Source of the DNA: Scenedesmus sp. ARA3
Taxonomy: Eukaryota > Chlorophyta > Chlorophyceae > Sphaeropleales > Scenedesmaceae
Direction of reading: 5' to 3'
Assembly: GCA_004335835.1 (NCBI GenBank)
Contig: RWJK01000985.1
Coordinates: forward strand, 3,952-67,951
DNA length: 64,000 nt
Part shown: positions 1-64,000 of the stretch, in pieces
Numbering within the stretch: the first letter of the stretch is position 1
Layout of the letters: each line of letters begins with the position of its first letter
Translations under genes and position numbers: made by a program
Notes under the pieces: generated by a model
Database searches by the model: none
What the model saw: the letters and a program-made list of their open reading frames with translations, nothing else
Told to the model about the DNA's origin: nothing

Positions 1-355
1 CACCTGTTCAGTGTGCTGACTGGCAGTGACCACTTTGCTTCCCGCTTACCCCCCCTGGAGCACCTGAAATTTGAGCTCGCTTGTCGCTTACCCCCCCTTC
101 AATCTATTAACTCGGTGTCTCAGTCTCAAATAAACCGCCCCCCCAAACTCAACAGTAGCAGTAACATATGGCGTGCCTGATGTAGCTTCAAGAGGTGCAC
201 AAGACGCTGGCTGTTGGAGCCTCAGACCAGCAGCAAGCACAGCAGGTGCGTGCAGACACAGCAACACAGCAGTAGACTGCAATGGAGCTTGCAGGAACAT
301 GGCTGCCAGCGCAGTCAACCGGCATGCAGTGCACGTTACATTCCTAGCTGCACAA

Positions 356-3300
356 ATGTCGGGCAAGGCACCTTCAAACCATGTCGTGCCAAGTGTGCAT
401 CATTTGGCATCCTCTCATCACCCCGTCACCTCCTGGCGGTCTGCACTGCAGCGGCGCAGCAGCGATGCCGCAGCTACTGCAGCAACAGCGGCGTCGGCAG
501 CTGCGCAGAGCAACATGAGCAGCAGCAGCCGTGATGCTGCTGATGTGCCAGAAGGCGTGAGCCCAGCAGCCTGGTCAGCGATGCTGCAGACAGCCAAGGA
601 GTTTGACATGCGCGGTGAGCTGTGTGGGAGGTGCAGCAGCAGTATGACTGAGCAAATAAGACAGCAGCATACAGCAAAAAGGACAGGTGGCACTGCTTGC
701 AAGCAGTGCAGCAGCTGAGCATGTGACAACAAGCAGCAATCACGTGCTGTGCTGGCCCAGACTGGACGTGTGACGCTCAACAGCCTCTGAACTGCCAATG
801 CCGCAGGTGTGTTTGACCCCGCGGTCAATAAGCTGCGCAGCAGCATGATGCAGCAGGTGAAGGTGTTCAAGGAGCAGCAGCAGCAGCAGCAACAGCAGCA
901 GGCAGTCAAGGCAGGCCAAGGAGCAGGCTTAGCAGCAGCACTGGCGAGCAAGGTGAACAAGCCATACACCAGCTGCTGTACAACGTTGCCGTTCATACCA
1001 CTGCACTAGCAAAACTCAGCAAGCCATCATGATTGCTACTGGCAGCTTGACGCTGCATGCAAATGTATCAAGAGTGCCTGGCGTTCATAACTGAGCTAGC
1101 AGCAGGTCCCAAAATGGTTACTGCTTGCAGGAAACCATGGCAGGGCCCAGCAGAAGTAGGACGTGTGCCGAACCTCTGCACTGCACCTCACTAATGCAAG
1201 CTTGCTTCTTTCTGGTTGTATTTGCAGCAGCCGATGGCAGCAGCATCAGCAGCAGCCTCTGCGCAGCAGCTGCAGGACACAAGCTCGCTCGCTGGCCGTT
1301 TGGGTGCAGCATGCCAGCAGGTGATTGCCTTGCTGCCTGTGCTGCGCAAGCTGCCTCACACAGCAGCATCTGTGGCATCAGTCAACTCCAGGGCTACAAA
1401 CAGAACAGGCTTGACCAACAGGACGCGCAGGGCAGGTACAGCAGCAAGCACGGCGGCGCGGCAGCGTCAACAACAACAGCAGGACCTGCAGCAGCAGCAG
1501 CCACAGCAGCAGCAGCAGCAGCAGGAGCTGCCAGCATTGTATGCAGTGCAGGAGCAGCGCAGCCCGCTTGGTCCTGCAAGCCAGCTGAGCCGCAGTGCAC
1601 TGCAGCAGCTAGAGCAGCAAGCAGGACATAGCATGCAATCTTGTGCAGAGGACGGCAGCAGCAGCGGCTGCAGCAGCAGCTGCAAGCCAGCTGTGTGTCC
1701 ACACCCTGATGCCGCAACAGCACTCAACCTAGGAGTGCTTGCATGGCAGCAGCAGTTGAGCAGCAGCAGCAGGTGCATTGCTGGAAGCACAGCAGGAGGA
1801 ATGAGCGCAGCGCAAGCGTCCAACCGCAGTGGCTGCACCAGCACCACCTGCAGTGGCCGCAGCGGCTGCTGCAGTCCGGCTGCGGCGCTGACGCAGCGCT
1901 CGGGCAACAAGCCGCTGCAGCAGCCGTGCCAGCAGTGCCTGAAGCAGGTGCAGGAGCAGGAGGGTGAAGGTACAGTGGCTGACGCTGACGTAGAAGGACG
2001 TATTTGTTCAGCACATGCACATTCAAACACCATCAACCAATGCTGGACCAGGAGACTCCCGCCAAATGTCGCCTGACGTGTAGCGCTATGAAAACAGCTG
2101 CTGCCAACCTCTCAACTGCCATGGCAAACACGCGGCATGGTTTGCCGTAGTGGCAGTGTCCTGCTGATGCACCGCATTGCAATGCTCCTGCTGCAGCGTT
2201 CCTGCAGCCTACTGACTCTGTTGCTTGCCGTTTGTTGTGCAGGGCTGCAGCAGAGCAAGCTGCAGCGGCGGCTGGCAGTGCGTCAGAAGCGTAGCAAGAG
2301 CCTCGCTGCCTGCGTGGCTGAGCTGACAGCAGCTGCCAGGCCCAGCACACCCACGGACCACGCAGCTGAGTCAGGTGGGCAGAGCTTGAGGTGCATGTGC
2401 ATGTAGGAGACGTGCGAATGCTGTGCGGTAGCGACTGCCTTGCACAGTAGTTGACTTTCAACAGTAGTATGCTGCAGGGTCACATGTACAGTTGAGCGGT
2501 TCCTGCAGCAATGCGATATGCGGCTAGCACAGCCTTGCAGGGGGCCAATCAACAAATGCTTTTTGAACGCAGCACAGGGCCTCTCACAGCACTCCACCAT
2601 CCCGCTGTATCTGCTGCTGCTTCTGCACCTCCAGCAGCTGTGCAGCAGCGGCTGTCGCCCGCTGCGTGTGAGGCGTTCCAGCAGTCTGTGGCAGCAGCAG
2701 TGGACAGCAACCTGCGACTGTACCGACAGCGGCTGCAGCAGGCGCAGCAGCAGCTGCTGCAGCGGGAGCTGGCTGGCGAGCAAACCCAACAACATGCCAT
2801 CGGCAGCAGCAGCAGTAGCCAGGTGCTAGCTGCAGCAGAGGGAGGTAGCAGCGGCAGCAAACAGCTTGAGGCTGCAGCTGCAGGTGTGACAGATTTCGTG
2901 GCAAGTAGTGCTGCAGGGAGCGACGAGGCTAGCAGGGGCAGTGCAGCGAGTGGGGCTGAGGGCCCGAGGGCTGCTGCTGCAGCAGTTGGTGTTGATGCTG
3001 CTGTGCTGACGATGCAGCAGCTGGTGGCGCTGCTGGCCAAGCGTGATGTGCAGCCTGAGCAGGAGGAAGGATGCACACCTGACAGGTGAGGGGTGCAAAG
3101 ACAGTGATTGGCGCCAACAGGCGGGTGCAATGGTGACTGCGATCAGCTGTTGCCGGTGTCAGCTTTACACAAGCAGTGCCTGTATGTGTCGTGCACCTGC
3201 TTGCACCATCAAAGCATATCGGCAATGCGCTCCGTCTCAACAGAAGGTAAAATCTCGAGGCTCCTTCTGCTGTCATTCCTGCCTGTGTACCAACCACTCC

Positions 3301-4351
3301 CTGCATCCCCCGCTCTCCTGCCATTGCGCATCTCACGCTCCCTCTGCCGCCACCGCAGTAAGCAGCAAGCAGCAGGCAAGCCTGCGCAGCCAGCCAGCGC
3401 CACCTCAACAGCAAGCCACAAGCTGGCAGCAGCACAGACCATGTCTCAGCTGCTGGAGGCTGCCAATGAGCACCTGCATGCTGCAGCCCTTGAGTTTGCA
3501 GACCCTGCTACTGCTGCAGCAGATGCTGGTGGCAGGGGCAGCATGAGGCTAGATCTAGGCAGGATTGCAGCTGTGCATCAAACGGGCAAGGCTTGGCAGC
3601 GCACTGCGCGGAGCAACCAAAGCAATGCAAGCAGCACCAGCAGCACCAGCAGAGGCAGCGGACAGCAGAGCGGCGCTGCCACCAACCGCAGCAACGGCGG
3701 CGGCACAAACCGGCTGCTGCTGCCGCTGCCGCAGCCCATTGCTCCAGGCGATGCCCCTTCATCCACTGCTGCTGCCGCCAGTCAGGCGCGCACAAGCTGT
3801 GCTGGATCTGCGGCTGCACCCCATGACACCCAGCAGTCCACCCAATCCACCGCAGCAGCAGCAGCAAGCAACAGCAGCGCTGCCAGGCTGCCGGCTGGCT
3901 TCAAGGCAGCACCGCCGTCACGCCTGGCAGCCCCATCAGCAGATGAGCTTGCTGCTGTGCCGCTGCCCAGCCTGCCTCCGCTGCTTGACCTGAGCCACGA
4001 GCCTGCCAAGGTGCTGCAGGCGCGGCTGGCGCGCGTGTGGGCGGTGCTGGCGGTGCCTGCTGAGCAGCAGATGGCCATGGTGCTGGGGTGAGTGCGCAGC
4101 TGTAGGGCCATTAACAAGGGATGTAGCTACATGTGGGTCCTGGCAATACATTGGATTGATGCATCTGTGCCTGCACCTGACAGCTGCCTAACATGTCCGG
4201 CAGATGCCATGGTGCTGCAAAACAGTGCCTAGCAGCAGCTAGCCGCGCTGTGGATGTTGAAAGCAGGCATGGGGCGGCGGACCCTGGCACGTTCCTAATC
4301 CTGGCGCTGTGCTTACCTTGGGATGCTCATACCTGCTGCTGATGCTGCTGC

Positions 4352-4389
<38 letters not shown>

Positions 4390-4817
4390 CTTGCAGGTAC
4401 ACCTCGCGTGCTGCTGCCTGCCACTTCGAGGCAGCCCTGTCAGCCTGGGAGACTGCTGCTGCTGCTGTGCTGCAGCGGGAGGGCATCCTGAGCCAGCTCG
4501 TGCAGCTCAAAGCCGCAATGCAGCAAGCTCGGCAGCAGCAGCAGCAGGATCCAGCAGAGCAGCATGCTTCAGTGCAGCTGCTGCTGCTGGGGCTGGATGT
4601 GCAGCAGGTGCACCAGCTGCTGTGGGCTTTCGTGGCAGCGACTGAGCAGGTGCAGATAGCTGCTGGCCTGCTGCTTAAGGCTACAGGGCAGGCGCTGATG
4701 GTAGGGCAGGAGCCTTACCCTCCTGCTGGTGCTGTGCTGTCAGCTGCGCAGCTGCAGCCAATTCTAGACGAGGCTTGGCAGCTGCTGGGAGAGATGCCGC
4801 CCAGTGTTAGGCTGTAG
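356..4817 (+). CDS. Gln/Ala/Ser-rich protein of unknown function (multi-exon)
   Basis: Not recognised. Coding-like blocks joined by plausible GT-AG introns lie near 356-614, 788-953, 1228-1970, 2243-2375, about 2513-3087, 3359-4090 and 4397-4817, with the stop at 4815-4817. The first ATG I can support is at 356, and an in-frame ATG at 302 is an alternative. The junction 614 to the second block keeps frame only if the acceptor is near 787 (after CTCAACAG), not the closer CAG at 808. The protein is dominated by Gln, Ala and Ser runs. Two less repetitive parts look helical: around 2660-2800 (Leu/Arg/Gln-rich, coiled-coil-like) and the C-terminal 140 residues (4397-4817), rich in Leu and Ala with few prolines. 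No catalytic motif was seen. The last intron ends in a (CTG)n run followed by GCTTGCAG. Exon limits are approximate; that a gene exists here is much more secure than its exact model. Confidence 0.6.
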
Positions 4818-6094
4818 CTGCACGCTTTGACAGCTTGTCGGTGCTGGCGCCTGCTAGTCTTGTGGAGCACTGAGAGCGGAAGGGGACTGCGGTGGTTCTG
4901 CAGCAGCTGCTGCTGCAGGATGCAGGCAGTGCGGTGCTGCACCAGCAGGCCGGATGGGAAGCCATGGTGATGGAAGGGCCATGGGCATCACGTGTAACAG
5001 CTCACGTGTGCACATTTGAAAGCACTGCTGCAGCATCAGGGATTTCCAAGCCATCTGCTGTGATGTTGGCAAGTAACTGGCCAATCGACATCTTCAAGAA
5101 GCAAGTCAGCAGCCGCTGTAGTGGCAACACCACATAGCATGGGTTCTGGCCTTACAGGTATTGAGCTATGGTGGCAGGGCGCAGGTGTTTGGGGACGACT
5201 TGAACTCCCACACCCATGTTGGCAGGAATAGATAAACCACCTGCATCAGCAGTTTCAAATAGGCCTGCCAGCAGCAGGGGGGTCCCACCAGCTGTGCGTA
5301 GTTGTTGCGTGTTGTCCACAAGCAGTTGCTGCGTTATAAACTTGGCTAAATTTGTTGTTTATTAGCACTGCGCATGACTGCCATCAGCACCAAGAAGCGC
5401 TGTGTCATGTCAAGAGTTCGCCTTGGTAGTTCGTCTGTAGCCAGAGCGGCACATGTCTGAAATAATACCAATAAAAACGCTAGCGTCAATAAACTCAGTA
5501 ATGCTGTCAAGCTTGACCTGCTGGTGCAAGTCTGCGAAGCAAATCACAACTCGTCAAGATCTGTTCGCCGGTACTGTCCATGACTATAGTTTGCAGTAAG
5601 TGCGTGCGTAGCCTGGTTTTAGGTATAATTTAACGCATCGTCTTTTATTGTGCTGTACAAACCAACATCCTACGCCAGGTAACCTGCGGGCGTCATTGGG
5701 TTGACATTTGAAAAGGCCCTGGAGCGCTTTGAGACCTTTGAATTAAACTTAGCAAGGGTCTAGGAGATTTTTACAGTCGTCTGAATGCTGAACATGGGCT
5801 TGATACCTGAATCGCATGGTCGGACTATACGGGAAGGGAACCTAGTCAGAAGGCTACGGTCGAGGAGGTAGGATTGCCAAACATACAGGCCTTGCTCGAC
5901 GCTCAAATGTCCACAGTCTCTCTTTCCACTACAATCAATCTTCACATAAGTGAAACATCAGCTGCCTCACTCAAATCTGCAGCAATAATTTCAACAGTCT
6001 AGCCCCTGACAGTTTCGTTCAGCTCCTGACAAGCTGCAACTACTGTGAAAGGTATTCATTAACCAAAAGCTGCAATCATCGTCGAGACATCGCT
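4818..6094. other. Intergenic region
   Basis: No gene seen. From about 5300 the sequence loses the CAG/CTG triplets that fill the rest of the window and becomes more AT-rich and non-repetitive (5330-6060). It holds the 3' flank of the first gene and presumably the promoter of the cysteine-rich gene starting at 6095. Confidence 0.5.
4993..4997 (+). terminator. Candidate poly(A) signal TGTAA
   Basis: TGTAA lies about 175 bases after the stop of the first gene. TGTAA is the usual chlorophyte polyadenylation signal; use of this copy is inferred from position only. Confidence 0.35.
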
Positions 6095-6777
6095 ATGGCC
6101 TGCACTCTCAGCTCATGCATGGCGCTGATGGCCCTTTGCCTGCTGTGCGCAGCCATGGTGAGTAGATACCGCACCAGTATGCATGGCGGGTTTTGCAAAG
6201 CATGGAACCAGTAGCTGCTGCAGCTGCCTTTTGCTTGTCGCATGTTGCTGGCGGATTGGCGGGCAGTCCGCCCCTTTTGCTTGCACGTGCTGCATCAAGC
6301 ATGCAATGTCTTATCAACACCCGAACAATAGGTTCAGCTACTATCCAGGCTACACCTTTGCTGGCAAGATACTGCCCTCGTTTTGCAACCCCCATGACGA
6401 ACCTGCTGTCTACCCGCCGTTCCCATGCGACTGCTCGCAGAACGCGCATGCAGCCTGCTGCACCAGCGGCCAGCCCACCTACAAGGGCAAGGAAGTCAAC
6501 TTTATCGGCCTGCCAACTTGCAGCGACGGCCCATGCTCGGGTCAAGGCTTTGACTACAGGGGAGCAGGCTCCAGCGAATCCCCCAACCCAGCGTCCTGCT
6601 GCGACACTGAGACCGAAAGTGCGTTTTTGTACAACCCGCAAGCAACCGTCAAGGGTGCCAGCTGGCCACCCATCGAGCAGTTCCCCAGCAAGTGGCCAGG
6701 CACTGGCAGGAAGTGCAACGCAGAGGCACCCCGCTACAGGTGTACCCTGGGAGGCCAGGTGGGTGCCGGCACGCTGC

Positions 6778-6809
<32 letters not shown>

Positions 6810-7200
6810 ATGGCTTGGTATATAGAGCTTTCTGTCAGCTGCACTGGCATATGCATGGCTGGCTGCGCAGTGCCGAACACAAGCTGTCCCTGGCCTGTCC
6901 TTGCAGTGTTGCTTGCTTGCATTGACTGGCAGCCTGCACAGCATCCCTGCTGCTGCTGTTACTGCACCCCGAGCCCTCTGTAGATTCCTCACCACAGCCT
7001 CTGACTGCATCCCGCTGCTGCTCCCTGCCTCCTGCTGTTTGCTGCTTGCAGGAGAAGAAGAACACCAGGCACCACCGCCACCTGCTGTCATGAGCGGGCG
7101 CCTAGCTGGCGCTTGCGTCACTTCGGTCAAACTTGGGCAACCCTGCGCGTGCACAAATCCTGAAGGGCTCATGGAATGCGACAACAATGTGCGCAGCTGA
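6095..7200 (+). CDS. Secreted cysteine-rich protein A
   Basis: Three exons are proposed. Exon 1 (6095-6157) encodes a hydrophobic Leu/Ala/Met-rich signal peptide of about 21 residues and ends at GTGAGT. The core exon ends at 6758 (CAG before GTGGGT); its 5' end, somewhere in 6280-6345, is uncertain. The last exon is probably 7069-7200, with an acceptor in AACACCAG that keeps phase 0. The core has paired and spaced cysteines including CDC, AACCTSGQP, PTCSDGPCSGQGF and SCCDTE. The last exon adds four more (ACVTS, QPCACTNPEG, MEC). An even cysteine pattern plus a signal peptide points to a disulfide-rich extracellular or vacuolar protein. The core is clearly paralogous to the minus-strand exon at 40816-41139. 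A rival last exon starting at 7052 would give a short basic tail instead. I know no named family for it. Confidence 0.65.
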
Positions 7201-10200
7201 AGCACACCGCAAGATGCTGCAGGTGCATAACGTGCAGCGCAAGATCAGATGCGCAGCTTCCAGCTGTTTGCTGCTGTTGCTGCAGCAGCCTGAGCTGACC
7301 CAGGTTGCTGTTGTCGGTTGTTGTGTTGTTTTGCATGTGGCTTTGTGCATGTTGCGTTGCAATACCTGCTGCTGCTGCCTCAACAGCAGCAGCAGGCCAT
7401 AAATTAAGCGGCACACCAACTGCCGCTCCGCATGACACATGCGCGCTTCTCAACCAGAGTGTTATTGTGTTACACATTATGTTACAATCATCCCCATGTG
7501 CTGCCCAGTCCCAGGAGTCAGCAGCAGCAGACATGCCATGCTGCTGCCTGCCCTCCCGGGGCGCTTCTGGTGCAGCATGCGGCATGTTGTTTTGATGTTG
7601 TTCATCAGCGGAACAGCTGCGCCAAGTGCAGCTGCCTGCCCTTCAACACACAGCTGGCTGTGTGCTGCACAGGAAAGGCACAAGTGTGTGTTTGATGCAG
7701 CCTTGGTTCTGCGTTTGACGCTGCCGGCTGTGTTGTTTCCGTGCTTGCTGTGGTGTTTCAGCTTACAGCCGCCGCATAAAAAATAATGTGCATGCGTGTT
7801 AGCTGTTGCAAGTCAGCATGCACGCGCCACGAAAGCTGCAGCAGCAGCCGTTGTGTTTGGCAAACGCCTGTGCGCACGCCTGGCGTGGCCTGGCAGAGCC
7901 AGCTAAAACAACTTGGTGGTGTGTTTTGTGCAGCGGTTGCAGGCTGTTTAGTCTGCACCCTTCTGCCGTGGGTTGGCCATGCATCCTTGTCGCACCTAGC
8001 TTCTATGTCAGTGCATAGCAATCCTTGCCAAAAGATGCTGCTATGTCAGCACATAGCGATCCTTGCTCAATGACAACACATGTGCTCTCAACACCAGCGC
8101 TGGACGGTCTGCCAGTGCTTAGCTGTCATGTTGTTGTTGCTTTCATCAACCATGCCAGTACCTGTTCACCCACCTACTTGTGGTATGGTTATGGCGTACG
8201 AATAAAACCAATACGGCAGTACGACGCAGCCTGTTGTGTGTTGCTGCGTCTGCGATAGTATTGGCAGCAGGGTGTGTGCCAAGCTGCTTGGCACAAAACC
8301 ACAAACCACGTGTTCGCAACCTTGCCCTGGCACATGGTATGGGGTTACCTGCATGCCTCGGCTTGTCTTTGGGGTCTGCAACTTGACAAAGAACATGCTT
8401 GTCATCACATAAGGTTGAATGCTGGCATGCGGCGAAGGTTGTCTCTGTATCAGCAGCTGCCAGAGGAGTGCTTGCGACACTCTGTGCGGGTGGATACGTT
8501 GTGCACGACTGACAAAGATGCAGTGCGCTGCCTTGCGCTGTTGCGCTCTCGGGGAAATAACGCCTGCAGAAAGGCACAGCAGCCATCGGAAGCGTGTTGT
8601 CTACGCTTTTTTTGTTTGTGGTATGAAGGTGTGTGGGCAGGGCCGGAGCATCTAGTGTGCCTGCAGAATGCTGCGAAGCATTGCAGCAACTGCGGCGTGG
8701 CTGTGGCTGTGCCCAGGTGTGGTGAACGCGTTTCAAAGGAATGACGATGATGCGGTGCATACACCAGCATGTACTACAGTAGTGTGTGACTGCTGGGTTG
8801 TGGTGTGGCGGCCGACGTGAGCAATCAACAGCTGCGTTATGCAGTTGATCCAGCGGTGCTTGCATGACCGACTAGCTACAGACCTTGTAGTGGGGTTCAG
8901 GGCTTATGCATAAAGTTCAACTCGCATAAACCCTGCAAGCAGGCAATACACACAGCCATGCATGAGCAGGTGTGCCCCACCTTGTGTGCCCCACCTTGTA
9001 AGCTGGTGCTGCTCCTTCGCAGCTTCTGGTCTTTGTTTATGTGATAGCCTGCCCCCTGGCAGCTTTGGTTTTGGCAGAATGTGGCACTGTGTGGTGGCGG
9101 CGGCTTGCTGCTCGCGCTGAGATGCGCAACGAGCATGCCCTGGTTGGTTGGCGGCTGGCATGCTCAAAGGCTTTGTCGCATTGCATGCGGCAGTTTAGAG
9201 CATGCCTGATTAGAATCATAAGCTCTGCACTGCCAGGCAGGAGCCAAAACATCTTTTGCGCGACATTTGATACTGACAGAACTGCTGAAGATACTTACAG
9301 CTAGCCAGTGTGCCGAGGTGGTGTCAGTTGAGACAGCTATGCCAAATGAGTGGGTGCAGCATGCTGCAGCGGCTTGCACAGACACGTGCACTGCTGCATG
9401 TGCATGTGCTAGCAGCGCTGCTTGTAGTCAAGCACGTGTGTTGGCCCAACACTCGGAGGGCCCACACATTGGGCTTGTTCAGGCAGTTCTGCGGCTATTG
9501 ACTCACATTGGATCAGCCGTGCATGCGTGGAGAGCGGTATTTGCAACATTCGGGCGTTTGACGCGTGTTGCTGGGGTTGTTTGTCCTTCAGCACCGCAAT
9601 GCTGCTCTTCATGGCCAGCAGCGACTGCATATGCGTGTAACAAAGGGAAACACCACAAGCACAGTGTCTCAAGGATTGCAGTATGCTTTATTGAGTGTTG
9701 GAAGGATCTCACCAACAAAGGACGCCTCTGCTTCTCACTGGCTGGCAGACCACGCCTCAGCGCACAGTACATGTGCTGCGTGCCATTCACTGTAAACCAT
9801 GCCAGGTGTGAGCAGAGTCAAGAGTTATAAAAGCACGCAAAAGCAGAGTGAGGCGCATTTGGCCAGCTGCATCCTGCAGCTCCAATGATTGGATCACTGC
9901 CTACCATGCCACACAGAACATCAGGAGCAAAACGTTTGATCAGTGACCCAACCTGTGCGGCGGCAGAAGCTGACACACCCCGTAACCATGGGGATCAAAT
10001 GTGGCAGGTATACCTTTGCGTGCGTGTCAAAACAGACTGCAGTTGCAGCGGCATTGCAGCAGCGTCACAGCCTAGCAGCAAGTCATGCAAGCTCCCCCTA
10101 CGGCCTGCGCATCTGCCGGGGTGCCCTCCTGGCAGACACCCACACCTAGAGCCCATCAGTACTGCTATGCATCTATCTACAGGTCCAGATCACCACGCAC

Positions 10201-11197
10201 TCAACACAGCTCCAAGTCGTCCTAGCAGCTGCTGGGCACTGCACCCACACCAGCAGCATGCATAGCAGATAGAATTGATACCTTTTGTAATTGATCTTTG
10301 AGCCTAAAACTAGTCAATCAGCCACCACATAGCGTGGTTATATGACCACACATGAACAGCATTGGCTGCCCTGTACACACAGCGACCAGCATATGTACGT
10401 GATTGGATACAGCTACAAGCAGCAGCAAGCCTGGCCCTTACATCTCCCCCTTCATATATCCCTATTCACATGCAGCACCCTCCCTAGCTACGCTGGCCAT
10501 CCACCACAACCTGATGCTCCAAGGTTCACACGATCCCTGAACCGGACTATGCACGCGCCTCACATCTGCTGCACTGCCACAGCTGACTCGCAAAAGCGAC
10601 GGGAGGTACGCAGCATGCACACATAATCGACGTGTCCCCTGTCTCTGCACATAGCTTGCCAGCCCTGCTCGACAAACCGCTGCGCAGTCGGAAGCTCGCG
10701 CCAGCACAGCCGCTGCGTGGCCAACAGCCCCGGCAGCCGCTGCGTGGCCTACAGCCCCGACAAAGATATTCAGCAGCAGATGCCCCCAGAGGGGGAGCAA
10801 AACACACACACATCACATCACATTCACACGTATTCTTACAATGCACAGTATGCATTATGTTGATTCAGCACAAGCTGGCGGCCGACATGTTGCAACGGTT
10901 GCCATGCTGCCAGGACGGAAAAGAAACAGAGTCCTACCACACAGCCGGGAGCTACACAAAATGCACAGGACCAAGCAATCATGCTGCTGCCAGGGCAGTG
11001 GTGGTGCTGTCAAGGGCAATAAAATGACCATGATGATGTATTGGGCACCCTGCTACACTGCTTGCAGCCACTGCATGCCACTGCATACCAGGGCATGCCA
11101 CTGCTGCCACGATTTGGCAACAACACAATGGCATTGGGCACCCTGCTACACTGCTGGCAGCCACCGCTGCCTCTGCATGCCACTGCATGCAGCCACA
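7201..11197. other. Intergenic region and probable 3' UTRs
   Basis: About 4 kb with no supportable gene. Open frames occur on both strands but lack splice context or compositional structure. The right end (about 10.8-11.2 kb) should contain the 3' UTR of the minus-strand protease gene. A short imperfect repeat (GGGCACCCTGCTACACTGCT at about 11043 and again at about 11137) lies there. GTGTGCCCCACCTT is directly repeated near 8970-8998. Confidence 0.5.
10836..10840 (-). terminator. Candidate poly(A) signal (TGTAA on minus strand)
   Basis: TTACA on the plus strand, so TGTAA on the minus strand, about 360 bases past the stop codon of the protease gene. Assigned by position only. Confidence 0.35.
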
Positions 11198-12388
11198 TCA
11201 CTGAGAGACTGCGCCCCCAGCCCCGCCTGAACCAGAGCCACCAGCAGCAGCAGCAGCGACCGCAGCCACACTCCCCCCACCGACCCCCGTAACACCACTG
11301 CTGCCAGCCGCCGCCGCTGCCGCTGCTGCTACTACTGCTTGCCGCTCCTTGGCTGCCGCCTGCGCCTCTGCCAGCACCACCTGCACAGCTCCCAACACCT
11401 CTGCATACTCCCCTGAGCCCTTCAGCGCACCCACCAGCTTCACACCAGCCTCATATATGTACCCGGTATCAAAAACAGCACGCGCCAGATGCTTTGAAAT
11501 TATCACAGCATCCTGAGGCCCCTGCCACCCCCGCAGATCTTCGAAAAAGCCGCCCAGGAATTTGAAAACGCCCACACACGGCCAGGAGACCGCCTCGACC
11601 CACACTGCAATCCCCGGCGCTGCTGCGCCCACGCTGCTGCTGCTGCTGCCGTCGATGCCGCCGCCGCCGCTGCTGCACGCTGCTGCTGCTGCTGCAGATG
11701 CGTACGAGCCCGTGAGCAGGAACGCGCAGCGGTCCTTCGCAAACGAGTCCGGCTGCAGCACCATCAGCGCCAAATGCTTGCGCATCGCTTCCACCATGCG
11801 CACATTTGCGCCGCCTTGATCTTGGGCCGCAGGGTGGGAGTGCAGCGACTTGCACAGAGCAGTGCCAGCAGCGCGAATCACGACCTCACTGACCTTACAG
11901 CAGTTCCAGGATAGCAGGCCAGCCAGCGCCAGCGTGCCCGGAGAGGGCGCAGCCGCAACACATGCGAGCCCGCGCAGCAGTGGCGGCTGCAGCAGCGCCT
12001 TATACGCCTGCTGCGGCAGCGTCAGCGGCTGCCCCAGCTGCACCACTGCTGCCGCTGCTGCTGCCGCTGCGCTTGCGGTGCTGCCTGCAGCTGCCGCGTC
12101 TGCGGCATTTGCGCTGCTTGCAGCTGACCGCAGGTACGGGTTGCGTAGCGGCGGCAGCAGCACATCATTGACGCCCGCCTCACTGCTTTGCGGCTGCACA
12201 GGCAGGGGCAGCGGCCTGCCGTCGGCCTCTGCTGCCAGCTGCGGCAGGTTTGTGGCATGCCTCACGAGCTCAGCCAGCAGCTCATAGAGGGGTGCTACAT
12301 CTTCCAGCAGCATCTCCTCGTCGGGCTCTGCTGCTGCCACGAATGCTGCCAGGATGTCCGCAACGTCCGGCACCACCTGCAGCACCTG
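11198..12388 (-). other. C-terminal exon of the USP9X-like protease
   Basis: This open exon of nearly 400 codons ends the protein at 11198. It is helical, with Ala/Gly/Ser-rich tracts in the middle and at the end. The acceptor is one of two nearby CAGs (exon start 12388 or 12379), both in phase with the preceding exon ending at 13408. USP9X-type proteases carry a long helical C-terminal extension after the catalytic domain, which fits. Confidence 0.75.
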
Positions 12389-14093
12389 CAGCAGGATGGC
12401 GGCAGCATCAGCAGCAAGAAAAGAGTCAGATCGTCAGGCCAGCGTGAACATGTGGTTGCAGGGGATGGAGCCTGAGGCTGCAGGGCAGCAGGCATACAGA
12501 AATCAGAAGGAACAGCAGCAGCAGTAGCAGAGCAAAAGACATCCTCCAGAAGCATATCCTCATCAAGCTCTGCTGCTGCCACGAATGCTGCCAGGATGTC
12601 CGCAACGTCTGGCACCACCTGCAGCACCTGCAGCAGGATAGTGGCAGCAGCAGCAGCAACGAAAGTGCCAGATTGTCAGGCCAGGGTGTACGTGTGGTGG
12701 CAGAGGTTGCGGTTGCAACTGAGGCCGCAGGGGGCAGCAGGAGGACATACATTAGTAGGGGCGGCAGCAGCAGCAGCAGCAGAGCAAGACAACTTCCAGC
12801 AGCAGCTGCCCATCAAGCTCTGCTGCTGTTACAAAGGCAAACAACTGTCATGAACGCTGCCAGAATGTCCGCAGTGTCTTGCACAACCTGCAGCAGCTGC
12901 AGCGGGGATATGTTGTGAGTGCAGCCGTCATGGCTCGTCACGGCAGGCCATCAAACTGAGCGCTGCAGCAGCACCACCCTCTGCACAGTTCTGCACATCC
13001 GCAACTGTTCCATCAAACCACAGATCCAACATACCTGTGCGCAAAGCTGCAGCACAACATCAACGCAGCAGTGCAGGCGCTGCTGGCAGGCTGCCAGCAA
13101 ATCACACACACACATACACAGCAAACCCACTGCTTACATGTACAATGCAATCTCGTGCAAACTATCTGTCAACAGCCAAGCACCCCCCCCNNNNNNNNNN
13201 NNNNNNNNNNNNNNNNNNNNNNNNNNNNNNNNNNNNNNNNNNNNNNNNNNNNNNNNNNNNNNNNNNNNNNNNNNNNNNNNNNNNNNNNNNNNNNNNNNNN
13301 NNNNNNNNNNNNNNNNNNNNNNNNNNNNNNNNNNNNNNNNNNNNNNNNNNNNNNNNNNNNNNNNNNNNNNNNNNNACCCACCCACCCAGCCACCCACACA
13401 CCCGCACCTGCATCAAGTGTGCAGCAGCCCACGGCCCCAGCTGCGCATACCGCAGCAGCACCCGTGCCGCATCAGCGGGTATCTCCGGCACCTCCGGCAG
13501 TCCATTGCCATTGCTGCCGCCCCCTGCTGCACTGCCGCCGCCAGCGCTGCTGCTGCTGGCCTGGTGCTTCGTAGGCACGCAGTCTCGGATCAGCTCTGCT
13601 ACCCGCTCCACAAAAGCCATCACGGCTTGCGCCAGCGGCGGCTGCTGCGCCCGCAGCGCCTGCGCCGCATCCGCCCACGCAGCCGCCGGCAGCTGCTGCT
13701 GCTGAGAGCTCGCCGCACTCCCTGCAGCCCCTGCGCCGCCAAAGATGCTTCCCAGGCGCAGCATCTGCGCCACATAGTCTGCCAGTTGCTTCGCGCAGCG
13801 CTTGCCTGCTGCATCTAGCAGCCAGCCGAGCGTGCTCACTGCCCAGTTCCTCGGGGCCAGCGGCACGCGCTCGTTGTCTGCATCGACAAGGAACAGCTGC
13901 AGCCAGTCGGGGTGGTTGACCGCGAGCTCCAGGAACAGCTGCAATGCAGTGAGCCGGCAGCAGCAGCAGCAGCAGCAGGGGTGCAACGGCTGTTAGCCAG
14001 TGACTGTGTGTTGGTGTGCATCAACCAGGAACAGCTGCAGCCAGTCGGGGTGGTTCAACGCGAGCTCCAGGAACAGCTGCAATGCAGTGAGCC

Positions 14094-14126
<33 letters not shown>

Positions 14127-17100
14127 GGTGCAGACGCTGTCAGCCAGTGACTGTGTGTTGGTCTGCATCGACCAGGAACAGCTGCAGCCAGTCCGGGTGG
14201 TTGACCGCGAGCTTGAGGAACAGCTGCGATTGGGGCAAGCAGCAGCATCATCAGCATCAGCAGCAGCAGCAGGGGTGCAACAGCTGTCAGCCAGTGACTG
14301 TGTGTTGGTGTGCATCAACGAGGAACCGTGAGCTCCAGGAACAGCTGCAATGCACACAGAAGCGTGTACACAAGGGTTGGTGTGATGGGCATCTCAGCTG
14401 CAACAGCAAGTCTGCTTTGGAAAGCAGCAGCAGGAGTCCCAAAAAAACCACGCAGCAGACCGCCTGTCAGATCTTCCCGCACAATTGCAGCCGCACCTGC
14501 ATGCAGCTGTTGCTGCTGGATCCAGATCCCATCAAACTGCCCAGCGCCTCACTCCACACGTGGCAATGCCGGAGCCACACGCATCATCAACTAACATCAG
14601 CCAGCAATAACCTGCAACCAACACACAGCCCAACCACATCCACACCGCGCAACAACAATGTAATCGCACCTGCATGCAGCTGCTGCTGCTGGGTCCGGAC
14701 CCCATCAGGCTCGTCAGCGCCTCGCTCCACACGTGGCAGCGCAGGCGCCAGCATGCCACATCAGCAACATCAGCCAGCAAGCATCAGCAACCAACACACA
14801 GCCCAACCACATCCACACAGCACAGTAACAGTGTAACCGCACCTGCATGCAGCTGCTGCTGCTGGGTCCGGACCCCATCAGGCTCGTCAGCGCCTCGCTC
14901 CACACGTGGCTCTCGCTGCGCAGCACGTCACTGGCCCGCAGTGCCACCTGGAACTGGAATAGCACCCCTAGCCGTAGCAGAGCCTGCGCTACTGCATCAG
15001 CCTCCTCACCCCGCCTGCTGCTGGGGCCTGGGGAGGCCTGCGGCTCTGAAGGAGGGCTGAGCATGAGGCCATTGCTGCTGCTGTGGATGGCTGCTGCTGC
15101 TGCTGGCGCTGCTGCCAGTGCTGGAGAGATGGCCATAGGGCAGGGGCTTGTCGCGCCAGCAGCTGCTGCAGTGGATGCGTCTGCCGCATCGACAATGATC
15201 TGCGGTTGCTGCTGCTTGGCGGCTGCCGCTGTGCCGGCAGCTGGCACGTCGCAGCTCATACTGCTGACGATGCGGCTGCTGCTGCCGGAGCCTCCGCCGC
15301 CTGTTGCTGCTGCTGCTGCTGCTGGTGTGCTGACGCTGCCGTCGCGCCTTCTTGACTTGCGGCTGCTCAGCTGCCCCAGGTCTCCCCTGCTGTCCACCAG
15401 CTGCCTTACAAACCTGAAGTAGTCCTTATCCAGCACGTGCTGCTGCCACATCAGGCTGATGTTGTGCTCCATTACTGACTTGTACAGCCGAAGCGGCATG
15501 TTGTAAGGGATGCTGACGTCGCCGCTCGCAGCATCTGCATCTGCAGCATCCGCCTCACCACCACCACCAGCAGCAGCAGCAGCAGTGATAGTTCTGCTGC
15601 TGCTGGGGCTGGCAGGTGCCATAGCCACATCCCCATCCCCCTGCTGCTGCTCCGCAGCAGCAGCATCTCCTGCTGCTGCTGCTGTCTGCGGCTGCTGCTG
15701 CTGCCGGCGCTCGTAGAACAGCATGTAGGCGCTGTGTGCGCGCTCATACTCGTTCCTCACAGGCCTACTGCCGCGGGAGTCAAAGTCCTGGCTAGGCTTG
15801 CCACCAAAGCACTCCAGCTCCAGCTCTTTTATGTCCCACGGCGTCACTGACTTGTCATCAAAAGCATACCACCTGCCGCCGCTGCTGCTGCTGCTGCTGG
15901 CGGCGCCCTTGCTGCTGCCACCAGCTGCTGCTGCTTGGCGCCGCTCCTTGATGTATGAGTAGTAGTGACCCGTGAATGCAGAGCCAGAGTGCACCACAAC
16001 GCCCATGAGGTCATACATGAACTCATTGCTGCTGCTGCCGCCGCTGCTGCTGCCAGAAGCAGCAGCAGCAGGCTTGCCAGACACAGCATCACTCAGCTGC
16101 CGCGGCAGCCGCCCACCGCCGCCTCCACTGCTGGTGGTGCCGCCACCATCCTGCTGCTCCGAAGCCTCGCTGCCCTGCCGATCTAGCTGCCGCTGCTGCT
16201 GCTGCTGCTCGTCCTGCTGCTGCTCGGCTGCCTTCTGCTGTGCGTCTGCTGCTGCCAGGCCGTCTGCGGTGTACTTGTACATGTCGATCTCAAGTGGGAA
16301 CTCAAAACGGTCCCGCACCTGCAGCAGCAGCAGCAGCAGGAGGCAAAATTGTCAGCATCACAGTCCCTGCAACAAACGCACCCCATATTACCTGGCAAAA
16401 AACCCACCTTGTAACTCGTCTGGCTGAGGTACGCAACTTCAAAGCTCATCAGGTGGATGCACATCATCACTGCACACGATCACTGCTGCTGCACCTGGAC
16501 CAACTTGAGTCTTGAAGCGCGTCAAAACCCCACCTTGTATGTAGCGTGCCTGGTTGTGGTGGTTGAACTCGAAGCGCTTCAGGTGGATGCACAGCATAAC
16601 TGCACAACCTGACTCAATGCGCACCCCTAAACCTAGCCCAGACAGCATCCCAAAACCCCCACCTTGTAGCGCGTCTGGTTGTGGTAGTCGAACTCGAAGC
16701 GCTTCAGGTGGATGCACAGCAGCTGCGGCAGCGCCTTGATGGCGGAGCGCTTCACAGCAGGCACGCGCCGCCCCAGCTCCTCACAGAAATAGGCGTTGTC
16801 GCCCTCCATGAGCTCGCCCTGCGATGCAGCGTAAAATCAAAACATATGAAATAACAACAATGATGACGATGTAACATGTGATTGTGTTGTCGGCAGATTA
16901 AGCTAGTGCGCGCCGCCCCAGCTCTTTGCAGAAGGTGGTGTCGTTGACGTCCATGAGCTCATCCTGTCGTGCGGCAGAAAAGTTAACATGTGACATAATA
17001 ATGACAGTGACAATATGACACATGTTGTGGTGTAGGCAGCTTACGCAGGCACACGCCGCCCCAGCTCTTCGCAAATGCTGGCAGTGTCGGCCTGCTCGCC

Positions 17101-20100
17101 CTCTTGCTACGGTTACTTTTGTGATGTGATCAATTATGGCTGTTACAGCCGTTGTTACAACCATAATGTTATAAGACACACCTTGACATAGTCGTCCAGG
17201 CTGCGCCCCAAGCTGCCCATGCCCTTCACGTCAACGCTGATCTGGTAGAACTCCTCCACACGCTCGCTGCTGAAGGGCTGGCCCGTGCAGATGATCTGCT
17301 GCACGAAGCGCCCACCCATCACGGCAGCGATGGCCGGCGGCTGCCCCGCGGCAATTAAGTGCTGGTCCACACCGTCCTGCGGGCAGAGAAAGAGCAATGG
17401 CATAGTTAAAAAGCATAAGATGGGTGCGGTGGATGCTGCATGATGCAGTAAAGAGTGGCATGTAGAAGCTGGTGTAGGGCTCCTTTGTGTCAAATCCAAA
17501 CGCGCACAGAATACATACGCGCCTGGTGCTTATAAGCACCAATGACCGTACAAGACAGCAAATCACATAACAACATAACATATTGCACCGCACCTGCAGC
17601 CGCGTGAAGAACTCGTAGGCGTCCTGGTGCTCTTTCACATCAATGGGCGAGCCGTCATAGTCCTTAAACGCGCCCCAGAAGTCACGAGGGATGAAGAAGG
17701 TGCTGCGCCCCAGCGCCATCATCGCAAACATACTCTGCAGCAGAGCAAGACAGTACAGTCAGACAGAGCAGTAAACAGGCAGTACAATCAGGCAGTACAT
17801 ACTGGCAGTACATAAACGCATTGCAGTCACGCAGCAACAGTACAGCACCATAGTCCCACCCCAGCCTCACCTGCAGCTGCGCAAACACGCTGTCAGGCGC
17901 CTCGCCAGGCTCCACCGCAGCCGCGCCCAGCATGCCCTCGCGAATGGCCGGCTGCTCGAACGTCTGCTAACACAGTGCAGCAGCTGCAACGACCTGCAAC
18001 CATTGGCCCTGGCCCCCACACCCCATGACACACACAGGAGAGCAAGCACATGCACCAGCCGCCTCACCTGCAGCTGCGCAAACACGCTGTCAGGCGCCTC
18101 GCCAGGCTCCACCGCAGCCGCGCCCAGCATGCCCTCGCGAATGGCCGGCTGCTCGAACGTCTGCTAACACAGTGCAGCAGCTGCAACGACCTGCAACCAT
18201 TGGCCCTGGCCCCCACACCCCATGACACACACAGGAGAGCAAGCACATGCACCAGCCGCCTCACCTGCAGCTGCGCAAAAACGCTGTCTGGCGCTTCGCT
18301 GGGCTCCACCGCGGCCGCGCCCAGCACGCCCGCGCGAATGGCTGGCTGCATGAACAGCTGCTGGAACACCGCATTCATGTAGCACGTGGCGCCGCCATTC
18401 TTCAAGCCCATGTACTGCCCCGGCGCCCGCAGCGGGCGTGGCGACATATTCCAGCCACGCAGTGTCTGCTGCTGATAATGCAGGTCGATCAGCAGCGCCA
18501 CACCCTCTTCTAAGCTGCTGGGGGAGTCCCCCATGAGCTCAGACAGCAGCTCGAGCGCTGCTTTCCGGCAGCTCGGCGTTGCGCAGCGCGGCTCGATCTT
18601 TGCGGCGCAGCTCTGCAGGTCTAAACGACCCGCGGCAGCCGCCAGCTGCTGCACTGCCTCAGGAAACAGGAACTCCTGCAGCAGCAGCCGGATCAGGCCG
18701 CCTTGGCTGTCGCTGCCGACGCCCCGCCGGTCCAAGGTTCGAACCAGCGCCAGCACTAGCTGCAGCCGCCCCTGCAGCAGCATGCATGCTGCTGCCGCAC
18801 TGCTGCTGCTGCTGCTGCCGGCACCGATCGCCGCAGCCGCCGGCGCGGGCGCTGCTGCTGCTGCCCGCAGCGCTGCCACCTCATCATCAAGCATTTGTGT
18901 GGCTACAGCATACAGCTGCTGCGGCAATGCACCCCAGGCTTTGCCCACGCGTGCAACCATGGCTGCAAGCAGCTCATAAAACTCCTCGCTGCTGCCAGGG
19001 AGGGCTTGAGCCACTGCCCGTGCTGCTGCCAGCTGCTGCAGCAGCCACGGCAGCAGCCTGGGGTGCGTCTCGCTGCTGACTAACCTCTCCAAAAGCTCTG
19101 CTGCTTGCCTGCGCAGCGCCGCATGATGTGGATTGACCAGCACAACGCTGATCAACGGACTCTGGTCAACGTCTAACAGCAGCGCCTGCACCAGTGCAGG
19201 CTGCTGCTCTAACAGCCGCAGCAGCAGCTGCAGCGCATCCTTGACTACCATGACATCTTTGTCCGCTGCGTGATCGTCCGATGAGTCGTCATCTGACGAA
19301 GTGCTGCTGCTGCTGCCGCTGCTGCTGCTGCTGCCCGCGCCATACAGCTGGCTGGTATCCACTGCAACCTGCAGCAGCGTATCTGCCATGAGCTTGAACG
19401 AGCTGCAGCCAAACACTGCCGCAAAGCTCTGCGCTGCTGCTGTTGCTGCTGCTGCGTGCCCAGCAGCAGCTGGCAAGCCGACGCTGCCCTGCGAGGCAGC
19501 AGCAGCAGCAGCAGCAGAGGGCGGCAGCGGCGGCAAGTCCCCGCCTCGCTGCCGCTGCTGCTTCTGCTTTTGCTGCTGCTGCTGCTGATGCCCATTGCCG
19601 GGCTGTGGTGAGCTCAAAGCATCCTCCATAGAAGGGCTGCCTGGCTGCTGCTGCTGCTGCTGCTGCTCCGTCATTGCACTGCTCGGCTGTTGTACATCAT
19701 TATTAGTGCCACACCCGGCGCTGCTGCCTCCCTCATCACCCTGCTGCTGCATTCCTGTCATAGCAGCAACCCCGCTATCACCCGGCGCTGCTGCCACCGC
19801 TGCTGCCGCGCCCGCGCCGCTCTCTGCGCCACTCATTACTTCTGCTGCTGCGGCATTCGCTGGCCCTGCAGCTTGCGCTTGGCTCCATGCGTGTGCTGCA
19901 TCTACTAGGTTGTGCAGCAGCATCACAAGCAGCTCTGACAGCTGCCGCCGCAGCTTCAAGTCGCTGCTGCAGCCGCATGCTGCTTTGCGGGCAGCAGCCA
20001 GTACCACTTCCAGCCCCCTACTCTGCAGGAACTCCTGCTGCTGCAGCTCCCGGTGCTGCTGCCGCTGCTGCGCCGCTGCAAACGCTGCCTGCGCTGCCGC

Positions 20101-21824
20101 CTTTTCCTCTGCGAGCGCGTCGTCTGCTGTAGGACTTGCTTCCGCATCTGGCGCCTCTGCAGTTGCCTCAGCATCCGGCGATTCCTGCAGGAACAGCGAC
20201 TCATCAAACGTCGGAAACAGCAGGGAGCACAGCGCCTGCAGCGCGTACAGCGTCTGGTGCGGCGCCGATGCCGCATCCGCTGCTGCTGAGTCCGCAGCAG
20301 CAGCAGCAGCGTCCTCTTCCATGCTGCTGCTGCCGGCGTCAAGTGCTGCTGCCAGCTGCTGCTGCTTGTCAGGGCCGTCCAGTGCTGCTGCCAGCCGCTG
20401 TGTGAGCGCTGGGTAAGTTGGCATCAGCGACAGCAGCTCTAGGGCCATAGAGGTGAGCTCAGAGCTGAATGAGCTGCCAGGGCTGTCGATGAGCTGCAGC
20501 AGCAGCGGGTACGCGCCATCCTGCAAGAGCAGACACACAGCACAGCACAGCAGCTGGCGTCAGGTGCAGGGCAGCAGGCTGGATGACGCGGTTTTCACAG
20601 CCAATGAGCTGCAGCAGCAACCGGTAGGTGCGTTCCTGCAAGCGCTTACAAAGCAGCGCAGCAGAAGACAGCAGCTCTAGAGCCATTGAGGTGAGCTCAG
20701 TGCCAAATGAACTGCCAGGACTGTCGATGAGCTGCAGCAGCAGCGGGTATGCGCCATCCCGCAGGAGCACAGAACAGCAGCAGAACATGAGATCAAGGGA
20801 CGGTTTCAGGTCACATGCAGTAAGCTGCCAGGGCCGTCAATGAGCTGCAATAGCAGCGGGTACGCGCCCTCCTGCAGCAGCACAGAACAGCAGACGGCAG
20901 AGAAATCCTAAGGCAGGGTGTTCTGTATGCAGTGAGCTGCCAGGGCTGTTGATGAGCTGCAGCAGCAGCGGGTACGCACCCTCCTGAGAGCGACACAGCA
21001 CAGCAGCAGGCATCAGAGGCAGGGATATCACAGCAGGTACATGCTGGCTGCTTGCAGTGCTGCCCTTGTGCGCAAGTTCAGTTCAGTTCACACTGCTCTG
21101 TCAAACTCACCGCCTGCGCCAGCATCCACGACATACTGACTTGCTCGTACACACTCCGGAACTCTGCCGGTGCTAGGCTGTACGCATTTGGCTCTGGGCT
21201 GACCACTGCCGTCACCACTGCGCGGTTGGTGGCGGTGCCGATGCTGCGGTGCTTGCTGTCCCACAGCGGCAGCTCCAGCGTGCGCGCGTCGTTGCTGAGC
21301 TCGTGGCCTGCAAACATCCAGAAGGCAACAAACAACAGGAGTTGTGAATAAAGAATATATAGATGTCATAGAAGACTGCTGGAAGCATAGTGGTTGCTGT
21401 CCCACAGCGGCAGCTCCAGCGTGCGCGCATCGTTGCTGAATTCGTGGTCTGCAGACATCCACAAAGCAACAAGTGACAGAGGTTTTGAAAAGATACTACA
21501 CAGATGTCATAGAAGACCCTTCCCTCCTTCCTTGCACACTTCCACTCACCGAAGCAGAACATGCGCACGTGCTGCATGCTGCTGCAGATCTGCTGCACCG
21601 GCGCTGCCCCCTAAGGATACTGCTGCCTTTCCTCCCGCACTTCCACTCACCAAAGCAGAACATGCGCACGTGCCGCATGCTGCGACGATCTGCTGCACCC
21701 GGCGCTATCCCCTAAGCATACTGCTGCCCTTCCTCCCCCACTTCCACTCACCAAAGCAGAACATGCACACGTGCTGCATGCTGCAGCCGACCTGCCGCGC
21801 CAGCCGCCATTCACCCCCTATGCC

Positions 21825-21856
<32 letters not shown>

Positions 21857-24800
21857 ACCCCGACTCACCGAAGCAGAACATGCGCACGTGCTGCATGCTG
21901 CAGCCGACCTGCCGCGCCATGCGCTGCCGCAGCAGCCCCACGTACTCGTTGCTGTGGCTGGCCAGGCGCAGCCGGCTGGCGCCGTCACGCGACACGTCCA
22001 GCGCCCAGGGCGTGCCGCGCCAGGCCAGGCGGTGCGCAGGCACAGGGGGCATCGTGGCCATCTGCATGTACGCAGACAACAGTACACATGGATGGATACA
22101 CAAAAGAAGCATTTGAACGCTGGATGGCGGCGAGGTAAAAGCACGCGAAGGAAGCAAGGTTGTATGTAGGGGGGAGGGGCGTCACGGGACACGTCCAGCG
22201 CCCAGGGCGTGCCGCGCCAGGCCAGGCGGTGCGCAGGCACCGGCAGCATTGTGGCCATCTGCATGTAAATCAAGACAATATGCTGTAAAAAACGGATGTT
22301 TGGTCATCTACCACACCAGAAAGCAGACGGAAGATGGCAGGCAAGAGGCAGGGAATGTGTGAGAATCGCAGGTGTGTGGCTGGCCAGGCGAGACCAACTT
22401 TGGCAGTATCAGCCAGGCCCTAACAGCCCTCCAGGCTGTCCACAAATTGCTGGCGCAGCGGCATTTCCACAAGGCAAGGGGTAGGACAGGCAAACATGTG
22501 TGATAGGACACCAGCGCACCTCTTTGAAGCCTATGGCCTCCAGGGCCAGCGTCAGGCAGCGCGACACAGCCCTGCCAGCAGCCTCGATGGCGGCCGGCTC
22601 AGGCCCGCGTAGCGCAGCCTCGTGCATTGCTGCCACGATGCGCCTGCAGCAGCAGTAGCAGCCACACGCCCGTTGATAAACAGCGCATACACGGAGGTTA
22701 CAGCAGGAGGACGGCATATCAACAGAGACATGGGCACAGCGCCAGCAGCCATGCTGCATTGTCAAATTGATGTTATCATCCAAGAGGTGGCTTGCCATTG
22801 GCAATCCACCTGGGGACGCCAATCCCTTTGCATAACCAATTGAACGCGCATTGCGCGCCATCAACCTCGAATCCTGGTGCCCAGCCACTGCCATGAGATG
22901 CAGAATGAAGCGGACGACCCCAGATTGCTATAATGTTTACAATGCATAAAAGGCAGCATGATTACCCGGCTGCCTGATCAAGCCAGCCACTCACTCTATA
23001 AGCGCCCGCTTGTAGCTGGCGGACTTGACCTGCAGGCTGCTGCAGTGGTAGAGCCACAGCAGCTGGTTGCGCATGGTGCCAGCGATGCGGTCGTCAGGGT
23101 TGCTCAGGTACACGCGCCAGATGAAGTCCAGGCCTGCGGTAGGGCGAAAATAGGCACAAAATTTAGGGTTGTTTTTGTGGGTTGGTGGGGTTACATGGAA
23201 AGCCTGGATCGACTTCGTCATCAGAGGTACGCACAGTTACACATGTATAAGAACGCATGTACACATCCGCCGAGTCCTCACGGACCGCATTGGATGCGAA
23301 ACTGCACATTTAAGCAAAGCTGCGGCAGAAGACCTCTCGTTCCAAGTCTCCTGACCATCTGCGTGGGCTGCAGCTGCATGTGTCCACTCTGTCGTGTCAG
23401 AGACATGATATGGCAAGACCCCCAAAAGCTCGCACCGATGCAGCGTCGCATCACGCAAGCTGCACAAGGCCACAGAACCGCCATGCGAATCTACGCACAC
23501 TTGTCAAGCCTACATGCACGCGTGCTGTTGTGCGGCTGGCTGCAAGTGTGGTGTTGTGTATGTTCTCTGCACTCGAAGCAACAAATTGCCAGCATCTCAC
23601 CCTTGATGTCAGCCAGGCGCTGCGCCTGCACGAAGGTGCCCTTGGCTTTAGCCTGCGGCAGGCCCAGCGCCTTCGACTCCAGGTTGACCTGCACAATGCA
23701 ACGCAGCAGTAGCAGCAGCGGCAGCGGCGGCAGCAGCAGCAGCAGCAGAATGAGATATCAGCAGGATGCATGGCAGGCCCAGCGCATTGGACTCCAGGTT
23801 GACCTGCACAGTGGCATGGGCGGCAGCAGCAGCAGCAGCAGTGGCAGCAGCATTGGATTTCTTTGGATGCAATAGCTGCATTGTCGGCCGGCACAGTGCC
23901 TTGGACTCCAGGTTGACCTGCGCAGTGTCATGCGGCGGCAGCAGCAGCAGCAGTGGCAGCAGCATTAGATTTCTTTGGATGCAATAGCTGCATTGTCGGC
24001 AGGACCAGCGCCTTGGACTCCAGGTTGACCTGCGCAGTGTCATGCGGCGGCAGCAGCAGTAGCAGGCGCAGCAGCATGAGGAAGAGCAGCATGGGACATC
24101 AACAGGATGAATGGCTGCATTCTTGGCAGGCCCAGCGCCTTCGACTCCAGGTTGACCTGCGCAGTACAATGCAGCAGCAGCAGCAGCAGCAGTAGCGGCG
24201 GCAGCAGCAGCAGGAGCAGCAGCAGCAGCAGTAGCAGCAGCATGGGACATCAACAGGATGCAATGGCTGCATTGTCGGCAGGCACAGTCCCTTGAACTCC
24301 AGGTTGACCTTCACAGGGTGTGCCAGCATGCGATGGCTTGCTTGTCAACAAGACAATGATGAGACAGCAGGCAAAAGAACAACAAGAGGCAACAGGGCAT
24401 TGTCAGCATGTGAAACTTGACTATGTGAACGTCCTCACACCTGTTGAAAGACAGTCACAAAGAGCTACGCCGCCAAGTAGCTCTTCAGCTTTGCTGCGTC
24501 CACTGATACACCAAGAAATACACCGCTTGACTTGCATGGCTGACAAACATCTAAATAGACGGCTCACCTGCTGGAAGATGTCCACAAAGAGCAGCGCAGC
24601 TTGGCCGCGCCCACTGACACACCAATAAAACTTCACACTTAGGCCTGCTTAGGGATGAAAGTTACATATGTTCCAACAAAGAAAAGACGCCTCACCTGCT
24701 GGAAGATGTCCACGAAGAGGCGCGCCGCCATGTCGCTCAGCTTGGCCGCGTCCACTGCGACACCACTTGCACTTCAAACTTAAAAAAGGTTACATAACAA

Positions 24801-27800
24801 CCTGCAAAGAAAAGACGCCTCACCTGCTGGAAGATGTCCACGAAGAGCCGCGCCGCCATGTAGCTGAGCTTGGCCGCGTCCTGGCGCACCATGTGGCTCT
24901 CCAGCAGCGCCGTCTGCGTGGACGGCTCAAAGAGCTCCGTGGATCCCGGGGCGCCCTGGAAGCCCGCCTTGAAGAACGCCTGCGCACACAGCCGCAGTAC
25001 AACACACAGTTAGTGATGATGTTCATGGCTTGTTGCTATGGTTTGCGTCGACGGCTCGAAGAGCTCCGTGGAGCCAGGCGCGCACTGGAAGCCCGCCTTG
25101 AAGAACGCCTGCAGGGCAGCGCACACAAGCATAAACAAGAGCATAACTTTCGGCTGTTGTGTTCATATACGGCTCAAACAGCTCGGTGAGGCCAGGGGCG
25201 CCCTGAGAGCCCGCCTTGAAGAACGCCTGCAAGACCATACACGCAGCATAACACACACAACCATGTTAGTGATGATGTTCATGGCTTGTGTAATCTTGTG
25301 TGGCCGGCTCAAACAGCTCCGTGGAGCCAGGGGTGCCCTGAAAGCCCGCCTTGAAGAACGCCTGCAGACGAAAAATAACAACTTACAGCATCACATTTGG
25401 ATGTTGTCTGATTGAACGGCTCGAAAAGCCCGTGGCGCCCGGGTGGGCCTGGAAGCCTGCCTGCCTTGACAAACGCCCAGAAACGCCATACAGACGGCAC
25501 AGATGGTGATATCTACTTTCACAATCTGCGCCGTCTGTATGGCGTACTATCATTAAAACCAATGTGGGTTCGACAAATGTGGACGGCTTAAACTCCACTT
25601 GGCGCTGACGCGCCCCAGACGCGACTGCCCATCTTCCCAAGACTTCAGCAGACTTCCTCAAATCCTCGCGTACCTGTGTTGCAGGCAGCGCGTCCTCCCT
25701 GCATGGCGGGTCCACCATCACAGGTCCCACAGCCGCTCCGCCTGACCATGATCATGTGTTACTATGATAATATCACATTTGTTGGGATATAACCCAATAT
25801 AGTCTAGGCGCACCTGTGTTGCGGGCAGCGCGTCCTGCCTGCAGGGTGGATCCACCACCAGCGTGTCCCACAGCCGCTCAGCCAGCCGGCCATTATAAAT
25901 AACAACTAAGGCACTATGACGATGATCTTGGTAAGTATTTGACAATAAATAACACTCTAGAGAAGAAGTGCATAGATAGACAAAACGCACAAAAGGAAAA
26001 ACAACATTCAGTGTCGAGTTATCTCCACGCGCACCTGTGTTGCGGGCAGCGCGTCCTCCCTGCAGGGTGGGTCCACCATCAACGTGTCCCACAGCCGCTC
26101 CGCCAGCCGGCCATCAAAGTAGCTGTTGCTGTGCAGCGACAGGTAGCGCAGCGTCAGCAGGTGCTCCCGCAACACCTCGCTGTAGCTCCAAGCCCCCTGC
26201 CGCAAAGACTCCATCGCTGCCAGCTGCAGCGCCTCTTCATCTGGCTGCTGCTGCGCCGCAGCATTTGCAGGAGCTGCTGCTGCTGCTTCGCGTGCTGCTG
26301 CGAGTGCTGCTCGGGCCTGGTCAACGCTGCTGCAGAGCCGTTTGACCAGCACTGCGCTGAGGCTGTGCTGCTGGTCCAGGTCATCGACTGCGCGCTGCAT
26401 GGTGGGCAGCTTGCGGCCCTTCAGCTTCAGCGCCTGCAGATATGAACACAGAAAAAAGTTGCCAACAGTGTAAGTAGGACTTCAGTTTTGGTATGCTGGA
26501 GGGGAATGGTGCGCTTTGCAAAACGGGGTGCTAGAGAGCGTCGGGCTGCATATGGCTGCAGCATGTGCTCGCAGCAAGTCAACTTTTGCAGTGCAGCAAG
26601 GCATGTCAAGTCACGCATGCCCCAGTCAGGGCACAGCTGCTGCACATCTTCGCTGCCCTGGACTCAATCTCTAAACACGGCAGATACGCGTCAGTGCGGT
26701 CCTGCTTGGCATAACACACCTGTTCATCAGGCAGCCACCGCAGCAGCTCCCGAATGCTGCGCAGCAGCGGCACCTGCCCGCCAGCCCCCTCCAGCAGCTG
26801 CTTGGCGCACTTGTTGATCATTTCCACCACATAGTCCAGGCCGTCACCAAACTGGGTGTTTGTTGCGCCGGGCAGGCAGGAGCAGCATGCAAACATGTCA
26901 GTTGACAGCAGCTGCTTGGCGCACTTGTTCATCATTTCCACCATATATTTCAAACCGTCACCAAACTGGGTGTATGTTAGGCGGGGCAGGCAGGAGCAGC
27001 GTAACAGACATGTCAGTCGACAGCAGCTGCTTGGCGCACTTGTTGATCATTTCCGCCACATAGTCAAGCCCTCGCCAACCTGGGGGAACGTTACGCAGGG
27101 CAGGCGGGGCCAGTGGGCAGTGCAACAAACACAGCGTCACTGTTGCTGTTGCATCATAAACCAGCTCTGTTGTTGTCATCGGTGTCATCAACAGTACATC
27201 ACACTCATTGGTGCTCTCGCTGCTGTTATGATATCCTCACCTCCAGGTGAACCTTGTAGGCCTTGATCACGTCTGCCAGCGCCCACCTACCCTCACCTGA
27301 CCACCCACCATATTCGTATCACTCTTGCTATGGTAACAAGATGGTAGCAGCAAAACCAAAACTGTTACATACATCTTAAGCTCACCTCCAAGTGACCCTT
27401 GTAGGCCTTGACCATGTTTGCCAGCGCGCCCACGCCCACCACACGCCCTCACCTCCAGCGCTGTGCTATTGTTATGGTTACTGCTACCGTCGGAGTTGCT
27501 ATTATATTCCTCACCTCCAAGTGGCCCTTGTAGGCCTTGACCACATTCGCCAGTGCGCCCACGCCCACCACGTCCGGGTGCACGCCATCACCCATCGTGA
27601 GGTCCCACACCATGTCGCCAATCTTCTCACACATGTGCACCTCCTTATCGCTGGCTGCCAGGTGCTGCAGCAGCCCCAGCAGCCGCTGCGTGTCCTGCGT
27701 GCTGCGCTGCCGCGCGGCCTGCAGCTTGGCGAAGAGCATGTCCAGCTGGTTCCGCGAGAAGCGGGACGCGATCTCGGCCAGCAGGTCAAACATGTGTTGC

Positions 27801-30800
27801 TTGACCGCCTCGTACGTGTCCTCCTGCAAGCACAGAGATGCGAGGATGAAGGCAGAGCATGACGGCTCACGTTGACTTTACGACAGCAGGTCAAACATGT
27901 GCGCCTTGACCGCCTGATAGGTGTCCTCCTACAGGAATGTCACGTTTAAAAAGGTTCAGAAAGAGGTCAGCAGCTGTTTGGGCGCGAAGCATGACGGGAT
28001 GTCACTAGCACGTCATATATGTGCATCTTGGCCGCCTCATAGGTTTTCCTCTGCAAGGTGATATAGGCACAAGTTCAGGTACTAGCAATCAAGGCCATAC
28101 TGGGTGCAGTGCCACTGAAGCCACTTGACTTTTTGGGCTGGTTGTGCGCTGGTGGTTATCAACGAAATAAAAGAGCTGACAAGTGCTCGGGCAACAAGCC
28201 CGCCGCCTCACCTTCTCCGTCACCGCCCACAGCATGTCCAGGTGCTCCGGCGCCAGGGACTGGTTGGTTGTCAGCGTGACCATGATGCCTTGCACCTGTG
28301 CAGCAGCGTGCAGCAGCAGCAGCGTGCAGCAGCAGCAGTGTGCAACAGCATGCAGCATTGCATAGGAGCCTGGTGCCTGCAACAGTCCATGTCCGCCGTT
28401 GCAGCTGCACCAGCCTGCCGGCTGCCCTGCGCAGCAACCATCAGGTAATGCACCACCTGGCCCACACCAGCAGCTGTGCTTGGCTGCCTGACCTCATACG
28501 GCAGCACATATTGCTGATAAGCACACTGCGCTAAATCTGCACTGTGCTAGCCTGCGGAACCACAGTACTGCCTACATCGCACCCCTGCCAAGCCAAGAGA
28601 GCAGCAGCAGCAGCCGCAGCAACACTGGGGCAATCGTATCCCACAACAGCCTTGCATCATAGCACAAGTGCTGAATGTGAATGCCGACTGCTGTCACGGC
28701 TGCTGGACTTGGCACTGCTGCTTGCAGCGCTCTGAGATATGCCTACTATGCCACTGCTTTCACGGTTGCTGTGCTCTGCTGCTTGTGCCCCGCTAATGCA
28801 TGCCTACTACGCTACTGCTGTTGCGGCTGCTGTGCTCTGCTGCTTGCAGGGCAGCCACACACGCACCTCCTGCATGTACTGGCGCTGGTGCAGGTTGGTG
28901 CGCAGGATGCGCTGCACAATGCCCCGGTCAGCCATCCAGCCCACCAGCAGCTGCAGCAGCAGGCAGCAGCAGGCAGCAGCACAGCACACATATGATGCAC
29001 ACACGATGGGTGCATGCACAACCAAGTGCGCAGAATGCGCTGCACAATGCCCTGATCAGCCATCCAGCCCAGCAGCATCTGCAGCAGCAGGCAGCAGCAC
29101 AGCACACATTTCGTACATACACGTTGGGTGCTCGTACATACACGTTGGGTGCATGCACAACTGAGTATCCAGGATGCGCTGCACAATGCCCTGATCAGCC
29201 ATCCAGCCCACCAGCAGCTGCAGCAGCAGGCAGCGGCAGGCAGCAGCACAGCACGCTTTTGATATAGACACGATGGGTGCATGCACAATCAAGTGCGCAG
29301 GATGTGCTGCACAATGCCCTGATCAGCCATCCAGCCCACCAGCATCTGCAGCAGCAGGTGGCAGCACAGCAGAACACATAATGAACGCTCCCAGGATGAG
29401 TGCATGTGCAATGATGTACCTACAATGCGCTGCACGATGCCCAAGCTGGAAGATGCCCAAGATGGCCTCCTCCAATCCACCAGCACTTGAATGCAACACA
29501 AGAGGTATATGCTACAACAGGATGACACAATGAGTGCATACGCATGGAGTGGCCGATCCCAAGCATAAGCCGCCAAGGCCTCCTGTGGCTGCTCCTGCAT
29601 GCGGCTTCTCTCTGACACTAGGCTGCTGTCAAATGCTCTGTCACCAGCCACTCCAGTCTGCACAGACAGCAAGCATGCTTGCTGAATCGAGGCCATCCGA
29701 CGCCAACCATGCACTGCTGCAGGTGTGCATGCTACGCTGCTGCTGCTGCTGTTTCACCCCATTCAGCTGCTGCCGCACCTCAAGAGTGGGCTCACACTGG
29801 CGGCTGCCGCTGTCCGCCGCATTTCGCAGCATGCGGTTGCACTCGCGCACGCCGCTGAGCAGCTTGTTGAAGCTGCTGGACTCCAGCATCTTGCATACGA
29901 ATGCACACTGCACCTGCGCCAGCTGCACAGACAAACAGAACAGCAGCAGCAGCAGTGGAAGTGAGACAACAGCAGTTCGTTGAAGATGCTGACTCCAGCA
30001 CCTTGCACACAAACACGCACTGCACCTGCGCCAGCTGCAGGTCACATCGGCAGCACCAGCAATTGTTGGTCCAGCTGCAGCAGCAAGGCAGTGCTAGCAA
30101 GACGACTGGCAGCGTGGCAGCCTCTAGCTGTAACTGCGTCCTGCAGGATGCCAAGACCAGATGGGCAGCACTGCACAAGGGCGCCCCACCTGATAACATA
30201 CCACTGCACAAACAGCTGCCATACCCTCCCAATAGTACCGCCTGCGTGGCATCTGTAGCTTGTAACTGTGTCCTGCAGGATGCCCCAAGACCAGATGTAC
30301 AGTGCCAGTGCACATGCACATGCCACCTGGCAACATACCACTGCTAATTTATTCGCCATACTTACACACCACCACCACCACCACCACTAAGGCACTCAAA
30401 CTCTTGATTAAGTCACACCTAAACCACATTAAAAACACACTCACCTGCAGCAGCATCGCCTGCGGGTCTGGCCCATGCGCGATGATACGGGGCAGGTTGG
30501 TGTTGGCCAAGCACTGGAAGATGCTGTATGTCCTGTCGCTGCCATGATCACTCAGGCGCTCGCTGCCGCCCTGCACCAGCTGCGACACGTGCTGCATCAC
30601 TGGCACCACAATCTGCATGCAGCAAAAGAGCAGTACAGGTGAAATCTTGTGCAGGAAGATATGAGTAGTGCAGCAAGGATCGCACTGCGGCTAGCCAAGT
30701 GATTATGTGGCGCACAGGGCTGGCCCGTGGTTGCTGCGTTTGGCAGTTGCCGCTACTGTGGCTGGTTGCAGGAAACTCGAATTGCTGCAGCGGCAAGTGC

Positions 30801-32681
30801 TAGTGCTGCACCTGCTGCTGCTGCTGCTGCTACTGCTGCGACGCAGTGGCATGCCGTGCAGACCTATGCCATTGCTGTGTGACAGACGCCAGCTGCTGCC
30901 AGCATGTCCAGCTGCTGGGATTGCTGATGCTATAGGTGTTAGCGTCCCAGCTGCTGACATTTTCCTATCATTATCATTGGCCAGTTACTGCTGCTGCGGC
31001 ACTTGCATAGCTGCTGACCTCGTTGAACTTCTCATGCGCTGCATCTGTGGCGACATCCACGACCTGCACAACGCATGCAGGCACAACACACAAGCGTCAA
31101 TCGGCAGCTGCTAATAATCTCTAAGCAGTGATCAGCGGTGTCTGGCACGTGAGTGAGCCTGGGACAACAGAACCAGACACTCCTGCAAGGCAACAACTGC
31201 TGCTTGCAGGCACTTTTTGCGAGCACGCGAGCCACAGCTTTGGGAGCACACCAGCCACAGCTGCTGCCGGTGGTGGTGCTGCTGCTGCTCTGCAGGCATG
31301 TCTGCACACCCTGCCTTGCTGCTGCACTGCTGAACAGCGCCGCACGCACCTGCGCCAGCACAGCTGTCATCATGTTGAGCAGCGCAAAGCCGACCTGGTC
31401 TGGCTCCTGCAGCAGCTGCAGCACAGATACAACGCAGGTGCAGCAGCACAAACCACACACAGTAGGGGTTGAGGTGATTAAGAACCATCTATTCATGTGT
31501 TTGAACGTTCTGCAGAGTTGTGTGCGGATGCCAGCATGCAGCTGGCAAGAACAGCGGCGCAATCATCAAGTTTGAGCAGGTCAACGTCATCACTGGCCCT
31601 TCGCCACTACACAGCATGCCGCACTGGCACAGCACAACTGCTATGCTGCAGTCGGCACAACACTGTTCAACATAGACACCTCAGAGTTGTTGCTGGCTCT
31701 GGTCTTGCAGGAAGCTCCTACTGGTATCGCCGCTGCTGCTGGTCAAGCGCGCCACAGCTTGGCGCACTTTCCAGCTGTCAACCAACCCAACTGCTCCAAC
31801 TGCTTGCTGTCCTGCAAGCCCGAGTATGCAAACCAACACACCTGCAGGATGTTTTCGAAGCCGTGCAGGTAGCCAAACAGGTTGACCAGGTGCACCAGCC
31901 AGCGGTTGCGCTCCACAGCTGGCTCCAACTGCTCTTCATCCTCCTCCACTGCTGCTGGGTCGTCGTTGTCTGCATGCAACGAGAACTGCCGCTGCGCCCA
32001 CGCATCTGGCACGCTATCTGCATACTCAAACAGCTTGGAGGACGCTGGCACCTCCTCATCTGCCAGCTGCAGCATCAGCTTCTTGTTCATGTTGAAGAGG
32101 TTGAGCATGCACTGCGCAACAGGCACCAGGTCGCTGTCAAGCTCTGCTGTGGCATCGCCAGGGGCCAGGCAGGCCCTGTAGCTGAGTGCGTGTGCTGCAG
32201 TAGCCACCAGCAGCTGCAACGTTTGCAGCAGCACCTCCTCCTGGTCCTGATGTGGCAGCATGCTGCTCTGGGGGTAGCTGAGCAGCTTGTCCACACTCAG
32301 GAACAGATCATCCCGGAACAGACGCCTGACGCAGTCCAGGTCCGTCTGGCGCATCCTGCAAGGTGTCAAACGTTGTGTAATAGCAGCTGGGAGTGCTATG
32401 GCAGGGCTGAATCAGCTGCATGCCACGTACCTGCTTGAAGGGGACCCCCAGCGGAGCATGCCACATGCAGTGCGTAGGCACTGGCCAAGAGCGTAGATGC
32501 CATGGCTGCTGGTTCGTAAGTTTGTGATTTGCGACATGAGCATGAGATACTCGTCGCTGGGGTAGAGTTTGCCCTGCTGCTCAGCATCCATAGCATCCTC
32601 GCCCTGCTCCAAAATCTCAGAGCTGGCCTGCCCTGCATCATCATCAGAGACGCTGTTGCTGACTGCAAGTTCCTCCTCCAT
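11198..32681 (-). CDS. Ubiquitin-specific protease of the USP9X/FAF family
   Basis: A deubiquitinase of roughly 3,000 residues on more than 20 exons. The N-terminal half is alpha-helical scaffold. The segment joining 23590-23688 to 22995-23133 reads LADIKG then LDFIWRVYLS, matching a conserved USP9X block. The catalytic domain is complete. The Cys box (GGATCYMN) has its Cys codon at 18382-18384, the His box (GSAFTGHYYSY) has its His codon at 15965-15967, and the Asp region (WYAFDDKSV) is near 15850-15870. Exons checked for phase are 31842-32355, 31350-31406, 22995-23133, 22520-22643, 21869-22061, 21111-21307, 18265-20520, 17594-17734, 17182-17376, 16663-16818, 14843-16318, 13408-13938 and about 11198-12388. 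The ATG at 32681 is the first supportable start, but further 5' exons up to about 33.8 kb are possible. Long poly-Gln/Ala/Ser inserts interrupt the domain. The two CXXC pairs of the usual zinc finger are missing. Confidence 0.9.
12290..12915 (-). repeat. Exon echo: three copies of the last-exon acceptor segment
   Basis: The start of the last exon (reading VLQVVPDVADILAAF) is repeated twice upstream, at about 12545-12632 (nearly identical) and about 12830-12910 (more diverged, VVQDTADILAAF). Spacing is about 240-270 bases, each copy preceded by CTGCAG. Confidence 0.85.
13191..13375. other. Assembly gap
   Basis: A run of N between a C8 tract and a CCCA/CCAC repeat. It falls in the protease intron between exons ending at 13408 and starting at about 12388, so no catalytic exon appears lost. 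Confidence 0.99.
13908..14352 (-). repeat. Exon echo: four tandem copies of an acceptor segment with (CAG)n
   Basis: The 5' part of exon 13408-13938 (LFLELAVNHPDWLQLF, preceded by CATTGCAG) recurs at about 14026-14080, 14165-14232 and, shortened, 14325-14352. The roughly 130-base units carry (GCA)n runs of different length between them. Confidence 0.9.
14495..14915 (-). repeat. Exon echo: three copies of a donor segment
   Basis: The 3' end of exon 14843-16318 (HVWSEALTSLMGSGPSSSS then CMQ and GTGCGG) is repeated downstream at about 14673-14735 and 14499-14566, each ending in the same donor. Unit length is about 170 bases. Confidence 0.9.
14843..16318 (-). other. USP catalytic exon with His box
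   Basis: A 492-codon exon, phase 0 at both ends. It opens with RDRFEFPLEIDMYKYT, the beta-strand that follows the fingers region. After a Gln/Ser-rich insert comes the block EFMYDLMGVVVHSGSAFTGH with the catalytic His, then WYAFDDKSVTPWD and AYMLFYERR, the usual end of a USP domain. The remaining 300 residues are low-complexity Ser/Ala linker. The acceptor is preceded by a run of CTG triplets ending in CAG. Confidence 0.9.
16430..16715 (-). repeat. Exon echo: three copies of the IHLKRFEF donor segment
   Basis: The 3' end of exon 16663-16818 (CIHLKRFEFDYHNQTRYK then GTGGGG) recurs downstream at about 16530-16590 and, more worn, about 16405-16462. The copies keep reading frame for about 20 codons. 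Confidence 0.9.
16663..16818 (-). other. USP fingers/palm exon
   Basis: A 52-codon exon, phase 0. It reads GELMEGDNAYFCEELGRRV, then RSAIKALPQLLCIHLKRFEF. In USP9X and USP24 the corresponding position has a CEKC zinc-binding pair. Here it is CEEL, so the second cysteine is gone. Confidence 0.9.
16895..17100 (-). repeat. Exon echo: two upstream copies of the FCEELGRR acceptor segment
   Basis: The 5' half of exon 16663-16818 is repeated at about 16905-16965 (DELMDVNDTTFCKELGRR) and about 17046-17100 (more diverged). These lie on the acceptor side of the same exon whose donor side is echoed at 16430-16715. Confidence 0.85.
17866..18335 (-). repeat. 197-bp tandem repeat carrying a complete exon
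   Basis: CTGCAG marks recur at 17871, 18068 and 18265, so the period is 197 bases. The first two units appear identical by eye over a full period. Each contains an acceptor (TTAGCAG), 31 codons in phase 0 (start TFEQPAIREGMLG, end DSVFAQLQ) and a GTGAGG donor. The third is the diverged 3' end of the real Cys-box exon (MQPAIRAGVLG). Confidence 0.95.
18265..20520 (-). other. USP exon with catalytic cysteine
   Basis: A 752-codon exon, phase 0. A helical region with acidic, Gln- and Ser-rich insertions leads into PRPLRAPGQYMGLKNGGATC, with the nucleophile codon at 18382-18384, then YMNAVFQQLFMQPAIRAGVL. This matches the GLKNxGATCYMN box of USP9X. Substitution of Asn-Ala by Asn-Gly before Ala-Thr-Cys is mild and should not abolish activity. 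Confidence 0.92.
20440..20990 (-). repeat. Exon echo: five copies of the GAYPLLLQLIDSPGSS segment
   Basis: The start of exon 18265-20520 recurs upstream at about 20585-20640, 20690-20765, 20820-20875 and 20935-20985, preceded by CTGCAG, CTGCGG or TCAGGAG variants. Copies share about 45-80 bases of coding sequence with the real exon. Confidence 0.9.
21240..21905 (-). repeat. Exon echoes: duplicated acceptor (LELPLWDS) and four donor copies (QHVRMFCFG)
   Basis: The acceptor segment of exon 21111-21307 recurs at about 21394-21460. The donor segment of exon 21869-22061 (SMQHVRMFCFG then GTGAGT) recurs downstream at about 21745-21790, 21650-21690 and 21545-21595. The intron between these exons is thus largely made of copies of its own two ends. 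Confidence 0.9.
21985..22265 (-). repeat. Exon echo: two copies of the MATMPPVPAHRLAW segment
   Basis: The first 80 bases of exon 21869-22061, with acceptor ATGCAG, are repeated at about 22185-22262 (MATMLPVPAHRLAW), about 200 bases upstream. Confidence 0.9.
23665..24310 (-). repeat. Exon echo: six copies of the VNLESKALGLP acceptor segment
   Basis: The real exon starts at about 23688. Copies of its first 10-12 codons with preceding TGTGCAG/TGCGCAG lie near 23805, 23920, 24030, 24160 and 24305, spaced 110-145 bases. Poly-(CAG)n and an ATGGGACATCAACAGGATG-like spacer accompany several copies. Confidence 0.92.
24430..25475 (-). repeat. Exon echoes on both sides of one protease exon
   Basis: The real exon is about 24827-24980 (AFFKAGFQGAPGSTELFEP to ARLFVDIFQQ). 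Downstream donor-side copies (RLFVDIFQQ then GTGAGG) lie near 24699-24755, 24566-24610 and, worn, 24440-24500. Upstream acceptor-side copies (AFFKAG.QGAPGSTELFEP) lie near 25055-25108, 25175-25228, 25310-25363 and 25418-25470. This is the clearest case showing that both ends of one exon were copied outwards. Confidence 0.93.
25670..26110 (-). repeat. Exon echo: three copies of the DPPCREDALPATQ donor segment
   Basis: The 3' end of the exon at about 26034-26440 (ERLWDTLMVDPPCREDALPATQ region, donor GTGCGC) recurs downstream at about 25810-25885 and 25670-25742. Confidence 0.9.
26790..28060 (-). repeat. Exon echoes around the GLDYVVEMINKCAKQLL and EDTYEAVKQHMFDLL exons
   Basis: GDGLDYVVEMINKCAKQLL (exon about 26722-26855) recurs at about 26908-26975 and 27020-27085. 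The donor end VVKAYKGHLE of exon about 27513-27826 recurs at about 27375-27440 and 27238-27290. Its acceptor end (DTYEAVKQHMFDLL) recurs at about 27885-27930 and 28005-28060. Confidence 0.88.
28860..29475 (-). repeat. Exon echo: five copies of the LVGWMADRGIVQRILRT segment
   Basis: The real exon is about 28866-28955. Upstream copies at about 29030-29080, 29165-29220, 29295-29345 and a worn one near 29420-29470 keep LVGWMADQGIVQ and a CTGCAG-like acceptor. Spacing is about 125-150 bases, with GCAGCAGGCAGCAGCACAGCA spacers. Confidence 0.92.
29870..30290 (-). repeat. Exon echo: LAQVQCxFVCKMLES and neighbouring duplicated segments
   Basis: The acceptor end of the exon at about 29760-29925 recurs at about 29990-30040 (LAQVQCVFVCKVLES). 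A separate non-coding pair around TGTAACTGCGTCCTGCAGGA lies near 30130 and 30263. Confidence 0.85.
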
Positions 32682-34364
32682 CTGATCAGACGAGACCGAC
32701 AGCGAAACAGGCTAGTGCAAGTACAGCAGCATCGTTCCGCCCAGTTTGAATTGCTGTGGCGTACAAGGGCGCCAATCAGCAGAATCAGATGTACCCGTAC
32801 ATGCACTTCGCCTTACTCGTAACAACCCAGGCACGTTCCTGCTGAGGTGTTAGGGTTGGCTGATCAGCATGATTAACAGTGCGGGCCTCATGTCGTGGAT
32901 AAAGAGCCTCGTTTGGTGGCTGAAGCATTGATCCACTTGTCTCTTACCGATCCAAGCAGCCTGTGTGGGTGCCTCATTGCAACTGTGTTCAGGACAAGCA
33001 TGATGTGGCATCTGTCAGGCTGGCACATGGCAGGCAATGTAGCACGACTCAAACAATCTGCACTGACGATACAGGCTCTTGTTTGTGGATTTGCTGCCCA
33101 ACATACCTGTAACGGCCTTCGCATGCTGGTCTGGACTGTGAGGCTGAATCAGCTCTGTCCAGAGTTCCAGTATGCACTGCATGCTGTGTTGCAACACAGC
33201 ATGCCGCTCCAGGGCCTGCCGATAGCCAAAAACCTAATCTACACAGCTGCTTACATTCTTGTAAAGTAAATACCATCCGCTGTCAGCTTTGAAATGCAAT
33301 TACCTCTTGTTGTTACAGACAATGTTGCAGACAAGGAGCCTACTTCAACCTGCATGCGGGTTTGATTCTGCACAGACAACATTTGCCGCAAGCACCAGTT
33401 GCGCTGAAACTGGCATGCTGCCGCACATGACACACAAGATACATGGCCACAACACAGAAAACAGTGAAAGCTCCCTGCAACACCTGAAGGTGCCATGCAC
33501 GCTGCCTCTGCGTCTCCTGCCTGCAGGCACTTGCAAAGCCCAGCAAGCAAAGAGCAGATGCAACTGTTAGGAACCTGCGGCTGCCAAATGTATGCCTGTC
33601 ACAGCGGCCACAACAACGAAAAAAAACACAGCTGCACCCAGATGGTTCTACAACGGGTTACTCTCTCAGCAACTGTTGTCACAGCTCTCACCAAGCTGTA
33701 CACGCCTTCTACAGCTGCACTGATGTTGTCAAGTGCAAGACACTGGCAGTGCACAATGCAGCAGCTCCGCATAGCTGCAACGGCTGCAGCTGCTGTGTGC
33801 TGTGATCAAGCATCAGCACCCCAGCAGACTGCCTACAAAGTGATGTCACCAAGCCAAGCAATGGTGGAGTGCAGACAGAGCTCTAAACACACCAGCAACA
33901 GGTGCAACATGCACCGACCTCGTGCATTGGCCAGCATGCAATTGCGTGCACAGCCGTCCAACACATCTTACTACAACAACATAGTACGGGATACAACACT
34001 TTACATGCCCCAGGCAACAGGCATTGCGGCAGCACTTTGTGAAGTTGTTGCGCCACCATGCATGTCCAGCAATGGCTGCGTTCCAAGTGCTGCACCAGGC
34101 ATCCGACTCCAGCAAACACAGAGGCTACTAGCGGCATGTGATGCTCCTAATTACAACCTCTGCAGCCAATGCAATGGCACACACATGCGCAGCAGCTGCA
34201 GCACAGCTGCTGAATGGCTGCAGGATCTGCCTGCGGCACACACAGCCGCAGCCTCAGCACCTTGCTGGCATCATCAGATGCTGTTGCTGCCCCTCTGGCG
34301 CATTGCAGCTGCTCCTGAAACTGCTGCTGCTGCAGTTGCTGGCCGCTGCTGCTGCTGCTGCTGC
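32682..34364. other. Region upstream of the protease start
   Basis: No gene is assigned. On the minus strand two short stretches could be further N-terminal exons of the protease. One is about 33107-33178, reading CILELWTELIQPHSPDQ with acceptor ATGCAG and donor GTATGT. The other is about 33680-33740, reading CLALDNISAAVEGVYSL with acceptor GCCAG and donor GTGAGA. Neither is long enough to be sure. The right end holds the 3' flank of the reductase gene. Confidence 0.35.
34151..34155 (-). terminator. Candidate poly(A) signal (TGTAA on minus strand)
   Basis: TTACA on the plus strand, about 210 bases past the stop of the reductase gene. Assigned by position only. Confidence 0.35.
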
Positions 34365-35705
34365 TCAGTGCATGCCCTTGATGCCGTCATTGATCTCCTC
34401 CATGGAGATGTCCTGATCCTTTCCTGCAAAGTCATTATCCTCCGTGAGGAACAGCATGCAGTGGCACTCCTGCAGGGCAGCGCAGCGCAGCCACACTTGT
34501 AAGGCAACCCCAAAGCATCAATATACGCCACATGCTTGAGCAGAACATGTAAATCGTGGGCGTTTAGCTTGGCACAGCTATCAAAGGTGCAGCTGCCAGC
34601 TGGCGCACTGCACATGCCTCTGCTGCACGTCTCGGGGCCGTTTCCAGTCGCATGTTGCAGCTGTCGCTGTGCCTTACAGTAATGACCCTCCCCTCCCTGC
34701 AGGATAGGTGTGTCCTGCAAGCACCCCTGCGCCTGATACTGCTAGCGCGAGCAGCTGCCACTGCTGCTGCCACTGCTGCCGCTGTTTCGCTGCTGCTGCT
34801 GCCGCACCTTGCGCTCGCGCATGGGCACGCAGGGGCAGTTCCAGAAGCCCTGCGCCACCTCAGCCTCCTTGTCATCGTAGTGCCTGCAGGGGCACAGCGG
34901 GGCACCCAGCTGGTCCTTGTGCTCAGCCAGGCCCTGGATGACGACTGCGGTCACTGACTTGTCCACGCAGAAGTAGGTGCCAGACCTACGGCAGCAGCAG
35001 AAGCAGGCAGCAGAAGAGGAGGCAGAGGAAAAAGATGGCGCTAAGATAAACGCCAAGTTGCCGCAGTTGTTGTTGGTGGTGGCAGGTGCTTGCTCTGTGT
35101 GTGCGTACAGCTGCAGCAGGGGTGCTGAGACAGCAAGACAGTGCTCAGCACGCCAGGAACTTGCGCACAGGTGCCAAGCCATGGTTCCAGGCATGTCGCT
35201 GCTACTCCACCGACAGTGCCGCTTTCAGGCATGCGGTCAAGCCTGATCTGCCTGTTATGGTGTGCAGTAAGCACTGCTGCATATGCATGCAGCAGCAGTG
35301 CTGTTTGCTCCTGGCTGCCTTGTGCCTCAGCAGCTGGCAGGCACCGTGTGCTGCAGCACATCATCACCTCTTAGCATACTGCTCCGAGAATTTGCGCATC
35401 ACCTCCAGGCTGTGTGACTCTGTGGCCACTTGCTCTGCGAAAGTACGCAGCAGCAGTGTGCGAGGACTTGGGATCACAAGCGATCTTGGCCTGTGGCAGC
35501 ATGCCACAGCAGACACTGACAGGTACTTGCATGTATGGAAGCGACACCCTTGCTGGCTACCAATGCAAGGAAACCGGACACCGACAGTGCCGAGAGCGCC
35601 CCAGTCGAACCCACCAGTGGCGCGAACGAGCACGCATCTGCGAGCAGCTGGCCTTGATGGTGCAGGGCATGCAATTCCAAAGGCACGGCTTGCGGAGAGG
35701 GCCAT
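34365..35705 (-). CDS. FTRC: Ferredoxin-thioredoxin reductase catalytic (beta) chain, plastid
   Basis: The 4Fe-4S disulfide reductase passes electrons from photoreduced ferredoxin to thioredoxins in the chloroplast stroma. Four exons, 35615-35705, 35368-35434, 34808-34985 and 34365-34469, join in phase to 146 residues. Exon 1 encodes a Ser/Arg/Ala-rich transit peptide of about 30 residues. The mature part reads SLEVMRKFSEQYAKRSGTYF, then ends exon 3 with PLCPCRHYDDKEAEVAQGFW and NCPCVPMRERK; exon 4 begins ECHCMLFL. All the signature cysteines are present: CPC, CPC and CHC for the cluster and the redox-active pair, plus the upstream YFC. The start at 35705 is preferred; an in-frame ATG at 35726 would add seven residues. 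Splice acceptors here are TTTCGCAG, CCGTAG and CCCTGCAG. No echo copies were seen beside these exons. Confidence 0.97.
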
Positions 35706-36091
35706 GTTCACGGGTGGCACTGGCACTGATGAAGCGTGGAGGTGAATGACGTGCAGCAGTAGAAGCTGATACGCTTACAGTACACAGGGTAATGCTGATC
35801 CCACATCGTCCAGCAGGTTGACACCACACATGGGCCGTGGTCCCGGAGCTCCACAGCTGAGGTGTGTGACAGTCATCTGCAAACTTGCTGTTCATGCATT
35901 GGCGAGTCAAGTTTTTATCTTCTGTAAAGCTACAGCCGTAGAACCCATTTTGGTTGCATGACAGTGCATCCTTGCTCGGCAGTACGTCTGTTTTTTGACC
36001 ACCGACACCAGCTGCTTGTCGACCAGCGTGTTTGCTTGAGGGTGACCTTTTAACCTGTTGAAGACATCTGAATTTTTCTTATTGCCACGGC
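35706..36091. promoter_or_regulatory. Divergent intergenic region between FTRC and the next gene
   Basis: 386 bases separate two divergent start codons, so both promoters should lie here. The sequence has few CAG triplets. No specific TATA or light-response element was recognised with confidence. Confidence 0.45.
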
Positions 36092-38365
36092 ATGTCGAGC
36101 AAGGGGCCTCTGGATGGCTTTTACAAGGATAGTTTGCGCATGGGCAACCTCAAGGTCCGTGGCAGGCTCCTACAACACGGCTATAGCTGTAATCTGCTTA
36201 TGTCAAGTATCAAAAGAGCTTCATGTGGCTTTCTGCTGCAGTGCTTTAACCACTTCAGTTTGTACCTAAAAGGGAGGGAGGAGCTGGTGGTGACCATCTA
36301 TCATGGTCTGCTGCCTGGCACCACACCACCTCCCATGGCACGGTTAACAACTCCAGGGTAAGCAAGCTCTTCAAAGCTCTCAACATAACGGTCAAAGTAG
36401 TAGCCAGGTTGCGCAAGGCTGCAGCAAAAACTCGGGCGGTGGCAGCTGCTGGTGTAATCAGCTGCAGTTGCCTGGGCATCGTGCCAGTGCAGAGTGCTGC
36501 CTCAACAGCAATTACGGATGCTACAAACAAGCGGGAGGCTGCAGGTGCTGTTGGCATCACAGCGCTTGATGTCGCAGGTCAGCAAGACCAACACTGGGTG
36601 CATGCTCTGCTGCTGCAGGGGTGGCGAGCAGGCTCTGCCGCCAGCTAGCCCAGCAACACATGAGTCAGATGTGAACAACCCAGAGGTGGGGCACACATTG
36701 GCTTTGCAATTACTTCTTGTGGAGATAAAGCCGTCATGGGATGCTGCTTGTTAAGCTAAAGAAGTACAGCAGTGTGATGCTGTCAATGTGTGCTATCTGC
36801 ATTGGACCAAGCCAGCAGTTGGTGTTTCTTGACATCTGCAGGTACAAATGTCAAAATCAAGTAAATGAATAAGTGTAGACAAGGAAGCAGTTTCAGCTTA
36901 GTGCTTATGCTGCTGGCAATCGGTGGGCATAGGAACCAGCTTCCTGCAAGCTGAGCAGCCGCAATTGCGCTGTTGCAGGTGACAGTGTTCCTTGTTGGCG
37001 CGTACGCCAAGTACAACTGGCCTTACGTATGGGTGAGCACCGTCAATTCCTGCTTATATAACAGATGCAGGAGTTGCACCTATGGCGGTAGTTCTGGTGC
37101 TTCAGGTGGTCGAGCAACAGGCACTTCATCCCTAGTCAGATGGCAGCGACATGACATCATGGCAGCAGCAGGTGGTGAAGGAAGTGACCGCTATGGCCAG
37201 CAGCAACTGCTGGATCAGCGACAAGCTCACTATGTGTGCCTGCTCTGCACCCATACTACTTGCAGCTGCGCTCATTCAACAGGAACAACAGGGGCACAGA
37301 CATTGATGCGCCGCTTGACCTGCCCAGCACAAATCAGTGGCAGGACAAGGGTGAGCACAGCAGCAGGGGCAGCGCTTGAATGCCTGCATACAGCTCAGAT
37401 TGACGGGCACTGTAGGATCGCAAGCTGTCCTGCAAGCAGTTGCTCTGCTAACAGCCAGCAATCGCAAGTCACAGCCCATGTGTCAGCCTGCCTCTGGTGG
37501 CTAAGGCGGCAGTGTCCTCTCACCTGGGGCGCTGGCAGCTGGACTTATGAGGTTGTGATGGCTAAACAACGCTGCTGGCGCCCGCTTTCTATGTGCTGCT
37601 GAGGAGGCCTTCTGTTGCTGACATGCAGGGCTGCGAGTGTGGCACATAGTGGAGGAGCTCATCAACATGAACATGTCGCCGCCACCCCAGAACCCGTTCG
37701 CTGTCAACTTTGAGGCGCTGACACAGATGCCTACGCTGGAGCGTGCGCTGCAGGTGGGCCATGCAGCAGCAACAGCGGCAGCAGCCGCAGCGGCAGCAGC
37801 AGCAGCTGTGCAGGACCACTGCTTAAGAGCTCCTGGCATGTGTGGTTTGACAAGCTGGCATGCAGCTCAGCAGCATCATGGCACGGGAAGCAGCTGACAG
37901 GCATGTCACATACCACTGTGGTTTTATCAGCTATGTAAAACCAGTCCAGTGCAAACCATGTTACCGTGGTGGCTTCAGCTGCACCTGTTTTGAGGTCAGA
38001 CAGTGGCGCACAGGCTTACAGCTCGGTTGGACCCACCATACAAGCAGCTGCATGCACCGCATGCCAGCCAGCTGCAGCTTGTCATAGCAACCTGCATGTG
38101 TGTTGTGTGTGCCGCACGCGCTGTATATGACGCGCTGTTTCTGCTGCTGCAGGCCGGTGCCACAGCAGCATTCCTGCGGGAGCTGCTGCTGAGCCCGCTG
38201 TGCAGCGCGCCAGCAGCAGTGGAGGCCGACATGCAGCGCTGCCTGGAGATGCACTTCAAGGACATGCCGCAGCTGCTGCCGGAGCAGCCGGGCAAGCTGC
38301 CGGCAGACTGCCTGGAGCGCCTGCAGCCGCAGCCCGCAGCCAGCAGCAGGCAGGTGGCGGCTTGA
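36092..38365 (+). CDS. Multi-exon protein of unknown function
   Basis: Not recognised. Well-supported exons are 36979-37032 ([18 protein letters not shown], donor GTGAGC), 37266-37349 ([20 protein letters not shown] to QWQDK, donor GTGAGC), 37629-37753 ([20 protein letters not shown] to TLERALQ, donor GTGGGC) and 38153-38365 ([16 protein letters not shown] to the stop). The start is tentatively the ATG at 36092 ([20 protein letters not shown]). A second block may be 36240-36360, reading [20 protein letters not shown]. The exon at 37629 needs an incoming phase 1 that the exon ending at 37349 does not give, so an exon is missing from my model. Acceptors end in TTGCAG or (CTG)nCAG. The non-repetitive residues suggest a conserved folded protein. 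The hydrophobic stretch at 36979 is too short and aromatic to call a membrane helix. Confidence 0.55.
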
Positions 38366-40400
38366 GGTTGTTGGTGGTGCGTGGGTGAGGCGTACAGCGG
38401 GAAACGGCAGCGTGACTGGTGACGCACCCGGGTGGACTGTTACCCAGCACTTGCCATTGTTTGTGCCTGGGTGCAGGTGCGTATGTGTCCTGGTTTGTGA
38501 CCGTAGAGTCTCAGGTAGAAATAGGGTGACAAATTGGACAGCAAGGTGTGACTCGGCAGCGGTATGTGATAGGTTGGCTCGGTGTGGTTGCAGCTCCAGG
38601 GCAGGCCTAGGTTATGATGAGGCAGGGGAGCTGCTTGCTCTGCACGCACCCTGCACAGATGTCAATTTCATGGGTGCTGCTGCCTGGCAGGCCAGACGCC
38701 CTTGGCGTGCAGTACTACTAGTAGTCAGGTGGAGCAGCAGCAACAATGCCTGCTAATTTGAGTCAAAGTTGATGAGCTGTGCTTATGCACACCACCACGA
38801 CAATCTGTCTGGATGGGGCCTCAATCCTGCCTGACAGCTGTTTGGCTTGCTGGTCATTGTTGCCAGCCTGTTCATCGTCCACTTGAACTAGCGCACACGC
38901 TGGCACTGCGATCTGTGACCAAAATAGCAGGCCTGGCATATTTGGCGTTGCCAACGCAGTGGCGCTAGCCACGCTGCCTTGCCTTCAGTGTTTGAAGAGG
39001 CATGGTTGGCAGCAGGTGTTGGTCTCCTACCACTGTTCTGCTGCAGGTGCCTGTGACAGCCTGTCACTGAGCCACTCAATGTCGGTAGCAGGGCACGGCT
39101 GGTAAACCACTGTCCCAGGCCGGGCCATGGGCAGCTCATGTTCGGTGTTTGATCAACATGGCTATTAGCTCTGTGCTTAGCACAAGCCATGCTCAGTGGG
39201 CCGTGTGTCATGGTCAGTGCGTTGTCTGGGATTAGCTGGGCCGTATGTTCAGTCAACCGTTGAAGTGACTTCAGGGCAAATTGCCATGCATGTGCAGTCG
39301 TGTAGTGTTGTCAATACTGTGGTGCTTCCAGTCGGACTACCATGTGATGTGGTATGGCGTCCTAAGTGATATATCGTTGTTATCATGTTACACATGGAGC
39401 CTTGCAAGACAATCAGCTACCCATTGGCTGCCAGCCCAGTGGGCCAGTACCCTGCTACGCAGCGACATCAGCCTGAGTCTGAGACTAGCTGGCTGCCAGA
39501 ACAGAAGACATGGCAACACCTTTGAGCAATGAAGGCTTGCACCGTGCATCAAAGGTGCATGCGCCAAAGAAAAGATATCACAACCCTTTGGCAAGAAAGC
39601 GACCGCCCATATAACCCCACAAATAGTGCTGCACCCATCACATGTACACACGGCCCTAGTGGAGCTGCACCTGCCGCTTTCAAAGCACGCTACACGATCA
39701 GCTGGCAGCTGACAATGTTCAAACCATATCTGTAAACCATTATGCCCAGCTGAACACAAGCTAGCCCAATATTGCAGACCTTGTTGGATAGGCAATATGT
39801 TTGCCCCGTCACATTTGTTGCTAATGCAAAACACCAAGACCCATGCCACAGCTGCAGGTTGTGATGCATATGCGGCAGCAACACACAAACACACACACAG
39901 TGAAGTGTGCGGAAGCAGAGTCCCAACGCCATGCAAGTCAGTATAGTTTCAAACAAACTAGTGCTGGGATTTCTTGCGCCCATACTGCGTGTGCTCACTG
40001 CTGCACTGTGTATGCGCTGCAGCCCTGCTGATACTGTGTGCTGCAGCGATATGTGAAAGCCGTGCAAAATCTCCTGAGCTGCCTCCCAGCTGCTGCAGTG
40101 GTGACAAACAGGCTCCATGTGCGCACTGCCCATATCAGGTTATTGCGGACTGCGCCTGCATCACGATGATGATCATCGAGTGGGTCATGGTGCTGCACAG
40201 GCTCCGTCACCGCCCTCATCGGCGCTGCACGCAGTCTCTGCCTCAGTTGTTTCCTGCAAGGAGCAGCAGTCACAGAAGGCAGTTGTTCTTAGCAGCAGCT
40301 GTGACAACCTAAGCGTGTTACTTCCAGCTGCCGTACATGTGCTTCTGGTCCAGCATTGCTTGCAGGTGCACAGCTGTGCATTCACCATGCTTAAATCTGC
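38366..40400. other. Intergenic region
   Basis: About 2 kb with no supportable gene. It contains the 3' flanks of the unknown plus-strand gene and, at its right side, of the convergent cysteine-rich gene B. A minus-strand stretch near 40330-40388 reads AQLCTCKQCWTRSTC and could be a terminal exon of gene B, but splice context is weak. Confidence 0.4.
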
Positions 40401-40524
40401 CTTGTCACATGTCGTTAGGTACGTTGTCTGCCTTTTGCAAGGTATACAAACAAGTTTTCATATCCATCATAATCGCTGCTGCTGCTGCTGCTTGCGCTGC
40501 TGCTGCTGCTCCTAACTCCGCACT

Positions 40525-40757
40525 CACATGGCCGCCCAGCTTGCACCTGAACCGCACCCCCCCCCGCTGCTCCTGCTGTTGCTGCTGCTGCTGCTGCTGC
40601 TGCTGACTCAGTAGTGTACTCACATGGCCGCCCACCATTCACCTGAACCGCACCACCCCCGCTGTTCCTGCTGCTGCTGCTGCTGCTGCTAACTCAGCAG
40701 TGCTCAAAGCTCTCACATGGCCGCCCAGCTTGCACCAAAACCGCACCACCCCCGCGG

Positions 40758-40789
<32 letters not shown>

Positions 40790-40840
40790 AACTCAGCAGT
40801 GCTCAAAGTACTCACATGGCCGCCCAGCTTGCACCTGAAC
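40525..40840 (-). repeat. Exon echo: four copies of the VRFRCKLGGH donor segment with (CAG)n
   Basis: The 3' end of the gene B core exon (VVRFRCKLGGH then GTGAG) is repeated downstream near 40715-40760, 40622-40660 and 40527-40572. Units of 80-105 bases each run from exon end through GTGAG and a short spacer into a (CAG)n run, then back into exon sequence. Confidence 0.93.
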
Positions 40841-41139
40841 CGCACAACCCCAGCATCGCACGGCCGCCCCGTGCCCTCCAGCAGCTCCGGAAAGTTGACA
40901 TCACTCGGCCAGGGCCACTTTTTGCCGCTGCCTGCTGCCGGGTTGTATGTAAACGGCCCCAGGTGCTCTGTGTCGCAGCAGCTGTTAGGGTCTGGTGACT
41001 CGTAGGCGCTTTCGCCGTTGTAGCTAAAGCCTTCGCCGCTGCAGGGCCCATCGCTGCAGGTGGGCAGGGGGAAGGAGCCCTGGAAAGAGGAGCCTTGATA
41101 AGAAGGCTGGCCACTGGTGCAGCAGGCAGCGCGGGCGCC
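40816..41139 (-). CDS. Cysteine-rich protein B, core exon (partial gene)
   Basis: A phase-0 exon of 108 codons with acceptor CTACACACAG and donor GTGAGT. It reads GARAACCTSGQPSYQGSSFQ, then PLPTCSDGPCSGEGFSYNG, then NSCCDTEHLGPFTYNP, then GTGRPCDAG and VRFRCKLGGH. Cysteine positions and most spacings match gene A at 6095-7200, and the donor falls at the same place after Leu-Gly-Gly. The two are therefore paralogues, here in opposite orientation 34 kb apart. I could not find the signal-peptide exon or the last exon, so this may be an intact gene with distant exons or a remnant. No known family was recognised. Confidence 0.65.
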
Positions 41140-41555
41140 CTGTGTGTAGAAAGACAAGACAAGTTGAGTCGAATAAATGAATGGGGGGACAAGGTGCACA
41201 CAACAGGTGCAGGTGCAGGTGCGGCGGCGGTGAGGTGTGCGTGCAAAGGGTTTGCAGGGCGCATTGTTGCAGGTGGGCAGGGGGAAGGAGCCCTGGAATG
41301 AGGAGCCTTGGTAGGAGGGCTGGCCGCTGGTGCAGCAGGCGGCGCGGGTGCCCTGCGTGTAACAAGTAGCACAACAACTTGTGCTTGGGCGCGGGGCCAG
41401 GGGGCACACGTCATACGCAATTGCAGCGGTGACTGCAGGTGCAGGTGCGGCGGTGAGGTGTGCGTGCAGAGGGTTTGCAGAGTTTGCCGGAATGCCGAGC
41501 CTTGATAGGAGGGCTGGCCGCTTGTGCAGCAGGCGGCGCGGGCGCCGCGCGAATG
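41045..41555 (-). repeat. Exon echo: three copies of the RAACCTSGQPSYQGS acceptor segment
   Basis: The start of the gene B core exon is repeated upstream at about 41235-41358 (TRAACCTSGQPSYQGSSFQ, through PLPTC, with an intact ACACGCAG acceptor) and about 41490-41555 (ARAACCTSGQPSYQGS, acceptor lost). Flanking intron text GTGCGTGCAAAGGGTTTGCA is copied too. Confidence 0.92.
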
Positions 41556-41559
41556 TAAC

Positions 41560-43980
41560 ACAAATTGGCATTCCTAGTTACTTCGTGGAGGGTGTGGCTA
41601 AGCTGTGAGTTGCGAGTGATGCAAGCCGCGAGTGTCACATGTGAGCGAAGTTGAAAATGGAATGCGGCAGTGTGAGGTGTGTTTGGAGGGTTGCAAGAGA
41701 ATGCCATGGCAGGGCCCTGCATGGCTGCATACTATACAAACTGGTTGGCATGATACACAGCTGACGACGTCTGCAATGGCGGGCACGTGCGCCGAGCACA
41801 ATCCAATCGCACGATTTGCAGGGTTACAGGGTGATAAACGGTACACAGTGTTCTGCCTGCTTCGGCCTGGCTACATTGCTCTGCCGCTGCTGTTGCTGCG
41901 TACAAGCACATCGCAACAGGTGCGCAAGGAGATGCCCTGACCAATGCATCATTTGGCTGTGCTCATATACATCACAGCTCGCGAGCAAACAAACGTGCTG
42001 TTAGCTACCTGTGTATATATACATATGTACCATGCAACAAGAAACAGCAATGTGGCCTCGCCAGTCCTCTCACCAGAGACCAGCTGCACAACAGCAGCAG
42101 CTGCACTGCAAGTTGTACCACGGACTGGTACGCCATCCGTGCCGCACCAAAAACTGCCGGGTAGGGTCAAAAGCAAAGTCTGGGGCCCTTGCACGTATAC
42201 CGATGTCGCCAAGTAACGAGCCTCAGCAAAACAGCAGCAGCGGAAAAGGTTGACAGCGGTGCTGCGCTTGGGTGTGCGTCTTGCAGATTGTCAAAAAAAT
42301 TATCTAACAAGCACTCTGGTCGCCGAGGTATGTTGCTGCAAATCCTGCTTCGGGCAGGATCGCCACGCTCGAAGGGTATCGGAGTTTGTGCGTGTTTGTC
42401 GTGCACTGTGTTCAGTAAAGTCTGAAATGAAATATCAAACACCCTCAGGCCTTGTTCAGAAGCCGTACATGTGAATGGGCGCAGCAGCTGCTACGGATCA
42501 GCCTTGTCACCCGGGGCACTGTCAGCATCATGGTTACACTGTGCGAATCCCAGCGACAGCTGTGGCTGCCATTTTCGCCTTGCCCGTCACCTTCACGACC
42601 AAATGTGTGGCTCCAAGCATCACAGGTTGATTTTGGTGCAGGTGACACAGGGCACAGTTACATGGGTGATATTCTAAGTGAAAAGTCCACAGCCCACCGC
42701 TAGCAACCAGATACCAGATGACGGGTGGTGCTTTAAGTGAAGGCCATCAGTCAGGCACACCAAAATATGCACTGCGTCAGCTTTATCGGGTGCCCACAGA
42801 GCTATGAATGGCAGTCATGCCCCAGCTGCAGCATGCCATATGGCATTGGCCATGCATGGCCAAGGCATCATTCGCAGGAGGTCTAGGGGAAGTGACAGCG
42901 ACTTTGTTCGCTTGTTTTGGCTTGCAATTGCTGTTCTAAATGTTCGGAAACTGCGATACTAGCAAGCACTGTAGGTAGCCCAAGGGCCCGCCTTGCCAGC
43001 TGTCCACTGGCCTGATCTCCAGAGTGAGCTCAGCTCACAGTGAGTCACTCATCATCACAGTGAGTCACTCGTGTGTCCGCGTCCAATATAATTTTCTGAG
43101 GAATGTGCTGCTGTGTGTGTTGCTGCATTAACTAGACCCCATCTGTAGGTTCAAACGTCTTGGTTGTTCACACTGTGACAGTCAGTGTCAGTCACTGGAT
43201 GCTGCAGTTCAGTGGTGTCGCAACTGCCAGTGTTGCAGTGCAGGAGCAGAAGGATTGCAGGCATAAGCACCGCACAGCAGACCAGAGTAGATTACAACCA
43301 TACCCATGGGTTTTTCCAGGTGTTGTGCAACGGCCAGTTTCCAGAAGTTTCGCTTCAAGCCTTGAACAAGGGGCGGGAGGTCCGGTTACACTGTCATTTG
43401 TCACAGCCGTGCCCAAAACACTGGTCTTTGTTTGGTCCGCGCAATGCAATCAAGTGCTTATGATTTAGCTAAACAGCTTTACATCGAAACCGTACAACAT
43501 TCAACTGTGGTGTGACACCCCTGACAAACTACCCGGCTCCACCAACACCTCAGCTCAGCTGCTCGCTGACGGTGTTCGATCGCATCTCACCAGACTGATA
43601 GTTGAAAACCGGACAAATCCTGTTCACGGCCGAGGATGACGGCAAGCGGTAAGGCCGATGCATACTGCACTGTAGACTTGACCACAGCCCACTCAGCATA
43701 GCAGCAGTAGCAACTGAGCCAGAACACAGTCCGCGCATGCGGGGACCCGCATCATCTCGTAACGCCATTATACGCGCACGATGCAACCACAGACCCTTAT
43801 AACACCAACATGTAGACAGTGCTGGCAGCCACAGCTACTGCTCAGCTGCTGCTGCTTTCACCTTCCCGCCATGCACAGTCAGCTGGTCAACATCTCGCCT
43901 GCTGCAGCTGCACCCACTCCAACCACCTAATTCGACCATGTTTGACCATCTTTGACCATCTTTGACCACAACAACACCTG
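41560..43980. other. Intergenic region
   Basis: About 2.4 kb where I see no gene. The 42.6-43.8 kb part has few triplet repeats. GTGAGTCACTC occurs twice near 43040-43070 (CAGTGAGTCACTC direct repeat). Possible upstream exons of gene B (to the left) and of the zinc-knuckle gene (to the right) could lie here unrecognised. Confidence 0.4.
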
Positions 43981-43982
43981 CA

Positions 43983-46369
43983 GGTACCGCTTCTACATCG
44001 GCAGGCCCGTCTGCGCCACCTGCTGGCAGCAAGGGCCACCTGGCCAGCAGATGCACCACACAGTTCTGCCGTTCCTGCAAGCACATGGGCCATGCAACAG
44101 GCGACTGCCAGCTCGCATGCCCTACTTGCAAGAAAGACCACAGCAGGCCCAACAGCTGCTCCTTCAGGACGTGCGGGCTCTGGGGGCACACCCTGGCAGG
44201 TGCGCAATGGCATGCATGCATTTCTTAAAGGCAGCATAACGGTTGCACATGGTGTAGAAGGACGAGGGCATACAGCTCCTTGGTTGTGAGGAACCCAGGT
44301 GAGTGCATAGCTGCGTGTAGCGTGATGGTTGTCCCTGGTAGCAGGTGCAAGTGTAGTAGGCATGTGTGCTGCTCCTTCAGGACGCCTTGCAGGACGTGCG
44401 GGCTGTGGGAGCACACCCTGGCAGGTGCGCAATGGCACACGTGCATTGAAATAGGGGCGATGCCGCCGCGCTTGAATAGTAGCTTTAGCAGCGGCTGCCC
44501 ATCTGTTAGGGAGCATACTGGTGACCTAGAGTTGCGTAGCAGCTGCGCGTGTAGTAGCCATGTTTGTGGCTGCTCAGCTGTGCCTGGTAGCAGCAGTATG
44601 GCCGCTGGGGGCACATTCTTGAAGGTGCGCAGCTGTGCATGACCAGCGTACTTCGGTATCCTGGCTTTGTCTAGAATTCGTCAGTAAAACAGCCTGGCTG
44701 GTGGGCAGTGGCACACATTTGTGCACACCTTTCAGGGAGCATGCTGGTTACATAGAGTGCGGTACGCATGCATGCCATGTCTCGTTTGCGCCTGACAGCA
44801 GCTGCACGTGTATTAGCCATATCCACTGCTGCTCTGCTCAACTGCACCTGGCCCTTCATTCCTCTGTTTCTTCCGTTGTCTGTGCCTGCAGACTGCCCCA
44901 CGGAACTCTGCACAAGGTGCAACGCGTATGGCCACAGGACCAGAGACTGCGAAAGCCGCTACCAGACTGCGCTCGCCGCGTCAGCAGACGCTGCTGCAAA
45001 CACAGGCCAAAAGGCAGCAGCAGCAGCAGCAACCAACCCCCCAGGCACTGGCCGTGCTCCGTCCCAAGTCAGCAAACCCTTGACAGCTATCAAGGACAGC
45101 TGTTGGGGCGTCTCACCCGCACATAGCAGCAGCGGCAGCAGCAACGCAGCAGTTGCTACAGCGTATGGTGCTGCTGCTGCCGCCCCTGCAGCTGCACAGC
45201 CTCGTCCCACCCCTGACGTTGCGCCAAAACCCAACCCCTGGGGTGCACAATCTGCTGCTGCTGCCGCTGTGTGGCATCCCGGCACCAAAAGCTTTGCTGC
45301 TGTTGCAGCGGCGGCAGGAGCTGCTGCGGCGGCGGCTACACCATCAGCAGCAGCAGCAGCAGCAGCAGCATCCACCCCCAGCAGCAGCAGGCCAGCCACC
45401 CCACGCCAAGCTCCCCCACCCCTTGCTGCCCCAGCAACACCCACACACGGGTACGGTCACCCACCCGCCAGCCGCATCACAGCTAACGCCGCCCACGCTG
45501 CTGCAGACACGCTGGCCTATGCCTCCGGCAGCAGCAGCAGCAGCGGCGGCATGCGTGCTGCAGATCTGCTGCAGGCTTTGGAGATTGCCGGACTAACTGA
45601 CTATGCGGCCTCGCTGCGTGTGCGCAGCAGGGCCGCTGCTGCAAAGTTGGCTGCGCTGTGCAGCCTGCCTGCTACTGAGCTGGAGGTGGTGCTGCGGCAG
45701 CAGCAGCCTGAGGACTTGCTCGATAGCCTGGCTGAACGGCAGCAGCAGCAGCAGCTGGGAGATACACCTGGCTTGCTGGCTGAGTGGCAGCAGCAGCAGC
45801 AGTGGTGCGGGCAGCAGCAGCAGCAGCTGGACGGCTCACCTGACGTGCTGGCTGAGCAGCATCAGCATCAGCAGCAGCAGCAATGGTATGGGCAGCAGCC
45901 AGTGCCTCACGAGCATCAGCAGCTGGAAGACTCACCTGACGTGCTGACCGAGTGGCAGCAGCAGCAGCAATGGTATGGGCAGCAGCCAGTGCCCTACGAG
46001 CAGCAGCAGGCAGCCTGGCTGCAGCCGCAGGAGCAGCAGGGATACGCTGCTGTGCCAGCCCCGTACTACGCTGCTGCAGCAAACAGTGGGCACACGCAGG
46101 CTGCCTGCTACAGCTCATCCGCTCCTGCAGCAGCTGCAGCAGCAGCAGCAGCCGCATTTGCCCAGGGGCCCCCAGCACCGCTGCACATGCAGCAGCAGGC
46201 TGCAGTGCCTGCACAGCAGGCCGCATGGTGTGCACCAGCTGCCTGTGCAGGCATGGAAGCAGTTGGTGGGAGCATGGCTGGTCACATGGCTGCAGCAGCA
46301 GCAGCAGCAGCAGCAGATGTGGATGATGAGCTGGCTGATATGCTGAGCCTGCTCGGTGTTGCAGCATAA
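43983..46369 (+). CDS. CCHC zinc-knuckle protein with poly-Gln tail (frame broken once)
   Basis: A probable RNA- or ssDNA-binding protein. Exon A (about 43984-44201, acceptor ACCTGCAG) encodes CCHC knuckles. CRSCKHMGHATGDC is perfect, CPTCKKDHSRPNSC is a variant, and a knuckle is completed across the intron (RTCGLWGHTLA joined to DC at 44892). Exon B (44892-46369) continues with CTRCNAYGHRTRDC, an Ala/Pro/Ser linker, a short SAM-like helical stretch (DLLQALEIAGLTDYAASLRV, about 45560-45620), four Gln-rich repeats of the form DxPDVLAEWQQQQQWYGQQ, and an acidic end DDELADMLSLLGVAA. The first knuckle is split between two frames: CATCWQQG in one and GHLASRC in the next, at the GGG of 44033-44035. 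This is either a one-base assembly error or a real frameshift. Upstream exons are not resolved. Confidence 0.7.
44155..44450 (+). repeat. Exon echo: repeated RTCGLWGHTLAG donor segment
   Basis: The end of exon A (AGGACGTGCGGGCTCTGGGG onward, then CTGGCAG and GTGCGC) recurs at about 44391-44447 with the same donor, 225 bases downstream. A worn third copy lies near 44600-44632. Confidence 0.85.
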
Positions 46370-47545
46370 GCATAAGGGTTCTGTGTAGCTCTGCTGCTAA
46401 CGTCCGTGCTAAACTTTGCGTTGGAACATGTTGTTTTGTGTTGTGGCTGTGTTGCACGCAGAACCAGCCGCAGTACGCCTGTTGCATGCGCGGCATGGCA
46501 GATCTTTTGGCGCGTTGAAGTGCCTCTTATCTCTCCAGTGCTCACACCATTGCTGCAGTGGATGATTGCCCCTACTCTCAACCAGAAGAGGGCTCAATGT
46601 GCTGGTTTACGCACACGTGGTGTTTGTGTGTTTGAGTTCTACTCGAGCACATCTGCCAATCACACATTCAAAGTTTGGCATTGTGTGTGACAGATGTCAA
46701 CATGGAGTTTGCAGAGTTTCCAAGCATGCAAAGCAAATGGCAAGATATGATGCCATGCTGCCGGGCAGCCGGGCCTACATGAACAGCCCATTGGGAGTTC
46801 CAGGACTTTGGCGGGGGTCTCCTGGTCCAGCATTGCTTGAAGGTGCGCAGCTGTGCACGACCAGCGTCCTTCAGGACCCTGGCTTTGTGTAGAATCCGTC
46901 CTTTTACATGCTGATCAATTTGACCTTACCATGGCATGAGCGGCACCCTGGTGGAGCGTGCTGGTGCAGCAGGCCAAAGTTAGGTCTGCAAAGCATGACT
47001 CAACTGACCCGAAACAGTCTTCTGTTACCTCAGACAGCGTGCTTATTATTATGTATGTGCTGCACGTTTGGTTCACTGCCCCTTTGGTTGCCCAGCACCA
47101 TTTGGTGCACAATGCAGCCCATTTCTCCTGCCTCTCTGGTGGGGTTCATGTGAATTGCACCAGTAACACAAATTTATGTATGAACCAATAACTTTAGGCA
47201 GGTGTGAAAGCCGTGAGATCACCAATGGGAAAGATGGTGCTCGTCTCCAGTTCGAAGGCAGCAAAAATCGTTGGACCGGCCAACAGTCCTGCTCAATGCC
47301 CGGCACGCCTCAACATATTAACCAAAATAATACATCGTAGCAGTTTATGCTGTATGAACGGTAACCTGTCATGCTGGGTATGACAATAGCTCGAGCTTCT
47401 AGTGCTTGGTTCTTCGCTTGTTCCTCCACCTTGCATCGCCGCGATTGAGGTTACTTTGTCGGATGACGTTTGTGGCCAGTTGCAAGGATTTCTCATTAAG
47501 TGGACCCGTGTCCCCGTCTTCAGTGTTTTCTCAACTTTATCAACG
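46370..47545. other. Intergenic region
   Basis: About 1.2 kb with no gene seen. It is comparatively poor in CAG triplets and holds the 3' flank of the zinc-knuckle gene and the promoter of the membrane-protein gene. Confidence 0.5.
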
Positions 47546-49495
47546 ATGCCTCGACGGACAGTTTTATGCCTGTTAGTATCGTCTTTGATACTACTGGCAC
47601 CAGTTCTCGGCGCTCGGACCGGCCTCGAGGTGGGTTGCTGTCCAGCCTGCAGCAAGTGCTGAAGCTTCCGTCCCTGACTTCTCGCAGGCCTGATCAGCCC
47701 TTACCGTGCCCGTCAGACTTTTTATCACCTTTTCCATTGTTTTAAAGCGTACCCAGCTGCAAGCACGTCGTCCACACCACATCAACACAGTGCTGCCGTG
47801 AACCAGCTCCTCTTTATGTTCCGCACATCTTTTGGCCCATGAACACCCCCAAATCACCAACAGCATCGACTTTAACTATCTGCTTGCCATGCCGTATACT
47901 TGCAGGGCCTGCAGCCCTCACAGCGCCACCAGCAGCACCACTCCAGCTTGCAGGACTCCAGGCAGCAGCTGCAGCCTGCAACAGATGGTCAACCAGTCGA
48001 CGACTACTACCATTACCAGGATGAGCTGTCTCTGACGTCAGCCAATTCAAATCCTGCAGATGTGTTAGCCCCAGAGGAGCTGCAGCAGCGCAACGCGTAT
48101 GTAGTAGAGGACCCTCAAACAGGCCGCACAGCAGTAATCGAGCAGGAAGCTAGGCCCCTGCCGACTGGCGGGAAACTGTTCTGGATGCCCAAGACCGCCC
48201 CAGGCTCGGAAAGTGTTACAACTGTTATTTCCAGCAGCAGCAGCAAGTCGCTTGCAGGGGCTGCAGAGACAGAGGCCATGCTGCAGGGGGCTGCCGATAG
48301 GCTGCGCAACAGCTGGGGCCTGGCGCAGCAGATGTTTGGCGGCGGTTTGGGTTTCGACACATTCAGCAGCGTGTTTGCGCCGCTGAATGACATGCTGGAT
48401 GCCGTGGATGCGCAGCAGCAGCGGCTGGGCAGCGTGATGGTGACACGCTACGTGCAGAAGTCAGCAGCAGCAGCAGCAGCGCATCCTCACCACCGCCACA
48501 TGCCACACCACCATGCGGCTAGCCAGCAGCAGCAGCAGCAGGAGCTTATGCATCATGGCGTGCATCACGGGATGCACCATGGCGGCGGCGTGCCCTGCCC
48601 CAGGCACCAAGCTCTCATGGCAGCGACAGCAGCAGCAGCAGCACACACATCTGCCATGGCAGCTGCCAGCCACCACCACCACCAGCAGCAGCAGCAGCAG
48701 CAGCAGCAGGATGGTGAGGTGCTGGACCTTGAGACCTTGTGGTCGCAGCAGGCGCAGCAGCAGCGCGAGCAGTCGCGTGCGCAGGCAGAGCAGCAGCTGC
48801 AGCTAGAGCAGCTGGCAGCGTCAGGGCTCGTGTTGTCAGCAGAGGGAGCAGTAGTGCCGCTGCAGATTGAGCCGCTGCCTCAGCCGCAGCAGCCGCAGGA
48901 TGACAATGCAGGCGCATTTGCAGCTGCAGATGCTCTGTATGCTGACTACGAGGCAGCGGCAGCAGCAGCAGCAAGACTCGAGGCGTTGTACGATACCACA
49001 GATGACGATTACGCGTTCACTCCCTCGTCATTGGACGGCGTAATCCCTCGGCTGGATTATGCGCCCGGCGGCGGCAGCAGCAGCAGCAGCAGCAGTGTGT
49101 TTGACAGCTTGGATGTTGACCTGGCGCTGCTGGTGCTGCTGGTAGCAGCCACTGCAGGAATGTGCATGGCTTTCCTGCAAAGCCTGCTGCAGCTGCGCGA
49201 GGCACTTTATGCACAGCAGCAGCAGCAGTACCCTGCTGCCCCCTTCCTGAGGCTGAACCGCTGCAAGCCCGTCATGATCACAGCAGTGGCCGGTGGCCGT
49301 AACGTTGTTAGTAACATTGTTACTGGCACCGACGAGCTGACGCAGCCGCTGCTGGTGAGTCCTCAGGACAGCGAGTTTGCCCAGGAGCAGCAGCAGCAGC
49401 AGCAGGGTGTGGCAGCAGCAGCAGGCAGCGGCATGCAGCGCTTCTACAACCCTCTCTGCTACCAGCAGCTGCCGTCAGGCGAGGGCCAGATTTGA
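47546..49495 (+). CDS. Signal-peptide, His/Gln-rich single-pass membrane protein
   Basis: Two exons, 47546-47629 and 47906-49495, join in phase 0 (donor GTGGGT, acceptor ACTTGCAG) to about 557 residues. Exon 1 encodes a classic signal peptide: MPRRTV, a Leu/Val/Ser core, likely cleavage after VLG. The luminal part has an acidic region and a fairly ordinary stretch (EAMLQGAADRLRNSWGLAQQ, then FDTFSSVFAPLNDMLDAVDA). A His cluster of about 45 residues (about 219-263, with HPHHRHMPHHH and HHGVHHGMHH) and long Gln runs follow. A hydrophobic segment (about 430-455, LALLVLLVAATAGMCMAF) is the likely membrane span. The last 100 residues (FLRLNRCKPVMITAVAGG region) would be cytosolic. The His cluster could bind divalent metal, which is inference. 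No family was recognised. The ATG at 47546 is chosen because it directly precedes the signal peptide. Confidence 0.8.
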
Positions 49496-50342
49496 GGGAA
49501 AGTTGTGTCTTGTGAGGGTGCCGGCTGTTGAGCTGTGTTTGTTCTTCGCCATCATTCATCTTTGCCATCATTGGGTGGATGGTTTGTGCATCTAGGGCTG
49601 GCTGGGTGGCTGGAAGTACCATGAAGCCAAGGGTTGACTGGGAGTGCGGCAGGTGGCCCTGATGTGGATGGCTGTATGTCTGTGTGTGTGGATATGTTCG
49701 ACACAGTGACTGGAATGGAAGCATGCAAGCAGGCCTAGTCTGGCTAGCGTGGTATCCTGGCTAGCGTGGTTCTTGTAGGATAGAACCCATGGATTGTTGT
49801 GAGCTGTGGAGGCTGTTTGGCTGTGCTTGGGTGTGACCATGTGACGCTGTATGAAAGTACTATTAGCAGTACTGCTGTGCAGTGCAACACTTGTGCTGCT
49901 TGTGCATCGCTCACTGCTGCCTGGCAGCATCTTCCAAGCCTTGCACACACTGAATGGCCCCGTGCGGTCTATGTATATAATCATCTCGGTTGTTTGCCAG
50001 TGTCTGTGTGTCAGCATATGCATCAGGCTGGTTTGGCGCCTTCACGTCTGTTCTAGCCTGGTGTGCGTGTGCAGGGCACCTGGCTAGTGACACTGAAAAC
50101 TAGTGTGCTGTACATGCTGCACACAGTGTGTGCAGATGCAGTGCAGATTGCTTGGTATGCTGCAACCTCCATAAGCCAGAAATGTATGCCATCGAATGAT
50201 TGTCGTTGTGACTGATCACTGCAGGTGCCTGGTGAAGTGTCAAGTTATAGCCTATCATGTACCATTTCTAAATTGGCAGGTTGGGTGCATGGTGAGTTGT
50301 TTATGTTTGGCGTTGTCAAGTCAAGGTGTCAAATGTTATGCA

Positions 50343-50347
50343 TGTAA
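50343..50347 (+). terminator. Candidate poly(A) signal TGTAA
   Basis: TGTAA within CATGTAACAGGATAAATATAA, about 850 bases after the membrane-protein stop. It is the first copy I noticed on this strand after that gene. The implied 3' UTR is long but usual for green algae. Confidence 0.3.
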
Positions 50348-50623
50348 CAGGATAAATATAAAGCTTGGTTAACAAATGGAGAACAGCTTCCGGTGCAGCA
50401 GCAACAGGGCTGCAGGGGGCAGGGCAGGCAGCAGTGCCTGCCCTGCAGCAGTGCCTGCCGTCAGGGCTCAGGCCAGCCTGACAGGCATGTAACAGTTACA
50501 CCATAACTGCTGCACCCATGACAGCAGCAGCTAGCCCTAAAGTTCTGCAATATCGCAAAGAGTTCTCTTTGCAAATTTGCCGCTTTGTATAAGTTGCACC
50601 GAATCCGCGTAGAGCTCGGCACC

Positions 50624-50635
50624 ATGTCTGTGTGA
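50624..50635 (+). promoter_or_regulatory. Three-codon upstream ORF or cryptic donor before RRP5
   Basis: ATG-TCT-GTG-TGA stands 45 bases upstream of the RRP5 ATG and in the same frame. The same bases contain GTGTGAGT, a good splice donor, so this may instead be the end of a tiny 5' exon. Confidence 0.35.
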
Positions 50636-50668
50636 GTGGCAGTAGCAGCACAGGGAGCAGCAGCAAGC

Positions 50669-51326
50669 ATGGCTGGCAAGAAGCGGCCCCCAGTGTCGGA
50701 GGAGCCTGCTGTAGCAGATGAGGACGAAGCGTTTCCGCGCGGCGGTCGCGATGATCTGACTCCGCTCGAGAAAAGGCAGCTTTCGCAGCAGGCCGAAAAG
50801 GACTTCCACCGTGAACAGCAGACAGACGATGATGGCAAGAAGCAGAAAAAGAAGGCGAAACGTTCTGGCGAACAGGTGTGTTTTGCAGGGTTGCTAGCGG
50901 CAGTGCAGCGTAAGCTGTAGGATTGGCGCAGTCACTTTCTGCTGTGGGGCGGCATGTACACCTGCAGCTGAGGCAGCTTATCATAATGTCTGCAAAAGAT
51001 ACTGAAGGGGTTTTATGTAGCTCTCAGTGCGATATGCAGCTGTCTGCAGCCTACTGCTGCTGCTGGTGACTGGCAGTACAGCACTGCTGGTGGCAGCAGC
51101 AGATGGCAGGCCTGTGCATGCTGCTGGTCCTGGTGTCAAACTCGTGTTTCGTAACAATAAATCATTACGTGTGTTAACGTACAACTTGCTGCTACTGCAG
51201 CACAAGCATATGCTAGCCCCCAGCTCACTCCGCAAGCCGCTCGCGCACTCCTGCCTGCTCTCTATCCAGCTTGCGCTTCTAGCACACACCACCAGCAACT
51301 CCAGCTGCACCTTTCATCAAATCTGC

Positions 51327-51370
<44 letters not shown>

Positions 51371-51743
51371 TGATGCCGAGGGCGCCTTCTTCAGCAAGTC
51401 CGCAGCAGCAGGCAAGGTGCAGCACGTGGAGCAGCTCAAGTACAAGGTGGGCGGCAGCAGCGGCAGCAGCGGCAGCAGCGGCAGCAGCAGCGGCAGCGGC
51501 AGCAGCGGCGGCGGCGGTGGTGGCAGCAGCAGCAGTGTGCAGCAGCTGTGAGGCACAGCTTCTGTATGCTGCATCTGCGCCTGCTCTGTCAGCAAGGGTG
51601 CTACGCCCAGCAGCAGCAGCAGCAGCAGCAGGAGCAGCAGCAGGAGCAGCAGCCGGGCAACATCACACCATCGTACGGATATCAGTATATGACGGTGCTG
51701 GTAGTGCAGCGCAAAGCTTCGTAGCCTGCGCCGCTGCAGCCGC

Positions 51744-51788
<45 letters not shown>

Positions 51789-52547
51789 TAACTGTGTTGG
51801 TAGTGCACCGCAAAGCTTCGTAGCCTGCGCCGCTGCTCAGTCGGTGCAGCGCATTGGGATACTTTGCGACAGCAGCGCCTGCTGAATCTGGCACGCGCGC
51901 CCCTGCACATCAATAATCCAGCAGGGAGCGGGCCACTGATTGGCAGTACAATGCAATGCAATGCATCCAGCTGCACCAGCAGATGCAGCATCGCTTGCAT
52001 CTGTGCTGTAGGAGCACAGCTAATCTTTACGGTTCTGTGCACTGCGCAATCGATGCACGCTGGTGTTCACTATTCCCTGCTGCCCTGCTTCTGCCGTGCT
52101 GCCTGCTCTGATGGCAACATCCGCAAAACCCTGGAACTGCCAAAACCCCAAACCCCAGAACCTGGCAGTTGGCATGAAGCTGTGGGGTTGTGTGCTGGAG
52201 GTGGCCCCCGAGGGTTTAACTGTCAGCCTGCCTCATGGCCTGAGGGGCACAGTGGCACCAGAAGAGGTGAGCAGGGTTCAGGTCTGTGCAGTGTATTACG
52301 GTACCAGGGATGTATCCAGCTGTTGATGCATTGGGGCCAATGCAGCACAGTGCAGTACCCGCTGCCTACAGCCACAATCAAGGTCACACTTTGGGAACCC
52401 TCAGCCTCCGACTGCTGCCACCTGCTGCAAATGCTGCTATCTTGCTGCTATTCTGCTGCTGCTCTGCAGGCCTGAAACGTGCTGACCCTGCTGCTGCACC
52501 ACCACACCACTGGCAGCCATATCTTGTCACCGCTGCTAACTTGCTGC

Positions 52548-52592
<45 letters not shown>

Positions 52593-54273
52593 AGGCCTCA
52601 GACGTGCTTGCCCTGATGCTGGACAGCAGCAGCAAGCGCGGCGCAGCACTGCGGGCAGCCATGCCTGGCAGGGCTGCGCCAAGCCTGCCGCAGCTGTTTT
52701 CGGTTGGGCAGTTTGTGCGCTGCGTGGTGGCGGGGCTGTCAGCAGCTGGCGGAGAGGCGGATGAGGCGGCAGCAGCAGCTGACGCAGGAGCAGGTGAGGT
52801 GCTTGAACAATATCATCATCTCAAATGCCTTGGCAACGAAAAGAAAGCAACAGAAAGTGCAACCAAACATGCTGTGGGAAATTACAGGGTTGCAGGGTTG
52901 ATCTCTGTATAACAGCCCACCGGTATGAACCACAATGTGTGTCTGTTGCATGCCTGCCTGCAGGCGACTCCCGCAAGGCGCGGCCGGCCGCCAATGTCAT
53001 CACACTCTCAATCACTCAAATGAGCTGAAATTTTGATCTCTGTTGCGCGCCTGGTGCTTCTGCAGGTGGCTCCCGCAAGGCGCGACCAGCCTCCAAACGC
53101 ATCGCGCTGTCGCTGCGCCTCAAGGCACTGGCCGGCAGCAGCAGCACCAGCAAGGTCAGCGGCAGCAGCAGCAGCAGCAGCGGTTTGGGGCCTGAGGCGC
53201 TGCTGCCGGGTCAGGTGCTGCCTGCTGTGGTGCGCAGCGTGGAGGACCGTGGCTACAGCCTCACCTTTGGCATCAAGGTGGGTGTTATGTTGTTATTTTG
53301 TTATTTTATCACTATGTTACTATGGTTGTTACTTTTGGGGATTTCAGCGGTAGATTGTCAAGGCTGCTCTGATTCAGGCTTGGGTGCGGAGTGCAGCCTG
53401 CAGCATCAAACAGGGAGCTGGGAGCAGCATTGCTTGCAGGTGACTTGTTTCGTGGCAACATGCCCAAAACTGCCATTTTGCAGCTTTTCTCGGCGCAATG
53501 CATGTGCGCTCAGCAGCTGGACACGGCAGGAGCTCAGACAGCAGTGCAAACAGCATAAGTTTTAGGTGTACTTAGTGCCGATCTGCTGCTGCTGCCGCTG
53601 CTGCTGCTGCTGCTGCAGGGTGTGACGGGCTTCCTGCCTGCCAAGGACTATGCCACCTACTACGGCGCTGACAGCCCGCTACTGCCAGGCAGCTTGCTGG
53701 ATGTAGCAGTGGCAGCAGCAGCAGCAGCAGCAGGCGGCAGCAACAGCAGCAGCAGCGGTGTGGTTCAGGTGTCGGTTGCGCATGATGCTGTGTCAGGGGG
53801 TCAGCTGCAGCAGTGGGAGGGACTCAACATGGGCAGCCTGATGCCAGGCGCGCTGGTGTCCTGCAAAGTGCGGCAGGTATGTACGATGTTATTTTGTATG
53901 TTATAACATCATCATAACACTGCTTTTGTACTGCTGGGCAGATGGCGAGGCTACAGTTTCGATCACGCACTGGTGCTGTTATAAAATGTTTGCTTACGTT
54001 TGCGCATTAGCCTCCTGCTGTTCTGCTTCTGCGGCTGCTGGTGGTGTGAAGTTATGCCAGGCGCGCTGGTGTCCTGCAAAGTGCGGCAGGTTCGCAACGT
54101 GTTAATTTAACGTGTTGTAACATGTTATAACATGTTACATGATAACTCTTTGTCAGGTGGGCAGTGCTGACTGTAATGCTGCGGGTTCACTCAGGCACTG
54201 GTGCTGAAGTGAGATGCTGATGTACCAGCTCCCTCCACTTGCTGCTGCTGTTGATGATATGAAACAAATGGCA

Positions 54274-54307
<34 letters not shown>

Positions 54308-57283
54308 CAGGTGTGCCCTGATGGCGTGCTGGTGTCCTTTTGCGGCTTCTTCCACGGCGCCATCGACCACTGCCACCTGGGCAGCCCAGTACCAGAGGAC
54401 AACTGGCAGGCCAGGTGCGGCGCATTCGGCATTTTTCAGACCCCGTCATACCTTTGATCAGCCCCACATCATAGTGATGGCGGTTGCCAGGGGTTTAATT
54501 ATGCAGTGTCGTTGGCTTTGGGTTTTTGGTTTTGTAGCGTGTGCGGCTGCCTGGTGTGCTGGGCCACCGCCACCTGGGCAGCCCAGTGCCCGAGGACAAA
54601 GGGCAGGCCAGGTGCAATGGGAGCAGCACTATTCAAGCCCTTTGACAAGCTCCACACCATAGTCACATGTAACTATCCTCTCTTTTTTATAGTTAACCAA
54701 TGCTTACAAGACCGATTGGCATCGCTGCCATACCTGCTTGCCTTTGGGATGCACCTTGCAGGTACAAGCCTGGGCAGCGGCTGCAACTTCACCAAAGCCA
54801 ATGCAGCTGATCTGATGTAAAATAACCCACAACCCACAATAAACAATAAACCACAGAATGCTGCACACCCTGCCCCTTTGCTGCAGGTACAAGCCTGGGC
54901 ACCGGCTGCAGGCGCGGCTGCTGTACGTTAATCCAGCCAGCAAGCGCATCGGGCTCTCCTGCCTGTCCCACCTTCCCGTTTTTTAAATGTGCAACATCAC
55001 AGAAGCCATTGTAGCCAATCCTGTGCAAAACCACTCACAATCAGCCACAAAATGCTTATCAATTCTGCCGCTTCTGCTGCACGTACAAGCCTGGGCAGCG
55101 GCTGCAGGCGCGGCTGCTATACGTTGATCCAGCCAGCAAGCGCATCGGGCTGTCCTGCCTGCCCCATGTGCTTTTGAAAACTTGCAACATCACAAAAGCC
55201 ATTGTAGCTAATCCTGTGTCGAATACTTACAATAAACCACAAAATGCTGCATAATCCTGCTGCTATTCCATCCTGCAGGTACAAGCCTGGGCAGCGGCTG
55301 CAGGCGCGGCTGCTGTACGTTGATCCAGCCAGCAAGCGCATCGGGCTGTCCTGCCTGCCCCACCTGCTCAACTGGCGGCTGCCCACCGCTGTTCCCGCTA
55401 TGGGTCAAACCTTTGACCAGGCCGTCATCGCGCGCGTTGACCAGGGTGTAGGCCTGCTGCTGCGGCTGCCCACTGAACCCGAGTCAGCAGTAGGGTTTTG
55501 CCACGTCAGCAACTTGGCGGATGGGCAGCTGGGCAAGGGGGAGATTGAGAAGCGGTTTAAGGTCGGGGGTTTAGTGAGGGGCCGCGTGATAGGGTTTAGG
55601 CTGGTGGACGCGCTGGTGGCGATGAGCCTCAAGGAGAGCGTGCTGGCACAGCAGGTGAGGGTTCAACCGGCAGGGTTTAGGATGCTGGTGTAAAGTTTAA
55701 TGCAGCAGTGTTGCCAGGATGTGCAGTCATGTGTACCTCACGGCAATCAGCTTACTGCAGCTACACAGCCCATATCCTATAGCACGCCGCCTGTCAGCAG
55801 CATTGCTCACACCAGGGTTGGGTTGGGCACATGCTGTTCCAGCCACACTTGGGTCTTTTGTCTCTCACATCTCCTGCCACTTTTGTCGCTGCTGCTGCTG
55901 CTGCTGCAGGTGTACTCGGTCAAAGACCTGTACCCCGGCCAGCACCTGGATGTAACAGTGCTGGATGCCACATCAGCAGGCCTCGTGGTTCAGATCACGC
56001 CAAACCTCAAGGGTTTAGTCCCCAAAACCCACATGACCGACGCCGGGGTTCTGGCCGAGGGCTCAAAGCTGCCCAGCAAGCTAAAAACCGGCAAAACCCT
56101 GGCGGCTAGGGTTTTGTCAGTTGATCCAGTGGCCAAGAGGGTTCAGCTGACGCTGAAGAAGGGTTTACTGGGGTCTAAGCTGCCAGTGCTCTCAGATCTG
56201 CGGCAGGCGGCACAGGGAATGAAGCTGCACGGCGTCGTGTCCGGGGTTCAGGGTTTTGGCGTCTTCGTGGGGTTTTACGGCGGCGTGTCGGGGCTGCTGC
56301 CTAAAGCGCACCTGGACCTGCTGCCTGGCCAGACCCCTGCTGACCTGTACAGTGTGGGCCAGCTGCTGCGCTGCCAGGTGGGTGGCTAATGAGATTATTC
56401 GGTGATTATGTTTGATAATCAGTAATCATCAAGCAGCTGAGGGCTTTCTGCAGAGCACAACTCAGCCCTGCCAGTAGCGTATGAAGCGTTTGTGCGTTAT
56501 CTGCGTGATTGTTGCAGGGTTGCTGTGCAGTAGTCATCAGTGTGGTCATTTCCGCATACAGTTACGTGCACACCCCTTTACAAGCTGCTGCAGGTGGCGT
56601 GAGTTGACGTGCGCACATGTTGGCTGGCATGCATTGCGTTACTGCTGCTACACCACCTACACCTCTCATGCTGCTACCCTCACACACATGCAATCACATG
56701 CTGCTGCACGTGGCGTCAGTGGACCTGCGCAATGGCCTGCCATCATTTGATCCAATCTATCAATGCAAAATGCGCTCAACTGTAATACATGCCTTATGTC
56801 TGCTTTCATATTGCTGCAGGTGGCGTCGGTGGACCTGCGCAAGGGCGGCCTAGTGCTGAAGCCCTCCAGCAAGAAAGCAGCAGAGGAGGAGGCAGCAGCA
56901 GCAGCAGCAGATCGCGCTGCTGCTGCTGCTGCTGGGGACCCCTGGGGGGGCCTGGCAGTTGGATCGCTGCTGCAGCAGGGGGCAGTGGTGCAGCAGGTAC
57001 TGCTGCGGCCGGCTGAGCAGGGCGGCGGTTTAGTGGAGCTCACAGTGACAGGTGGGTGGGGTTGGGGTTTAGGTTTAGGGTGGATTGGGTTTTGCAGTAT
57101 TCATCCCGCAGGCTTGAACGCCTGCTTTGACTTCGGCAATAGATACATGGGTTGTGGCATGGCACTTGTGTTTGCTTATGGGGTGATGCATGCTGTGCAG
57201 CAGTATATGCAGCTTGATACTTGTGGTGCATGTCTGCTGTTTGCTGAACCCACCACTCATCACATCTGATCTAATACCTGGTC

Positions 57284-57324
<41 letters not shown>

Positions 57325-58096
57325 AGGCGCCAACGGCCAGCCAGTGCTGGCCCACCTGCCAGCTTCCCACCTCAGCGACCACCCCGGCGGCGCCGAGGGT
57401 TTACTGGGCGTGCTAAAACCCGGCCTCACCCTCCCAGGGCCCCTGCTGGTGCTGCAGCAGCGGCGTGTAAACCCTAACACCCAGGGTTTAGCCGGCGACA
57501 GGTGGCAGGGAGACAAGGACGGGTCTGGCGCAGCAGAGCAGCAGCAGCAGCAGCAGCGCAAGGGCGATGGTGTGCCGATGCTGCTGCTGAGTCGGAAGGC
57601 TTCGCTGGTGGCTGCTGCTGCTGCTGGGAGTCTGCCGGAGTCAGTGGCGCAGGTTGCTGCTGGAGCGGTGCTGCCAGGCTATGTGGCAAGCGTGACACGC
57701 GATGCAGGTGTGTTACTTTTGGTGTGCTATAACTGTTATTGTTGTTGTCATTGATGATGCGGCTGACTGTGTATGCTCGAGCCTTCTTGCGGTGCTGCCT
57801 GGCTATGTGGCCAGCGTGACTTGTGATGCATGTGTGTTGGTTTTGATGGTATTACTGCTGGTATTGTTGTAGGCTCAGCTGGCTGCTTGCATATGCTCTA
57901 GCTTGTTTGTGCATCTGTGCATGTGTGCAGAGCATGCAAAGCTCATGTGTGCTGTTATGCAGCGTCGTCTTTGTGTGAAATGTTATGTATGTTTGATGTC
58001 TTGGATGTCTGCAGTGCTGCTGCATATCCACCATATGCACCGCCGCTGCATATCTGCTGCGTATCTGCTGTGTTTGTGCAGCCATAACAACACTGG

Positions 58097-58130
<34 letters not shown>

Positions 58131-58911
58131 CCGCAGTGTTTGTGCGCTTCCTGGGCCGCTGCACCGGCCGGGCCGGGCTGCCGCAGCTGTCTGACACATT
58201 TGTAACAGACCCGGCGCGTCACTTTTCCGTTGGGCAGTCGGTTGTGGCGGCCGTTGTGGCGGTTGAGGGTTCAGGCGGCGGGGAGGGTTCTGCGGCAGCT
58301 GGCGTGGCTGCTGTGAAGTTCGCAGTGAGCTTGAAGCCGAGCGTGGTGGGAAGTCACGAGGGGCAGTTCCTGGCATCACTCATGAGGTAAGAAAGAGTGA
58401 GAGGAGTCAGAGGAGTGACAGTGGAGTGACGCTGTGGGGAAGTGTGACCACACAGATCAGCTGCTATGTGTTGGCAGCGTATGCGTTGAAATGATGGCCG
58501 GATACGTTACGTTCATTGCATTTGGTGCCTTGTTTGAAGTGAGCTTAAGCTTGCAATGGAGTGCGGTGGGAAGTCACGAGGGGCAGTTCCTGGCGTTACT
58601 CATAACTGAGAAGAGTGAGGGAGTGACAGTGGGGAAAGAGTGACACCAGACGTAAGCCTCCATGTAACAAGTTGCCTTGAAGCCTCCATGTGCATGTGGG
58701 CTGGCTATGCTGTATAGAGAGTTACAGCGTGCGTGCAGGTCTGACATTACAGGCAAGCATAATGCAACATAATGAGAATTCACATGGCTAGAGATGGCGC
58801 TGTGTTAGATGATGCCAGGATAGGGTTGTGCAGTGCGTGGCTTGCCTCCAAAACCTTGTTCAACTGACTCTGCTGTGTTCGACAACCAACCACTGAAATA
58901 TTGCTGCTGTG

Positions 58912-58953
<42 letters not shown>

Positions 58954-60092
58954 AGCGACCTGGAGCTGGCGTACATGCTGCAGCAGCAGCAGGCGGCAGC
59001 AGAGGAGGCCGATGGCAGCGGCAGCGGTACGGAGGAGGAGGCAGCCACTGCTGCTGTTGCTGACTGGGTGGCACTGACACCTGGCAGAACTGTGGCCGGC
59101 AAGCTGCACGAGCTGCGGGTGAGGGTTAGTAACAAGTGTTAATAACAACATGACAACAATGCTATACATCATGTGATGTGTGCTGTTGCCATATTTGTTT
59201 GCATGTGTGCCGCAGATGCAGGCTGGAGCTTCTATGCTGCATGTGTAGAAGGGTCGGGTGCAGGTCAAGTTGCTGGCCTTGCAAATGCATGCAGCATACG
59301 TTGGTAATGCTGCTGCGCTGCTGCTGCTGCTGCAGGGATATGGCGCTGTGATTGACGTTGAGGGCTACCCTGATGTGGTGGGGCTGGTCACACCAGACCA
59401 CGGCGGCACTGCAGACCTGCAGGGTAAGTGTTAGTTGTGTTATGTAACATGTTATGTAACAGTGCTACATGTTACATATTCAACATTTTGAGAGCTGCCG
59501 TGACATGGTGGGGCTGGTGACGCCAGACTACTGCGGCACGGCAGACCTGCAGGGTAAGTGCTGGGTTGCAAAACATGCCAGTTGTCAGTGTAAGGTGCTG
59601 CAAGTTGATGGCAGCTCTGCTGTCCCCTGTTGCATCTCTAGCAGTCAACTCTGTTCACCAGCATTTGCTATGCATGAAGTGGCCACATCAGGTTTCTTTG
59701 TCTGCTTCACACTTCCTGCTGCTTTTGCTGCTATTGCTGCTGCTGTCGCTGCTGTTGCGGCTGCGGCTGCTGCTGCTGCTGCTGCTGCAGGCACAGGCAG
59801 CTTGGATCTGTGCATTCTGGATGTGGTCAAAACCTCGGGCCTAGTGGAGCTCAGCAAGCTGCCATACCTGCTCAACATGCAGCAGCCGGCAGCAGCAGCA
59901 GCTGGCAGCAGCAAGAAAGCCTCAAAGCGAGCAGCAGCAGCTGCAGACGCACAGCAGCAGCAGCTAGCTGTTGGGCAGGAGGTGCAAGCGATGGTGCAGT
60001 TCATCAAGGATCATTATGTGGTGGTGTCGATCGTGCAGCAGCAGCAGCAGCAACAGCAGAAAAAGGCCAAAAAGGACAGCGCCGACGCAACC

Positions 60093-60127
<35 letters not shown>

Positions 60128-63100
60128 CAGCCACCACGGCATCGCATTTGTGGCAAGGGGTGACTTCAACAGTCAAGGGGCAGCAGGCAGGGAGGCTCGC
60201 CGCTTTGCACACAACCAAGTGGTTGCAGCAAAGGTGGCAGGCTTGCAGTCAGCCGGCAACGGCGGGCGCCTGCTGCTGGAGGTGAGGCGCGGTTGGGGCT
60301 GCCATGTTGACTGATTTAAGGTTGTGCATTGTCCCAAAACTCTACACGTCCAAGTGTAACTTTCGATCAATTACTTCCAGCTGGTGCGAGCAATGTTTTT
60401 GCAGATCGCACAATGCTCGTGGCAGTGTTGCCTTGCCTAATCTGGTCTGTGCTGCTGCTGCTGCCTGTGGTGCTGCTGCAGCTGAACCAGCCGCTGCTTC
60501 CTGGCAAGGGCGCAAAGGGCGGCGCTGCTGCTGGCACTGCTGCTGCTGCTGCTGGCGGCGGCAGTAAGCCTGCTGCTGGTGCTGTGGTGGCAGCCACAGT
60601 GGTGGCTGTACATGAGCTGGAGCTGGAGATGGCGGTGGGCAAGGTGGGCAGGGTTTTATGGATGCTGTTTTTCAGGGTTTGAGAATATACTGTTTGTTAG
60701 GGCCTTAGGGTCTGGGCCACCAGCGTGGCAGTGCATGAGCTGGAGCTGGAGATGGCAGTAGGCAAGGTGGGCAGGGTTTTGTTCGTGACGTTCATCAGGG
60801 TTTAAGCAACTGTTTGGGGTTTTGGAGCTGTGGTGTCAGCCACAATGGTGGCGGTGCATGAGCTGGAGATGGCAGTGGGCAAGGTGCGGTTTGTGACCTG
60901 ATCTTGGAGATAACTGTCAAGAATTGAACATCCACCATCAAATATCATAGTGGTTGAGGCGGCTCATAGCTGTACCTGTGATGCTTTCCGAGTTCTGCCA
61001 ATGCTGCAGTCTGGTGCGACAGCGCACCCGCACGTCTCCGAGCTGCAAGAGCGGCTCACAGCGCTGCTTTGAATGCGTCATGCATTGTAATCGCTGAAAT
61101 GATAAAACTGCTGTTACGTTCGCTTTCATGCTCGCAGGCTGCAGCCACAGCACACCTGCACGTCTCCGAGCTGCAGGAGCGCCTCACAGCACTACCTTCA
61201 GCGCCAAACGGCAACCCGCTCAGTGGCTTCAAGCTGCAGCAGCTGCTCAGAACCTTCCAAAGAGTATCGGCTCAACTAACATTTGTCTGTTTGCCTTTTT
61301 AATCGAAACACAACAAGTTACAAGTAGCTGAATGTTGCTGCTGTACCTTTTCATGTTTTCCCACATTCCTGCAGGCTGCGGCCACAGCGCACCTGCACGT
61401 CTCCGAGCTGCAGGAGCGCCTCACAGCACTACCTTCAGCACCAAACGGCAACCCCCTCAGCAGCTTCAAGCTGCAGCAGCAGCTGACAGTGGCCTGGCTG
61501 GGCCATGTGAGGGGCCTAGGGCACAAGCGCGGCAAAGAATCGCAGCTGAGTATGCGGCCATCAGTGCTGGCGGCAGCAAAGCAGCAGCAGCAGGTGAGGC
61601 ATTTTTCAGGATGGGGGTTAAGAAGAACTATTGGGGCTGTGTTGCTTTTTGCGTTGCAGTGTACCTTGTGTTTTGCCTGTGGTTTGTATGTGTCGAGGTT
61701 ATGTTTTGGGTTGCTGTTGTGTGGTGGCCTGGCTGGGCCATGTGAGGGGCCTAGGGCACAAGCGCGGCAAAGAATCCCAACTCAGCATGCGGCCATCAGT
61801 GCTGGCGGCAGCAAAGCAGCAGCAGGTGAGACGATTTCCAGGACCGGGGGCTCAACAAAGCTTCTGGGGTTGTGTTGCTTTTTGCGTTGCAGTGTATCTT
61901 GTGTTTTGCCTGTGGTTTGTATGTGTCGAGGTTATGTTTCGGGTTGCTGTTGTATGGTGGCCTGGCCGGGCCATGTGAGGGGCCTAGGGCACAAGCGGGG
62001 CAAAGAACCCCAACTGAGTATGCGGCCGTCAGTGCTGGCGGCAGCTAAGCAGCAGCAGCAGGTGAGGAAGATGGCGCTCAATCACATGCATCATCACTGT
62101 AGCGCTGACACGTGTCTTCCAGTGCGACACTGTGTGATGTGAAAAGAACTTTGCAGCATGGTCGAGTCAACTCTACTGCTGCAGGGTGCTGCTCGCACCG
62201 GTGCTAACAGCCGCCGACCTACACCCCGGCCTGAAGGTGGTGGGCTGGGTGGCGGGCTTCACCAAAGATGCCCTGCGGCTGTCAAGCTCAGCCCCTAACC
62301 CTGCTGTTTCAAATCTTGATGCTGCAGGGTGCTGGCAAGGCCAAGCCTGCACACATTCCGTGTTGTTGCTGTCAAAAATCAACACCCAAACACTGTGTTC
62401 AATTCTCCTGATTCTGCAGGGTGCCGGCAAGGCCAAGCTCGCGCCGGTGCTCACAGCCGCCGACCTGCAGCCAGGCCTCAAGGTGGTGGGCTGGGTGGCG
62501 GGCTTCACCAGAGATGCCCTCTGGCTGTCAAAGCTCAGCCCCTAATCCTGGTGTGTCAAATTTTGATGCTGCAGGGTGTCGGCAAGGCCAAGCCTGCACA
62601 CATTCCGTGTTGTTCCTGTCAAAAATCACACCCAAATACTCTGTTACAATGCTCCTGATTCTGCAGGGTGCTGGCAAGGCCAAGCTCGCGCCGGTGCTCA
62701 CAGCCGCCGATCTACACCCCGGCCTGAAAGTGGTGGGCTGGCTGGCGGGCTTCACCAAAGATGCACTCTGGCTGTCCCTGGCACCTGAGCTCAAGGGCCG
62801 GGTGCACCTGCTGGAGTCAGCCGACAGCCCTGAGGCTTTAGCGGCAGGATTTGAGGCGCGGTTTAGCATGGGGCAAGGTTTAGTGGCGGTTGTGCTGGGC
62901 GTGGATGCAAAGCAGCACACGCTAGATCTGAGCTTGAGGGGAGATCGGCTGCGGAGAGGGATCTCAGATCCAGCAGCAGCAGCAGCAGGGGCGGCAGCAG
63001 CAGCAGCAGACAGGCTGGCTGGCGGTGCGCTGGTGCCAGGTCGCATTGTGTCAGTGACAGGGTCTGGGGTTGTGGTTCAGCTGGGGCCTAAAACCCTGGG

Positions 63101-64000
63101 TGTTGCGGCAGTCACTGACATCCATGACAGCTGGGTGCCTAATGCCCTGGCAGGGCTCAGCGCTGGGGTTTATGTGCGTGCTAGGGTTTTAGCGGCCGAG
63201 GGTGCTAAACCCCGCAGCAGCGGCGCCGCAGCAGCAGCAGCAGCAGTAGACAGCAAAGGCAGGGTTTTGTTGTCGCTGAGGCCCAGTGAAGGGGGGCAGC
63301 TGGCAGCAGAGGAAGGCACAGCAGAAGCAGCAGCGCTGGCAGCAGCAAGCAAGCAGCGGCAGCAGCAAGGAGCAGCAGCAGCAGCAGCAGGCCTCCTGCT
63401 GCAGCCTGATCAGCTGACGGTTGGCAGCAAGGTGAGTGGCAGGGCTTGCAAACAAGCTGGCGCGGTGTCTGCATGCTGGCTGCTGTCATGCATACAGTTG
63501 CCTCTTGTTCTTTTGTTGCACCTGCACTTTATGCACTGTATGGGCTGCTGCCGATTAGAACATTTCACAGCTCTTCACTGCATGCTGGTGCCAATTGCAG
63601 TTGCCGGGCTGTGTCTCCTTTGCACTGAACATGGATGATGGCCTTCCAAGGATATTCCATCAAGTGCCTGACTGCAGTGGCCGGGCAGTCTGTGTCAAGT
63701 ACACTGCATGCCTGCACTGGCACTCATACTGCCTTGCTTTTATTGTTCTTTACTTTTAGTATTGGCTGCGCGTTCTCATGTTGTGCTTCATTGCACCCGC
63801 AGGTGCAAGGCTACGTGCGCAGCGTGTCGACCAAAGGCCTGTTCGTAACGCTCGACCGCATCCGCGACGCTCGCGTGAAGCTGTCGCAGCTCTCCGACGG
63901 ATTCGTCGAGGACCCCGCGGCCGCGTTCCCTGTCGGCTCGCGCGTCGAGGGCCGAGTTGTGTCGGTCGAGCATACGAAGCCGCCCCCAGCAGCAGCAGCA
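50669..64000 (+). CDS. RRP5: RRP5/PDCD11 rRNA biogenesis protein (3' end beyond window)
   Basis: A nucleolar S1-repeat protein needed for pre-rRNA cleavages leading to 18S and 5.8S rRNA. Nineteen phase-consistent exons: 50669-50875, 51369-51446, 52159-52266, 52595-52793, 53066-53277, 53619-53876, 54311-54414, 55279-55654, 55910-56377, 56820-57051, 57327-57707, 58137-58386, 58956-59118, 59336-59423, 59791-60281, 60482-60643, 61375-61593, 62667-63431, and 63803 to the edge, giving about 1,650 residues. The N-terminus has the family motif EAFPRGG, then a Lys-rich stretch. About 12 S1 domains follow, for example GMKLWGCVLEVAPEGLTVSL, QLFSVGQFVRCVVAGL, GQHLDVTVLDATSAGLVVQI and VQGYVRSVSTKGLFVTLDRI. 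Twelve matches yeast Rrp5. The C-terminal HAT/TPR repeats lie outside the window. Ala/Gln/Gly inserts sit between domains. The first ATG in frame after an upstream stop is at 50669. Confidence 0.95.
52960..54620 (+). repeat. Exon echoes beside RRP5 exons 5, 6 and 7
   Basis: The exon 5 start (GSRKARPASK) has an upstream copy at 52965-53000 (GDSRKARPAAN) with CCTGCAG acceptor. The exon 6 end (MPGALVSCKVRQ, donor) is repeated downstream at about 54054-54092. The exon 7 end (HLGSPVPEDNWQA, donor) is repeated at about 54545-54615. Confidence 0.9.
54755..55370 (+). repeat. Exon echo: four copies of the RRP5 exon 8 acceptor segment
   Basis: The real exon begins at 55279. Copies of YKPGQRLQARLLYVDPASKR with GCAG or CACG in front lie at about 54762-54790, 54888-54972 and 55082-55168, spaced 125-195 bases. 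The flanking AATAAACCACAAAATGCTGC-like intron text is copied with them. Confidence 0.95.
56580..58640 (+). repeat. Exon echoes beside RRP5 exons 10, 11 and 12
   Basis: The exon 10 start (VASVDLR) has upstream copies at about 56590-56620 and 56703-56738. The exon 11 end (LPGYVASVTRDA) is repeated at about 57788-57832. The exon 12 end (VGSHEGQFLASLM) is repeated at about 58562-58605. Confidence 0.88.
59360..60890 (+). repeat. Exon echoes beside RRP5 exons 14 and 16
   Basis: The exon 14 end (DVVGLVTPDHGGTADLQ, donor GTAAGT) is repeated at about 59500-59560 (MVGLVTPDYCGTADLQ, same donor). The exon 16 end (VAVHELELEMAVGK, donor) is repeated at about 60722-60770 and 60847-60888. Confidence 0.9.
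61000..62065 (+). repeat. Exon echoes on both sides of RRP5 exon 17
   Basis: Acceptor-side copies of AATAHLHVSELQERLTALPS lie at about 61138-61265 (long, with GCAG) and 61008-61070. Donor-side copies of VAWLGHVRGLGHKRGKE through the GTGAG donor lie at 61725-61830 and 61960-62065, with a period of about 235 bases. Confidence 0.95.
62175..62790 (+). repeat. Exon echo: five copies of the RRP5 exon 18 acceptor segment
   Basis: The real exon begins at 62667 (GAGKAKLAPVLTAADLHPGL). Upstream copies start near 62184 (acceptor followed directly by VLLAPVLTAADLHPGL-like text), 62328, 62420 (almost complete, through KVVGWVAGFTRDALWLS) and 62572. Each is preceded by CTGCAG. Confidence 0.95.

Follow-up and report, generated by a model that had tools for sequence, protein, structure and literature searches.

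Intron lengthening is usually ascribed to transposons or small insertions. In 2009, Gao and Lynch reportedly described internal gene duplications across exon-intron boundaries, with duplicated coding sequence and new introns as the result. In the tandem genomic duplication model of intron gain, as outlined in a review (PMC3443670) and for a potato RdRp case (PMC4974935), an AGGT-containing exonic segment is duplicated and forms a new intron whose ends are copies of each other. The tandem arrays of 90-bp exon-intron units described for Tetrahymena LRR genes comprise whole translated exons of one gene family, and unequal crossing over was invoked by the authors (PMC6564038). Introners are presented as dispersed families which add intron sequence across a genome (PMC9860276).

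The DNA analysed here comprised a window of 64,000 nucleotides and a further 10 kb of contig sequence next to it (74 kb together); it comes from the genome of Tetradesmus obliquus or of a very closely related alga. The exon coordinates used in the tests were obtained for two genes, with 100 junctions and 50 introns in total, by spliced alignment to near-identical proteins of relatives. The USP-type ubiquitin protease gene (11201-32681, minus strand, 24 exons) was aligned to P0079, P0080 and P0081 and is stop-free with CAG..GT splice sites. RRP5 (plus strand, 28 exons) extends from 50669 to 64000 in the window and on to 70893 in the adjoining contig DNA; 2170 of 2206 aligned residues are identical to P0001. 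A lower intron penalty in the aligner put a 25-bp RRP5 piece into a copy and created zero-length exons, neither of which occurred with a higher penalty. Many introns of these genes contain between one and five copies of the neighbouring exon end, all somewhat decayed and derived from local tandem duplication across the splice junction. Searches of an open-access library brought up no earlier description of such exon-end echoes.

Self-comparison of the 74 kb yielded 99 local matches (offset up to 1500) versus 8 distant ones, and no local match was obtained in ten dinucleotide-shuffled versions. Among 40 tandem arrays in USP and RRP5, 38 straddled exactly one splice junction (19 donors, 19 acceptors; 19 in each gene, 11 of those in RRP5 lying within the window). 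The other two, one per gene, were intron-only, and at the main self-match threshold none was exon-internal or covered two junctions. At 36 of 100 junctions, the junction sequence turned up again within the intron to which it belongs, compared to one of 2199 controls and none of 38 on the exon's wrong side; inverted copies were found at none of the 100 junctions. A finer search with a lower threshold (score 48) revealed 85 copies at 41 of the 100 junctions. In the window alone, 64 copies at 31 junctions formed sets of two to six, the real junction counted. A first-pass annotation made from the window's letters had listed more than 30 exon boundaries or boundary copies in tandem sets of two to six and had proposed that, on both strands, acceptor-type copies lie upstream and donor-type copies downstream of the real exon; the counts and the directions bear this out. 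The exon-echo observation is confirmed as real and strong.

In USP, all on the minus strand, donor-type echo arrays accompany exons 14843-16318 (array 14491-14910, unit 173), 16663-16818 (16396-16721), 18265-20520 (17864-18369, unit 197), 21869-22061 (21526-21928, three copies), 24824-24979 (24438-24881), 26035-26433 (25663-26114) and 27515-27823 (27224-27571). Acceptor-type arrays belong to exons 11201-12376 (12297-12906), 13408-13938 (13876-14354, unit about 138-147), 18265-20520 (20429-21024, four copies), 23601-23688 (23656-24319, five copies), 24824-24979 (24912-25462, four copies), 26720-26851 (26792-27108, unit 114) and 28867-28950 (28898-29442, three copies). Further acceptor-type echoes occur at exons 16663-16818 (16764-17081), 21111-21307 (21249-21517), 21869-22061 (21983-22267), 27515-27823 (27779-27933) and 29779-29922 (29858-30039), and the exceptional intron-only duplication lies at 30112-30344.

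The RRP5 echoes in the window, all on the plus strand, are of the donor type at exons 53619-53876 (53841-54132), 54311-54414 (54367-54615), 57327-57707 (57665-57870), 58137-58386 (58328-58624) and 59336-59423 (59358-59560), with donor-type arrays at exons 60482-60643 (60577-60886) and 61375-61593 (61489-62067, unit 235). Acceptor-type arrays belong to exons 55279-55654 (54757-55368, three copies), 61375-61593 (61001-61484) and 62667-63431 (62191-62776, unit 246), an acceptor-type echo belongs to exon 56820-57051 (56702-56846), and the intron-only exception is located at 51619-51836. Tandem arrays were also present in the cysteine-rich/zinc-knuckle region at 40474-40854 (unit about 91-99, minus strand according to the gene finder only) and, with no strand assigned, at 41040-41560 (offset 213) and 44161-44447 (offset 224); the homology-based gene structures cover USP and RRP5.

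Echoes share with internal gene duplication that intragenic duplications may include splice sites, but their copies are absent from the protein in three of four gene models. With the tandem genomic duplication model, as far as the cited accounts describe it, they have in common the local duplication of gene DNA with its splice signals, by which the protein can stay unchanged. The echoes resemble that process, yet they are not intron gain: an existing junction is copied into an existing intron. Like the reported Tetrahymena arrays they consist of tandem exon-plus-intron units, but each unit contains one exon end, is mostly absent from the models and occurs in unrelated genes. Intron sequence is added genome-wide, as described for introners, whereas two arrays searched against the 87 Mb genome were essentially single-locus. 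In this search, which skips very common words, one matched only itself, and the matches of the other were confined to itself, a nearby part of its contig and four short segments on three other contigs. With intronic minisatellites the echoes share head-to-tail tandem units longer than 10 bp; unlike these, they are registered on splice junctions, with units of about 90-270 bp in two to six copies.

The pattern is not confined to the window. In the epsilon-COP gene on another contig all five arrays fitted it, and the other loci, including four located by a GTAAGT pattern search, contained 65 arrays in 168 kb, in keeping with the genome-wide occurrence that had been suggested. A self-trained gene finder was used for these loci, its first version, which split genes into tiny exons, having been replaced. 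By its exons, 56 of the 65 arrays mix exon and non-exon sequence versus 43.6 expected, a weak test.

Within a unit, exon sequence accounted for 17-111 bp (median 59.5) and intron sequence for 40-189 bp (median 83.5; n=38 for both), close to the 30-110 and 50-170 bases first estimated. The divergence between copy and exon is about 10%. Mean exon identity in 25 multi-copy arrays was 0.917 for inner and 0.880 for outer copies, with the inner copy higher in 15 of 25 (p=0.04); the claimed decay with distance is weak. The copies were also said to stay often in frame, and 67 of 85 do; yet the frame is not being maintained, because 37 of the 41 indels have a length that three does not divide. Unit lengths show no frame preference either (14, 11 and 13 by remainder modulo 3), which together with the frame-breaking indels is as expected for non-coding copies.

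Of the 78 copies that extend as far as the splice dinucleotide, 74 have it intact. Donor copies scored 6.06, whereas real donors scored 6.75 and intronic GTs -3.92, and 43 of 85 copies (22 of 36 donors, 21 of 49 acceptors) reached or exceeded the lower quartile of the real sites. In about half of the copies the splice site thus matches ordinary real ones in strength. Spare sites therefore abound, as the first-pass annotation had stated, but the gene models do not show that these feed alternative splicing, which it had suggested they could do: of the four models aligned to USP and RRP5, one uses a copy as an exon. In that model, P0079, an extra in-frame exon aligns to copy 17871-17963 of the USP array at 17864-18369. 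A scan for segments of at least 16 residues detected no doubled segment in the other three. A direct tandem-peptide scan of 21 proteins gave two positives, P0079 and P0010 (RRP5 of Chlamydomonas sp. UWO 241, tandem peptide repeat with a 34-residue offset); it replaced a blastp tandem-peptide search of 63 proteins, which had missed the positive control P0079. The transcript-type protein P0195 of a relative (eukprot GHRQ01038494) crosses two echo-bearing epsilon-COP junctions in one copy-free block.

On balance, the echoes probably stem from local events in which about 90-270 bp around one splice junction were duplicated in tandem. Their position, copy number and divergence, the decoy sites and the counterparts in outside gene models are observed; the DNA-level mechanism and the splicing outcome in vivo are what we infer. 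After such a duplication the exon would still be joined at its outermost site, the first donor or the last acceptor, and with the outer splice pair intact the mRNA and protein would remain unchanged while the inner copy comes to lie within the intron. Under exon definition, a copy with only one of the two exon-defining sites would be ignored by the spliceosome. Once two copies are present, unequal exchange or slippage may expand the set to up to six, as suggested by the intron part of the real junction, which is more often present in inner copies and often lacking in the outermost. The intron-derived half would then erode quickly, and erosion of the exon-derived half would be slower, because selection holds the real exon with which it is paired. 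Introns with an echo were longer (median 626 bp, n=24) than those without (338 bp, n=26), which agrees with the proposed lengthening of introns by local duplication of their own ends, although longer introns also have more room.

The interpretation in the first-pass annotation is partly supported. Any duplication of a junction that leaves the protein unchanged must follow the directional rule, which by itself is therefore no evidence of a special mechanism. Geometry and selection explain most of the positional rule, but not the modest junction excess or the exon limit of about 110 bp. Simulated neutral events were intron-only in about 40% of cases with array copies removed and in about 60% for the introns in their present state, and the observed share (2 of 40, or 2 of 45 including epsilon-COP) lies below both. 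Under fair detection, 16 junction clusters stood against two intron-only ones (P=0.008 if 40% intron-only are expected, 0.14 if 25%), and a looser cut-off gave 2 of 20 (P=0.004 and 0.09, respectively). The enrichment at junctions over intron interiors that the first reading had named as a check is thus present, but moderate. The exon part stays within 111 bp, also where the whole unit measures 170-270 bp (P=0.0007-0.003 for uniform placement within functional limits). Several copies combine an exon part 93-94% identical to the exon with an intron part that lacks similarity, which simple one-step duplication does not predict. These points, the low pN/pS of inner copies given below and the inclusion in P0079 count against the explanation just given. 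An insertion with a long target duplication was considered for arrays with an unrelated outer intron part and rejected; in many of them a faint similarity beyond the donor was seen by eye, so that an old tandem duplication is likelier.

A splicing- or transcription-coupled process could instead make junctions hotspots for duplications of 100-250 bp. Polymerase pausing at splice sites with transcription-replication conflict is a possible driver, and a chromatin boundary at exon ends is another example. The scarcity of intron-only events (2 of 40, and 2 of 18 in the fair test), the confined exon part, an exon fraction of 0.41 (sd 0.11) versus 0.28 for free placement, and the marked variation among 16 loci with gene-finder introns (chi-square 39.8, 15 df, p=5e-4) speak for directed duplication. 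Nevertheless, the standard deviation is not unusual (P=0.19) if at least 30 bp of exon and 60 bp of intron are required, and the fair test gives P=0.14 when 25% intron-only events are expected; this reading is rather unlikely. Equally tentative is the broader proposal that junctions are duplication hotspots in this lineage, where copying of about 20-110 bp of exon with 40-190 bp of intron would drive intron length genome-wide and seed decoys of real strength.

A function of the copies as alternative exons or splice regulators, maintained by selection, is improbable despite their intact dinucleotides, the near-real donor scores and the in-frame exon of P0079. The pN/pS between copy and exon was 0.23 for inner (bootstrap 0.17-0.30) and 0.34 for outer copies (0.26-0.44), while neutral copies simulated at 0.42 (sd 0.05); by this measure the inner copies seem conserved beyond expectation. 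Coding selection on them was nevertheless rejected, since frame-shifted copies gave similarly low values (0.19 and 0.33), and the frame-breaking indels and the three models without doubled segments likewise oppose function. Divergence by codon position was 0.068, 0.038 and 0.166 without and 0.106, 0.086 and 0.182 with a frameshift. In multi-copy columns, changes unique to a copy were uneven (68, 45 and 87 by codon position). Mutually exclusive or cassette exons would need an acceptor and a donor of their own in every copy, a state encountered only in P0079; by eye, no regular AG precedes donor-type and no regular GT follows acceptor-type copies, and complete mini-exons were rejected from reading the copy edges.

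Intron gain, by tandem genomic duplication of an AGGT exon segment or by introner insertion, is very improbable: a splice signal does lie within a local direct duplication in the 38 junction arrays, the raw material of that model as the review presents it (PMC3443670), but the donor and acceptor regions were copies of one exonic segment in none of 50 introns, and the predominance of local matches and the single-locus arrays do not fit one element dispersed in many genes. That the echoes are false tandem duplications from assembly or polishing is scarcely credible, even with an assembly in 1567 contigs and one N gap in the window (13191-13375), as the copies have diverged from the exon and matching copies occur in outside proteins. 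P0079 (its name points to strain UTEX 393) holds a USP copy with the copy's own residues, and in P0276 (source 'jgi') the same epsilon-COP donor has an echo which shares a Tyr-to-Cys change specific to the copy, though the intervening sequence is different.

The echoes represent a route for intron growth without protein change. Recognisable copies of adjacent exon ends make up about 22% of the intron bases in USP and RRP5 (5712 of 25959, copy spans including up to 12 bases of splice flank), and the mean intron of T. obliquus is given as 462 bp versus 230, 284 and 302 bp in three other Sphaeropleales (PMC5966456). With dozens of natural decoy sites, these introns offer a ready-made test of how the spliceosome chooses the outer pair. 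Positions at which the exon differs from all of its copies are mostly third codon positions (6, 5 and 28), and the copies seem to keep older bases than the real exon; the echoes may therefore serve as built-in outgroups for the exons they flank.

The window belongs to an 87.3-Mb genome of 1567 contigs, and two protein matches show the source to be T. obliquus or an alga very closely related to it. RRP5 (plus strand, 50669-70893) was identical to protein P0001 at 2170 of 2206 aligned residues in a spliced alignment, and the USP-type ubiquitin protease (USP; minus strand, 11201-32681) matched both P0079 (eukprot jgi/Sobl393, SZX59989.1; strain UTEX 393 going by the protein name) and the Tetradesmus obliquus protein P0081 at 96% in a protein search. 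RRP5 extends beyond the window end, and the adjoining 10 kb of the contig were added to the analysis (74 kb). The USP exon list was merged from the P0080 and P0081 alignments, with a doubtful 9-bp exon omitted. The spliced alignments gave 24 exons for USP and 28 for RRP5; their acceptors are CAG and their donors GT, and there are no internal stops.

Self-comparison of the 74 kb revealed 99 local and 8 far direct matches, against none in ten versions of shuffled sequence. These matches grouped into 44 arrays, 40 of them within USP and RRP5, where 38 crossed exactly one exon-intron junction (19 donors, 19 acceptors) and two were intron-only (30112-30344 and 51619-51836); exon-internal and two-junction arrays were both absent among the 40. 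Queries from 100 junctions of both genes, each holding at most 100 bases of exon and 10 of intron, were searched against the adjoining intron with a cut-off score of 60, and 36 matched their own intron. The same queries matched unrelated control introns in 1 of 2199 comparisons and the intron flanking the opposite end of the exon in 0 of 38; inverted copies were found at none of the 100 junctions. The directional rule proposed in the first-pass annotation, with acceptor copies upstream and donor copies downstream of the real exon, is thus borne out. A finer search (score of at least 48) detected 85 copies, or echoes, at 41 junctions of USP and RRP5. Within the window, 31 junctions account for 64 of these copies and set sizes run from 2 to 6, in agreement with the earlier count of more than 30 boundaries in sets of two to six. 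A tandem duplication with an offset of 93 (11040-11190) lies shortly after the final USP exon and may belong to the 3' untranslated region. In a glutamine-rich predicted exon, units of 72 and 87 bp are repeated in tandem (45738-46009); each length is divisible by three, and the repeats are perhaps a frame-keeping counterpart inside an exon.

The best junction-bearing matches defined units of 103-269 bp, with an exon part of 17-111 bp (median 59.5), an intron part of 40-189 bp (median 83.5) and an exon fraction of 0.41 (sd 0.11; n=38 throughout). The exonic breakpoint was often common to the copies within an array, as expected for one founding event that was later multiplied, and several arrays combined two breakpoints. 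The intron part of the nearest copy resembled the real one with z >5 at 24 of 41 junctions and z <3 at 11; over all 85 comparisons, 39 had z >5 and 32 had z <3. For the outermost copy z was <3 at 23 of 41 junctions in our own tally, a weak similarity, as expected from unequal exchange between the parts of exon origin. The splice dinucleotide was kept in 74 of 78 copies reaching it, an upper view since alignment ends favour matches. Scored by the best site within 2 bases, copies averaged 6.06 for donors (real donors 6.75, all intronic GTs -3.92) and 4.81 for acceptors (real acceptors 6.96, background 0.49). A splice site was lacking in 8 of 85 copies, and 43 of 85 reached the lower quartile of real sites, in line with the suggestion that the copies hold spare splice sites.

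An assembly artefact was rejected, since two outside proteins carry copies with matching copy-specific residues. In P0079, a USP echo (...QPAIREGMLGAAAVEPGEAPDSVFAQLQ) adjoins the real segment (...QPAIRAGVLGAAAVEPSEAPDSVFAQLQ), and the residues distinguishing the two are those of the window's own copy. In P0276, predicted from a 'jgi' contig, the epsilon-COP exon is followed by a stretch of differing sequence and then by an echo that belongs to the same donor; the Tyr-to-Cys change of this echo is also present in the epsilon-COP copy at L014, a locus outside the window. From these shared residues, at least two echoes appear older than lineage splits, and in epsilon-COP the exon copy outlasted the surrounding intron.

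The copies might be coding, and their low pN/pS against the exon counts in that direction: 0.23 for inner copies (bootstrap 0.17-0.30) and 0.34 for outer ones (0.26-0.44). A neutral simulation, in which a copy lay beside an exon accepting synonymous change only, gave 0.42 (sd 0.05), with which the inner-copy ratio is not fully reconciled. Frame-breaking indels (37 of 41 with a length not a multiple of three) and unit lengths without frame preference speak against coding, and one of the four aligned gene models (P0001, P0079, P0080, P0081) included a copy. The copies are mostly non-coding. Where the third position of an exon codon was A or T, the copy differed in about 40% of cases, which suggests that these differences often arose in the exon. 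At echo junctions, exons may have been drifting recently toward A/T at third positions, with the copies escaping.

If protein-neutral duplications are those within an intron or crossing one junction, random placement predicts 40-42% intron-only events with array copies removed and 57-62% with introns in their present state; 2 of 40 were seen in USP and RRP5 (2 of 45 including epsilon-COP). Intron-only events are harder to detect because sequence of intron origin decays more quickly than sequence copied from exons. When all exon-derived bases were masked and only intron-derived repeats counted, 16 clusters lay in junction arrays and 2 elsewhere; for enrichment at boundaries over intron middles this gives P=0.008 if 40% intron-only is expected and P=0.14 if 25% is expected. 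A looser cut-off gave 18 versus 2 clusters (P=0.004 and 0.09, respectively). The observed exon fraction also varied far less than free placement predicts. Imposing minima of 30 exon and 60 intron bases, picked after data inspection, removed this anomaly (P=0.19); exon parts above 111 bp were absent, which was still anomalous under those minima (P=0.003). Geometry combined with selection accounts for most of the positional rule; junctions are likely to be favoured to a modest degree as well, although this is unproven.

Tandem genomic duplication is an intron-gain mechanism whose hallmark, according to PMC3443670, is that donor and acceptor regions are copies of each other. Echoes differ in lacking this hallmark, which occurred in 0 of 50 introns here. 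Introners form dispersed families, whereas the two echo arrays searched against the whole genome were single-locus, save for short matches at one intron end. A short repeat at an intron end (17737-17813) had matches on contigs C1278, C436 and C806 and is probably a small dispersed minisatellite-like element. Tetrahymena LRR exon arrays, as described in PMC6564038, are translated whole exons. T. obliquus has a mean intron of 462 bp, the longest of four Sphaeropleales compared (PMC5966456), and long volvocine introns are discussed in PMC8226300; the available portions of both describe no such junction duplication. The first-pass annotation knew of no named description, and no description of junction echoes was found among the matches listed in literature searches, which comprised titles and abstract starts mostly from outside subscription journals.

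The pattern had been put forward as genome-wide, and 20 further loci (167,763 bases; 16 chosen by contig number, 4 from a pattern search) contained 65 arrays. The epsilon-COP gene in L014, identical to P0167 at 205 of 213 residues, had five arrays, each crossing one junction. Distribution was uneven: 16 loci held 59 arrays over 302 introns, the intron counts being approximate predictions of our own gene finder (between-locus chi-square 39.8, 15 df), and L011 (19 predicted introns; by our reading a flippase gene), L015 (14) and L020 (21) had none. USP and RRP5, by comparison, have 20 arrays apiece, which makes for a strong gene-to-gene contrast. In P0010, the RRP5 model of Chlamydomonas sp. UWO 241, a 34-residue tandem repeat (residues about 1890-1962) looks like an echo copy absorbed into the gene model, a hint that Chlamydomonadales may show the pattern too.

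Junction-crossing duplication, sets of several copies, disappearance of the intron half and lasting decoy sites are all seen in the arrays. Founding duplications would stem from replication or repair errors, and copy sets would expand via unequal exchange or slippage. The spliceosome would use the outer splice pair, because only there do acceptor and donor frame an exon. Introns were longer where echoes occur, although longer introns also offer more room for them, and this supports the proposal that introns in this alga lengthen by local duplication of their own ends.
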